Positions 1 through 64,000 of a stretch of DNA of 64,000 nucleotides are shown here, piece after piece. This DNA comes from Lineus longissimus. Taxonomy: Eukaryota > Nemertea > Pilidiophora > Heteronemertea > Lineidae. The notes under the pieces are model-generated. The model ran no database searches. It had not been told where the DNA came from and worked only from the letters and a program-made list of their open reading frames with translations. Positions within the stretch are counted from its first letter, which is position 1. Each line of letters begins with the position of its first letter. The translations under genes and the position numbers were made by a program. The stretch is from positions 3,534,001-3,598,000 of the forward strand of contig NC_088319.1 in assembly GCF_910592395.1 (NCBI RefSeq), given 5' to 3'.

Positions 1-3
1 CAC

Positions 4-73
4 CAATAAGATGAGCCGGTGGTGCCGAAAGTAGGATGCATGCGCAGCTCACGGTGAAGATATCGATAGCCAT
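4..73 (-). CDS. Signal-peptide exon (exon 1) of a further IgSF receptor, gene Z, partial
   Basis: Reading the minus strand from the ATG at 73 gives 23 codons plus one base, ending at a GTG donor at the very edge of the window. The peptide starts MAIDIFTVS and ends AHLI before the split glycine. This matches exon 1 of genes A-D (MAVDVFVVS...LI), and the length is exactly the same 70 nt with the same phase-1 end. It is a hydrophobic leader for secretion or membrane insertion. The remaining exons would lie before position 1. The window shows only this exon, so assignment rests on length, phase and sequence likeness; an unrelated signal exon is possible but unlikely. Confidence 0.72.
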
Positions 74-879
74 AGTTCATTTCGATAGAAAAAAGTGTCT
101 TTGTTACGGTTTTGTTGACGAATTATCACGTGAATGCCACTTTGGGCATGTCGCATAACACGATAACCATACTTTGAATGATATTACCGCTGATCGATAG
201 CGATAATACATCACGTGCGCGCAGTGCAAAGTTTTGTAAGCACGAAAAAAAATTGGGTGTCGATTTTCCCGGACTGACTTCCAGGTTGTATGTAGGGCGC
301 GTATGATATAAGATCTTTTCCAGTATAATTAGACGGGAAACATGAACTAATAATTGTGTTTACGCAACTAAAGTCTGAAATATGCGGTCTGGTAACAATT
401 TCGAAGCGTGAAATGCAGAGACGAAACAAGAACTGGTGTTGTAATTGCTTGTTGATGGACTATCACATGGTAGTCTGTGACATCCTTATCATAGCCTGAT
501 AGAAATCGAGTGGAGCAAAACCGATCATTCATTGCAAATCAGAAGGGAAAATGTTTTTATTTGGCTGGTAGATTGTGTGTTGGGAAAACAGAATGGTCAT
601 CGTATCATCACTCAGTACCTCCCAGTTTTGCTTTCGGAGGGGATGTTCTACAAGTGCTGGGAACTTGTGATCTCCACGGAGAGATGTCAGAGAAAAATCC
701 CCGAAATAACCTACTCAAAGCATTTTCTCCCTTTTATTGTTTCATACTAAATCCCACTGTCTTGTGGTAGGCAACATAATCGAGCAGAGATAGTGAGTGA
801 AGATCAGCACAGCTCTAATTGCGGACGTAACTTTCGGCGATTTCCTGCCGGGCCTATATTTTCCTCTTAAGGTGAAACC
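74..879. other. Intergenic, no gene seen
   Basis: This is the shared upstream region of gene Z (minus) and the GPCR at 880 (plus), so it is a head-to-head spacer that should hold two promoters. The first bases after the ATG (agttca) resemble those upstream of exon 1 in genes A-D. Short open frames at 510-770 have no recognisable domain and I do not call them. Confidence 0.5.
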
Positions 880-1935
880 ATGTTCATCTTTACGATGCAA
901 TTGTTCACGGATGTGACAATGGAAGCAAATGAAGTCACAACTTTAATCTTGGACGACAGCGGCGCCAGCCTCTTGATTGTTTTCCGGAAATTCGTCAAAC
1001 AGTTCGGCATTTATATCACCATGGTGATACTCGCCTCGGGAATCTTCGGGAACGTGTTGTCGACCGTGGTGTTCTGGAGGCTTCGGCGCCAGGACAATGT
1101 CACAACCAGCTACCTGGCGCCAATCGCCATGTACGACTTAGCAGTCCTCTGTATCGGACTGAGCGGATGGCTAGACGAAGCAACCTTTGCATTTTCGCAT
1201 GGCGCCTTTTATATCCCCGAAGCATACACCGCAGGCCATTGCAAGTTTCAGATTTTCATAATATACGCTTGTGGGATGATGTCGGCTTGGACCCTGATAA
1301 TATTCTGTATTGAACGCTGCGTGGCAATCAGAAACCCACTGAAAATTGTTGCAATATTCACACCCTCGATTCGTAGGAAGTTGCTTATCACTATTGTCAT
1401 TTTCTCCTCGATCTGTGGCATTTTTCCTCTCCCGTCGTATACGCTCATCCCAAGTAAAGCCTTCAATGGCAGCAATGTCTGTGCTCCGGCACCCTCGTCA
1501 ACTTGGCAACTCATACTCCTTATCACAACAACCAAGGGCATTTACGCAGTCCTGCCAATTGTCGTCCTCATCGTCCTAGATGTCTTACTCCTTGAAGGAC
1601 TGTTTAGGTCTCGCAAATCCCTATCAAACGAAAAGCAGGGGAGCTCTAACTCGAAAAGAGACAAGGTGATACTTCGTAATCTATTTCTTGTGTCGACCAT
1701 CTATATCATCACCATGCTTCCTCTTACCACAGTCGGCATGATCTCATATATCGGAGACGTCACGAGCTGGCAGCGGACTTCAGAAAGCGCTGTCCAATTC
1801 ATCAGAGAGTTATTCGAATTTACGGCAGCCTTTCACTTCGCTAATTATAGTTCTAATTACATCGTGTATGTGCTCTCTTTGGGTTTCTATCGCTCTGAAT
1901 GCAAAAAGATGTTTTGCTGCATAAAGAGCGCGTAA
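880..1935 (+). CDS. Rhodopsin-class G-protein-coupled receptor, intronless (GPCR1)
   Basis: A 351-residue single-exon class A GPCR. Seven hydrophobic segments are visible. TM1 has the GN pair (residues 57-58), TM2 has LAPIAMYD with the conserved Asp at 86, and Cys121 and Cys201 would form the ECL1-ECL2 disulfide. The DRY triplet is ERC (145-147), TM6 has TMLP (278-281), and TM7 carries NYIVY (326-330) where NPxxY is usual. Cys346-347 near the end could be palmitoylated. N196 in ECL2 is a glycosylation sequon. The ATG sits in accATG; Met6 or Met14 could also start. The ligand is not identifiable; the overall look is that of lineage-expanded peptide-receptor-like GPCRs. It is not closely related to the two minus-strand GPCRs downstream. 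Its last 110 bp belong to a tandem duplication. Confidence 0.85.
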   Translation: MFIFTMQLFTDVTMEANEVTTLILDDSGASLLIVFRKFVKQFGIYITMVILASGIFGNVLSTVVFWRLRRQDNVTTSYLAPIAMYDLAVLCIGLSGWLDEATFAFSHGAFYIPEAYTAGHCKFQIFIIYACGMMSAWTLIIFCIERCVAIRNPLKIVAIFTPSIRRKLLITIVIFSSICGIFPLPSYTLIPSKAFNGSNVCAPAPSSTWQLILLITTTKGIYAVLPIVVLIVLDVLLLEGLFRSRKSLSNEKQGSSNSKRDKVILRNLFLVSTIYIITMLPLTTVGMISYIGDVTSWQRTSESAVQFIRELFEFTAAFHFANYSSNYIVYVLSLGFYRSECKKMFCCIKSA

Positions 1936-2123
1936 ACATTACCGCAGATGGGATTCTGGCGAAACCAATGCTGGCAGCCTTTCACTTCGCTAATTATAGT
2001 TCTAATTACATCGTGTATGTGCTCTCTTTGGGTTTCTGTCGCTCTGAATGCAAGAAGATGTTTTGCTGCATAAAGAGCGCGTAAACATTACCGCAGATGG
2101 GATTCTGGCGAAACCAATGCTGG
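1826..2123 (+). repeat. Tandem duplication, two 149-bp copies, covering the GPCR1 3' end
   Basis: Copy 1 (1826-1974) and copy 2 (1975-2123) differ at only about two bases. The unit starts in TM7 of GPCR1, spans the stop codon and runs about 40 bp into the 3' flank. Copy 2 therefore repeats the TM7/C-tail coding sequence downstream of the real stop, where it is not translated as part of the receptor. Confidence 0.93.
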
Positions 2124-2469
2124 CGTGATGCCGCATTCTCCGCACATGTATGATACAACATACTCTAAAATCCGTTTTAATGGGTCAGTGATCGGACCTA
2201 TGATGCATGATAGCTCAGGCGTTATCATTGACCCCTTAGGAATGATTTTACTGTGTCAAATCAATCTATATTAGCATACATTGCAGAGGCGTGTGTTTTG
2301 CATGTGTGATATTCACTAATGTACGCAGCAAAAATGCTCGCAACAAATGCCGTCACAAAAATTAATTTCATCAAAAATCTTCGATTCCGCTGTAATGTGA
2401 CCCGGTTTGACCTTACTAAAGTGATATTTATTCTTGCTTTGAACCAATTGAAACTGTTTTAGGGTTACT
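2124..2469. other. Intergenic, nothing recognised
   Basis: AT-rich non-coding sequence downstream of GPCR1 and before the segmental duplication. I see no open frame or repeat of note. Confidence 0.4.
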
Positions 2470-2681
2470 GGATGGCAGCTCTAACCTGTGATAGAATAAA
2501 CAGTGCTGCAATCCAGTGACCGGCGTCAGGGCGTGCTGCAATATGATATGAACATGGTTATGTACTTGTCTCCTCTACCTTTTGTTTCGCATGATAGTAT
2601 ATCGGAAGGTGCAGTTTCCACCTCCTTGGGCGAACACAAGAGACTTGAATACAGGACGGGTAACCTCTATTGAGGCAAGAA

Positions 2682-2737
2682 GTACGGGCAGTTTCTCCAG
2701 GGACGCGAGGTACGGGCAGTTTCTCCAGGGACGCGAG
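2682..2737. repeat. 28-bp tandem duplication
   Basis: Two exact adjacent copies beginning gtacgggcag and ending gacgcgag. Copy 2 of the segmental duplication (near 9850) lacks this segment. Non-coding. Confidence 0.85.
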
Positions 2738-3304
2738 GCATTCAGGCGGCAAGAGGTATCACTAGCAGGATGCTTTTTCCGAGTTTTTAGTGGTTTCTCT
2801 AACTTCTCCTGATTTGTCCGATTGCGAAGAAATCTGTAGAAAATATCAGGGCTTCCCAAAATAGGGAAATAAAAAAAAAATCCTATGTTGAAATGGGTTA
2901 ATGAGATGTGAACCCGACACTAATTAGCTCACTCTGAGTGTTTGAATTGGTTCACTTAGGCATTTGCAGGAAGTCGGACAAAGCATCCTGCTAAGTGTGA
3001 CGGGAAGTTTCTCTTGGTACAGGACGAACTCAAGAAACTGGGACAATAGTTGGGTTGAGGCAGTGATTTGATCAGACAATCTCGCGGGCGTCGGGCCAAA
3101 TGTCCAATTTACATGCACCCGCTGAAATTGTCACGAAGGTCACAGTAGGTCCAGTGAGACTTGGCGACTTGACGACGTTTGGAGAATGTCGATCAGGGAG
3201 TTTTATACATGCAAATGATATTTTTTCTAAAACGAACACTGTAACACTGTAAGTTCGTAACATTCCATCCGTTGGCGACACCACAAAGATTCACTTTCAT
3301 GGAG

Positions 3305-3712
3305 TAGGGTGTAACAGAGGAAAAAATGGTCCAACCGGGGATTGAACCCGGGACCTCTCGCTCATAAGGCCATCACATTACCGACTGAGCTAAAGGAAAT
3401 TTCCCTCTAGCGTGGGCTAGTAGGAATGATGCCACCACTACATACTCCCCCTGTTCGGGAAAGTTGTGTCCTCACAACCGCGTTCTTCCGTGATACAAAG
3501 GGTTAATTCATTGTCTAAAGACACATCAGCATCTAAACAAATTATTAGTACCCTTTTACCATGTTGGGCGCCAAAAGTAACAGAGGAAAAACATCAAGGT
3601 CCAACCGGGTATTGACCCGGGACCTCTCGCTTATAAGGCCATCACTCTACCGACTGAGCTAAAGGGAATTTCCCTCTAGCCCGGGCTAGTAGGAATGATG
3701 CCACCACTACAA
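3305..3712 (-). mobile_element. Pair of tRNA-like SINE or tRNA-pseudogene units
   Basis: Two direct copies, with tRNA-like cores at 3327-3397 and 3598-3667 (minus strand). Each has an A-box-like TAGCTCAGTCGG and a T-arm (CCGGG stem around TTCAATC in copy 1). The loop CTTATAA in copy 2 would put TAT (Ile) at the anticodon position. The 5' acceptor strand does not pair with the 3' strand and the anticodon stem is imperfect, so these are not functional tRNAs. Each is followed by the same non-tRNA tail (palindromic near ctagcccgggctag). The block is absent from the second copy of the segmental duplication, which points to insertion after that duplication or loss from one copy. Confidence 0.6.
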
Positions 3713-3827
3713 GGGCATTTCGCAAATGGGTCAATTCTGATTTGATTGACAAAAGGAGGGATCAATTCCAATACAAAGATATTCCGTCACCTCCAAGTTT
3801 CTATTTCAAATATTTTGCTGGGAGTTT

Positions 3828-5812
3828 TCAACGTGTTTTCATCCGACAGCAACATGCCAACTTTCGTGAAACCCCTCTGATGTCTTGTCGAAACTTCCTC
3901 CCACCAGCCACCACGTAAAGGTAGAAATTAATGGCGTGATTACATGCCCAAAGAATGCCAATTGTTACGTTCTCAAGTGTATACCTCAGATTCCAATAGG
4001 GGTCGCTCATATCGTACATTGCCGCAACATCCGGTATTTCTACAACAAAAAAATGCATCCGGAGCGGAAGTGTCGTCACAACATAAGCTGCAGATATGCA
4101 GATCAACATCCGGGTTAGATGCGCTGTCTCCCTCTGGTGACGATCCTTTGAACTCGGGTTCCCGGATTGGTCCAACTTCAGGCGTTGTTTAGAGGCCTGT
4201 TTTACTGTGATTAATATTGCAATGTTGCAGATTGAGATGATGGTAAAAGGCAGGAATGTTCCAAACACAATGTAAAAGGTACTGGTGAGGACTTCGATGG
4301 CAGGCTGATTCGGAACCAATATGATCAAGATATCGGATCCTGAAACATAAGAAGGCAAAAACTGCAGATGATTTCTATGAAGTACATGGGGGAGGGGGGG
4401 GGGGGGTTAAGGTGGGTCAGTCTATTCTTTGAAATGAATGTACCAGTCGTAACTTGTAAATTGGAGAGTTAATCCGACCGAAGTTAGTGGTGTTTTCCAA
4501 AGCAAAGTCAGTCCTGGTGTCGCAACAAAGGACCGTTTTGGTTTTAATTTGACGATAAATGTTGAGCTATTTTAGAATTTAAAAAAACCCAAAAAACAAC
4601 ATGATGTTGGTTCTAAGTTAGTTGTCTGTTGTATAAATCATGACCGCTCGGATAGATCTCGAGGTATGTATTTGCTGACGCCTCGTTTGCTGATGCCTCG
4701 TGTTTTGGTCTGCATTTTTTGTAAATCCGAGTGGTCTTGATTAACCTACGAAAGACCACCAGCTCGGTATCAATGGTCATACATACCGGTAGTTTCATCC
4801 TTAACGTACTGATAGGTAAAGAAAAAATTTAAATTCAAAAGAGTAATGACGATAAAAGTGACGACCACTATTCGTTTAGTTCTAGCTGGATCGCATAGAT
4901 GGCGCGCAGCCAATGGATATCTCACAGCAATGAAGCGGTCACACGACATCATTGCGAGAAAGGTACCGGATGCCATTGCGAATGTGTACTCAAAATACCA
5001 CGCGATTCTGAAAGGGAAAAACGACAGCAGTGAAGGTCTGGTATTGAAAAGTTTTGGGGACATACACATGTACCTTGTCATGCTTGTAATCGATCCGAAT
5101 AATTTATTGATTAGAAATTTATTTTGACAAGAATTCATTTTGTTGGCCAGGAGGAGGCAGAGAATCCGTTGACGCGTTATGCGAAAGCATTTGTGAAAAC
5201 CTAGATTTTCTCATTTAGGCCCATTGTACTAGGAATCTAGCTTGTGATGGCCTATTTTACTCCTTGTTTCGGATTACATCAAAGTCCCAAGGTCAAGTTT
5301 GAATGGGATCGCCAGGTCATTTCAAGTTTAAATGATTAAGCCTGGCAGTTCTGTGTTTCTCTCTGTGAATCGAAGAAGATGAATATTTCCGCCAATAAAT
5401 GAAGTTTCTGCATTCTATTTTTGGTCTTTTAAAAGAGGGTTGGGGTCAATAAGCGAATTTATATAATCTCAACCCATGATGTTGAGAAGCCCTCTTACTT
5501 AAATATATACTCCCTCGAAAGAAACAGTTCTGTCTCGTCGATGCCGTAGTAGGTTAGCGGCCACTGCCAACCAAGCTGCAATAAAACACATGCGTCACAG
5601 ACAGATAGAGCTAGCATGTAGACGCACATTGACACCTGCTGGTTCTGCGCATGCACAGCGACGAAGCCAGAAATTATGTTTCCTGGAATTCCAAGTACGA
5701 CGACAACAACCCACACATACTGTGTCATTATTTGGAGGGCAAATTCTAGATTCTGGATCGTCCGATCAGGTGATGCTTCGGATGTTTGCAGCTCCAATTC
5801 CTCTGTTGTCAT
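3828..5812 (-). CDS. Rhodopsin-class GPCR, three exons (GPCR2)
   Basis: Exons: 5499-5812 (ATG at 5812), 4787-5007, and 3828-4339 with the stop at 3828-3830. Phases are 2 then 1, and the total gives 348 residues. Exon 1 encodes the N-terminus, TM1 with PGN and TM2; exon 2 has TM3 with CDRFIAVR (DRY motif as DRF) and TM4; exon 3 has TM5-TM7, with NFYLY standing for NPxxY and a cysteine-rich end (KLACCCRMKTR). The acceptor of exon 2 is a strong pyrimidine tract before CAG, which is why I trim the longer open frame there. Ligand unknown; the family looks like peptide-type receptors common in invertebrate expansions. Its close paralogue is GPCR3 at 10367-12370. Confidence 0.82.
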
Positions 5813-7508
5813 GGTTGTATCAGTTGAAGTCGCTCAGTTATCGAAAATATACATAGGAAATAGGACATAAACACACAGATATGCACCCAGAAGAGGTTTT
5901 TGGTAAAATGAAGAATGAAACTCAAATGGTCTTTGAGATAGTGAAAACCCCAAGAGCTTCACTGAAAAACCTCTGCGAGGTGCATCTCTTGTATTGGCCG
6001 AAAAACCCTTAATGGTTTTTCAAAAGCTCCAAAATCTTTTTTTCTAAGACAGCGCACGTTTGTGGTCGACAACTTGTGGTATAAAAGGCAGATTTTGAAA
6101 GTCGTACAAAGAGCCATGTAAATGTATTTTGTCGAAGATGACTCTTTTTAACGAACTCCCCGATTCCACCATCATCTCAGTGATTTACGAGTATCACGTC
6201 AATTAATTAGCACATGACAAGCAGATGAGTACTTCAGACTCAGTCATACTGCAGATTGAGAGACCTGTCTGTTGATATAACCCATGAATCAAGAATATTA
6301 TTTCGAAATATGCCAACTGCATTCAGATTCAAACATCGACGTCGTTCAGAGCAATGAAAATTGACATTTTCCATGCGACGACAATCCAGTCGACTTTGCG
6401 TACTAAGCCTGTTGATATGAATTGTATGAATGTGTAGCCTTACTTTGCTGTATATACAAATTATGTGGTACATTCACCACAGTCCATCATCCGTGTATTT
6501 GCAAATGCCGCTTATGAAAAGAGGTCTGGTGAAATGACGGTGAGTAATTCTATAACATATATAATGTGACTTTTATAACATTATAGCTTACGTTACTGCT
6601 TTTTCTGCTGTTTAAACAGCATAATATTTCACGATGCTGGTGTTGACATATCATGAGTATCGTTATGGCAAAAAGTACTTCAGTTCAACTCAGGATCAGG
6701 ATTGTCACCAGTTCACAATTTAGGTATTGCACAACACTAGATTATCCTCAGGGTATGCTAAACTAATGCTCTTCCACGGTATCAACCAAAAACGCTCAAC
6801 TATGACACCGGCTGCCCATGGGCTGTGTTACATTACTATTTGTGATCACACAATTAAAGTTTAGTGAAAAGAGGTCAGCCAAGTTGCTTGGGCCAGATCC
6901 ACCTGAAAAACACTTTACACGAGAGAAAAACTGTGAGTCATTGCAATAATAATTTTCAAAATAGAAAATCACTGAATTATTTACCACCAAATATCCGGTG
7001 AGCACAATTGCCCTTGGCCGTTTCGCAACAAATGATAAAACACAAAATTCTAAGAATACTAACAAAAAGTCATCAAAATCGAACTAGTAATAATGAAGAT
7101 AGAGCTATTTTTAGCACGAGTAGCTTAAAATCAATCCAAATGGCATGTTTTCACGAGAAAAACATGCTTTTGGGAGTGAAACACTTGATTTATCAAAAAT
7201 GTATTAATGGTTCTATCTTCATTTTGATTCGTTTGATTTTGATGATTTTTTCAGTGTATCCTTAGAATTTTGAGTACTATCGTTCTAGCGAAAAATATTT
7301 CGAAAAAGTTTGAAACAAAAAAGTTTTTTGTTAGGGTTTTTAATTGGCTGATTACATAATGAAAGACTCGTACATTCGCATTCCTGCCATAATGAATAAA
7401 TAGAAAACGATATTTCCTGATAATATCCTGAAAACCGCATTGGAATTGGTGCACTCGATTGGGAGATATTGAATGAAGAAGGTGTTGATATTAATATGAT
7501 CTGGACTG

Positions 7509-7782
7509 TACACCAGAATAGGCAGATATGATCACAAGTATTTGACTCAAAGTGTTCTATAAAGTGACTTAAAATGCAATATAAGACGGCAGACTGTCCG
7601 CTCTGGTTACTTTCATGCTCTGCCATGACTGTCCACTATGGTTACACTTGTACCGTCATGACAGTGACACAGGTAACGATAGCGGACCGTCTGCCTTCTT
7701 TTATTGCATTTTACGACATTTTATAGAACACTTTGAGCCAAGTGCTTGTTATCATATCTTCCTATATTCTGGTGTTTGTGCT
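7509..7782. repeat. Long imperfect hairpin (MITE-like), arms about 100 bp
   Basis: The left arm (7509-7610) is the imperfect reverse complement of the right arm (7673-7782), with a loop of about 60 bp. Shared blocks include actcaaagtgttctataaa against its complement at 7723-7741. No open frame. It abuts the 5' truncation point of the LINE that follows. Confidence 0.75.
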
Positions 7783-7785
7783 ACA

Positions 7786-8872
7786 CAGCACAGCACATGC
7801 AGTATGGTGTCCCACAGGGATCGGTTCTAGGACCCATACTCTTTAACGCCTACACATCTCCAACCCAGGATATCATGAGCGCGTGTGAAACATTATATCA
7901 CAAATATGCTGACGACAAGGATGTTTACAAGTTATGTGACCCCAACCCTGCAGCCATTTCTGTAGCCATGGATTCACTTGTCGATGGTGTCAATGAGCTC
8001 CGGTCTTGGCTGACTCTAAACCAACTGATGTTTAATGACCCTAAAACGGAATTTATTTGCTTTGCAGCCAGCAAACAGCAGATCAAGCTCTGTGAATCTC
8101 TTGTGCTGAAAGTTGGCGATGCAATGATTAAGCCAAGATGTCATGTTCAAAGTCTGGGTGTGGAGCTCGACTCCCAACTGACCATGCAACGTCAAGTTAG
8201 TAGCATCTTGTCAAGTTGCAGTTTCCACCTTAGACAGCTTGGTCAGATTCGGAGTGTCATTGACACTGACACCTGCAAGACTGCAGTCAACTCCCTCGTG
8301 ACATCGCGTTTAGATTACTGCAACTCACTTCTGGCTGGTGCTTCTACTGCACAAATTGCACGTCTCCAGAGACTTCAAAATCGTTCTGCTAGACTGATAA
8401 CACTCAGTAGGTCTCGTGAACATATTACTCCAGTCCTGTTTAAACTACATTGGCTGCCCGTAAAGCTACGGATTGATTTTAAGCTACTCGTCCTTGTCTT
8501 CAAGTGTTTGCACAACATGTCACCATTTTATCTAAAACTTGAGTTTTATACTCCAACCAGATCACTACGGTCTTCAGACTCCCTGAAGCTGGCAGTACCA
8601 CGCACTAGGCGTACCATTGGAGATCGTTCCTTCTCAGTTGCAGCCCCAAGGCTCTGGAACGATCTCCCTCTGTCAATAAAATCTGCCAGCTCGCTGCCAG
8701 CTTTCAGGAAGAGTCTGAAGACCCACCTTTTCAAATCATTTTATAATATGTATTAATACCTTTAATACGTAACGTTTTTAAGTAATGTATCTAGGCCTAT
8801 TTATTTTTATCTCTGTGAGGCGCCGCGATATATACATGAACAGCGCCATACAAATATCGTTTATTATTATTA

Positions 8873-8909
<37 letters not shown>

Positions 8910-8910
8910 G
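7786..8910 (+). mobile_element. 5'-truncated non-LTR retrotransposon (CR1/L2-like reverse transcriptase C-terminal half)
   Basis: An open frame reaching the stop at 8756 encodes the second half of a LINE reverse transcriptase: GVPQGSVLGP (motif B), YADD (catalytic motif C, with Asp pair intact), LDYCNSLLAG, LQRLQNRSARLI, a WLPV block and the terminal RSFSVAAPRLWNDLP region typical of CR1/Jockey-group elements. The endonuclease and N-terminal RT motifs are missing, so this is a dead 5'-truncated copy. The 3' UTR ends in a TTA/ATT trinucleotide run (about 8866-8908), the expected short-repeat tail. The frame has no internal stop, suggesting a fairly young insertion. It lies between the two copies of the GPCR segmental duplication. 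Confidence 0.88.
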
Positions 8911-9689
8911 CAATAATCCTAACAACTTAGGCAGATATCGGAGAAATAAACGCATTTCGTACCCTGAACCAGGCATAGGTCTATTTTTTTCTACTTATTC
9001 AAAACAGCTACATCAATATAAACCTACGAGCAGATGTCTTAAGTTATCATCAAGAAATGCCTTCCAGCAAATCCTCGCCGAGTGCAATAGAACAAGAATT
9101 ATTCGCTATTGAATCTGTCGGAGTTTTCAAATGTGTTATTGTCGTCTACTAGCGCTGTTGTAACCATAGTGGACAGTGACTACACCATGTTTGTTTTTTC
9201 TTTCATCTTATTTCAGGACCCAAGCATCCCAACGTGTGCGAGGGGTTGAGAATACGACCGACTCTGGATTTTCGAGGATTGGACCCAAGAGGATGTTTAC
9301 AATTCAGTAACTATGGTTACGAGTCACTGTTTTAGTATGTATGTGTGTACATTCACGAAGGGCAATGATTCTTGACCTTTTTACGCTACCACTTGACAAA
9401 TTTGGTTGAAACTTTCAGGCTATTTTTTACATGTTTGACTTCAAATGCGCGATAATTTTATTTCAAAAGAGCCATAAGAAAATATCGGCGCCTATCCAGG
9501 ACCCTTCGAAATAAACTCACAGAGTGCCGAAATTGAAAAATTTCAGCCACTGGAATTGATCAATTGCCGCCATCTTGGATATCGGCATCTTTGATAATCC
9601 TAGGTCATAATCTGCGTCACCAGTTCAGACTGTAAATCGTATTCAGGCCGCATTGCTTGACTGGTCAGTCCCGCAGGGCGTGACGCGGG
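8911..9689. other. Intergenic with a dispersed-repeat fragment
   Basis: No gene seen. The stretch about 9505-9670 (near gtgccgaaattgaaa and gccatcttggatatcggc) matches the inserted element at 58874-59317 in gene D, so it is a copy of the same dispersed repeat family. Confidence 0.55.
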
Positions 9690-12600
9690 TTGGATGGCAG
9701 CGCTTACCTGTGATGGAAAACTCTGTATTACAATAAAAGTGCTGCAATACAGTGATCGGCGTCAGGGCGTGCTGCAATGATATGAACATGGTTATGTACT
9801 TGTCTCCTCTATCTTTTGTTTCGCATTATAGTATATCAGGGTGCAGTTTCCACAATGTGAATACTAATTAGCTCACTCATTAGGTCACTCTGAGTGTTTG
9901 GCACACCCCTCATTTACCCTCTTAAACACAGGCATTTGATCTTTATAAATGTCCTTAATTTGGGAAGCACTGGAACTTTTCACACGTTTTCTAGAAATCC
10001 AACCTTTCAGGAGGACCTTTGTCGGATAAATCAGGAAAAGTTAGATAAACCGTTAAGAAGTCGGAAGAAGCATCCTGGCTACTACTGTGCCGGGCAGTTT
10101 CTCTTGGAACAGGACGAACTCAAGAAACTGGGACCATAGCTGGGTTGAGACAGTGATTCGATCAGGGAGATATATGAATTATCATTTTTCTAAAAAGAAC
10201 AACCACCGCAAGCTCGTAACATTTCATCATTCATTTCGACACCACAAAGATTCACTTACATGTAGTAGAGTATTTCGTAAATTAGTCGACTTCGATTTGA
10301 CCACTTCCAGTACATAAATATTCCGTCACCTCCAAGATTCTATTTCAAACATTTTGCTGGAGGATTTCAACGTGTTTTCATCCGACAGCAACATGCCAAC
10401 TTTCGCGAAACCTCTCTGATGTCTTGTCGAAATTTCCTCCCACCAGCCACCACGTAAAGGTAAAAATTAATGGCATGATTACTTGCCCAAAGAATGCCGA
10501 TTGTTGCATTCTCAAGTGTATACCTCAGATTCCAATAGGGGTCGCTCATGTCGTACTTTGCCGCAACATCCGGTATTTCAACAACAAAATAATGCATCCG
10601 GAGCGGAAGTGTCGTCACAACATAAGCTGCAGAAATGAAGATCAACATCCGGGTTAAATGCGCTGTCTCCCTCAGGTGACGATCCTTTGAAATGGTGTTC
10701 CCGGACTGGTCCAATTTCAGCCGTTTTTTAGAGGCCTGTTTAACTGTGATTAATATTGCAATGTTGCAAATTGAGATGATGGTAAAAGGCAGGAATGTTC
10801 CAAACACAATGTAAAAGGTACTGGTGAGGACTTCGATGGCAGGCTGATTCGGAACCAATATAATTAATATATCGGATCCTGAAAAATATGGAGGCACAAA
10901 CTGCAGATCATTTCTATAAACCATTGTAAACAGCCAGAAAACTCCTGGATATAGAGTTACGGGTGGTAAGATCTGTTAGAAGTTTTTTATGTTGTGGAAT
11001 TGGTCTTTTCTGTGGTATCTGTTAGTCTATTCTTCGAAATGAATGTACCGGCAGTAACTTGTAAATTGGAGAGTTGATCCGATAGAAGCCAAGTGGGATT
11101 TTCCAAAGCAAAGTATCGCAACCGAGGACCGCTTGGTTTTAATTTGAGGGCAAAGGTTGATCATGTGCCCTTTAAGAATAAAACTTAACACTTTGCTGTT
11201 GGTCCTTTTAGTTTTCTTATAATCATAACCACTCGGATAGATCTCGATGTACACGTGTTCGTCTAAAACTGTTTGCGGACGCTTCGTGTTTTGGTCAGCC
11301 TTTTCTGTATTAATCCTTCGAGTGGTGTTGATTAGACAACGAAAGAACGCCAGTCATACATACCTGTAGTTTCATCCTTAATGTACTGAAAGGTAAAGAA
11401 AAAATTTAAGTTCAAAACAGTAATGACGATAAAACTGACGACTACTATTCGTTTAGTCCTAGCTGGATCACATAGACGGCGCGCGGCCAATGGAAATCTC
11501 ACAGCAATCAAGCGGTCACATGACATCATGGCGAGGAAGGTCCCGGATGCCATTGCGAATGTGTACTCAAAATACCACGCGATTCTGAAAAAAAACAAAC
11601 AAAAAACAGCAGTGAATATCTGTTATAGAAAAGTACCTTGGGGTATACCTTGGCATGCTTGTTATCGATTCGAATTATTTATTGATTAGAAATTTTGACA
11701 AGAATTCATCTTGATGGCCAGGAGGAGGCAGAGATTATGAGTTGATGCGCTTTTGCAAAAAAGATCGCCTAACTTTTCACATTTCTCGAAATCTAGCTGG
11801 TGATGACCCATTTTACTCCTTGTTATGGATTACATCGAGGGCCCCAGGTCAAGTTTGAATGGAATCCTCAGGTCACTTCAAGTTTAAATGATCAGGGCCT
11901 GGTAGTTCTGTGTTTCTCTCTGTGACTTAATCGAAGAAGATGAAACTTCCACCAATGAAATGAAGTTTTCGCTTTCTATGTTTCGTCTTTTAAAAGGGGA
12001 GGGGGGGGGGCAAGAAGCGAATAATAACCTTAACCAATATTGAGAAACTCTCTTACTTGAATATATACTCCCTCGGAAGAAACAGTTCTGTCTCGTCGAT
12101 GCCGTAGTAGGTTAGCGGCAACTGCCAACCAAACTGCAATAAAACACATGCGTCACAGATAGATAGAGCTAGCATGTAGACACACATTGACACCTGCTGG
12201 TTCTGCGCATGCACAGCGACGAAGCCAGAAATTATGTTTCCTGGAATTCCAAGTACGACGACAACAACCCACACATACTGTGTCATTATTTGGAGGGCAA
12301 ATTCTAGATTCTGGATCGTCCGATCAGGTGATGCTTCAGATGTTTGCAGCTCCAATTCCTCTGTTGTCATGGTTGTATCAGTTGTAGTCGCTCAGTTATC
12401 GAAAATATACATAGGAAATAGGAAATAAACACACAGATATGCACCCAGTAGAGGTTTTTGGTAAAATGAAGAATGAAACTCAAATGGTTTTTGAGATAGT
12501 GAAAACCCTAAGAGCTTTACTGAAAAACCTCTGCGAGGTGCATCTCTTGTATTGGCCGAAAAACCCTTAATGGTTTTTCAAAAGCTCCAAAATCCCTTTT

Positions 12601-13385
12601 CTAAGACAGCGCACTTTTGTAGTAAACGGCAAGTGGTATAAAAGGCAGATTTTTCAAGCCGTACAAAGAGCCGCGAGCGACAAATACCAGGTATGAAATG
12701 TATTTTATCGACGATGACTCTTTTTAACGAATTCCCCGATTCCACCAACATCTCAGTGATTTACGAGTATCAGGTCAATGAATTAGCAGTACATGACTAG
12801 TCGATGAGTACTTCAGACTCTGTCATACTGTAGATTGAGAGATATGTCTGTTGATATAATCCACGATTCAAGAATCTTATAGCGAAATATGCAAACTGCA
12901 TTCAGATTCACACATCGACATCTTTCAGAGCAATAAAAATGGACTCTTTCCATGCCACGAAAATCCAGTTGTCTCTGCGTACTAAGCCAGTTGAAATGTG
13001 TTGTATGAATTTGTAGCCTTACTTTACTGTATATACAAATTAGGTGGTACACTCACCACAGTGCATCCTCCGTGGGTATTTGCAAATGCCGCTTATGAAA
13101 AGAGGTCTGGTGAAATGACGGTGAGTAATTCTACAATGTATCAATTTCACGATGCTGGTGTTAACATTATATGAGTATAGTGTCAAGTATCGCTGCATGG
13201 CAAAAAAGGTACTTCAGTTCAACTCAGGATCAGGATTGTGACCAGTTCACATTTAGGTGCTGCACAACACTAGATTATCCTCAGGATACGCTTAACTAAT
13301 GCTCTCACGGTGTCAACCAAAGCAGGTCAACTATGACACCAGCTGCCCTGCAGGGCTGTGTAACATTACTATTTGTGATCACACT
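9690..13385. repeat. Segmental duplication, copy 2 (carries GPCR3)
   Basis: Same-orientation counterpart of 2470-6850. It lacks the tRNA-like pair and the 28-bp tandem. The two copies stay alignable in introns and flanks but with scattered indels, so the event is not brand new. Confidence 0.88.
10367..12370 (-). CDS. Rhodopsin-class GPCR, three exons (GPCR3, paralogue of GPCR2)
   Basis: Exons 12057-12370, 11364-11584 and 10367-10878 have lengths (314, 221, 512 nt) and phases identical to GPCR2, giving 348 residues. TM3 reads CDRLIAVR (DRL instead of DRF). TM7 keeps NFYLY and the tail keeps the CCC cluster. Exon 1 is almost identical to that of GPCR2. All three frames are open, splice sites are conserved and substitutions are mostly conservative, so both copies look functional. 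The polypyrimidine tract before exon 2 is a T-run here. Confidence 0.82.
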
Positions 13386-13924
13386 ATCGGGCAGAGACAT
13401 GTATTCATCCATGGCTGGAAGTGTGGTACAGTCACATAGCGCTTATCAAAATGTCAAGTTGTGGAAAATAAATGGCTGGAATGGATCAAAATGAAATTAA
13501 TTCTCAATCTGTGGTTGATTCTATATCTACAGAGTCAAGCCATCACAGAAATATGCTTTTTGATAATATGTTTTTTCAAATGTGGTCACACTGGTCAGTT
13601 TAGAACTTGTATTTTAACAGGGCAATTTGAATGCACGAGTGTCGATGTGACGGATATGCTGTGCAGAAGTCATTTTTTTCTCAGGCAATTGGTTATGGAA
13701 TGTTGTAAATGTTATTATGAGATTGGTACAGGGTTCTTCTTAACACATATGAAATTTGGTGAGGATTGATTTGCCCTAGGGATACTTTTTTTACCAAAAC
13801 CTATCAACATCAATGTACACGTAATGTACACAGTGCCTAGTACAGGGCGCTGGCCGAAATGAGTTCATGACCCATAAATACATTGAATGGCTCTCAGCTA
13901 GCTGCTGAGTCTGTGTTCAGTTCG
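13386..13924. other. Intergenic, nothing recognised
   Basis: An open frame of about 100 codons at 13461-13769 (plus) has no domain, no counterpart in the duplicated region, and a composition like its flanks. I do not call it a gene. Confidence 0.4.
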
Positions 13925-14290
13925 TTGCCCTAGACATGACCGACGAACAATCCATAAGGCCTACAATTGGTACACAAGAGCAATACTCGCCTTGAGAGGC
14001 GTTGTAAGGAACGAAATCGCCAAAGTCTTAGATCAGGATGTGCGATGTTTCTTGAGGTTCCTCGGTTCAAGTGCCAGACTCTTGGTGGTCGTTCCTTCAC
14101 GGTAGCTGGTCCAAAACTGTAGAACCAGCTGCCGCAAAAGCTCCGTAACATTGATTCCTTCCAGACTATCTAGTCCCTTCTAAAGGCCCATCTTTTTGCA
14201 GTTGCCTTTGCGGAAAAAAGCGCACCAGAATACCCACTCGCTGAGTAATTGGAGCGCTCTACAAAAGCCAACATTGATTGATTGATTGAA
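13925..14290 (+). mobile_element. Decayed LINE 3' end
   Basis: Plus-strand translation across stops and shifts recovers GGRSFTVAGPKL, NQLPQKLRNIDSF and LLKAHLF, the terminal block of CR1/Jockey-type LINE ORF2, with at least two in-frame stops. It ends in a (TTGA)n run (about 14273-14288), a LINE tail different from that of the 7.8-8.9 kb element, so this is a second family. Dead fragment. Confidence 0.7.
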
Positions 14291-14483
14291 ATCAGCGCCT
14301 CTAGTGTCAAGAGTGCCTTCGACATGGTCAAAGGGCTCGATCGAATGAAGTTTTTTCACCAAATTTGCATATCTCTAAGTTCGTTTGAGTGATGAAAACA
14401 TGTGTTTAACCATATGCCTAGCAACAGTTCAAGATCAACAGTTCAATCTATTTTAGACGCTGAATAAGGAGGAAAACGATCAC

Positions 14484-14545
14484 AAAAAGTGGAGAATAAT
14501 TGGTCACATGGCACATCATGTGACCAAATATTCTCCATTTTTTCT
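14484..14545. repeat. Short palindrome, arms about 27 bp
   Basis: aaaagtggagaataa...ggtcacatg is followed after six bases by catgtgacc...ttctccatttttt, nearly its reverse complement. It would fold into a stable hairpin. It lies downstream of the gene A polyadenylation signal; its role is unknown. Confidence 0.75.
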
Positions 14546-14767
14546 TTGTTACAACAACTCTAAGACGGATAATTTAGAACCGTTGATGTGATCATGTGTT
14601 GAATATATACTTTCATTGCTCAAGTATAGTTAGGTTTTTTATTCCTCCAAATAAGAGAGTTTTGTGTACATCAGTGTGCACGAGACGTACATTTTACATA
14701 TGCAAACATATAAAACAAATCAAGTTATATGAATATTAGAGTTTGCCTAATTAATGTACACACAAGT

Positions 14768-14773
14768 TTTATT
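14768..14773 (-). promoter_or_regulatory. Candidate polyadenylation signal, gene A
   Basis: AATAAA on the minus strand about 0.8 kb after the gene A stop. The surrounding stretch (tttattcactacta and the following 80 bp) is related to 63451 onwards, the 3' region of the next array copy, which supports it being part of a conserved 3' end. Confidence 0.45.
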
Positions 14774-14897
14774 CACTACTATAGATGACAAGTATACACA
14801 ACTGATGATTTTGAACACGATTTTTCTTGAATATGTAAATTGATATACTGAATGGGAAAACGTATTGGCTAACATACCAATTACTGCTATCTTAGTA

Positions 14898-15074
14898 CAG
14901 TGGAACTTTCCTTAGTGGACAGCTCTCTATCAAGGACAACCTCTCTATTATGGACACTAGTTTAAGTCTCAAATTGGTTGCTACCATTAAATTTGACCTA
15001 TCTAATCCGGACACCTCCCTATTTAGGACAGTATTTGTCAGTCCCAAAAGTGTCCTTAATTGAGATGTTCTACC
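14898..15074. mobile_element. Pogo/Tigger-like MITE (short)
   Basis: Starts CAGTGGAAC after TA and ends near ggttctac-like sequence, with internal repeats of the form tattaaggaca and tagtggaca. It is the same family as 35953-36113, 48724-48884 and 53286-53462. The right terminus is degraded here. Confidence 0.65.
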
Positions 15075-15596
15075 TCATTTGACAAATATTTACTCCATGT
15101 ACACATTTCGTATTTTGAATAATGCGTATTCCTCAACGAAACAAAAGGGGGAGAACAAACATGAAGCAGTATGTATGTGTGTGCAAATGGATTGCATTCC
15201 TTTGAATACCGAAGTTGTTTTTGCGACGACCTCCTCATCATCTGCTGTAAGCTGCTCGAAGTCCTGGTACTACATTTTCAGTTGAAACCAATTGAAAGAA
15301 AGGAAGACATAATAAGCCATTTTCGTCCACTTCAAGACACAGAGTTCGATTTTTCGGCTTGAGCATGATTATATGTCATGCTTCTTAATGTCTATACACC
15401 ATGCTGATGAAGTAGGAACACGAACAATGTATACAGGTCTACATCCCATGAAAAATGTATCATCTGAGAGTTATCTGCTGGGGAAGCACTTTTGTTGACC
15501 TCTTGAATCAAGGTAACAGAAGGCTTTTTATCTATTTTCAGTGTGACCGACACAAACCGCTTTAAAGTGACAGCTTCACTTCTCCATGTTCTGGCT

Positions 15597-18500
15597 TCAT
15601 GCTGATGGCTTCAATTCAGCATACGTCTGGTTGGCGGTCACATCAGGCTGTAAAGGAGGATAATAATCTAATGTCAAAATGACTCTAGAAACCCATAGCT
15701 TCGCGTCAACTAGTTTGTCTGACATCTTGGTAGTTCAGAGAATCATGGAATTCAAAGATTTAAAACCCATTGGGCAAATAAAAGTGCAGCTGTGTCCTGC
15801 AATGGAAGTGCTAGAAGTAAGACAATTAAAGGACAAATACGGCAAAGATTTGCAGATAATAAATTGAAAAAAAATGTATAGGCAGAAATATTCAAATTTG
15901 TATAGATTGTTATTTGAAAGAACATATTGCTAAGGCTCAGTGTTGAAGTGGCTGTCATTGTCTTACCTTGATGTCCAAGGCGGCATATTGATTTTCCATT
16001 TCATCATACGGATTTTCTTCTCCAGCTAAAAAGAGTCATGAAGGTGAGAATCTTATCTTTTTTTAAAAACTCTTTCTGAAGCATGATCGGGTATACACTT
16101 AGGAAACGGCCATCCAAAACCGCCCGCCAAGTTCTGGAACCCGTAGGGAAGGAATCGATTTTTTTCCTAATCAATTGCATAAGTATTACTTCCGCCTTCA
16201 TACAACATTGCGACTCCGTGAACCACTGATGATGCAACTTTTTAAATAAGCTCCAGTATCGCGTCAGGGACTTACATTAGTAAGCATTTGCAAAACGCTG
16301 AAAGCGTGTTGCGCACATTTAGTTATGCTTGCCATGACCGCCCTCAATACAACAGCTCAGACTGACGTTTACACGCCTGATAGTGGTACTTGCCTGTGGG
16401 ACCTCCAGGTTTCTTTCCTTCGCTGCTCTCACTCGTACTCTGCCTGGTCTCATTGATATCCTTCACCAATTTACGTATCAAGGCCTCCTGAGCCAAGGGC
16501 TTGATATGCATGATCGGGTATACACCGAGGAAACGGCCATCCAAAACCGCCCGCCAAGTTCTCGAACCCGGGAAGGAATCGATTTTTTTTCTGAAACCTT
16601 GTTGCGCACATTTAGTTATGCTTGCCGTGACCGCCCTCAATACAACAACCCAGACTGACGTTTGCACGCCTGATAGTGGTACTTGCCTGTGGGACCTCCA
16701 GGTTTCTTTCCTTCGCTACTCTCACTCGTACTCTGCCTGATATCATTGATATCCTTCACCAATTTACGTATCAAGGCCTCCTGAGCCAAGGGCTCAATTT
16801 TCATTTTTTCTATGTCCTCTCGCTGTAGTATGAGGAAGAATCGTGCATCGTTGAACCCGTTCTTAGCTAGGCATTCGTAAGTTGATTCTGTCACGTATTT
16901 TGATAGGAGCCACTGTTTGAAATCTTCGACTGACATATCTGAAAGAATTCTCAAAGTTTGTAGCAATACTAAAAATGATAAAGAAATTCAGCTGAAGATT
17001 TTATGAGAAATATGATACCGCGTTTGCGACTGGTGCAATAAATTAGTGCACACGGTTTTGCCTGTATTGTAACTTGACAATTCTGCTGTTAATTCTACGT
17101 TGAATTTCCTAAACTGTTGATGAGCCCGTCGTTATGTTTCGTAATACAACGGCAAGGGGGTGGGGGTAGTATGCTCACGACAAAATAAGATAATGATAAA
17201 AAAAAATTCATGACATTCACCGACCTTCGACTTTCCGACCAGCATCTTCGCCACTTGGCTTCTCGGTCAGATTTGTATCGTCGTAAATCACTTCTGAAAC
17301 AATATTGACCAAAAGGCGTCTGTTTAAAATGCAATATATCGGAAATCCGGGGATCGCTCCGTTCAACTTGAGCTTGCACATGCTGCATTTTAAATAAAGT
17401 AAAACTCGGACGAAAGGAGTATACGTACATGTACGTTAAGGCAGGTGTCTAGTACGTACAGTACCAGTACTTGTATTTGGTTAAAAAAGGTAAATGCTTA
17501 CCTTTAACAGAAACCTGTTTAGGACCATTCACATAAACCGGCCCAGGTTGAATATCGTCACCTAGTATGGGGAGGGGTAGAGGAAATGTTAGCATTGTAC
17601 GCATGGCTATCACTACTTACTTGTACATTGCACACCGCTAATGAACAAAATCAGCAAATCCACACTATGTGATGCTATTTTTAGGGTTGACCATGGACAC
17701 TACTATTTTGAAGAGAACTTGAAATCCTAAAGCAATCAGAACGTCTTCAAAATTAAGTGAATGTCGGAGACTGTTCTCTGGGACAGGCGCCTCCCTTGAC
17801 ATTGGCATTCACTTCGTTTTTAAAGAGTTCTAATTGCTTCGTCAGCAATTAAAGTTGCAGCCATAGAGGCGGCGCATTTGTCATCCCTCAGTCTTATCGA
17901 CTGGTCAGAATGGTTTAAGGCAATCACAGCTATCAAGAAAAAAGTACATTCATGTCAAAGCATATGTCAGCAGCCTTCAATAACATATACCAATCATTTA
18001 TCTACATTTAATATAATCCCGCTACCTTTATAGTACCCAGCTTTATATATTCTTTATGAACTAAAATATTTACCTTCAAATGACCTGTTGACGACGTTCA
18101 TGTAAACAGGGTCGTGAAAAACGGATTTAGGTTGGGGAGTGCCAGTTCTCACATCATCCGCTTTCGATCCCTCAGGTTTATTTCGACCTAAACAGAAGGC
18201 AATGAGGTTGAACCAGTCAAAGAAGTTTTGAGTTGAGCGTATTATCAGGGCTGACCTGATGATATGCAAAGATAAATTAACCAAACTATTTGTAAGTAAA
18301 CAATGCCAACATATCACGCTAATTTCTTCGGTTTTTTCATCAGGTTGGTATCAAAATGCATTTATTTTCTTATATAAAACCTACCAGCGAGGCATGCCAT
18401 GTTCCTCCTATGTAGAACGACAACCACGACCATGACCACAGCTATAACTATGACGACGGCTACAACCACACCAGCTATCATGCCACCATCAGGACTACTT

Positions 18501-21500
18501 CCAGCAGGCACGGTAGTTGGTTGTCCAACATTATCAGGAAGCACAGGACTTCTTCCAGCAGACACGGTCGTGCTTTGTCCAGCATTCTCAGGGAGCACAG
18601 GTCCAGAAGTATAAATAACATCATCCCCATCATAGAAATCCAAATAGAAAACATAAGTCGTTGTCGCATGTGTCACATGAATTGTGTAGTTTGTTCTTGC
18701 AGGATCTTGGATAGGGACGAAAGACCTGTTACATCCTGTCGTGTTTGGCGCCTACCCTGGCAAGCAGAACTTGAACTCAAACTTGGTGTATGGCTCCTTC
18801 AGAGACGCCGAGAACACCACGGTCACCAATTTTTCTTTCCGAATGAGCGTATATGTGGGGATACTCGGAAGAGCTGAAAAGAACACATGCAGCGTTTAAG
18901 AAGAATACATAAAACAATTTACAGTTTGTTAAGGTCAAATAACGGAAGGAGGAAAGTGATATTGACTTTCGTTATGGTACATATTTGCGGCATTTCACCT
19001 TGATTGCAGTATTTGACTGCTTCAAAGCATGGTTTGTTCATTTGATTCTGCTGTGATTGTAATCTTGAGAAAGACAACTGCAAGAGTAAGCCAGCCCTAA
19101 TGATAGTTGACAAAAGAAGTTGTCGCCTAGCAGCCTACCAAAAGCGTCTGGTGAGATAAATTGCGTGGCCTTTGCAGTTATACCAAATCAGTAGATGTTG
19201 TTCATTAGACTAAGTACTGTTGATCAAAATCCAGTTGGTTTTCAGGGGATTTCCCGTTGCCGCTAGTGGCTGTGACCCACCCCAAATGGCACCCTCATAA
19301 AATCACCAAAGACAAAATGAAAGATACCTTTGCACATGGAAGTTAAAACTGTGGCCTCAATGCAAATAGTGTATACATGTATTTTGAACAGGTCATATCC
19401 ATTCATATTCATGGAATCGACAAGTGTGAAGAACTATTCCTTTGAGGATGGCTAACGGACCCGTCTCCAATGTGTTGTGCCACCTGAGATTAGAGTGCGG
19501 AGATGATTGGGAGAAAACAACTTGCCTGGCCGAAGTAGCTCAAAGACAAAGTATGAAACTCCAGCTGAGTTAGTCACTTTGACGATGTAGTTCCCATAGT
19601 CTTGAGTCCCTACAGATCCCTTGCTCAGTGTGTTTGTCCCATTTTCGTCCGCGGGGATGAAGTTTTCCCCAGTTGCCATCTTGTGATTTGGGTGATACCA
19701 CGTAACATCAGTTGGTCGAGGGTTGGCGATGACGTGGAGTGTAAACCTGACTGGTCGTGATGGTTTGCTTTCAACGGTGAAGAGTCTCGGCAGACTGGGA
19801 TCCCATTTTGCTTTGTCTGCAGGCGTATGAAACGGGAAAGTGAGAACAACTGGGGGATCTTACACGTAAACATGAAACATGCTGAAGAACGTCAGCCATT
19901 TAGGATACAGCTGATTTGTGCTATCGTTACACAAGGCGTTAAACTAAGGGATGCATTATAAATGTATTTGAAACGCTGGGGGCGTCGGTTTAAATGATGA
20001 AAAAGCAGCAGTCGAGGTGTAGGACCCAGAAGCCCAAGGCCGGACCCTACAAACCCCGCAAGTTAGGGTTGCTTGGGGCAAAAAAGACAACAGTTAAGAT
20101 CGTCCGAGTTTTCACGACCTGCAGACAAGTAAGTTATGCTGTGGCTTGGTCCATAGAGCAAGCATTGCTCCTTTGTCAAACATGGTACAGTGGAACCCCG
20201 GTAACACGACCACCCAAGGGACTAAGCCGAAGTGGTCGTGTTACCGGGGTGGTCGCGTTAGTGAATTTAAGAATGATAAGTAGGTTTTCCCGCCAAAACA
20301 TCGTCCTGGCAGATATGCTGTGTGTACATTGACATGCATTAATGACTACGCCACCGGGTGATTCGATAATTTTGTGTGTATATTACGAATAAAAAATCAT
20401 TTTCTTGAGTGTTTTGCGTTTAATTTACAACTTATGTAAATGAGTAAATAAACTGACGAGAGCTAATTAGACCAAACATTACATTAAAACTTGAGCATGC
20501 TAATTAGAGCAAGCATGTTATTCACACCATCGGCAGCTGCCCTTCTTGATGTCAAGCTAATATTCCCGCTAACATTGAGAGAGGTGATGTGAGAAGATGT
20601 TGAGAATTCTTCCTGATGTCTTCCTGCTTTAACTTCAGCCAATTTGAACTGGTACTGATTAAATCATCTTTTTAAAAACGTATTTTATCAATATTACGAC
20701 GTAGTGAGCATTCTTTACTTTGAGTATTGGTACTCTTACTAATCAACATAATTTATTTGTCCTAAAAACTACGTGCGCATGCCTCTTGACATCATTTAAT
20801 ACTAAATCATGAAAACAAACCGTGAGTCGAAAAGAAAGTTTATTCTTCATTTTATTTGCGCTTACATTTGATCAAACTCACTCACACATCATTTATTTTC
20901 ATATGGATTCCCATGGTCATTGTGTTCGAGGTGCTAACTATCAACACGGATTTGCGAGAAGGTGCCAATTGATACGATGCGGTCATGGTTGATTACGGCA
21001 ATTAGGCCTCATGGTCGCGTTAGCGGGGTTAATTTGCAGTTTGGGACCGACCAAGCTGGTGGTCGCGGTTTGGGTACCGGGGTGGTCGTGTTAGCGAGGG
21101 CCAGTTAATGGGAATTAGAGAGAAAACCATTCGGGACCGGAGAATTTTGGTCGTGTTCGCGGGATGGTCGCGTTACTGAGGTGGTCGCCGACCGGGGTTC
21201 CACTGTATATACAAAATCAAAATAGCGTTAAATATCATGTTGATTAATTGGACAAAGAGGATGCTTACTTGTTAATTGACTGACAAGCTATTGGACTACA
21301 GAAAAAAGCATATACAATGATGGCTTGAAGTATCTAAAATATTTTAGGCAAATTCTTAATACTCACAAAAAACATTAATCTTCGCAGATGCATCGGCTAT
21401 GCCCCCTGGCGAATAGTTAACCACTCGACAATGATAGTCCCCAGCCTCCGTGTATTGTATAGATAGTATTCTGTATTCTCTTGAAGTCAAATCAGGTATC

Positions 21501-24500
21501 TGTGTCCTTTTATAATACCACATGTAGGTGTACACTGTCGGGTTACCCCTGCTTGCTTCACATGTCAATGTGACAGAACCACCTTCTCTCACTGTAGTCG
21601 GGGCTGATGATAATCTAGCAGTTGCTGGGTCTGAAAATAATATCACAATACATGTACAACGAAAAAATTAATGCTGATTTTGAGCAACGTAGGGTTAAAA
21701 AAAGGGTAGCATTTTTTGTTTAGCCTACTGTTACATTATAGCATGGGATTGACAGTGTGTCATGAAAACCTGGATTCACTTATTAAAAAGGACCAAACAG
21801 CAAGGTGAGGTGGATCCGGACTGCATATAAATATACAACTTACATATTACACTGTATGTCTTTATGCCTGAAGCCATATCCAAGGCGGGATACCCAGTAA
21901 CCTTCGCCACACAGTAGTACTCAGCCTGGTTGTCTTCTTTAGCCATCACCCTGTCTTGACCTTGGGCGACCTCTACTGGTGTTCCGCCTGACCTCTTGAA
22001 GTAGATCTTCACGGTCGGGATGGGGTTGCCGCCAGAGACTGTGCAGGAGAACTTGTCCTTGTCTCCAACATGGGACGAGGTGTTTCCAGATGACACGACC
22101 ACGGAATCAGCCTTGTCTGAAACGATGATGCTGCAGGTATTTTAGATAATGATCAGAGGCAATAAGCTATCAGTTCTGTAGTTTCACATTGTTTCAACAG
22201 TAATGTCGCCATAGGTTCTATTGCCATAAGACCTTGTCCCTTCTTGCCATATGAAAAAGGTGTTGATTTAATAAATCGATTTAAGCTTTGGCATCGTCGG
22301 TGTAGTCTGATTCACATGTATTTCAACAAAGACTTTCATAACGTATGGTACAACTATAGGTCTGGCATAATTTCAGCAGGGCTATGATTATAATTTTACT
22401 ACCCTGCCTTAAGTTTTCTCATTGTAATTCTATTTTGGTCTACGTGAAATGTTCACTGAATTTCTTTTGAACTTCCTGGTCTTTTAATTGTTTGCATCGC
22501 CACATTACACGATGGCTAATGCTATCTGTTTACCACAGAAAAAAGTGCTTACCTGGAGAGGAAATGACGACACAAAAGAAGCATACAAAATATTAGTTCA
22601 TTGTGATCGAGGGGCGTAAGGCCCGCATTCATAATTTTTATCCATTTGTACCCCTCAAACTCTGCAATGTGATGGCCTTAATTGTTTCTATTTGGTTGGT
22701 AAACCAAACCAAGGTAAACCAATACCTTTACCAACTTACCGTGCATTAGACATGATAAAATTCACCAACGAAGAGCAATGAATAAAAATCAGTTTGAGCA
22801 TTGTAACGTCACGATTATATCTTTTCACATTTATAAACTGGGCTACATAAACATGTATATGCATTTCGGAGTTTCAACCAGGAAGTACGATGTACATATC
22901 ATTTTTAGTGTCAACACTGTTTCTCATATTGTGCCTTCATGTGTAAAATGTCACGTGGAGCGGTAAAAAGGCTTATTCTTATTCGAATGGGAAAATATGG
23001 AAAAATTAACCTACTTACAATAAACGACTAATGTCGTATCATTGCTTGTTGAAGAGCCAGCACTATTTCGAGCAACGCACTCATAAACACCAGCACTCTC
23101 CTTCGTCACTTGGAAGTCGTAAGTCAACGATGTCGTCACTTTTGTACCATCTTTGTACCAATCGTAAGTGTCTCCAGAGGGCGAGGCCCCACACTTCAAG
23201 TCGAGTTGAGTGCCAGGAGAGACTGGTCCAGGTGGAAACCCGGTTATTTGGGGTTTGCCTGGTTTCACTGAAAAAGTATCATCTGATCGTTGAAGGTGTT
23301 TAAGAATACCGACCCTTTTCGTGACTTCGACTGGCAAAGCGTGTTAAATTTTGCTTGCCTCTGTTTACACTTCATGATTCGGTAGAATTTTTCCTTGAAT
23401 CGATTTTTTACGATGAAATGGTACCACTACTCAACCAAAGATGTATAGGCTATTGCAGTACCTTGGGCTCTCAAAATTTAAGTAACAAAAATATTGTTCA
23501 TACGTAATATACATGCGCATCAATGGCCATGGTATTTGCAGCCACCTGCTACAGGCACTGAAAATTAAGAAACAGTCACTGATAGTCGGTGTCGATGAAA
23601 CGTTTTATTTGTATGCTCTTCGTTCCTTTATACAGGCGAAAGTTATTTGATTACAAAAAGGGCGCAGAAATGCTTTACCTTGCACAACTGGCTTGACTGG
23701 GTTACTGTTGCAGCTTAGACCGATATCCTGACAAATCCAGTAAGCAGAATCATAAGGCTGAGCATTGGTGACTTGTAGATTGAATGTCTTTGTCGGTGAT
23801 GAGATGCTTGGTGGACTGCAGCTGCTCCAACTGTAGCGTGGGTTACTTGGAGCATGGCATCCCTTGCTATTTGCTGCAGCTACATCTAAAGCAGCAGATA
23901 AAGCATCAGCCCCCTTTAACAATTTTACATGAAATCCACTAGGATTGTTTATGTAACAGTTGAGGGTGAATGTACTTCCGATGGCAGGTTTGGGTGGTGA
24001 AACACTCACAGTATACAAGGAACCTGGAAGTGAAAGAAATTGCAACAAAGAGAAAGTATGAACTGACTTTTTTATTTGACATATTGGGTCTTGTCTCTGT
24101 TGGTAAGAACAATGTAATTCACTTTACAAAATTGGTGAAGAAACGACATCATTGTAATGGAGGAATCACAAGAGTCTCTAGTCGGAGAACAATCACTGGA
24201 TAATGGCTACCTTTTCATTCGAGGCATCGTTATGAAAAATAAAATTCTAAACACACAGCGAGATTGCTGTAAAATAAATCGAACTCTATCTTTATATAGT
24301 TTTACTGAGCAAAAGAACCTCTTGTAGTCTATTTCATTTGACGTAGTTTCATGTAAAACCTTTGTTAGAACGCCCGCAAGGACGTGGACATTTACTTCTC
24401 AGAAGCCTATATTATTGAATAACTCACATGGTGTATAGACATACAGATCTCCCCATTCGCTGTCTCTTGTTCCGGCCGAGTTCGATGCTCGACACAGGTA

Positions 24501-25414
24501 CTTCCCACTGACAGGCTCTGCAGGGTTACCTGGGTGGAACACTTTCTTCTCAGTCACTCGATTGAAGATATACTTCTGACTTGTACCAATGGGTCCTTTG
24601 GGTTCCCAATTCTCTACACCATTAGCAATCGAGTATTTATACCATTTATAGGTGATGGTCCCGGCATCAGGTTGAGACACATCACAGACGAGTTCACGGT
24701 TGGAGCCGATAGAAGCAGGTTCAAACCCAGATAAAACAGGTGTCTTTGGTGGAACTAAAACATTATAGACAGTAAGCCGTTATAAGTTGCATTTACGTCT
24801 TACTTGTAAAATATCTTCTCTTTTGATGACGTTAGTTGATATATATCCAGCCTCAACGACTAAATAATCCGCCAACTTTCGCGGCTCTCAATCTTTTTCA
24901 CGCAAATTTTGGAAATATTAAAATGTCCACTATTTTTAATTGGTTGATTAAGGAATCCTTAAATTTTTTCAAATGAAATGCATATTTTTACGATTTTTAT
25001 TTTAGCGAATCAGGATATTCACCAACTTCGCGAAAAAAAACACCCGCAAATATAAGGCTAAAATATAATCTAAAATAATATAGTGCTTACTTTTTCTGTT
25101 GGCGTTCGTGTTATTATACTTTTCTTGTCAGAAACAGTAAATTCGGTGCTGATCATGATTCTGGTTGCTTCAAGCACCTGTGATCTACTTCACGGATCGT
25201 GGTTGAATAGTTCGAAAATGGCGGCCTCTTTTGGTAGCCAATGAACCCAGTTACGCAACTGCGCAGAAGTCTAATTATTCAAAGAGATTTTCAATTTTCA
25301 ATTTTCGAGTTAACGATAAATGTTATGTGTTATTAGTTACTCACCAATCAGATAACCGAGAGGTATGAACGGAGAAACTAAGATAAAGCTCACGACGAAT
25401 ACATCAACAGCCAT
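15597..25414 (-). CDS. Gene A: IgSF receptor with SAM-like tail and premature stop
   Basis: Exons from 5': signal peptide 25345-25414; Ig1 24428-24754; Ig2 23679-24023; Ig3 23019-23267; Ig4 21844-22116; Ig7-type 21367-21630; Ig8-type 19526-19816; FN3 plus transmembrane 18385-18873; tail exons 18074-18187 (VYMNV), 17502-17561 (VYVNG), 17225-17293 (VIYDDT), 16687-16938 (SAM-like), 15967-16025 (PYDEM, QYAAL), 15597-15647 (TYAELKPSA, stop). All join in frame for 970 residues if the TAG at 18752-18754 is read through; otherwise the product is a 646-residue ectodomain without a membrane anchor. Compared with B and C it lacks Ig5, Ig6 and the first FN3 exon. Two donors (at exons 19526 and 16687) are GC rather than GT, in perfect CAG|GCAAGT context. 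Likely a cell-surface or secreted recognition receptor; could be a pseudogene in this haplotype. Confidence 0.8.
16394..16501 (-). pseudogene. Partial duplicate of the SAM-like exon
   Basis: Minus-strand translation repeats the end of the SAM exon (KPLAQEALIRKLVKDIN...GKKPGGPTG) with a few changes, including the same GC donor. The first two thirds of the exon and its acceptor are missing. The flank is also repeated: 16075-16160 matches 16508-16590, and 16294-16390 matches 16598-16690. So a local duplication of about 300-430 bp tore the exon. Use as an alternative exon is possible but no good acceptor is seen. Confidence 0.7.
16687..16938 (-). CDS. SAM-like domain exon in the gene A tail
   Basis: 84 codons, phase 1 on both sides. 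The acceptor follows a TTTCAG; the donor is CAG|GCAAGT. The peptide begins DMSVEDFKQWLLSKYV, then has STYECLAKNGF, LQREDIEKMKI and ALIRKLVKDIND. The spacing of W, the hydrophobic pairs and the EDI/KMKI block fits a SAM (sterile alpha motif) helix bundle of about 65 residues, followed by a Ser/Gly/Lys-rich linker. SAM domains self-associate or dimerise with partners, so this exon could cluster the receptor tail. It is absent from B, C and D. The alternative that the frame simply runs on to a stop after GKYHYQ (reading through the GC donor) would give a shorter tail. Confidence 0.68.
18385..18873 (-). CDS. Gene A FN3 plus transmembrane exon with in-frame TAG
   Basis: 489 nt, in frame with both neighbours by splice phase. 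After FKFCLPG the codon at 18752-18754 is TAG, where D has CAG (CGPGQAPKTTGC) and B and C have CAG or ACG-type codons in the same stretch. Downstream the frame continues intact through an FN3 strand (YTIHVTHATTTYVFY), a Thr/Ser/Pro stalk longer than in B-D (two SPVLP-like repeats), GGMIAGVVVAVV, the transmembrane helix and LHRRNMACLAG. The preserved downstream frame argues for a recent nonsense change, a base error, or a regulated stop. Confidence 0.8.
20188..21205. mobile_element. Non-autonomous pogo-like DNA transposon, 1018 bp
   Basis: Termini CAGTGGAACCCCGGT and ACCGGGGTTCCACTG are inverted repeats flanked by TA on both sides, as in Tc1/mariner-pogo elements. Subterminal blocks repeat ggtcgtgttaccggggtgg motifs in both orientations. 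No transposase frame is present. It lies in the gene A intron between the Ig7-type and Ig8-type exons and is absent from B, C and D. Confidence 0.85.
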
Positions 25415-25742
25415 GTTTAGTTCACTCCGACATAATAACATCTAAATGGACGAGCCCTTTAAATTTTCTCTTCTGGTTTTCATTACAAGAAGATATTATT
25501 CAATGTAGGTCATAGCATTCAGGCTGTGCATTGATCAAATATTGACTATTGATATAGCATATATATTTTTAGAGCTTTTTAAGTGAACTGGGCCGTGGAA
25601 CATATATCAATACCAAGCTAGAAAAAAACAGAGTTTTTGATTAGCATAGTCATGTGAGTCTCGACAATGAATGGCTGTGAGACAGAAAAAAGGTTTTTTC
25701 ATGTGTGGATCGTCCAGAGTAACGTTGAGTACTTCCTTTTAA

Positions 25743-26064
25743 TAATTATGAGACTTATATAGCGCAAAATCCAACGGGTTTCAGTCGCTCAAAGCGCTTC
25801 GCATTATTACCCCTAGCTATTGGCCTGTACATTCGTGGTTCAAGCTCTACTCTCTGGCAGTATTACAGGTCCGAGCTGCAGCTATACAGCGTTCAGGATT
25901 AACAGTGTGCCAACTCTGCCAGCTAGGTACCCATTTACTCCTGGGTGGAGAGAAGCAAGTAGAGTTAAGTGCCTTGCTCAAAGACACAAAGACGAAACAG
26001 GAGTGACACTTCCGACCCACGACCTCCTGATTATGAGCCCGGTGCTCTAACCACTACGCCACTG
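25743..26064 (-). mobile_element. tRNA-derived SINE upstream of gene A
   Basis: On the minus strand it begins with a tRNA-like head (GTGGCGTAGTGGTTAGAGC as A box, GGTCGTGGGT as B box), passes through a central region (containing gagcaaggcacttaactct) and ends in a tail with gcgctatataagtctcata and an AT run. It is about 320 bp and sits 0.33 kb upstream of gene A exon 1, in a spacer where B, C and D have no such insert. It may alter the gene A promoter. Confidence 0.75.
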
Positions 26065-26167
26065 ATCTTCCCTATTCTTGGCCGGTGTAGAAGTTTAAAA
26101 TGTCCTAGGATAGAATGCCCGAGAAACAAAGGATTCTATTATGCGCTTCAATCTCTGAGCTATTGAC

Positions 26168-26537
26168 GGTGGAGATGACCACGGTTAGCATTGGCGCGAG
26201 TCACATCATTTGGTGGCATTCACATTTTGGTCAATTTTTGGTACAAGTTTCCGATGTTCACTTTGTTGGTAAGATATCAGCGGGGGATACGAACTGTCAG
26301 GAAGTCCCCATATTATTTGGTGTTGGGTTTTGCGGCGGACTGATAATAATGATATCGTCAAGGATCCCCTGATTTCACACAAAATCCAGACCTTAACTGG
26401 CACTTTTTTCCTATCAGCTTACATGACATTAGTCACTGCCGTGACCCTGACGACATTTCAACCAGAAAACTGAGAAAGAAAACATGTTAACCTGTCTTGC
26501 TGTGTTTCTCAAGCAATGAAAAAGGGAAGCACCGGTG
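26168..26537. other. Inverted copy of the conserved intergenic block
   Basis: This segment matches the reverse complement of about 37745-38130 (B/C spacer), and of the equivalent C/D and D/E spacers. Flanking sequence on the right (caagtgcagaacatgcagaacg, from about 26617) is in the normal orientation. Hence a local inversion of about 0.37 kb in the A/B spacer. Both ends carry a ccggtg/caccgg word. Confidence 0.8.
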
Positions 26538-26705
26538 TAACAGTAACAAATGCCCCCCTGGAAAAAGTTTCCGGCCCTATTGTATTCTGCAATATGGTTC
26601 TATAGAGACCCTCACCAAGTGCAGAACATGCAGAACGAAGCATGCCTGTCAGTCACATTCATATAACACTGAATACAACAGACTGCGAAATCTTGGAACG
26701 AACAT

Positions 26706-26841
26706 TACGAACATTAGAATTGTTTTTTGTTGTCAAAGACTATATACTTCTTATAGAGACTCTGTTTTTGTTAAGCGCCTTTGAACGGCCCAATATAGGA
26801 CTGATAAGGGCGCTATATAAATGTGATACATAGATAGATAG
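26706..26841 (+). mobile_element. Short retroelement 3'-tail insertion
   Basis: Relative to the B/C spacer, 136 bp are inserted between two gaaca words. The insert ends with agggcgctatataaatgtg and a (GATA)n run, a typical LINE/SINE 3' end. No coding capacity. Confidence 0.6.
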
Positions 26842-26931
26842 AACAGTGCGTTATAAGTAATTCATGGAATCTGCAGGCCTGGCGTAACACAGACCAGCTG
26901 AACAATATTTAATGATTAAAAGATAATTAGT

Positions 26932-26937
26932 TTTATT
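26932..26937 (-). promoter_or_regulatory. Candidate polyadenylation signal, gene B
   Basis: AATAAA on the minus strand, about 0.42 kb after the gene B stop, in a block conserved in C (38306), D (51085) and the next copy (63333). Confidence 0.55.
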
Positions 26938-27350
26938 TTCTATGCATTTCAAATTTACATAACACTTACATGCCTATCATGAATATAATATACTCTCAAC
27001 TCGGCTCTATAAGACCAGGTTGATAATACCTCCCAATACACAATTTACAATGCCGACCTAATGTGATCAGCACTGCTGATGCAGTTACAAGTCTTATGTA
27101 TAATGGGGGGACAACTACATAAAATATGTTATGGTCACTCTTGTTTCGTGTTCACACACTTGACAGTGGTAAATATATACATACAGACGGGCTAGCTGTC
27201 CCCGGGGACGAGCTTTCCTCCAATTTACTTTGTAAATTAAAGAACAAAATATTTGAGCCAGGAATACATGAGTCATTTTCTCGTCTCACTCTGCATATGT
27301 GACACAAACCGGACAGTCGTGAAACCCTCTTTCATTTTCCGTCTAGATTT

Positions 27351-30300
27351 TCAATGTTTCAATTCAGCATACGTCTGGCTCGCGATCACATCAGGCTGAA
27401 AGAAAAATGAAACTTTTCCGGATTGTGTCAATTAAAGGCGTCAACTGTGAGGGAGGCGGGGTGGGGCAACAGCTATAAAGTTATACTGATTCTAAAAATG
27501 CTGATACATTTCGCTTCAGTGATAAACTTCTAAAAAAATGTGTCCTTTTCTATATGCCTTTGATCAAGACACTCAACACTGGCAACGCATACGATCACTA
27601 ATAAAGCCTCAAACTGTCTCGAAAAATCGGCAGCTCAGGCTCAACTCATTTTATCTTCATCTTAGGAAATGTGTTCTAAAAATTTCACGAATTACAAAAG
27701 ATTCTTTTCAATTTATATTTCTGAGGTGAAAATGACTTGAATCTGTTGGCCTAGGGACAAGCACATCAAAATGTCCTACATGATGTGCTCACGAGTACTA
27801 GCCAATCAGATCAACAGATTCCGATTAGAGGTACGATGTGATGTGATATATATGAGTCAATAAATAGTGTTCAAAGCGACGTCCTTCAACCCCAGAACGT
27901 TCTAGAGCTTTCAGAACTGGTGAAGTGCAGGCTTTGAAGGTCACCGAGTAACTCATTGCTAGTGATGCGACCATTGGTCATTTATTCGTCTTTGTTCTTC
28001 ATTGCTATCATTCAATTATCACGAGATTCATGATCAAATCCGCTCTACAAATTTATCCTTGATCAGTTTATGAACATTGCATTGTAACTAACAGCGAAAT
28101 ATATCAACACAACTGAGGAAGGGCATGACTGTATTCTCTTACCGTGATGTTCAAGTCAGCATATGGATTTTCCATTTCGTCATACGGATTTTCACCGCCA
28201 TCTGAAAAAGAGTAATGTCAGTGTTTCATATACATGTACATGTGCAATATAATCGATTAAGTGTATATCGCGTAGGTTACAGCGGGTATTTTGTACTTAC
28301 ATGGTAAGCTTGTGACTACTTACCTTTCACAGGATTCTGTTGAGGAGAATTCACATAAACCGGTTCATGTGGAGTATCGCCACCTAGGTGTGGAAAGAGG
28401 AAACTTTGGTATTGTATACTGAGTATTTGTATTTATAACTGTATATCAGTCTGTAGTAGTGAATGTACTGTACATATCACACGTAATGCAGATACCATGC
28501 ATCATTATTACGATAATGCCACAATTTGCCGCCCGATTTCTCTTCAATGTGCGAAAACTGAAAATGTTACCTTCAAATGCCCTGTTGACGACGTTCATGT
28601 ATAAAGGGTCATGAAAAACCGAATCAGCTTCCGTTTTGCCAGTTTTCCCATCATCATGGTTTGATTCATCGGGTTTATTTCGACCTTAAACATAAATGAA
28701 CCAGGTCGAAACAGGTATTACTAAGATTTCAGCCAAATCTGAAGAATCCTGTCCTGTCTAGAGTAGCAACTATAAAAAAAATTACAAAAACATTGCAAAT
28801 CTTGTACTTGTATATGAAAGTGAATATATCATAAATCGAACAATATAATAATCGTAGAAGAATCATATCGAGTCTTTCGCGCTGGGAGTATTCTCTCTAA
28901 ACTCACCAGCAAAGCATGCCATGTTCCTCCTATGTAGCACGACGACAACCACCACCACCATTGCTACCAGGATGACGACGGCGACAACCACGCCAGCTAT
29001 CATGCCACCATCAGGACTGCTTCCAGCCGGCACGGCCTGTTTAGGATGCACTTGACCAGAACTATAAGCAACATCATCGCCAATATACAAATCCATGTAG
29101 AAAACATAGGTCGTGGTCTCGTTTGTCACACTGACTGTGTAAGTTGACTTCGTTAGTCCCTGGTTATTAAAGCGAATCGAGCTGCAGCCTGTTGTTTTTG
29201 GTGTCTGACTCGGCCCACAGAACTTCAGCTGGAAACCTGTGTACCCCCGAATCGGCGGCCCGAACACGACCGTCACCAGTCTCCCGTTACGGGTGATCTT
29301 AATGGTCGGGGCATTTGGAGCAGCTGAAAAAGTTTTTGACAATGTTTTTTTATGATTAGAGATCAAGTCACATGAGGACAACGAAATCCAAAATGGGACT
29401 CCTTATTTTGAAGGTTGTGGTAGGCAACTATCATTTTTTTAATACTTGCTCACGTCGTTGCCAAGTACCTTCGTCCTCTGGTTTGTATTTTCATCAAGAG
29501 GTCATGAGAAAGTTGTTTGAAAGAGTTGTAGTGTACGTCGACGTTACTTCTCGAGCTTTCCAATGGCAATTTTCGCAAATGGGCTATAGTCTCTTTGATT
29601 ACTTTTTGACTAATTTAGCAATAAATGACAGACAGAAAAAATTAAAAAATATATCTTGGCTGACCTGGTGTCTGTACTTTAAGTACGTCTCCATAGCCAC
29701 TGCTACCATATTCGTTGTCCGCTTTAACCCGGAATTCATACATCGAATTGCTCTTCAGTCCTGCTATTTTTCTCACTACATCTTTCGCAAAGCACGGGTC
29801 AGCTATATTGATGTATCTGTCGATAGTGCTTCCACTTTTGCTCTCGATGGTAAACTGCTGTTGTGATCTGCCATTGAAGTTACTCCTAAAGGTCAAGGTC
29901 ACTGAAACTGCACTAACGTTGTCTGCTTTCAGACAGCACGGAATGCGTGGTGGACCTAGAAACCAATAACGAAAAATTAAGGTAATGTGTCACAAATGAG
30001 CCATATTGGGAAAATGAAGAATATAAAGACATTTTCCCCAGTCATAAGCAGTGCCACTTTATCATGGAATGGACTATGGTCTCTCCTTTTGACTTCTCTG
30101 GCTATAAACGTGACGCCTGTCAGAAAACATTTAAAAAATAGATTGGCTAACCTAGTATTATTTTGAGTACACACCCCTTTCTTTCATTTCTGGCATTCTC
30201 AGCTCCATTCATAAACCCCCAAAGAAATTTCTATCGGCAGAGTAAATTATTTCATAAAAATTCAGCTGAAGGGACTGACTAAGCTGGAAGTGCACAGTAT

Positions 30301-33300
30301 GTTGTCTCATGTTTTCAGCATACCTTCGCGGAGAAGTTCAAAAGCAAAATATGACATTCCAACAGAATTAGTCACTTTGGCGATGTAGTTTCCATAGTCT
30401 GGAGTCGCTACAGATCCCTTGCTCAGTGTGTATGCCCCATTTACTTCTGCGGGGATGAAGTTTTCCCCGGTTGCCATCTTGTGATTTGGGTGATACCACG
30501 TAACATTCGTTGGTCGAGGGTTGGCGATGACGTTGAGTGTAAACATGACTGGTCTTAATGGTGTGCTTTCAACGGTGAGGAGTCTTGGCAGATTGGGATC
30601 CCATTTTGCTTTGTCTGCAAGTGTATGAAACGAGACAGTGAGAACAACTTTTAAATTATCTGAGCATAAACTTGAAACCCGCCAAGTCTCGTCCGTTAGT
30701 GTGAGTCATAATGTAAATTATAGAGAAAAACTAACCCGTGGAAGGGTCGTCGCAATCACGTATTTCAAATACATTTTTCAAATAAATCCAAGGGCATGGC
30801 CATACATTGTAACTAACCTAACGGACATCAATTCATCAGTCAAACCCAAGGCATGACCTCTAGTCAAATGCATAGACTCTGCACACCCTGTATGATAGAG
30901 CTGTCTTGGGAACATGATATCTATGGTGTTCCTGTATGGAGCACTTGATGTAATTTGACATTCTTAGACGACGGGCTAATAATATTCATTATACATATAT
31001 TACTTGCAAACCATGTTTAGACCAATTTGGAGTCCCATATTACTTGCTAATCAATATAACAAGATAAAAATTAGACCAATTTAAAAATTTACATGCAATG
31101 CTTAGAAATATATTGAAACAGTTCTGCAGGTCCTTCGTACTCACATAAAACATCCAATTTTAATGATGCATCAGCTACGCCACCTGGAGAATAGTTGACC
31201 GCATGACAGCGATACTCCCCACTTCCGTTGTAGTGAATTGATGATATTCTGTAGTCTTTTGAAGTCAAATTCGGTATCTGTGTCATGTTATAATACCATA
31301 TGTAGGTGTACGCTGTCGGGTTACCCCCTCTTGCTTCACATGTCAATATGACAGTATCACCTTCTTTCACTGTAGTCGGGCCTGATGATATTTGGGCATA
31401 TATTTTGGCGGTCGCTGGGTCTGAAAATACTATCACAATTTATAGGGATGGAAGTATCAATAGTGAGTAAGGCTGTGATTTATAGAGTTACTTTTTCACA
31501 TGTCACGTGTCACCGTTCACTTTTCATGCGTGACATGAAGAACGAACAAGTCATTTCCAAAGAGCGCGCTACATACGATTCATTGGGTCACCTTTCACCC
31601 TCACGTCGTGTTTTCAGGCCTAAGTCAGTTAACCCGTGACAAGTGAATCACGACAAGTGACAAAGTGAACCCCATACAACTCCGGCTAAGAGTGTTAATA
31701 CAACCACGATATCGAGAGTGCATATCATAATTTGGAAACCATAATTCTCAATCAATGTTTGTACAAGAAGTGATTTTTTCAGTGTCTGCACATGTAAATA
31801 CATTTTACAGTACATTACATTCGCTTCAACTAATGGGGAGAAACACTGTAACATATGATGTAAACGTCACTGTTTTGCAGAACTAATACATACAATATAC
31901 ATTAACTGAAGTTGTCTGTTCCATCTGGAATGACCCATCACGAACCTCGCATTTGAACACAGCCTGTGTGTCCAACCTATTGGCTGTCACAACCAAAGTA
32001 CTCTTCCTAATCCTGCCATTGTATTCAGCAACCCTAACTTCAGATGTTATCCCCGACGTCAGTTGCTCCCAGGTTCCTCCTGTCCTCTTCCGGTGGAACT
32101 GGATATTCGCAACCGGGTTGGCGCTGTTTGTCTCACAGATGATCGTGATCAGTTTCCCCTCGTGGATCACTCTCGGTGGTATTTGTAGCAAAGTTATCTT
32201 TGATGGGTTAACTACAAGTGGAAGGTGGAGTGATGTTCTGAACAGAATGGTAGGTAATGCATAGATTGCACTTAACAAACTGATATGCATGTTGGGTTTA
32301 TAACCTGCTGTCAAGTGTGTGTTTGCTATTTTTCATCGAATAATCTCAATCACGGTAAAGATGTTTCGAAAACATGTTCAGAAATGCGTTATTTGCGAAT
32401 GATTTGCTGTGTTCTTGATATTGACCTTTAATACCACATGTTGTCGTTCGAATTTGCTGCCAGAACTTTTAAATCCATTTACAATAAATTCATATTTTAT
32501 CGTACGTTGTTCATCTACTCATATTTTTACAAACATTCTTGTAAAAATGGAATAAATAACTACATGTACCAGTACATAACGATGACTCATCTTACACGTT
32601 TTGGAGGCTTTTCTGACTTCTTAACGGTTTCTCCAACTTTTCCCTGATTTATTAAGTGTGACTTTGTCCGACTTTTCCCCGAAATGTCGGATTTCTAGGG
32701 AAAACAAGTGAGAGAAATCGTTAAGAAGTCGGAAAAAGTCTCCTACTGGTGTTTAGTCAGCACTTCAGATTCTCGGTTCTGTGCAAGTTGGTTCATCTAC
32801 TCACATTTTACATACATTATGGTATCGGTTATTGTCGTAAAGCCATGACCAGTCAGGGAGTAGGTGGTTATACATCTTATCGCTGCACCATTCATTGTCT
32901 TTGCTGCAGTAACAGACCACTCACTGATCCTGATCTTTCCACCGTACACACCATTCCTCTCGGATGATGCGATTCCGGTTGTGACATCTCGCCATGAAGA
33001 ACCAGTAATATGATGATACCACTTGATGTAGGTAACTGGGTTACTCTCATCCGTCTCACATGTGAACTTCTTTACCTGACCAGCCTGGACAGCAGCGGTC
33101 GGGTTATTGAGAAAGGAAACCTTGGTGTTTGAAACTGAAAAGGAATCGCAAGAAATTATCTTCGCCTTCTTTTCCATATTTTTACCTATCGGGATAAACA
33201 ATACTTTAAAATGGCCGAGTTAGAGGTTTATAACAATTTCCTCACGCTCTTAATGCAGAAGTAGACTGAAATTTTGCAAGAGATAAAACGTACATGTTAC

Positions 33301-36300
33301 GCTGTATGTCTTCCTGCTTGAAGTCATATCGAATGCGGGATACCCAGTGACCTTCGCCTCGCAGTAGTACTCAGCCTGGTTGTCTTCTTTAGCCATCACC
33401 CTGTCTTGACCTTGGGTGACCTCTACTAGTGTTCCGCCTGACCTCTTGAAATAGAGCTTCACGGTCGGAGTGGGGTTGCCGCCAGAGACTGTGCAGGTGA
33501 ACTTGTCCTTCTCCCCAACATAGGATGAGGTCTTTCCAGATGACACGACAACGGAATCAGGTTTATCTGAAATGATGATTATCGCTGTAAGAATTACTGA
33601 GGATATTCTGCTAAAATGCATTTAGGGTTTTGTATTGAGAAAGTGGCCTTACTGTTTGATATTCAAAACATTGACAAGTGAGTGTTCTTAATGTTCCTAT
33701 CGCGTCACAAATCTCATGTTAGGATGATTTGAAGATTAGCGTTCAGTCGTATAAGGTGCTCCAATTCATCATACTTGCCGGTGTGGATCAGGAGTGATCG
33801 TCAGTCAGAAGTATGGCTGAAAGGGTGGATGTCGTCCTGGGTGCCGACAAATGGTACCCAGGTTCGAGATCGACTGGACAATAAGCACCTTGGGTGCCAT
33901 TACACTAGACAAACAGCACCCAGCTTCTTTTTGCCTGGCTTACGGATCTTAGGGACGAGGACGTTTCTTGCAATCTCGTTTTATCTCGCGCCGTGGTAAT
34001 TGCGGCATTAGCAGTGCGCGAAATAAAAAGAACAGATAAACAGAAAAAACGCGTTTAGACCTATAGGTTCTTTATCTCTCTCCCCTTAGAGACGAATACC
34101 CCGTTTGAATAAGATGGAATTGATGAAAGAAAGGTTTTTAGAGCGCGGTATCGTGACACGTGACCTCCGTGAGCGTGGGGCCAACCTCGTTGTAGGTATA
34201 GAAAAGTGTAGAAGAAGAAGCTGGGTGCTGTTTGTCTAGTGTAATGGCACCCAGGGTGCATATTGTCCAGTCGATCTCAAACCTGGGTACCATTTGTCGG
34301 CACCCAGGACGACATCCACCCTTTCAGCAGAAGTATGGCACAAACTATCTCAATACCACGAGATGGCCGAAAAGGCTCATTGATTCACTTGATGCTTAAT
34401 ATTGAGTGTTTATTGATATGACCGGGCATTCACGCACGATGTGTATGACCTGATTATCCAGATGGAATATCACACAGTGAACACTTGTCCTTAATTGTCC
34501 ACATCGATAATATGCCAATAGACCAAGAGAGCGAAGAATAAAAAGGAGTTGAGGAATTGTTGATATATAGTCAGCTGAAAGTAAAAAATCGGGCTTCGAA
34601 AGGACACTGGTAGGCTGCCCACACAAAGTTTGGTGGCGATCCGCCAGTCGCAGACAATCCAACAAACACACAAAACAGCACACGTTTTCTTCTTTATCAT
34701 GTCTATCAACAGGCATTCCGGGCTATCAAATATTAAGTGTCTGAATATTATATAGATATGTACACATCTAAATTGTTGTGTTGAGCAATACTGTATCTAA
34801 CACTGTCCCTTTTTATTTCTGTATGTGCTCTATCAAATGCGAGTAATGACACAACTTACAGTAAACAACTAATGTCTTGTCCGGACTGCTGGCAGACCCG
34901 GCATAATTTCTCGCCAAACACTTGTAAACACCAGCACTCTCCTTCGTCACTTGGAAGTCGTAACTCGATGATGTTGTAACCTTTGTACCATCCTTGTACC
35001 AATCGTAGGTATCTCCAGGAGGCGAGGCCACACATTTCAAGTTGAGCTGTGTTTCAGCAATGACTGGTCCTGATGGAAAACCGGTGATCTGTGGCGTACC
35101 TGGGTGCACTGAAAAATTTCATTTGATTGTAAGAGGGTGGTTTGGAATACCAATACCCTTCTCGTATCTTGACTTAGACTGGCAAATCGTGGTCAATTTT
35201 GTTTACCTCGGTCTTTCACTTAATCGTGTTATTTTACTTGGCTTCTATATTTTTCACGATGCACTGGCAGCACGACTCAATCATGCTCTGGCTATTGTAG
35301 TATGGGCTCCCAAAAGAAGTAACATACAAAATGTATATACACATAACTGGTCATAGTATTTGCAGCTATTTGTAGCTAGCTTCCTGAAATACGTACTGAA
35401 AATTACGAAACAGTCTTCGGTGTAGATAAACCAGTCATCGGTGTAAATGAATATTTTAGTTGCAAGCCCTCCGTTCCTTTATACGGGCGAAAGTTAATTT
35501 ATAACAAAAAGGGCGAAGCAATGCGTTACCTTGCACCACTGGCTTGACTGGGTTACTGTAGCAGTTAAGAATAACATCCTGACAAATCCAGTAAGCAGAA
35601 TCAGAAGGCTGAGCATTGGTGACTTGTAGATTGAATGTCTTTGTTGGTGATGAGGTGCTTGTTGGACTGCAGCTGCTCCATCTGTAGCGTGGGTTACTCG
35701 GAGCATGGCATCCCTTCTTATTCGCTGCAGCTACATCTATAGCTGGAGATGAAGCATCAGCCCTCTTTAACCACTCCACAGTAAACCCGCTTGGATTGGG
35801 TATGTAACAGTTGAGGGTGAATGTACTTCCGATTGAAGGTTTCGGTGGTGAAACACTCACGGTATACAAGGAACCTGGAAGTGAAACAGAAGATTATCGT
35901 GTTTTTTTCTGTATAGCGATGAGTCGTGTTATACGTCTAAGATAAGTGTATACAGTGGCACCTCCCTTAGTGGACACCTCTCTATTAAGGAAAACCTCTC
36001 TATCATGGACACTAGTATAAGTCCCAAACTGGTTGTTACAATTCAATTTAACCTCTCTATTAAGGACAGTACTTGTCAGTCCCAACAGTGTCCTTAATAG
36101 AGAGGTTCTACTGTACATTTAACCATGTTTTATCCTATAATATCAGTTAATAGGGCCTGTTCAATGAACATATGGCAACGCTTTTTTATTTTGAGCTTTT
36201 TTAAATGGCCCTTTAAAAAGCGATACAGAGCAAAAAAAAGTCAACAATCAATGCACTACGTCAGTGTACACGAATACATGCACAATTGTATAACGTAACC

Positions 36301-37414
36301 ATGGCTACTAAAATGTAAAAGTGCATTTTGATCCCAAATTAAGATTTATTGGAATAAAACTAAACTACGAGGACATCGGTTTTAGCGCAGCGGCCAACAA
36401 GGACGTGGACATTTACTTCGCAGAAGCCTATTTTATTCAATAACTCACATGGTGTATAGACATACAGATCTCCCCATTCGCTGTCTCTTGTTCCGGCCGA
36501 GTTCGATGCTCGACACAGGTACTTCCCACTGACAGGCTCTGCAGGGTTATCTGTGTGGAACACTTGCTTCTCAGTCACTAGATTGAAGACGTACTTCTGT
36601 CCTGTACCAATGGGTCCTTTACTTTCCCAATTTTCTACACCATGAACAATCGTGTATTTATACCATCTATAGGTGATGGTCGCGGTATCAGGTTGAGACG
36701 CATCGCAGACGAGTTCACGGTAGGAGCCGATAGCAACAGGTTCAAATCCGGATAAAACCGGTGTCTTTGGTGGAACTGAAACATTGATAATGAACAGTAT
36801 TAAACCTTTCAAAAGTTTCAATTTACGGCTTACTTGTAAAATATCTCCTTTTTTGATGACGTTTAGATGATATAACATCCGCCAACTTTCGTGCCTTTCA
36901 ATCTTTTTCACGCAAATTTGGGAAAAATTATAATGTCCACTATTTTTAATTGATTGATTAAGAAATCCTTAAATTTTTTCCAATAAAATACATATTTTTA
37001 CAATTTTTTTTTTAGCGAATCAGGATATTCACCAACTTCGCAAAAAAAATCCCGCAAAAATAAGGCAATCTGAAATAATATAGTGTTTCCTTTTTCTGTG
37101 GGCGTTCTTGTTATTTTACTTTTCTTGTCTGAAACAGTTAATTCGGTGCTGATCATGATTCTGGTTGCTTCAAGCACCTGTGATCTACTTCACGGATCGT
37201 GGTTGAGTAGTTCAAAAATGGCGGCCTCTTTTGGCAGCCAATGAACCAAGTTATGCGACTGCGCAGGAGTCTAATTATTCAAAGGGATTTTCAATTTTCA
37301 ATTTTCGAGTTAACGATCAATGTTATGTGTTATTAATTACTCACCAATCAGATCAACGAGAGGTATGAACGGAGAACCTAAGATGAAGCTCACGACGAAT
37401 ACACCAACAGCCAT
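27351..37414 (-). CDS. Gene B: full-length IgSF/FN3 receptor with ITIM-like tail
   Basis: Exons: signal 37345-37414; Ig1 36449-36775; Ig2 35530-35874; Ig3 34860-35108; Ig4 33294-33566; Ig5 32805-33134; Ig6 31894-32211; Ig7 31145-31420; Ig8 30324-30614; FN3a 29665-29955; FN3b plus TM 28907-29323; tail 28571-28684, 28324-28383, 28143-28201, 27351-27395. Total 1154 residues. Ig1-Ig7 show B- and F-strand cysteines and YxC-type ends (for example GKYLCRASN, GVYKCLARN). Ig2 has extra cysteines. Ig8 lacks both canonical cysteines. The membrane exon has GGMIAGVVVAVV, a Val-rich helix and a LHRRN stop-transfer. Tail tyrosines: LYMNV, VYVNS, PYDEM, PYADL, TYAEL. The protein ends KH. Expected type I membrane receptor signalling through SH2-domain proteins. 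Ligand unknown. Confidence 0.88.
28907..29323 (-). CDS. Gene B FN3b and transmembrane exon
   Basis: 139 codons, phase 1 to 1. It starts APNAPTIKITRNGRLVTVVF, holds FQLKFCGPSQTPKTTGC and a TYTVSVTNETTTYVFY strand, then a short Pro-rich stalk, a helix of about 23 aliphatic residues and HRRNMACFAG. Adjacent to the bilayer, so the last extracellular module is this FN3. In gene C the central patch of this exon is replaced by a different sequence although the flanks are almost identical. Confidence 0.85.
29665..29955 (-). CDS. Gene B FN3a exon
   Basis: 97 codons, phase 1 to 1. The reading begins PPRIPCCLKADNVSAVSVTL and includes KIAGLKSNSMYEFRVKADNEYG, the classic FN3 L-xx-Y-x-F-R-V-x-A-x-N signature near the C-terminal strand. 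Intact and almost identical in C (41034-41324), reduced to a 36-bp remnant in D and absent from A. Confidence 0.85.
32603..32743. mobile_element. MITE with about 45-bp inverted termini (gene B, Ig5-Ig6 intron)
   Basis: GGAGGCTTTTCTGACTTCTT at the left is matched in reverse complement by aagaagtcggaaaaagtctcc at the right. Related copies lie in the same intron of C (44395-44541) and D (57146-57302), so it predates the B/C/D split. Fragments near 2767-2840 and 10010-10080 belong to the same family. Confidence 0.75.
33817..34327. mobile_element. Foldback element with 11-bp target duplication
   Basis: 511 bp with inverted arms of about 115 bp: ctgaaagggtggatgtcg at the left, its reverse complement ending at 34327 on the right. 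The flanks cagaagtatgg (33806-33816 and 34328-34338) are identical, giving an 11-bp target duplication. It is in the Ig3-Ig4 intron of gene B only. No transposase frame. Confidence 0.88.
35953..36113. mobile_element. Pogo-like MITE, 161 bp (gene B, Ig1-Ig2 intron)
   Basis: CAGTGGCACCTCCCTTAG ... AGAGGTTCTACTG, flanked by TA on both sides. The same insertion is in C at 48724-48884, so it predates the B/C duplication. Confidence 0.82.
36880..37060. repeat. AT-rich dispersed repeat upstream of Ig1
   Basis: A stretch with gccaactttcg near the start and caccaacttcgc near the end is present in the exon 1-Ig1 intron of all four genes (about 24870-25075, 49650-49840 and 61905-62095). It therefore predates the array expansion. 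Non-coding. Confidence 0.55.
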
Positions 37415-37879
37415 GTTTAGTTCACTCCGACATATCCTCACCCAAATGGACGAGCTCTTAAAATCTTCGCTTCTGGTTTTCATTACAAAAAGATATTGTT
37501 CAATGTAGGTCATAGCATTCAGGCTATGCATTAATCAAATATTGGCCAATATAGCATATATATTTTTAGAGCTTTTTAAGTGAACTGGGCCGTGGAAAAT
37601 ATATCAATACCAAGCTAGTATAAAACAGAGTTTTTGATTAGCATGGTCATGTGAGCGTCCACAATGAATGGCTGTGAGACAGAAAAAAGGTTTTGTCATG
37701 TGTGGATCGTCCAGAGTAACGTTGAGAAGTTCCCGTTACGCTTTTCTTGGCCGGTGCTTCCCTTTTTCATTGTTTGAGGAACGCAGCAAGACAGGTTAAC
37801 ATGTTGTCTTTCTCAGTTTTCCTGGTTGAAATGTCGTCATGGTCATGATAGTGATTATTGTCATGAAAGCTGTCTGCTT

Positions 37880-38135
37880 ATAACGAATTGAGGAAATAAG
37901 TGCCAGTTAAGGTCTGGATTTTGTGTGAAATGAGGTGATCCTTGACGATATCATTATTATCAGTCCGCCGCAAAACCCAACACCAAATATGGGGACCTCC
38001 TGACAGTTCGTATCCCCCGAGGACATCTTCCCAGCAAAATGTACATCGGGAACTTGTACCAAAAATTGACCAAAATGTGAATGCCACCAAATGATGTGAC
38101 CCGCGCCAATGCTCACCGTGGACATCTCCAACAAG
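37880..38135. other. Conserved block in the B/C spacer
   Basis: About 0.5 kb upstream of gene B exon 1, this block is strongly kept in the C/D spacer and more weakly in the D/E spacer, and inverted in the A/B spacer. A 75-codon minus-strand frame here (starts MLEMSTVSIGAGH) is broken in the D/E copy. I read it as shared spacer DNA, perhaps with promoter elements, rather than as an exon. Confidence 0.5.
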
Positions 38136-38305
38136 TGCAGAACATGCAGAACGAAGCATGCCTGTCAGTCACATTCATATAACACTGAATACAACAAACT
38201 GCGAAATCTTGGAACGAACAGTGCGTTTTAGTAATTCATGGGATCTACAGGCCTGGCGTAACACAGACCAGCTGAACAATATTTAATGATTAAAAGATAA
38301 TTAGT

Positions 38306-38311
38306 TTTATT
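38306..38311 (-). promoter_or_regulatory. Candidate polyadenylation signal, gene C
   Basis: Minus-strand AATAAA about 0.42 kb after the gene C stop, at the position equivalent to genes B and D. Confidence 0.55.
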
Positions 38312-38726
38312 TTCTATGCATTTCAAATTAACACAAAATTTACATATTATGCCTATCATGAATATATACTCTCAACTCGGCTCTATAACACAAGGTTGAT
38401 AATACCTCCCAATACACAATTTACAATGCCGACCTAATGTGGTCAGCACTGCCGATGCAGTTACAAGTCTTATGTATAATGGGGGGACAACTACATAAAA
38501 TATGTTATGGTCACTCTTGTTTCGTGTTCACACACTTGACAGTGGTAAATATATACATACAGACGGGCTAGCTGTCCCCGGGGACTAGCTTTCCTCCAAT
38601 TTACTTTGTAAATTAAAGAACAAAATATTTGAGCCAGGAAAACATTAGTCATTTTCTCGTGTCACTCTGCATATGTGACACAAACCGGACAGTCGTGAAA
38701 CCTTCTTTCATTTTCCGTCTAGATTT

Positions 38727-41700
38727 TCAATCTTTCAATTCAGCATACGTCTGGCTCGCGATCACATCAGGCTGAAAGAAAAATGAAACTTTTCCGGATT
38801 GTGTCAATTAAAGGCGTCAACTGTGAGGGAGGCGGGGTGGGGCAACAGCTATAAAGTTATACTGATTCTAAAAATGCTGATACATTTCGCTTCAGTGATA
38901 AACTTCTAAAAAAATGTGTCCTTTTCTATATGCCTTTGATCAAGACACTCAACACTGGCAACGCATACGATCACTAATAAAGCCTCAAACTGTCTCGAAA
39001 AAGCGACAGCTCAGGCTCAACTCGTTTTATCTTCATCTTAGGAAATGTGTTCTAAAAATTTCACGAATTACAAAAGATTCTTTTCAATTTATATTACTGA
39101 GGTGAAAATGACTTGAATCTGTGGGCCAGGGGACAAGCATATCAAAGTGTCCTACATGATTTGCTCACGAGTACTAGCCAATCAGATCCACGGATTCCGA
39201 CTAGAGGTACGATGTGATGTGATATATATGAGTCACTAAATAGTGTTCAAAGCGACGTCCTTCAACCCCAGAACGTTTTAGAGCTTTCAGAACTGGTGAA
39301 GTGCAGGCTTTGAAGGTCACCGAGTAACTCTTGGCTAGTGATGCGGCCATTGGTCATTTATTCGTCTTTGTTCTTCATTGCTATCATTCAATTATCACGA
39401 GACTCATTATCAAATCCGCTCTACAAATTTATCCTTGATCAGTTTATGAACATTGCATTGTAACTAACAGCGAAATATATCAACACAACTGAGGAAGGGC
39501 ATGACTGTATTCTCTTACCGTGATGTTCAAGTCAGCATATGGATTTTCCATTTCGTCATACGGATTTTCACCGCCATCTGAAAAAGAGTAATGTTAGTGT
39601 TTCATTATATGTACATGTGCAATATAATCGATTAAGCGTATATTGCGTAGGCTACAGCGGGTATTTTGTACTTACATGGTAAGATTGTGACTACTTACCT
39701 TTCACGGGATTCTGTTGAGGAGAATTCACATAAACCGGTTCATGTGGAGTATCGCCACCTAGGTGTGGAAAGAGGAAACTTTGGTATTGTATACTGAGTA
39801 TTTGTATTTTATAACTGTATATCAGTCTGTAGTAGTGAATGTACTGTACATATCACACGTAATGCAGATACCATGCATCATTATTACGATAATGCCACAA
39901 TTTGCCGCCCGATTTCTCTTCAATGTGCGAAAACTGAAAATGTTACCTTCAAATGCCCTGTTGACGACTTTCATGTATAAAGGGTCATGCAAAACCGAAT
40001 CAGCTTCCGTTTTGCCAGTTTTCCCATCATCATGGTTTGATTCATCGGGTTTATTTCGACCTTAAACATAAATAAACCAGGTCGAAACAGGTATTACTAA
40101 GATTTCAGCCAAATCTGAAGAATCCTGTCCTGTCTAGAGTAGCAACTATAAAAAATATTACAAAAACATTGCAAATCTTGTACTTGTATATGAAAGTGAA
40201 TATATCATAAATCGAACAATATAATAATCGTAGAAGAATCATATCGAGTCTTTCGCGCTGGGAGTATTCTCTCTAAACTCACCAGCAAAGCATGCCATGT
40301 TCCTCCTATGTAGCACGACGACAACCACCACCACCATTGCTACCAGGATGACGACGGCGACAACCACACCAGCTATCATGCCACCATCAGGATTACTTCC
40401 AGCCGGCACGGCCTGTTTAGGATGCACTTGACCAGAACTATAAACAACATCATCGCCAATATACAAATCCATGTAGAAAACATAGATCGTGGTATCGTGT
40501 GTCACACTAACTGTGTAAGTTGATGTCGTTGGATCATGGATGGTGAAGCGAACCCCGCCGCATCCAGACGTTTTTGGTGTCTGACTGGGCCCACAGAATT
40601 TGAGCTGGAAACTTGTGTACTCCCGAATCGGCGGCCCGAACACCACGGTCGCCAGTCTCCCGTTACGGGTGATCTTAAACGTCGGGACATTTGGAGCAGC
40701 TGAAAAAGTTTTTGACAATTTTTTTTATGATTAGAGATAAAGTCACATGAGGAAAGAACAACGAAATCCAAAATGGGACTCCTTATTTTGAAGGTTGTGG
40801 TAGGCAGCTATCATTTTCTTACTTGCTCACGTCGTTGCCTGGTACCTTCGTCCTCTGGTTTATATTTTCATCAAGAAGTCATGAGAAAGTTGTTGGAAAG
40901 AGTTGTAATGTACGTCGACGTTACTTCTCGAGCTTTCCAATGGCAATTTTCGCAAATGGACTATTGTCTCTTTGATTAGTTTTTGACTAATTTTGCAATA
41001 AACGACAGACAGAAAAAATATATCATGGCTGACCTAGTGTCTGTACTTTAAGTACGTCTCCATAGCCACTGGTGCCATATTCGTTGTCCACTTTAACCCG
41101 GAATTCATACATCGAATTGCTCTTCAGTCCTGCTATTTTTCTCACTACATCTTTCGCAAAGCACGGGTCAGCTATATTGATGTATCTGTCGATGGTGCTT
41201 CCGTTTTTGCTCTCGATGGTGAACTGCTGTTGTGATCTGCCATTGAAGTTACTCCTAAAGGTCAAGGTCACTGAAACTGCACTAACGTTGTCTGCTTTCA
41301 GACAGCACGGAATGCGTGGTGGACCTAGAAACCAATAACGAAAAATTAAGGTAATGTGTCACAAATGAGCCATATTGGGAAAATGAAGAATATAAAGACA
41401 TTTTCCCCAGTCATAAGCAGTGCCACTTTATCATGGAATGGACTATGGTCTCTCCTTTTGACTTCTCTGGCTATAAACGTGACGCCTGTCAGAAAACATT
41501 TAAAAAATAGATTGGCTAACCTAGTATTATTTTGAGTACACACCCCTTTCTTTCATTTCTGGCATTCTCAGCTCCATTCATAAACCCCCAAAGAAATTTC
41601 TATCGGCAGAGTAAATTATTTCATAAAAATTCAGCTTAAGGGACTGACTAAGCTGGAAGTGCACAGTATGTTGTCTCATGTTTTCAGCATACCTTCGCGG

Positions 41701-44700
41701 AGAAGTTCAAAAGCAAAATATGACATTCCAACAGAATTAGTCACTTTGGCGATGTAGTTTCCATAGTCTGGAGTCGCTACAGATCCCTTGCTCAGTGTGT
41801 ATGCCCCATTTACTTCCGCGGGGATGAAGTTTTCCCCGGTTGCCATCTTGTGATTTGGGTGATACCACGTAACATTCGTTGGTCGAGGGTTGGCGATGAC
41901 GTTGAGTGTAAACATGACTGGTCTTAATGGTCTGCTTTCAACGGTGAGGAGTCTCGGCAGATTGGGATCCAATTTTGCTTTGTCTGCAAGTGCACGAAAC
42001 TGGACAGTGAGAACAACTTTTAAATCATCTGAGCATAAACTTGAAACCCGCGAAGTCTCGTCCGTAAGTGTGAGTCATAATGTAAATTATGGAGAAAAAC
42101 TAGCCCGTGGAAGGGTCGTCGCAATCACGTATTTCAGATACATATTTCAAATAAATCCGAGGGCATGGCCATACATTGTAACTAACCTAACGGACATCAA
42201 TTCATCAGTCAAACCCAAGGAATGACCTTTAGTTAAATGCATAGACTCTGCACTCCCTGAATGATAGAGCTGTCTTGGGAACATGATATCTATGGAGTTC
42301 CTGTATGGAGCATTTGATGCAATTTGACATTTTTAGGCGTCGTGCTAATATTTATCATACATATATTCCTTGCAAACCATGTTTAGACCAATTTGGAGTC
42401 CCATATTACTTGCTAATCAATATAACAATATAAAAATTAAACCAGTTTAAAGATTTACATGCAATGCTAAGAAATATATTGAAACAGCTCTGCAGGTTCT
42501 TCGTACTCACATAAAACATCCAATTTTAATGATGCATCAGCTATGCCACCTGGAGAATAGTTGACCACACGACAGCGATACTCTCCACTCCTGTTGTACT
42601 GAATTGATGATATTCTGTATTGTCTGGAAGTCGTATTCGGTATCTGTGTCATGTTATAATACCATTTGTAGGTGTACGCTGTCGGGTTACCCCCTCTTGC
42701 TTCACATGTCAATGTGACAGTATCGCCTTCTTTCACTGTAGTCGAGGCTAATGATAATACGACGCTTGCTGGGTCTGAAAATAAAATCACAATATCTAGG
42801 CATGGAAAAATCAATAGTGGGTAAGGCTGTAATTTATATAGAGTCACGTTTTCACATGTTACATGTCACTGTTCACTTTTAATGCGTAACGTGAAGACCG
42901 AACAAGTCATTTGCAAAGAGCGGGCTACATGCGATTCGCGTTGTCACTTTTCACCCTAACGTCGTGTTTTCAGGCTTAGTCAGTTAACCCGCGACAAGTG
43001 AATCCCGACAAGTGACAAAGTGAACCATACCACTCCGGCCAAGAGTGTTAATACAACCACGATATCGTGAGTGCATATCATAATTTGGAAACCATAATTC
43101 TCAATCAATGTTTTTACAAGGAGCAATTCATTCAGTGTCTGCACTATGTAAATACATTTTACAGTACATTACATTCGCTTCAACTAATGGGGAGAAGCAC
43201 TGTAACATTATGTTTATTCGTACTACTTTCCGTTGTACAGATAACAAAAAATAAGGTGCAATAAGACAATACAGAGTTGGGTGCAAATACAAGTTTACGA
43301 TAAGGCAAACAAAGTAAAAGGTAAGACTGAGAGTCGAACCCGAAAACCTCTCATTCTTGGAGATGATCCTGAATAAGTTACATTAGTATCTTGAACTATC
43401 ACAATAAAACTAACACCAAAAACAATACTCCATCAAATCAACCTCTACACAAAAAGTTAATTATCATGTCTATTTCCTCTTTTGTGAGAATATGATTCCC
43501 TGCCTCCCGCATTTCAAGCAATTCCCTAACTTGGATGGCAACCCTATTATGCCCCAATCCCCAAAATTCCCTATTGATGTCCCATAGCATTATACATTCA
43601 TCAGGCAGCTGATCCCTATTCCAGTTGTACTTTTGTAACACCATAGTTGATGAAAACTTCACTGTTTTGCAGAACTTATACGTACAATATACATTAACTG
43701 TAGTTGTCTGTTCCATCTGGAATGACCCATCACGAACCTCGCATTTGAACACAGTCTGTGTGTCCAACCTATTGGCTGTCACAACCAAAGTACTCTTCCG
43801 AATCCTGCCATTGTATTCTGCCGCCCTGTCTTCAGATGTTATCCCCGACGTCAGTTGCTCCCAGGTTCCTCCTGTCCTCTTCCGGTGGAACGTTACATTC
43901 GCAACCGGGTTGGCGCTGTTTGTCTCACAGATGATCGTGATCAGTTTCCCCTCGTAGATCACTCTCGGTGGTATTTGTGGCAAAGTTATCTTTGATGGGT
44001 TAACTGCAAGTGAAAGGTGGAGTGATGTTCTGAACAGAATGGTAGGTAACGCATAGATTGCACGAAACAAACTGATATGCATGTTGGGTTTATAACCTGC
44101 TGCCAAGGGTGTGTTTGCTACTTTCATCGAATAACCTCCATCACGGTAAAGATGTTTCGAAAACATGTTCAGAAATGCGTTATTTCCGAATGAGTTGCTG
44201 TGTTCTGGATATTGACGTATACTACCACATGTTGTCGTTTGAATTTGCTGCCAGAACTTTTAAATGTATTTACAATAAATTCATATTTTATCGTACGTTG
44301 TTCATCTACTCATATTTTTTACAAACATTCTTGTAAGAATGGAACAAATGGCTACATGTACCAGTACATAATGATGGCTCATCTTACACTTTTTGGAGGC
44401 TTTTCTGACTTCTTCACGGTTTCTCCAACTTTTCCCTGATTTATCCGACAAAAGTGTGACTTTGACCGACTTTTCCCCGAAATGTCGGATTTCTAGGGAA
44501 AACAAGTTAGAGAAACCGTAAAGAAGTCGGAAAAAGCCTCCTACATGAACTAGTGTTAGTCAGCACATCGGTTTCTCGGTTCTGTACAAGTTGGTTCATC
44601 TACTCACATTTTACATACATTGTGGTATCGGTATTTGTCGTAAAAACATGACCAGTCAGGGAGTAGGTGGACGCACATCTTATCGTTGCACCATTCATTG

Positions 44701-47700
44701 ACTTTGTTGCAGTTACAGACCACTCACTTATCCTGATCTTTCCACCGTACGCACCATTCCTCTCGGATGATGAGATTCCGCTTGTAACATCTCGCCATGA
44801 AGAACCAGTACTTTTATACCACTTGATGTAGGTAACTGGGTTACTCTCATCCGTCTCACATGTGAACTTCTTTACCTGACCAGCCTGGACAGCAACGGTC
44901 GGGTTATTGAGAAAGGAAACCTTGGTGTTTGAAACTGAAAAGGAATGGCTAGAAATTATCTTCGCCTTCTTTTCCATGTTTTTACCTATCGGGATAAACA
45001 ATACTTTAAAATGGCCGAGTTAGAGGTTTATAACAATTTCCTCACGCTCTTAATGCGGAAGTAGACTGAAATTTCGCAAGAGATAAATCGTACATGTTAC
45101 GCTGCATGTCTTCCTGCTTGAAGTCGTATCGAAGGCGGGATACCCAGTGACCTTCGCCTCGCAGTAGTACTCAGCCTGGTTGTCTTCTTTAGCCATCACC
45201 CTATCTTGACCTTGGGTGACCTCTACTGGTGTTCCACCTGACCTCTTGAAATAGAGCTTAACGGTCGGGTCGGGGTTGCCGCCAGAGACTGTGCAGGTGA
45301 ACTTGTCCTTCTCCCCAACATAGGATGAGGTCTTTCCAGATGACACGACCACGGAATCAGGTTTGTCTGAAACGATGATGCTGCAGTTATATTGGGAGCA
45401 GCCAGCCTTAAGCTCTTAGCTCCCTTTATAATGGACGCATAGCCTTACCGTTTCCTTTTGCACTTTTGTGGAGGAGGCCTACATGTCTCAATGAGCTAAT
45501 GAATTAGGCACGGACTGACATTGATTCTGAAATCTCACAATGTCTGGTGTTGATGCGAATAATTCAGTTTGAGAGAGAATGAAGTATTTCTATTAGAAAC
45601 CTTAGAGGCTTTTTGACATTTTCGTTTTTATTACAGTGTACATTGTCACTGTGTATGAGCCTTGGTAGTCTACAGTAAACTTGGGGCAGAAATTTAGAGC
45701 ATGAATTTTTTTCCTGCGGTGATAAGTACTAACACGCTGTGCATTGCATTGTTGGGGATTCCCCTTCCCCAGTTTCAACCTCTTGATGAGATATTTTGCC
45801 ATAGTAAGTTTTAGTTCGTGTTTTACCCCTTTTATCACTCCTCAGCCTCGAAGCCAACGGGCTTGTTTTAGATAATGACCGAAGGGTAGTTGATAAAACT
45901 TGGAATCAGTGAAACCATGTTACCTGTTCTAAACCATGGAATAGTCGGTACTAAACCGTGGAATCACTGTGCAAGTACCGCGTGAAATCAGGTGCGTTCC
46001 TTCCACAATTTATATCCTTCCAACTGCCAATCTCGTCCCAGCTGACATTATTGATAGCAATTTGCCAGTAGTTCCAGAAACCACCTTTTTATGGAGGATG
46101 ACGTCATCATGGAATGCATTTTAAATGCGTTGTTGTCGTTAAAAAATAAACTTACATTCATGCCGGGCCGCAATTGCAAATATCTAATGATTTCTTTTCA
46201 ATGAAAGCAAAAGAAAGGTTTTGTGATTGTTTTGTATTCCATATACTAAAATAAAACGTTTTTATTAGAAGAATCATTTTGTATATATAATGCTCTAATT
46301 AAGCTTGGTAGATAGGACACACATGTACACGGGAATCACTAAAAAAATGTGCCTGCTTAGAACTGGTGACATCACGAAAATATCTCTATATCCCTCGATG
46401 TGTACATGAAAATGTACGAAATCGCTCACCGTGAAGGAATTCGTTCTCATTTTTCATCTCCAAACCCGGCTAAAACCCTCGGTAATAAATCTTCTTATAC
46501 GTTTCTTGTCATGTTTAAGATGGTGTACGGATAAGTGCCAGCCGATACTGCATGATGTAGTCAATCTTCTCTGTATCACCCTGTATGATTACACCGCTCC
46601 GTAGTTCAATTAGGCCCCGTGTGGTGGCGTAGTAAGCGGAGCGCTGATTTGTCCATATTATGGGTGTGTGATGGGCGTGTCGTGACGTGCTTGCCCATAT
46701 TTGGGAGATCAGTAATGTACACTGGAGGCGAGGTATGACTGGGTTGTTCTAAAATATAGATTGTTGAATCGGAAATGCGACTGATTTCTATTCTACCGTC
46801 AAATTCCGATCTGATAATGTAAAATAAGCTCCAAATATTGATTCGTAACCACCTTAGGTTCCAATCGCATTATTTCATGTTTTTATGCATTTTTAGGACT
46901 GATTCCATGGTTTAGCACAGGTTACATGGTTTCACTGATTCCAAGCTTTAACAACTACCTGACCGAAGAGGCAATAAGCTATCAATTCTGTAGTTTTACA
47001 TTGTTTCAACAGTAATGTCGTCATAGGTTCAGTTGCCATAAGACCCATGTCTCCACTTACCATATGACAAATGTGGATTTAATGAATCGAATCGCTTTGG
47101 TATTCAGTGGAGTCGGATTTACATGTATTTAAAAACGTCTTTCATAACGTATCGTACGACTATGACTATAGTCCTCGTAACATTACACCCAAATGATAAT
47201 TGCAACTGTACTAAAACACTCCCATACATTTCCTACCGAATTATGAACAACTAGCAGCCGTTTATAAGAAAGCCGAGCTCATTCCATTTTAGTTTGGTTG
47301 ACATGAAAGGTTTTTTAGAATTTCTATTGTACTTACCTGGGCTTTTTAGTTTGTATTCACCACATAGACATGTCAAAATGCACCAAAGAAGAGCAATGAA
47401 TAAAAATCAGTTTGGGAATTGAAATGTCGCAATTATATTTTTTCAACTGGCCCACATGTACATGTATATGCATTCTGGTGTTTCAACAAGGAAGTACGAT
47501 AGACATCTTATTTCTAGAGTCAATAGTGTTTCTCACATTGTGTCTTCATGTGTAAAATGCCACTTAGAGTGGTCAAAAGGTTTATTTATGGTTCGAATGG
47601 GAAAATATGGAAAAATTATCATGACTTACAATAAACGACTAATGTCTTGTCACTACTTGGAGCAGACCCGACATCATTTCTCGCCACACACTTGTAAACA

Positions 47701-50183
47701 CCAGCACTCTCCTTTGTCACTTGGAAGTCGTAACCCGATGATGTTGTAACCTTTGTGCCATCTTTGTACCAATCGTAGGTATCTCCAGGAGGCAAGGCCA
47801 CACACTTCAAGTTGAGCTGTGTTCCAGCAATGACTGGTTCTGATGGAAAACCGGTGATCTGTGGCGTGCCTGGGTGAGCTGAAAAAAATTCATTTTATTG
47901 TAAGAGGGTGGTTTGGAATACCAACGCCCTTCTCGTATCGTGACTTAGACTGGCAAATCGTGGTCAATTTTGTTTACCTCTGTCTTTCACTTAATCGTGT
48001 TATTTTACTTGGCTTCTATATTTTTTCACGATGCACTGGCAGCACGACTCAATCATGCTCTGGCTATTGTAGTATGGGCTCCCAAAAGAAGTAACATACA
48101 AAATGTATATACACATAACTGTCATAGTTTTTGCAGCTATTTGTAGCTAGCTACCTGAAATACGTACTGAAAATTACGAAACAGACTGCGCTGTAGATAA
48201 ACCAATCATCGGTGTAGATGAATATTTTAGTTGCTTGCTCTCCGTTCCTTTATACGGGCGAAAGTTATTTGATAACAAAAAGGGCTAGGAAATGCGTTAC
48301 CTTGCACCACTGGCTTGACTGGGTTACTGTTGCAGCTTAGACTAATATCCTGACAAATCCAGTAACCAGAATCAGAAGGCTGAGCATTGGTGACTTGTAG
48401 ATTGAATGTCTTTGTCGGTGATGAGATACTTGGTGGGATGCAGCTGCTCCAACTGTAGCGTGGGTTACTTGTATCAAAGCATAACTTCTTATTTGCTCCT
48501 GCTACACCTGAATAAGTAGATGAAGCATCAGCCTTCTTTAACCAATACACAGACATTCCACTTGGATTGGGTATGTGACAGTTGAGGGTGAATGTACCTC
48601 CGATGGCAGGTTTGGGTGGTGAAACACTCACGGTATACAAGGAACCTGGAAGTGAAACAGAAGATTATCGTGTTTTTTTCTGTATAGCGATGAGTCGTGT
48701 TATACATCTGAGATAAGTGTATACAGTGGAACCTCCCTTAGTGGACACCTCTCTATTAAGGAAAACCTCTCTATCATGGACACTAGTATAAGTCCCAAAC
48801 TGGTTGTTACAATTCAATTTAATCTCTCTATTAAGGACAGTATTTGTCAGTCCCAGTAGTGTCCTTAATAGAGAGGTTCTACTGTATATGTAACCATGTT
48901 TTATCCAATAATATCAGTTAATAGGGCCTGTACAATAAACATAATATGGCAACGCTTTTTTATTTTGAGCTTTTTAAATGGCCTTTTAAAAAGCGATACA
49001 GAGCAAAACAAGTCGACACTCGATGCACTACGTCAGTGTACACGAATACATACACAATAGTATACCGTAACCATGGCTACTAAAATGTAAAAATGCATTT
49101 TGATCCCAAATTAAGTTTTATTGGAATAAAACTAAACTACGAGGACATCGGTTTTAGCGCAGCGGCCAAAAAGGACGTGGACATTTACTTCTCAGAAGCC
49201 TATATTATTGAATAACTCACATTGTCTATAGACATACAGATCTCCCCATTCGCTGTCTCTTGTTCCGGCCGAGTTCGATGCTCGACACAGGTACTTCCCA
49301 CTGACAGGCTCTGCAGGGTTACCTGTGTGGAACACTTGCTTCTCAGTCACTAGATTGAAGACGTACTTCTGTCCTGTACCAATGGGTCCTTTACTTTCCC
49401 AATTTTCTACACCATGAACAATCGAGTATTTATACCATCTATAGGTGATGGTCGCGGTATCAGGTTGAGACGCATCGCAGACGAGTTCACGGTAGGAGCC
49501 GATAGCAACAGGTTCAAATCCGGATAAAACCGGTGTCTTTGGTGGAACTGAAACATTGATAATGAACAGTATTAAACCTTTCAAAACTTTCAATTTACGG
49601 CTTACTTGTAAAATATCTCCTTTTTTGATGACGTTTAGATGATATAACATCCGCCAACTTTCGCGCCTCTCAATCTTTTTCACGCAAATTTTGGAAAAAT
49701 TAAAATGTTCACTATTTTTAATTGATTGATTAAGAAATCCTTAAATTTTTTCCAATAAAATACATATTTTTACAATTTTTATTTTAGCGAATCAGGATAT
49801 TCACCAACTTCGCGAAATAAAATCCTGCAAAAATAAGGCAATCTGAAATAATATAGTGTTTCCTTTTTCTGTGGGCGTTCTTGTTATTTTACTTTTCTTG
49901 TCAGAAACAGTAAATTCGGTGCTGATCATGATTCTGGTTGCTTCAAGCACCTGTGATCTACTTCACGGATCGTGGTTGAGTAGTTCGAAAATGGCGGCCT
50001 CTTTTGGCAGCTAATGAACCAAGTTACGCGACGGCGCAGGAGTCTAATTATTCAAAGCGATTTTCAATTTTCAATTTTCGAGTTAACGATAAATGTTATG
50101 CGTTATAACTCACCAATCAGCTGAACCAGAGGGATTGACGCAGAAACTAAGATGAAGCTCACGACGAAAACATCAACAGCCAT
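38727..50183 (-). CDS. Gene C: full-length IgSF/FN3 receptor with ITIM-like tail
   Basis: Exons: signal 50114-50183; Ig1 49221-49547; Ig2 48301-48645; Ig3 47630-47878; Ig4 45094-45366; Ig5 44608-44934; Ig6 43686-44003; Ig7 42511-42774; Ig8 41693-41983; FN3a 41034-41324; FN3b plus TM 40283-40699; tail 39947-40060, 39699-39758, 39519-39577, 38727-38771. Total 1149 residues, all in frame. Very close to B from Ig8 to the 3' end, including introns. Differences that matter: the first tail tyrosine motif is YMKV rather than YMNV, the FN3b centre is swapped, Ig2 has a divergent loop (KKLCFDTSNP against KKGCHAPSNP), and the protein ends KD. Two private insertions sit in its introns (43208-43655, 45885-46959). 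Confidence 0.88.
40283..40699 (-). CDS. Gene C FN3b and transmembrane exon with divergent patch
   Basis: Same frame and length as in B. The middle reads KTSGCGGVRFTIHDPTTSTYTVSVTHDTT where B and D read KTTGCSSIRFNNQG and so on; the H-D and D-P pieces resemble gene A (IQDPARTNYTIHVTHATT). Flanking coding and introns match B almost base for base. The transmembrane and HRRN segments are unchanged. Confidence 0.85.
43208..43655. mobile_element. Gene C-specific insertion of about 0.45 kb with tRNA-like segment
   Basis: Gene B and D introns run directly from gtaacat/gtaagat to gatgtaaac; C has about 450 bp in between. The insert has a tRNA-T-arm-like piece (gagtcgaacccgaaaacc near 43331) and a minus-strand frame of about 69 codons starting MVLQKYNWNRDQL, with no family I recognise. 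The frame is continuous by chance with the Ig6 exon upstream, but the Ig6 donor (43680-43685) is conserved. Probably a SINE or non-autonomous element. Confidence 0.55.
44395..44541. mobile_element. MITE with about 45-bp inverted termini (gene C)
   Basis: Counterpart of 32603-32743 at the same intron position, with the same GGAGGCTTTTCTGACTTCTT terminus. Confidence 0.75.
45885..46959. mobile_element. Non-autonomous TIR transposon with 9-bp target duplication
   Basis: 1075 bp. The left terminus GGTAGTTGATAAAACTTGG and the right terminus (ending caactacc) form inverted repeats of about 62 bp. The 9-bp flanks tgaccgaag (45876-45884 and 46960-46968) are identical. Gene D (about 58620) shows the empty site, atgaccgaagaggc. 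A 9-bp duplication is typical of Mutator-like elements, but the short termini and absence of any transposase frame leave the superfamily open. Confidence 0.92.
48724..48884. mobile_element. Pogo-like MITE, 161 bp (gene C, Ig1-Ig2 intron)
   Basis: TA-flanked, CAGTGGAACCTCCCTTAG to AGAGGTTCTACTG; orthologous by position to 35953-36113 in gene B. Confidence 0.82.
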
Positions 50184-50679
50184 GTTTAGTTCACTCCGAC
50201 ATAATCACATCCAAATGGACGAGCCTTTTAAATTTTTTCTTCTGGTTTTCATTACAAGAAGATATTATTCAATGTAGGTCATAGCATTCAGGCTATGCAT
50301 TGATCAAATATTGACCAATATAGCATATATATTTTTAAAGCTTTTTAAGTGAACTAGGCCGTGGAACATATATCAATACCAAGCTAGAAAAAAAGAGAGT
50401 TTTTGATTAGCATAGTCATGTGAGTCTCGACAATGAATGGCTGTGAGACAGAAAACGGTTTTGTCATGTGTTGATCATCTAGAGTGACGTTGAGTACTTC
50501 ATGTTACGCTTTTCTTGGCCGGTGTTTCCCTTTTTCATTGTTTCAGGAACACAGCAAGACAGGTTAACATGTTTTCTTTCTCAGTTTTCCTGGTTGAAAT
50601 GTCGTGAAATGTCGTCATGGTCATGGCAGTGACTATTGTCATGAAAGCTGTCTGCTTATAACAGATTGAGGAAATAAGT

Positions 50680-50915
50680 GCCAGTTAAGGTCTGGATATT
50701 GTGTGAAATCAGGTGATCCTTGACGATATCATTATCATCAGCCCGCCGCAAAACCCAACACCAAATATGGGGACCTCCTGACAGTTCGTATCCCCCGCGG
50801 AGATCTTACCAGCAAAGTGAACATCGGGAACTTGTACCAAAAATTGACCAAAATATGAATGCCACCAAATGATGTGACCCGCGCCAATGCTAACCGTGGT
50901 CATCTCCAACAAGTG
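50680..50915. other. Conserved block in the C/D spacer
   Basis: Counterpart of 37880-38135; a 68-codon minus-strand frame (MLEMTTVSIGAGH) persists here. It lies between gene C exon 1 and the gene D 3' end. Confidence 0.5.
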
Positions 50916-51084
50916 CAGAACATGCAGAACGAAGCATGCCTGTCAGTCACATTCATATAACACTGAATACAACAAACTGCGAAATCTTGGAACGAACAGT
51001 GCGTTATAAGTAATTCATGGGATCTACAGGCCTGGCGTAACACAGACCAACTGAACAATATTTAATGATTAAAAGATAATTAGT

Positions 51085-51090
51085 TTTATT
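51085..51090 (-). promoter_or_regulatory. Candidate polyadenylation signal, gene D
   Basis: Minus-strand AATAAA about 0.41 kb after the gene D stop, in the conserved 3' block. Confidence 0.55.
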
Positions 51091-51497
51091 TTCTATGCAT
51101 TTCAAATTAACACAAAACTTACATATTATGCCTATCATGAATATATACTCTCAACTCGGCTCTATAACACAAGGTTGATAATACCTCCCAATACACAATT
51201 TACAATGCCGACCTAATGTGGTCAGCACTGCCGATGCAGTTACAAGTCTTATGTATAATGGGGGGACAACTACATAAAATATGTTATGGTCACTCTTGTT
51301 TCGTGTTCACACACGTGACAGTGGTAAATATATACATACAGACGGACTAGCTGTCCCCGGGGACTAGCTTTCCTCCAATTTACTTTGTAAATTAAAGAAC
51401 AAAATATTTGAGCCAGGAAAACATTAGTCATTTTCTCGTGTCACTCTGCATATGTGACACAAACCGGACAGTCGTGAAACCCTCTTTCATTTTCCGT

Positions 51498-54400
51498 CTA
51501 GATTTTCAATTCAGCATACGTCTGGCTTGCGATCACATCAGGCTGAAAGAAAAATGAAACTTTTCCGGATTGTGTCAATTAAAGGCGTCAACTGTGAGGG
51601 AGGCGGGGTGGGGATACAGCTATAAAGTTATACTGATTCTAAAAATGCTGATACATTTCGCTTCAGTGATAAACTTCTAAAAAATGTGTCCTTTTCTATA
51701 TGCCTTTGATCAAGACACTCAACACTGGCAACGCATACGATCACTAATAAAGCCTCAAACTGAAAAATCGGCAGCTCAGGCTCAACTCGTTTTATCTTCA
51801 TCTTAGGAAATGTGTTCTAAAAATTTCACGAATAACAAAAGATTCTTTTCAATTTATATTTCTGAGGTGAAAATGACTTGAATCTGTTGGCCTAGGGACA
51901 AGCATATCAAAATGTCCTAAATGATTTGCTCACGAGTACTAGCCAATCAGATCCACAGATTCCGACTAGATGTACGATGTGATGTGATATAGATGAGTCA
52001 CTAAATCGTGTTCAAAGCGACGTCCTTCAACCCAAGAACGTTCTAGAGCTTTCAGAACTGGTGAAGTGCAGGCTTTGAAAGTCACCGAGTAACTCTTGGC
52101 TAGTGATGTGGCCATAGGTCATTTATTCGTCTTTGTTCTTCATTGCTATCATTCAATAATCACGAGATTCATGATCAAATCTGCTCTACAAATTATACCT
52201 TGATCAGGTTATGAACATTGCATTGTAACTAACAGCGAAATATATCAACACAACTCAGGAAGGGCATGACTGTATTCTCTTACCGTGATGTTCAAGTCAG
52301 CATATGGATTTTCCATTTCGTCATACGGATTTTCACCGCCATCTGAAAAAGAGTAATATTAGCATAAATCAGAATGTTAATTTTTACACAATCAATGGAA
52401 AGAGTTTTTACCTTGACAGTTTCGAGAAGTGACACTTCTCTTCCTCAGAAAGTTAGTTAGTTCTGAGTTTGACCGCTAGATGTAGCGGCCAAACTGGCGT
52501 CTCACACGTGACTCAGCGGTCAAACTCAGAACTAACTAACTTTCTGAGGAAGAGAAGTGTCACTTCTCGAAACTGTCAAGGTAAAGACTCTTTCCATTGA
52601 TTGTGTAAAAATTAATATTCTGATTTATATTCACTCACAATCAGATGAATATTATCAATGAGTAATGTTAGCGTTTCATATACATGTACATGTGCAATAT
52701 AATCGATTAAGCGTATTGCGTAGGCTACAGCGGGTATTTTGTACTTACATGGTAAGCTTGTGACTACATGTACTTACCTTTCACGGGATTCTGTTGAGGA
52801 GAGTTCACATAAACCGGTTCATGTGGAGTATCGTCACCTAGACGTGGAAAGAGAAAACTTTGGCATTGTATACCTTAGTATTTGTATTTTATAACTGTAT
52901 ATCAGTCTGTATTGGTGAATGTACTGTACATATCACACGTAATGCAGATACCATGCATCATTATTACGATAATGCCACAATTTGCTGCCCGATTTCTCTT
53001 CAATGTGCGAAAACTAATAACGTTACCTTCAAATGTCCTGTTGACGACGTTCATGTATAAAGGGTCATGAAAAACTGAATCAGCTTCCGTTTTGCCAGTT
53101 TTCCCATCAGCATGATTTGATTCATCGGGTTTATTTCGACCTTGAACAGTAAATGAACTTTGTTTAAACAGAGTCTTTCAACACTATTAGAACCTTGCAA
53201 AAACCTTGCAAAACCTGTACTTGTCTATGAAAGTGAACAATATCTTAAAACGAATAATATAATCATCTTACAAGAAATACATGTACAATAGAACCTCTCT
53301 CTAAAGGACAACCCTTGACTGACAAGTGCTGTCCTTGATAGAGAGGTCTCCAGATTAGAGAGGTCAAATTGAATGGAAAGATCAAATTTTGGACCAAAAC
53401 CTGTGTCCTTTATAAATAGGGTGTCCTTAATAGAGAAGTGTCCGCTAAGGGAGGTCCTACTGTATATCGATACCTTCGCCTTGGAAGTATTCTCTGACGT
53501 AAACTTACCAGCGAAGCATGCCATGTTCCTCCTATGTAGGACGACGACGACCACCACCACAGCTACAACTATGACAACGGATACAACAACGCCAGCTATC
53601 ATGCCACCATCAGGACTACTTCCAGCAGGCACGGCCTGTTTAGGATGCACTTGACCAGAACTATAAACAACATCATCACCAACATAAAAATCCATGTAGA
53701 AAACATAGATCGTGGTCTCGTTTGTCACGCTGACTGTGTAAGTTGACTTCGTTGGTCCCTGGTTATTAAAGCGAATCGAGCTGCAGCCTGTTGTTTTTGG
53801 TGCCTGACCTGGTCCACAGAACTTCAGCTGGAAACCTGTGTACTCCCGAATCGGCGGCCCGAACACGACCGTCACAAGTCTCCCGTTACGGGTGATCTTA
53901 ATGGTCGGGTCATTTGGAGCAGCTGAAAAGATGTTTAATGTTTTATGATTGGAAAGATCAAGTCACATGAGGAAAGAAAGTTCAACGACGAACTTCGAAA
54001 TGGGACTCCTTGTTTTAAAGGCTGCGGTAGGCAGCTGTTATTATTCGAACTTTCTCACCTCGTTGCCTAGTACCTTCGTCCACTGTTTTGTATGTTTATC
54101 AAAAAGTCACGAGAACGTTGTTTGAAAGAGTTGTAATGTAGGTCAACGTTGCTTTTCGAGATGAGAGAAGTTGAGGAAAGGTTGCAGTAGGACACAATGC
54201 ATCACTTGGCAAAATCAGCTATGGACTGTCAAACGTTGAATAAACAAAACTCAATCAAAGACATCAAATTATTTGGTGTTTTGGCGAGGTAATAATTGCA
54301 TTCGCAAGAATTGCTGTCACCAGCCAGAGATCAAGTTTCTTATGAAATGGACTGTAGTTACGTTAATTACTTTTTCACAAATTCACCTAAATTTGACAGC

Positions 54401-57400
54401 AATATCAATTATTTTAAAAGGGGTCATTGCTAACCTAGTGTCTGTACTCCGAGTACCTCCCATAGCTACTTGATATATATATTTAAATATGATCACAAGC
54501 CTTGTCCTTACCAAATATCAAAATATCACTGGAAATTATGGGAAAGTTGTCATTTTGACACATTTTGTTTAATGTGTATGGCCAACAATCAACAGCGTTG
54601 CGCCTGTTCAATTGTATTTGAATGATAGAATATGAAAAAACTATGGTAACGAGTCACAAATGAGCCATATTTGGAGAATGGAGAATATAAAGAAATTTCC
54701 CCAGGTGTCAAAGGCAGTGTCACTTTATCATGGAATGGTCTCTCCTCTTGACAACTTTGGCTATATAAACTTAACGACAGTCAGGGACTTTTGAAGAAAT
54801 AGATTGGCTAACCTAGTATTACACAGAAAACGGTTTCAATTCGTATTCAGTGTGAACACAGCATTGGAGTTCATAACATACCCCTTTCCTTCATTTCTGT
54901 AATTCTCAGCTCCATTCATAAACTCCAAAAATGTTTCTCTTTCAGCACCTAAATTATTCAAAAAAAATCACCTTAAAAAGAGGGGCTGACTTAGCTGGGA
55001 AGTGCAAAACTACAGTATGTCTCATGTTTTCAACTTACCTCCGCTGAGAAGTTCAAAAACAAAAGATGACATTCCAACAGAATTAGTCACTTTGACGGTG
55101 TAGTTTCCATAGTCTTGAGTCCCTACAGATCCCTTGCTCAGTGTATATATCCCATTTACTTCCGCGGGGATGAAGTTTTCCCCATTTGCCATCTTGTGAT
55201 TTGGGTGATACCAGGTGACATTGGTTGGTCGTGGGTTGGCGATGACGTTGAGTGTAAGCCTGGCTGGTCCTCCTGGTTTGCTAAAAACGGTGAGGAGTCT
55301 CGGCAGACTGGGATCCCATTTTGCTCTGTCTGCAAGTGTATGAAACGGGGTTAGTGAGAACAACTTAATCATCTATGCATTAACTGGAAACCTACCAAAG
55401 TCACGTCTGCCTTTTATAGTAGGAATACGATTTTCTGTCAATCAAGATATATCGGGTGATGACCAGTGGGGAAAGGGTAGAAAATCCGAGGGCGTGTCCA
55501 TAAACTGGGGACATATCTGACTTCCACAATCAGTGGTCAAGACGTACAAGACATGTCCTCAATAGAACTTAAAGGCGAAGACTCCGCGCACCCTCACTTG
55601 TTTGATAGAGCTGATTGACTTGGGACAACAAAGATATCAGCAGAACAGAGTTTAGAATACTCTTCGTGACCTACAAGTTAGAATACTCTTCGTGACCTAC
55701 AATTTCAGCTTCGGTCGAATTAAAAAGATAAACAATATTATTTCTTTGTCATGTTAACTTTGTGCAACACGGTACGTGTATCTACGGGGTTCTGGTACTG
55801 ATCATTTAGTGGACACCATAGAAGATGTGCTATTACTTACTGACCAATACTGAACCAATACTTGCTTACTATTAAGACCAATTTAAAATTTCATATGCAA
55901 TGCTTCGAAATACATTGAAACAGATCTGCATGTTCTTCGTACTCACATAAAACATCCAATTTCAATATTGTATCAGCTATGCCACCTGGAGAATAGTTGA
56001 CCACACGACAGCGATATTCCCCACTTCCGTTGTACTGCATTGATGATATTCTGTATTGTCTTGAAGTCATATTCAGTATCTGTACCATGTTATAATACCA
56101 TATGTAGGTGTACGATGTCGGGTTACCCCCGATTGATTTACATGTCAATGTGACAGTATCACCTTCTTTCACTGTAGACGGGACTGATGACAATCTGGCG
56201 GTTGCTGGAACTGAAAATTATACCACAATTTATACGTTTTCACGTGTCACTGTTCACTTTGCATGCGAGACATGAAGAACCAACAAGTCATTTCCAAAGA
56301 GTGGCCTGAAACGATTCACGAGGTCACATTTCACCCTCACGTCGTGTTTTCAGGCCTTATTCAGAAAACTCGTGACAAGTGAATCACGACCCTAAACTTC
56401 AGCTAAGAATTTGTATACAACCACGTTATCATGAGTGCACGATACTTTGGAAACCATAATTCTCAATCAATGTTTTTACAAGGAGTGATGTATTCAGTGA
56501 CTGCACATGTAAGTACATTTTTCAGTACATTACATTCAAAGATAAAACATATGCTTCAACTACTTGGGAAAAATACGGTAAGATATGATGTAAACTTCAC
56601 TGTTTTGCAGAACTAATACGTACAATATACATTAACTGTAGTTATCTGTTCGATCTGGAATGAACCCTCACGAACCTCGCATTTAAACACAGCGTGTGTG
56701 TCCGACCTATTGGCTGTCACAACCAGAGTACTCTGCCGAATCCTGCCATTGTATTTTGCAGCCCTAACTACAGATGTTATCCCTGATGTCAATTGCTCCC
56801 AGATTCCCCCTGCCCTCTTCCGGTGGAACTGGATATTCACTACTGGGTTGGCACTGTCTGTCTCACAGATGATCATGATCGGGTTCTCCTCGTGGATCGC
56901 AGCTGGTGGTCTCTTTGGCATAGTTATCTTTGATGGGCGAACTGCAATTGGAAGATCAAGTTCGGAATAGAATAGTAGCTAACGCATACTGATTAAAATC
57001 AAAATTTGCTGCCAGAAATTTTAAATGTAATTACAATAAATGTACATTCTATCGTACTTTGTTCATCTACTCATATTTTACATTGTAAATGGAACGAATA
57101 ACAACAAGTACATAACGATGACTTATCTATAATCTTACATTATTCGTAGGCTTTTTCGACATATTATGACCGTTTCTCTAACTTTTTCCTGATTTATCCG
57201 ACAAAAGTCTAACGCAACATTGTCCGACTTTGCCCTGAAAGGTTGGATTTTCAGAGAAAACGAGTTAAAGAAACCGATAAGAAGTCGGAAAAAGCCTCCT
57301 ACTAGTGTTAGTCAACACTTCAGATTCTCGTTTCTGTATCAGGTGCTTCTACTCACATTTTACATACATTGTAGTATCGGCATATGAAGTAAACCTATGA

Positions 57401-60400
57401 CCAGGCAGGGAGTAAATGGACATACATCTTACAGGTTCACCATTCATTGCCTTTGTTGCAGTTACAGACCACTCACTGATCCTCATCTTTCCACCATACA
57501 CACCTTTCCTCTCGGATGACGAGATTCCGGTTGTGACATTTCGCCACGAAGAACCAATATATTGATACCACTTGATGTCGGTAACTGGGTTACTCTCATC
57601 CGTCTCACATGTGAACTTCTTTACCTGACCAACCTGGTCAGCAGCGGTCGGGTAACTCAGAAAGGAAACATTGGTGTTCGCAACTGAAAAGGAATGGCTA
57701 GATATTTTCCGTACTTCCTTTTACATATTTTTATCTATGGTGATAAGCAATGCTCTCAAATGGCCGAGTAGCTTTCTCACGCTCTTTATGTTGAAGTGAA
57801 CTGAGATTTCACAAATTATAAAACCTACAAGTTACACTGTATGTCTTCCTGCTTGAAGTCATATCGAAGGCGGGATACCCAGAGACCTTCGCCTCGCAGT
57901 AGTACTCAGCCTGGTTGTCTTCTTTAGCCACCACCCTGTCTTGACCTTGGGTGACCTCTACTGGTGTTCCGCCTGACCTCTTGAAATAGATCTTCACGGT
58001 CGGGATGGGGTTGCCGCCAGAGACTGTGCAGGAGAATTTGTCCTTCTCTCCAACATGGGATGAGGTCTTTCCCGATGACACGACCACGGAATCAGGTTTG
58101 TCTGAAACGATGATGCTGCAGTTATATTGGGAGTAACTAGACTTAAGCTTTTAGCTCTCTTTATAATTGACGCATAGCCTTGCCGTTTCCTTTTGCACTT
58201 TTGTGGGGGAGGCCTACATGTCTAAATGAGCTAATGAATTAAACACGGACTGACATTGATTCTAAAATCTCACAATGTCTAGTGTTGATGCGAATGATTC
58301 AGTTTGAGAGAGAATGATGTATTTCTATTGGAAATCTTAGAGGCTTTTTGACATTTTCGTTTTTATTACAGTGTACATTGTGACCGTGTATGAGCCTTGG
58401 TAGTCTACAGTAAACTTGGGCAGAAATTTAGAGCATGAATTTTTTTCCTGCGGTGATGAGAACTAACACGCTGTGCATTGCATTGTTGGGGATTCCCTTC
58501 CCCAGTTTCAACCTCGTGATGAGACATTTTGCCATAGTAAGTTTTAGTTCGTGTTTTACCCCTTTTATCTCTTCTCAGCCTCACTAGCTGCGACCCTCGA
58601 AGCAAACAGGCTTGTTTTAGATAATGACCGAAGAGGCAATAAGCTATCAATTCTGCAGTTTTACATTGTTTCAACAGTAATGTCGTCATAGGCTCTATTG
58701 CCATAAGACCCATGTCTCCACTTGCCATATGACAAATGTGGATTTAATGAATCGAATCGCTTTGGTATCGTCAGTGGAGTCTGATTTACATGTATTTAAA
58801 AACGTCTTTCATAACGTATCGTACGACTATGACTATAGTCCTCGTAACATTACACCCAGACTGTAATTGTAACAAACTCGCACAGTGCCGAAATTAAAAT
58901 TCAATTTCAGACACTGGAATTGGTAAAATTCCGCCATCTTGGATATCGGCATCCTGAGATTCAGGTGTTTTCAACACTGCGTCACCACCACTTCAAACTC
59001 CAAAGTCTTATCCAGGCCTAGTAAGTGCCACCTTCTTTCATAAAATGGCTTGTTTTATAAATAAATAACAAAATATGATCTTTGTAAATAAAACCCGAGA
59101 TGTTCTGGTGTGTTTTTACGTGAATTTATTGCAAACTATCAATGCAGCGTAGTGCAGCCATCGTGTTCTCGGGCGTAGTGGTGATGCGATAGCCTCTTTG
59201 CAATTGTAAAGATTCTTTACATTTCCACATGCGCGGTACTGCTTTTCAAGATGGTGGCAATTTAGCAGTGCTAGAGCCGTTGTTTAGGAACGACATCAGC
59301 GCCTCTAGTGTCAAGATTGTAATTGTAACTGTACTAAATCACGCCCTTACATTTTCCAACCGAATTATGAACAACTAGCAGCCGTTTATAAGAAAGCTGA
59401 AGCCAATTCCATTTTAGTTTGGTTGACATGAACGGTTTACTGAGCGAGCAGACTAGAATTTCTATTGAACTTGCCTGGGCTTTTAAGTTTGTATTCACCA
59501 CACAGACAGGTCAAATGTACCAACGAAGAGCAATGAATAAAAATCAGTTTGGGCATTGAAATGTCGCAATTATGTTTTTTCAACTGGCCCACATATACAT
59601 GTAAATGCATTTTGGTGTTTCAACAAGGAAGTACGATGGACATCTTATTTCTAGTGTCAATAGTGTTTCTCACATTGTGTCTTCATGTGTAAAATGCCAC
59701 TTAGAGTGATCAAAAGGTTTATTTATGGTTCGAATGGGAAAATATTTAAAAATTATCATAACTTACAATAAACGACTAATGTCTTGTCACTGCTTGGAGC
59801 AGACCCGACAGTATTTCTCGCCACACATTTGTAAACACCACCACACTCCTTCGTCACTTGGAAGTCGTAACTCGATGACGTTGTAACCTTTGTACCATCT
59901 TTGTACCAATCGTATGTATCTCCAGGGGGCGATGCCACACACTTCAAGTTGAGCTGTGTTCCAGCAATGACTGGTCCAGATGGGAAACCCGTGATCTGTG
60001 GCGTGCCTGGATGCGCTGAAAAATTTCATTTGATTGTAAGTGGGTGGTTTGGAATACCAACGCCCTTCTCGTATCGTGACTGAGACTGGCAAATCGTGGT
60101 CAATTTTGTTTGCCTCTGTCTTTCACTTAATCGTGGCATTTTAATTGGCTTCTATATTTTTCACAATGCACTGGCAGCACGACTCAATCATGCTCTGGCT
60201 ATTGTAGTATGGGCTCCCAAAATAAGTAACAAACAAAATGTATATACACATAACTGGTCATAGTATTTGTAGCTATTTGTAGCTAGCTACCTGAAATACG
60301 TACTGAAAATTACTAAATAGTCTTCGGTGTATATAAACCAGTCATCGGTGTAGATGACTATTTTAGTTGCGTGCTCTCCGTTCCTTTATACGGGCGAAAG

Positions 60401-62436
60401 TTATTTTATTAGAAAAAGGGCGAAGAAACGCATTACCTTGCACCACTGGCTTGACTGGGTTACTGTTGCAGCTTAGACCAATATCCGTACAAATCCAGTA
60501 AGCAGAATCAGAAGGCTGAGCATTGGTGACTTGTAGATTGAATGTCTTTGTCGGTGATGAGACACTTGGTGGACTACAGCTGCTCCATCTGTAGCGTGGG
60601 TTACTTGGAGCATGGCATCCCTTGCTATTTGCTACTGCTACATCTACAGCTGGAGATGAAGCATCAGCCTTCTTAAACCACTTCACAGTCACTCCGCTTG
60701 GATTGGGTATGTAACAGTTGAGGTTGAATGTACTTCCGATGGCAGGTTTGGGTGGTAAAACACTCACGGTAAACAAGTAACCTGGAAGTGAAACAGAGAT
60801 TATCGTATTTTTCAGATGGATCTGGCAAAATATAAAAGTGTGATCACAAATAGTAATGTTACACAGCCCTTGGCAGCTGTTGTCATTATAGAGGATAAAC
60901 TAGTACAACACCAGTATCTTCTGGTAAATGTGATCTGGTCAGATTCCTGAGTTCAACTACGTAAGTACGTTTGGCCAGAACGATATGATACAAATATGAA
61001 TGCACTATAACAAAGAAAACACAATTAGAACACCACATCTAAATTTGTTTTTGACACTTATCGGATAGTCCGTTTGTAAGACTTTTGTAATGTGGGTTAC
61101 AGAGTTAATGGTGGACTAAAAGACACAAATGTCATTCGAGAACAGTCACTCGATAATGGCTTCGTTTTCATTCGTGGCATCGTTATGAGATATGAAATTC
61201 TAAACGCACAGTGAGATTGCTTCAAAAAAATATCGAAGTCTTTCTGAAAAATAAAATTCTAAACGCACAGCGAGATTGTTGTAAAATATATATCAAGCTC
61301 TATCTATTACTCGTTTTACTGAGCTGAAGAACCTCTTGTATTTTATTTCATTTGACATAGTCTTTATGTAAAACCTTTGTTAGAATGCCCGCAAGAGAGT
61401 GGACATTTACTTCTCAGAAGCCTATATTATTGAATAACTCACATGGTGTATAGACATACAGATCTCCCCATTCGCTGTCGCTTGTTCCGGCCGAGTTCGA
61501 TGCTCGACACTTGTACATTCCACTGACTGAGTTCTCTTTTGAAAATGAGTGGAACACTTTCCTCTCAGTCACTGGACTAAAGATATACTTCTGACTTGTA
61601 CCAATGGGTCCTTTACTCTCCCAGTCCTGTACACCTTTATCTATCGAGTATTTGAACCATTTATAGGTTATGGTTCCAGCATCAGGTTGAGACGCACCGC
61701 AGACGAGTTCACGGTAGGAGCCGATAGCAGCAGGTTCTAATCCAAATAAAACTGGTGTCTTTGGTGGAACTGAAACAATGATCATGGACATTATATCTTG
61801 AAGTTTCAATTTACGTCTTACCTGTAAAATATCTTCTCTTTTGATGACGTTAGATGATATATAACCAGCCTCAACGACAAAGTTAATGGGGGTCTATAAT
61901 CCGCTAACTTTCGCGCCTCTCAATCTTTTTCACAAAAAATTTCAGAAAAATTAAGACTTCCACGATTTTTTATAGGGTTGATTAAGAAATCTTTAAATAT
62001 TTTCCTATAAAATACAGAGTTTCACGATTTTTATTTTCGCGAATCAGGATATTCACCAACTTCGCGAAGATAAAACACCCGCAAAAATTAGGCAATATAA
62101 AATAATATTGAGTGTTTCCTTTTCTGTGGCGTTCTTGCTATTACATTGTATACAGATCTGATCAGAATCAGTAAATTCGGTGCAAATCATTTATCCTCTG
62201 TGAACTACTCTGCGGATCGTAGTTGAGCGGGTCGAAAATGGCGACCTCTTTTAGCAGCCAATGGACCTAGTTACGCGACTGCGCAGAAGTCTTATTGTTC
62301 AAAGGGATTTTCAATTTCCAAGTTTTCGATGAATGCTTTTGACAATGTTCGAGTCATTATACTCACCGATCAGGTAACCCAGAGGTATGAACGGAGAAAC
62401 TAAAATGAAGCTCACTACGAATACACCAACAGCCAT
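51498..62436 (-). CDS. Gene D: IgSF receptor with ITIM-like tail, first FN3 exon lost
   Basis: Exons: signal 62367-62436; Ig1 61443-61769; Ig2 60437-60781; Ig3 59767-60015; Ig4 57829-58101; Ig5 57357-57683; Ig6 56624-56941; Ig7 55947-56210; Ig8 55039-55329; FN3b plus TM 53509-53922; tail 53027-53140, 52778-52837, 52284-52342, 51498-51542. Because neighbours are phase 1, dropping FN3a keeps the frame, giving 1051 residues. Signal peptide MAVGVFVVSFILVS. The tail is YMNV, YVNS, YDEM, YADL, YAEL and ends LKI. Ig exons 5-8 are more diverged from B and C than those two are from each other, while the last 3 kb are close to them. Type I membrane receptor; ligand unknown. Confidence 0.87.
52364..52628. 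mobile_element. Near-perfect long hairpin element in the gene D tail intron
   Basis: Arms of about 110 bp (ataaatcagaatgttaattt to gagtttgaccgct, mirrored at 52510-52628) around a loop of about 35 bp. Only scattered mismatches, so it is recent. The word gagtaat(a/g)ttagc occurs on both sides (left at 52351, right near 52661), compatible with a duplicated target of about 13 bp plus an unpaired 32-bp right extension. Genes B and C show the empty site. Confidence 0.88.
53286..53462. mobile_element. Pogo-like MITE downstream of the gene D membrane exon
   Basis: CAATAGAACCTCTCTCT to GGGAGGTCCTACTG, TA-flanked, same family as 35953-36113 but inserted at a different intron (48 bp past the membrane exon donor). 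Confidence 0.75.
53509..53922 (-). CDS. Gene D FN3b and transmembrane exon
   Basis: 138 codons, phase 1 to 1. APNDPTIKITRNGRLVTVVF, FCGPGQAPKTTGCSSIRF, a TNETTIYVFY strand, a short stalk, the Val-rich helix and LHRRNMACFAG. It keeps the CAG (Gln) at the codon that is TAG in gene A, so it documents the likely ancestral state. Confidence 0.86.
54435..54470 (-). pseudogene. Remnant of the FN3a exon in gene D
   Basis: 36 bp match the 3' end and donor of the FN3a exon of B and C (gtgtctgtactccgagtacc), after which similarity stops. Upstream similarity to C's intron resumes near 54640. About 255 bp of exon have been replaced by about 165 bp of AT-rich DNA. Confidence 0.75.
57146..57302. mobile_element. 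MITE with inverted termini (gene D)
   Basis: GTAGGCTTTTTCGAC at the left mirrored by aaaaagcctcctac at the right; same intron as the copies in B and C, more diverged. Confidence 0.65.
58874..59317. mobile_element. Gene D-specific insertion of 444 bp with 12-bp target duplication
   Basis: Flanked by tgtaattgtaac on both sides (58862-58873 and 59318-59329). Gene C has a single copy (47199-47210 region, ataattgcaac). Its start (aaactcgcacagtgccgaaat) matches the repeat near 9510, and its end (cagcgcctctagtgtcaag) matches 14292. No open frame. Variable long target duplication suggests a retroposed repeat. Confidence 0.7.
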
Positions 62437-63332
62437 GTTTAGTTCATCCTTACATTATCCCATACAAAATGGATGAGCTCTGTAAATTTTCTCTTCCGGT
62501 TTTCATTACAAAAATATATTATCTATGTAGGTCATAGTATTCAGGCTATGCATTGATTAAATTCAAGTATTTTTAGAGCATTTTGAGTGAACTGGGCCGT
62601 GGAACATTCATGATCAATACCAAGCTGATATAAAACAGCGTTTTTGACTAGCACAGTCAGGTGAGCGTGCACAATGAATGGCTGTGAGACAGAAAACGGT
62701 TTTGTCATGTGTCCCTTGTCTTGTCTGACAGGCCAGAGTAACGTCGATTATTTCCCTTTCACCCTTTTCTTTTGCCGGTTGTTCTCGTTTTCATTGATAG
62801 GGGAACGCTGATAAACATATTAACATGTTTTCCTTCTCAGTTTTCCTGGCTGGAATGTCGTGGTCATGACGATGACTATTTTCATGAAAGCTGTCTGCTA
62901 AAAATTGATTGAGGAAAAACATACCAGTTGTGGCCTGGATTTTGTGAAAAATTAGAGAATCCTTGATGATATTATATTATCAGTCCGCAAGAAAACCTAA
63001 CACCAAATATGGGGACCTTCTAACAGTTCATAACAGCTATCGGTGGAGATCATCCAAGCAAAATGAACATCGGGAACTAGTAACAAAATAGAATGTGAAT
63101 GTGAATGCCACCAAATGATGTGACTCGCTCAAATGTTAACCGCGGACATCTCCAACAGTAGTGCAGAACAATGCATGCCTGTCAGTCACATTCATATAAT
63201 ACTTGATACAACAGACTGAAAGTGGGAACCAAGTTTCTTTTGGCTCGAACAGTGCGTAACACGTAATTCATGAGATCTACAAGCCTGGCGTAACACAAAC
63301 CAAATAAACAATATTTCATTATAAAAGTTTGT
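62437..63332. other. Spacer between gene D and the next copy
   Basis: Upstream region of gene D. It aligns with the B/C and C/D spacers (tgaactgggccgtggaac, atggctgtgagacagaaaa, and the conserved block at about 62925-63150) with more substitutions. It should contain the gene D promoter; I see no clear TATA element. Confidence 0.5.
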
Positions 63333-63338
63333 TTTATT
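63333..63338 (-). promoter_or_regulatory. Candidate polyadenylation signal of the next copy (gene E)
   Basis: Minus-strand AATAAA in the block conserved at 26932, 38306 and 51085. A second AATAAA at 63451-63456 lies in a stretch resembling the gene A 3' end at 14768. Confidence 0.5.
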
Positions 63339-64000
63339 TTCTATACATTTCACATTCGAATATAGATTACATATACCTATCAGGAATACATAAAAGGAAC
63401 ACAGTTATAAAGTTACGAATCGAGATTGCTTAATGAGTGTACAACAAATGTTTATTCACTACTAGCAATGTCAAGTTAACTGGGAGATTCTTAATCCTTG
63501 AATAAGTAAATTGAAATACTGGAGAACGATGACACAAACCACATGTACTAAGTATTCTAGATAATTTAGCCACTGCTAAGAATTAGCATCAAAACAAACG
63601 AAAACGAGGTTTAACAACAGTGGGTTCTTGGTAGTTTTCTAAAACTGTCTTCAATTTGTTCTTTGGTAGGAACTTGAAAACCACAGTTGAGCTCCATGGC
63701 GGGATGGGGTGGGGGGGTCAGGGTATTTCAGCAGGGCTGGTGTAACAGTTTTGGGCATTTTCGCTTTCAGGCAATACCCCCTATTGTTTGGGAACGCTGA
63801 AAGATAGATTGACACGTTTTTCTATGTTTTTATGGTCTCTCTATGATGTCTATTGTGGAAACACTGAAATATTGGTAATGACCACTGATGTTGTGCCGAG
63901 TTTAAACAGGATACACGTGGTCACTTGTCCAGGTTCAGTGTCAATGTCACTCGTCATGAGCATGTTCATTAGTTGACTTCGGCTTCACAACGGAACATAG
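63339..64000 (-). other. Presumed 3' UTR region of array member E
   Basis: Related to gene A 3' sequence in its first part (tttattcactacta, then gaataagtaaattgaaatac). I could not find a last exon with the TYAEL motif before the window ends, so E's coding part is either beyond 64000 or has diverged. Confidence 0.4.

Follow-up and report, generated by a model that had tools for sequence, protein, structure and literature searches.

A tandem cluster of immunoglobulin-type receptor genes in Lineus longissimus, with mosaic exons and a paired-receptor-like organisation

Four genes lying head-to-tail on the minus strand (G1 to G4) together fill positions 15597-62436 of a 64,000-nt stretch of the genome of the nemertean Lineus longissimus (NC_088319.1, 3,534,001-3,598,000), which is probably located on chromosome 12. 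This stretch is called the window here, and all coordinates are positions within it. Our searches yielded 45 protein clusters from Lineus, spread over four chromosomes (4, 12, 17 and 18), in which two families of ectodomain and three types of tail are cross-combined. The organisation is paired-receptor-like with mosaic exons. On balance we lean towards reading these genes as tandem type I receptors with exchangeable tails that likely serve recognition of non-self or altered self.

All four genes share a common plan, in which a signal exon is followed by 7-10 Ig/FN3-type exons with phase 1 joins, a single transmembrane (TM) helix and a tyrosine-rich tail; the ectodomains of G1-G3 comprise 8 Ig exons and FN3. 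Exon chains were built with GT-AG junctions, the exceptions being two GC donors, both in G4. Junctions are in phase 1 from E1 to E14 and in phase 0 between E14 and E15. The chains of G1-G3 are open over 1051-1154 residues, and that of G4 is open but for one in-frame stop. These four chains bear out the tandem paralogues described over the same interval in the initial annotation, and most 20-mers shared within the window are spaced 11.35 or 12.75 kb apart.

All features given below are on the minus strand, and P-numbers denote deposited Lineus protein models or protein clusters. G1 (51498-62436; 1051 aa) has a translation identical to P0008 and consists of E1 62436-62367, E2 61769-61443, E3 60781-60437, E4 60015-59767, E5 58101-57829, E6 57683-57357, E7 56941-56624, E8 56210-55947, E9 55329-55039, E11 53922-53509, E12 53140-53027, E13 52837-52778, E14 52342-52284 and E15 51542-51498. 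G2 (38727-50183; 1149 aa) has a translation identical to P0005 and consists of E1 50183-50114, E2 49547-49221, E3 48645-48301, E4 47878-47630, E5 45366-45094, E6 44934-44608, E7 44003-43686, E8 42774-42511, E9 41983-41693, E10 41324-41034, E11 40699-40283, E12 40060-39947, E13 39758-39699, E14 39577-39519 and E15 38771-38727. G3 (27351-37414; 1154 aa) matches P0001, differing at the E8 acceptor by one change and three additional residues, and also in the last residue; its exons are E1 37414-37345, E2 36775-36449, E3 35874-35530, E4 35108-34860, E5 33566-33294, E6 33134-32805, E7 32211-31894, E8 31420-31145, E9 30614-30324, E10 29955-29665, E11 29323-28907, E12 28684-28571, E13 28383-28324, E14 28201-28143 and E15 27395-27351.

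G4 (15597-25414) has 971 codons, including the normal stop as the last, and its junctions agree with P0003, P0021 and P0022. Its exons are E1 25414-25345, E2 24754-24428, E3 24023-23679, E4 23267-23019, E5 22116-21844, E8 21630-21367, E9 19816-19526 (GC donor), E11 18873-18385, E12 18187-18074, E13 17561-17502, E13b 17293-17225, E13c 16938-16687 (GC donor), E14 16025-15967 and E15 15647-15597. An in-frame TAG in E11 (18752-18754) lies upstream of the TM segment at a site where the intact paralogues P0021 and P0022 are open, so that three, not four, genes are intact in this sequence. The exon gain and loss initially claimed is evident, as E10 is present in G2 and G3 only, E6 and E7 are missing in G4, and E13b and E13c occur within the window in G4 only.

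At the left edge, the signal exon of a fifth gene (5-73) is 100% identical to the first 23 residues of P0022 and continues off the window, as had been proposed. The 3' end of a further copy proposed for the right edge was not confirmed: 62437-63392 shares homology with the intergenic spacers of the array, as the 3' flank of an upstream copy, and 62300-63392 aligns with spacers and 3' flanks of the other window genes. No coding exon was found there in a search for E11-E15 homologues (best E 0.064). The estimate of at least six members nevertheless holds, with 14 protein clusters plus G4 on the window's chromosome.

Allelic copies placed end to end during assembly would also look alike, and 12 of 14 G2-G3 introns are indeed 93-100% identical. 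We consider such an artefact scarcely credible, however. Exon content differs between copies, G1, G2 and G3 each have a separate deposited model, and aligned non-exon differences reach 15-24% (G1-G2 and G1-G3) and 12% (G2-G3), values that are inflated by the unalignable E4-E5 intron. Moreover, the published assembly, built from 79-fold PacBio and Hi-C data, had haplotypic duplications removed (PMC8593623).

The Pfam search proposed in the initial annotation recovered Ig domains in P0001 above cut-offs (Ig_3 E 1e-41, I-set 5e-24, V-set 8e-11), left SAM_1 below its cut-off, and gave a divided result for fn3. The V-set match (residues 147-231) falls on the second rather than the first Ig exon, which corresponds to the V-set-type exon E3 of G2 (48301-48645). 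The FN3 exon E10 (41034-41324 in G2) scored 19.8 bits in the G3 frame and 20.3 in P0001, the two sequences from which these figures come, below the 25-bit cut-off; the relatives P0003 and P0012 reached 25.1 and 30.1 bits. By homology to the P0001 structure model (seven strands at 934-1014, helix at 1039-1061), E11 of G2 (40283-40699) is predicted to encode an FN3-like beta-sandwich, a stalk and the TM helix, the sandwich being named by no Pfam family.

Variable columns cluster in E2, E3, E6 and E7 (uncorrected P 0.0025-0.036), those of E3 sitting on the C and C' strands. The ectodomain patch divergence claimed earlier is seen for the closest pair, G2-G3, in E3 (12.5% versus 5.0% in flanks, P 3e-4; the most diverged Ig exon of the pair) and E11 (8.9% versus 2.2%, P 3e-5), but in pairs with G1 no exon significantly exceeds the divergence of its own flanks. 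Positive selection, for which a dN/dS comparison had been suggested, was not seen: 2 of 54 exon-pair tests gave P <0.05, uncorrected, about the chance expectation. Ectodomain omega between G1, G2 and G3 is 0.62-0.73, a range that would fit reproductive proteins too. A role of these genes as gamete or mating recognition receptors is nonetheless very improbable, since long signalling tails with many SH2-type motifs are, to our knowledge, not typical of gamete recognition.

The tails of G1-G3 contain YxN and YxxM motifs together with a conserved YxxL-x11-YxxL pair; in G2 (E12-E15, 38727-40060) the tyrosines lie in YMKV, YVNS, YDEM, YADL and YAEL. The ITIM-like character first ascribed to these tails fails for G1-G3, in each of which none of five tail tyrosines fits the consensus [ILVS]xYxx[ILV]. 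In G4 a single match lies inside the SAM-like domain described below; the relatives P0003 and P0019 each show one elsewhere in the tail. Eight tails together yielded 7 ITIM-consensus matches versus 2.1 in shuffles, five of the seven inside the SAM-like domain; YxN, YxxM and YxxL also exceed shuffled expectation in these eight tails. Other tail types contain matches at SPYAHL and SLYAHL (type III) and SPYSTV (type II). The YxxL-x11-YxxL pair is present in 13 of 25 tails, and the ITAM pattern YxxL/I-x6-8-YxxL/I in none of the 25.

E13b of G4 (17225-17293) bears a tyrosine (EVIYDD...), precedes the SAM-like exon and is matched in P0003, P0019, P0021, P0022 and P0024. E13c (16687-16938), a helical cytoplasmic exon, is absent from G1-G3 and present in the tails of nine relatives (P0003, P0012-P0015, P0019, P0021, P0022 and P0024). 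The evidence for its SAM-like fold is suggestive. Pfam SAM models score below cut-off (SAM_1 14 bits versus 23, E 0.068; SAM_2 14.4 versus 20.5, E 0.045), and better scores were obtained with HTH_TANC1 (best E 0.0015, four of six members) and Sec15_N (best E 0.0004, two of six). Against PDB, an E13c profile placed dynein light intermediate chain first (E 0.11) and the SAM chains of Caskin-1/EphA6 and SASH1 at E 0.24-0.51. The structure model has five helices at pLDDT 54, and the better of its two Foldseek matches is the BICC1 SAM domain (E 7.7).

The window's ectodomain family includes 24 Lineus clusters on three chromosomes, and a second, related family has 21 (18 on chromosome 18, one on 12 and two on 17). 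Tails form three clusters, the best similarity between types being E 0.002, and alike ectodomains are found on different tails. Outside the window, P0053 (tail type II) and P0056 (type III) have ectodomains 89.7% identical over 348 aa. The ectodomains of P0045 and P0050 are 86% identical over 310 aa, and their tails come from different clusters; in the window's family, type I and type II ectodomains are up to 80% identical over 445 aa. Deposited names such as titin-like, sialoadhesin-like and heparan sulfate proteoglycan-like obscure this tail exchange.

The Ig exons E2-E7 are nearly as alike between as within chromosomes, and divergence is sharp from E8 to the tail: mean identity within chromosomes exceeds that between them by 0.014-0.034 for E2-E5, 0.060-0.065 for E6-E7 and 0.199-0.389 for E8-E11. 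Some chromosome signal is present in E3, E5, E6 and E7 (P 0.0155 or less). A tree of E8, E9 and E11 has one clade per chromosome on long stems, and inner branches are short in the E2-E5 tree. In five of six gene pairs, synonymous divergence varies from exon to exon (P 0.002 or less). Individual inter-chromosomal transfers are not shown, because one clade per chromosome survives the AU test for the N-module, and constraining chromosome 12 together improves the tree by 6.3 log units.

The homology searches scored the best-sharing candidates only (44 and 34 hits). Among these, no protein named Alr appeared, and the sequences closest to the family from outside Lineus, at 21-26% identity, were nephrins, sialoadhesins and an unnamed fish protein. 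A search with the tails returned Lineus proteins only. In these searches the Ig superfamily has so far appeared in Lineus alone. The main rival to an immune role, possible though less likely, is that neural or epithelial adhesion molecules (nephrin/SYG-2/Dscam/contactin-like) expanded in this lineage and serve cell-type recognition in wiring or tissue building. The top outside sequences among the hits scored comprise a nephrin-like protein of Tubulanus (25%, E 3e-44), sialoadhesins of mammals and nephrins of fish and turtles; fold matches are led by a muscle thick filament chain, contactin-2, Robo2, Dscam and MDGA1; and automatic model names include syg-2-like and hemicentin-1-like. These adhesion proteins share the Ig-repeat ectodomain and, in several, FN3, but the likeness is at the level of the Ig fold, and PDB sequence matches mix Robo, Dscam and SYG-2 with CEA, Fc receptor-like 5, CD22 and Fc receptors. 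Expansion to 45 clusters, in which two kinds of ectodomain and three exchanged types of tail occur, also sets Lineus apart, and Tubulanus, the only other nemertean among the hits, has one hit and no such expansion. Sialoadhesin and CD22, names carried by several deposited models, likewise have many Ig domains, and CD22 has a tyrosine tail; the sialoadhesins listed are 21-23% identical, and whereas Siglecs bind sialic acid through a conserved arginine of an N-terminal V-set domain, the V-set match in Lineus lies one Ig exon further in.

Highly similar ectodomains with different signalling tails, which define paired receptors (PMC3533184), are found in Lineus, together with gene clusters and exchange keeping ectodomains alike, as described for Siglec-11/16 (PMC5701461). 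There are also differences: no orthology is shown, G1-G3 combine 8 Ig exons and FN3 with tails lacking a canonical ITIM, a SAM-like tail module occurs, and loci lie on four chromosomes. The pairing of an inhibitory ITIM member with a short-tailed, charged-TM activating member was not found; a charged residue like that of DAP12-coupled receptors is absent from the 45 TM cores, one of which has a histidine. CEACAM, KIR/LILR, SIRP and FcR-like proteins are further vertebrate paired-receptor groups. Among invertebrates, Hydractinia Alr is also a multigene IgSF receptor cluster, with 41 members according to PMC11999971. The same paper describes the lophotrochozoan CgIgIT2 of Crassostrea gigas as a single protein with five Ig domains, a TM segment, a tail ITAM and immune action; its classic ITAM spacing, seen in 0 of 25 Lineus tails, sets it apart.

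In the earlier reading of an immune or allorecognition cluster, the ITIM part is not supported for the window's genes. The receptor-cluster part is strengthened because the one-species expansion, mosaic exons and joining of similar ectodomains to different tails match the organisation of vertebrate paired receptors, while an immune or self-recognition role stays putative. An immune role in non-self recognition is our best guess. We propose that the window contains one section of a tandem array of type I membrane receptors, whose distal Ig exons E2-E7 would make up the recognition part, surface strands and loops in E2, E3 and E6 being variable, and whose membrane-proximal sandwich, TM helix and tail would be an exchangeable signalling part. 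The genes would have diversified as copies were duplicated, exons gained or lost and exon-sized stretches exchanged, pairing similar ectodomains with three tyrosine-rich tail types. Displayed at the surface, the receptors would on ligand contact have their tail tyrosines phosphorylated and recruit SH2 proteins, putatively through YxN of Grb2 type, YxxM of PI3K type and the YxxL-x11-YxxL pair, which is of the ITAM/ITIM class. In some members the SAM-like domain may oligomerise or scaffold. Different tails could then give different outputs in immune cells recognising non-self or altered self.

Specific graft rejection with memory lasting three months is reported for L. ruber and L. lacteus (PMC2248247, citing Langlet and Bierne). 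That the genes are allorecognition receptors proper, the polymorphic molecules behind this rejection, is decidedly unlikely; the family is large, clustered and mosaic, and our literature search turned up no gene proposed for Lineus graft rejection, but the graft work comes from other Lineus species. The wider idea of an independently evolved protostome paired-receptor immune system underlying the graft rejection with memory reported for Lineus decades ago, with about 40 Ig receptors on four chromosomes, recognition exons kept alike or re-assorted by exon-sized exchange, and three tyrosine-motif tails, one with a SAM-like module, that would give them different outputs, is speculative and only a little less improbable. 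Our literature searches brought up no paper describing an Ig receptor family in L. longissimus. Transplantation immunity in Lineus is a question of long standing (PMC2248247). G1-G4 and their relatives provide candidate genes with coordinates for that question, and their tail exchange is a testable parallel to paired receptors outside vertebrates.

The window contains direct repeats of 11–13 kb, and the conserved reading frames of the receptor array are those of the minus strand. Scanning for splice sites at homologous anchors gave the exon chains of four tandem genes, G1 (62436-51498), G2 (50183-38727), G3 (37414-27351) and G4 (25414-15597), with exons numbered E1 to E15 in gene order. The first three chains are open from ATG to stop, encoding 1051, 1149 and 1154 residues respectively, and share a layout of a signal exon, Ig exons E2-E9, E11, which encodes a beta-sandwich, stalk and transmembrane segment, and then four tail exons. 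A further FN3 exon, E10, is found in G2 and G3 only. Every junction from E1 to E14 is in phase 1, so that a single exon could be lost or repeated with the frame kept. Among relatives, E5-E6 or E5-E7 are repeated, E6-E7 or E8-E10 are missing, and E13b-E13c are present in some only. The exon gain and loss proposed in the initial annotation is borne out by E10, by G4, which lacks E6, E7 and E10, and by this variation in the relatives. The same annotation had placed exon 1 of a further gene at the left edge, which was recovered as E1 of a fifth gene at 73-5; at the right edge, where it had placed a 3' end of another copy, only spacer homology was found.

Translations of G1 and G2 are equal to two deposited Lineus longissimus proteins, and the G3 protein matches a third (P0001). 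The last residue is I in deposited P0001 and H in G3 (E15, window 27351-27356), and the P0001 model is longer by three residues at the E8 acceptor. From sequence comparison, the mismatch may reflect either an allele or a near-identical copy.

In G4, GC donors follow both E9 and a SAM-like exon, and a single in-frame TAG lies upstream of the transmembrane segment. Because the remainder of the chain is open, this stop would represent recent or polymorphic damage. Two deposited G4 paralogues, P0021 and P0022, end within read-through of the SAM-like exon; since G4 and another paralogue, P0003, show the junction, a GC donor was probably missed in both annotations, and the tails would continue to E14 and E15. 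The extra domain is carried by G4 and nine relatives and resembles SAM in helix number and weak matches. A certain SAM fold was not reached, as SAM scored below the Pfam cut-off, HTH_TANC1 and Sec15_N gave lower E-values, and the structure model was of poor quality. The SAM-like exon of G4 is also partly re-duplicated downstream of itself (16322-16715, minus strand).

Other elements are found around and within the array. A single-ORF rhodopsin-type GPCR lies on the plus strand at 871-1932 (7tm_1, E 7e-21), with a tandem duplication of 149 bp over its 3' end (1824-2124). Rhodopsin-like GPCR gene pieces are located on the minus strand in the interval that separates G4 from the fifth receptor gene (4773-5210 and 10370-10975), and the surrounding sequence is tandemly duplicated at about 6.5 kb (5942-6854 vs 12500-13387, 82%). 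A retroelement reverse-transcriptase fragment is present at 7737-8753 on the plus strand (RVT_1, E 6e-7). Copies of one short dispersed repeat occur downstream of G4 (14896-15073), within the E2-E3 introns of G2 (48722-48882) and G3 (35951-36111) and, inverted, within the E11-E12 intron of G1 (53289-53464).

Going by a table in the genome paper (PMC8593623), the deposited proteins that match the window are probably encoded on chromosome 12, and the other contigs are chromosomes 4, 17 and 18. The closest relative differs exon by exon: for E3 of G4 it is P0011 on chromosome 17 (0.87), followed by P0022 on chromosome 12 (0.86), and for E4 it is P0012 on chromosome 4. Mean identity within chromosome 12, between 12 and 17, and between 12 and 4 was 0.81, 0.81 and 0.78 in E2 and 0.82, 0.82 and 0.75 in E3, as against 0.78, 0.53 and 0.59 in E8 and 0.76, 0.33 and 0.43 in E11. 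Permutation of chromosome labels gave P values of 0.118 (E2), 0.0105 (E3), 0.106 (E4), 0.0155 (E5) and 0.007 (E7), with 0/2000 for E6 and for each of E8-E11; the within-minus-between difference in identity was 0.014-0.065 in E2-E7 and 0.199-0.389 in E8-E11. Among G1, G2 and G3, omega is 0.22-0.46 in E11; of the five defined comparisons for E2 and E3, four give 0.67-0.78 and the remaining one 2.7. Constraint on E2 and E3 is not greater than that on E11. Because of this, together with the identity contrast, the comparisons argue that the E2-E7 part has a younger shared history between chromosomes than the part from E8 to the tail.

P0002, P0018 and P0024, judged by inspection to be isoforms, were set aside in the identity, permutation and tree comparisons. 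Each tree was built from 19 of 22 loci. In the E8+E9+E11 tree each chromosome forms one clade on a long stem (support 100, 99 and 88). The E2-E5 tree has short inner branches and long end branches, and chromosome 4 forms a single branch (support 85). Rejection of separate chromosome histories for this N-terminal module by tree test was not reached, as the AU test did not reject one clade per chromosome (p 0.79 for chromosome 12, 0.49 for chromosome 17). The younger shared history of E2-E7 could result either from an ectodomain module that spread once or from conversion that is still going on.

Synonymous divergence is also heterogeneous between exons within the window (P <=0.002 in five of six gene pairs, 0.054 in the sixth). 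G2 and G4 differ at 7.5 of 82 synonymous sites in E2, 8 of 81 in E3 and 29 of 63 in E4. Between G2 and G3, E2 has zero synonymous differences in 82 sites, the E9-E10 intron differs at 1 of 368 sites and the E12-E13 intron at none of 187, while divergence in E3 and E11 is above that of the flanks. Only E1, E3 and E11 of this pair are significantly faster than their flanks, and a general rule of exons faster than introns was rejected. The ectodomain patch divergence initially described stands for E3 and E11 of G2-G3; outside the three fast exons, conservation matches or exceeds that of the flanks. A dN/dS bootstrap by exon, along the lines of the comparison by domain in the initial annotation, did not establish positive selection (300 resamples, 54 tests). 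Two low P values, for E3 of G1-G2 (dN 0.137, dS 0.051, P 0.013) and E2 of G2-G3 (P 0.020), are two among 54 tests, and positive selection on the ectodomain is not taken as shown.

The tails of G1-G3 were initially called ITIM-like, a reading ruled out by pattern scan: none of their five motif tyrosines, YMNV (YMKV in G2), YVNS, YDEM, YADL and YAEL, fits an ITIM or a classical ITAM. Eight different family tails (P0014 included, P0008 not) were compared with shuffles, giving 12 vs 3.4 for YxN, 5 vs 1.3 for YxxM, 16 vs 3.2 for YxxL, and 5 vs 0.02 for YxxL pairs with a spacer of 9-13 residues. The spacer is 11 residues in every case seen, and 13 of 25 tails overall contain a pair. FcgammaRIIA has a similarly long YxxL spacer, and YxN is conventionally assigned to Grb2 and YxxM to PI3K. 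In the same eight tails the ITIM pattern occurred 7 times vs 2.1 in shuffles (P 0.003) and the ITSM pattern twice vs 0.3 (P 0.036), all in relatives. Five of the seven ITIM matches fall inside the SAM-like domain, where the STYxxL of SAM-bearing tails, an ITIM by pattern, is positioned.

P0030, of a second ectodomain family, has exons 27-36% like those of the window. Searching with P0030 returned, among the best-sharing candidates scored, 21 Lineus clusters, P0030 counted, of which 18 are on chromosome 18. In the search for the window's own family, in which again the best-sharing candidates were scored, the sole match in another nemertean was one Tubulanus protein (25%); absence of the receptors from other species is thus provisional. 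The 45 Lineus clusters of the two families correspond to some 40 loci, as several loci may be lumped in one 90%-identity cluster and one locus may be divided by its isoforms. The tails sort into three groups across both families, from typing of 41 of the 45 (P0059 placed by eye; P0017, with an 18-residue tail, and three isoforms left out). Type I is that of the window's genes, whether the SAM-like domain is present or absent. Type II comprises P0010, P0011 and P0016 on chromosome 17 and eight members of the second family, and matches the ITIM consensus with SPYSTV. Type III comprises 13 of the second family (P0046, P0050, P0054-P0064), mostly on chromosome 18, with S-x-Y-x-x-L matches to the ITIM consensus such as SPYAHL, plus YLDF motifs. 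A tail search matched Lineus proteins only (17 of 17). Type III ectodomains are up to 90% like those of type II. The chromosome-17 proteins P0053 (II) and P0056 (III) share 89.7% identity over 348 residues and diverge at the membrane, and the ectodomains of P0045 and P0050 are 86% alike over 310 residues across the tail-type border. Paired receptors are defined by like ectodomains on different tails (PMC3533184), a layout shared by the Lineus ectodomains that cross tail-type borders; in Siglec-11/16 the same layout is maintained by gene conversion (PMC5701461).

An AlphaFold model of P0001, built with 26 sequences, shows beta strands along the whole ectodomain and a transmembrane helix at 1039-1061, with no confident structure in the tail; pLDDT reaches 70 in 707 of 1157 residues. 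Among chromosome-12 members, variable columns cluster in E2, E3, E6 and E7 (P 0.017, 0.036, 0.027 and 0.0025, uncorrected) and show no clustering in E4, E5, E8 and E9. With strand names read from the model, they lie in the C and C' strands and connecting loop of E3, a V-set-type domain, in the C-C' turn and the loop preceding the F strand of E2, and in the F-G hairpin of E6. The top Foldseek matches were generic Ig chains with low TM-scores, in the order of a muscle thick filament chain and then contactin-2, Robo2, Dscam and MDGA1. These fold neighbours favour a role in cell-type adhesion, the main counter-reading. Non-self recognition by immune cells is preferred because it joins the family size, the mosaic ectodomain and the exchanged tails, and it is the best reading, with confidence barely above even.

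In Lineus ruber, parts of the Toll, Imd and complement systems have been described, along with 16 genes with Ig and transmembrane segments, like the complement receptor CRIg (PMC9835746). Graft rejection in Lineus is specific and has memory (PMC2248247), and this history makes the question of what the receptor family does worth testing.
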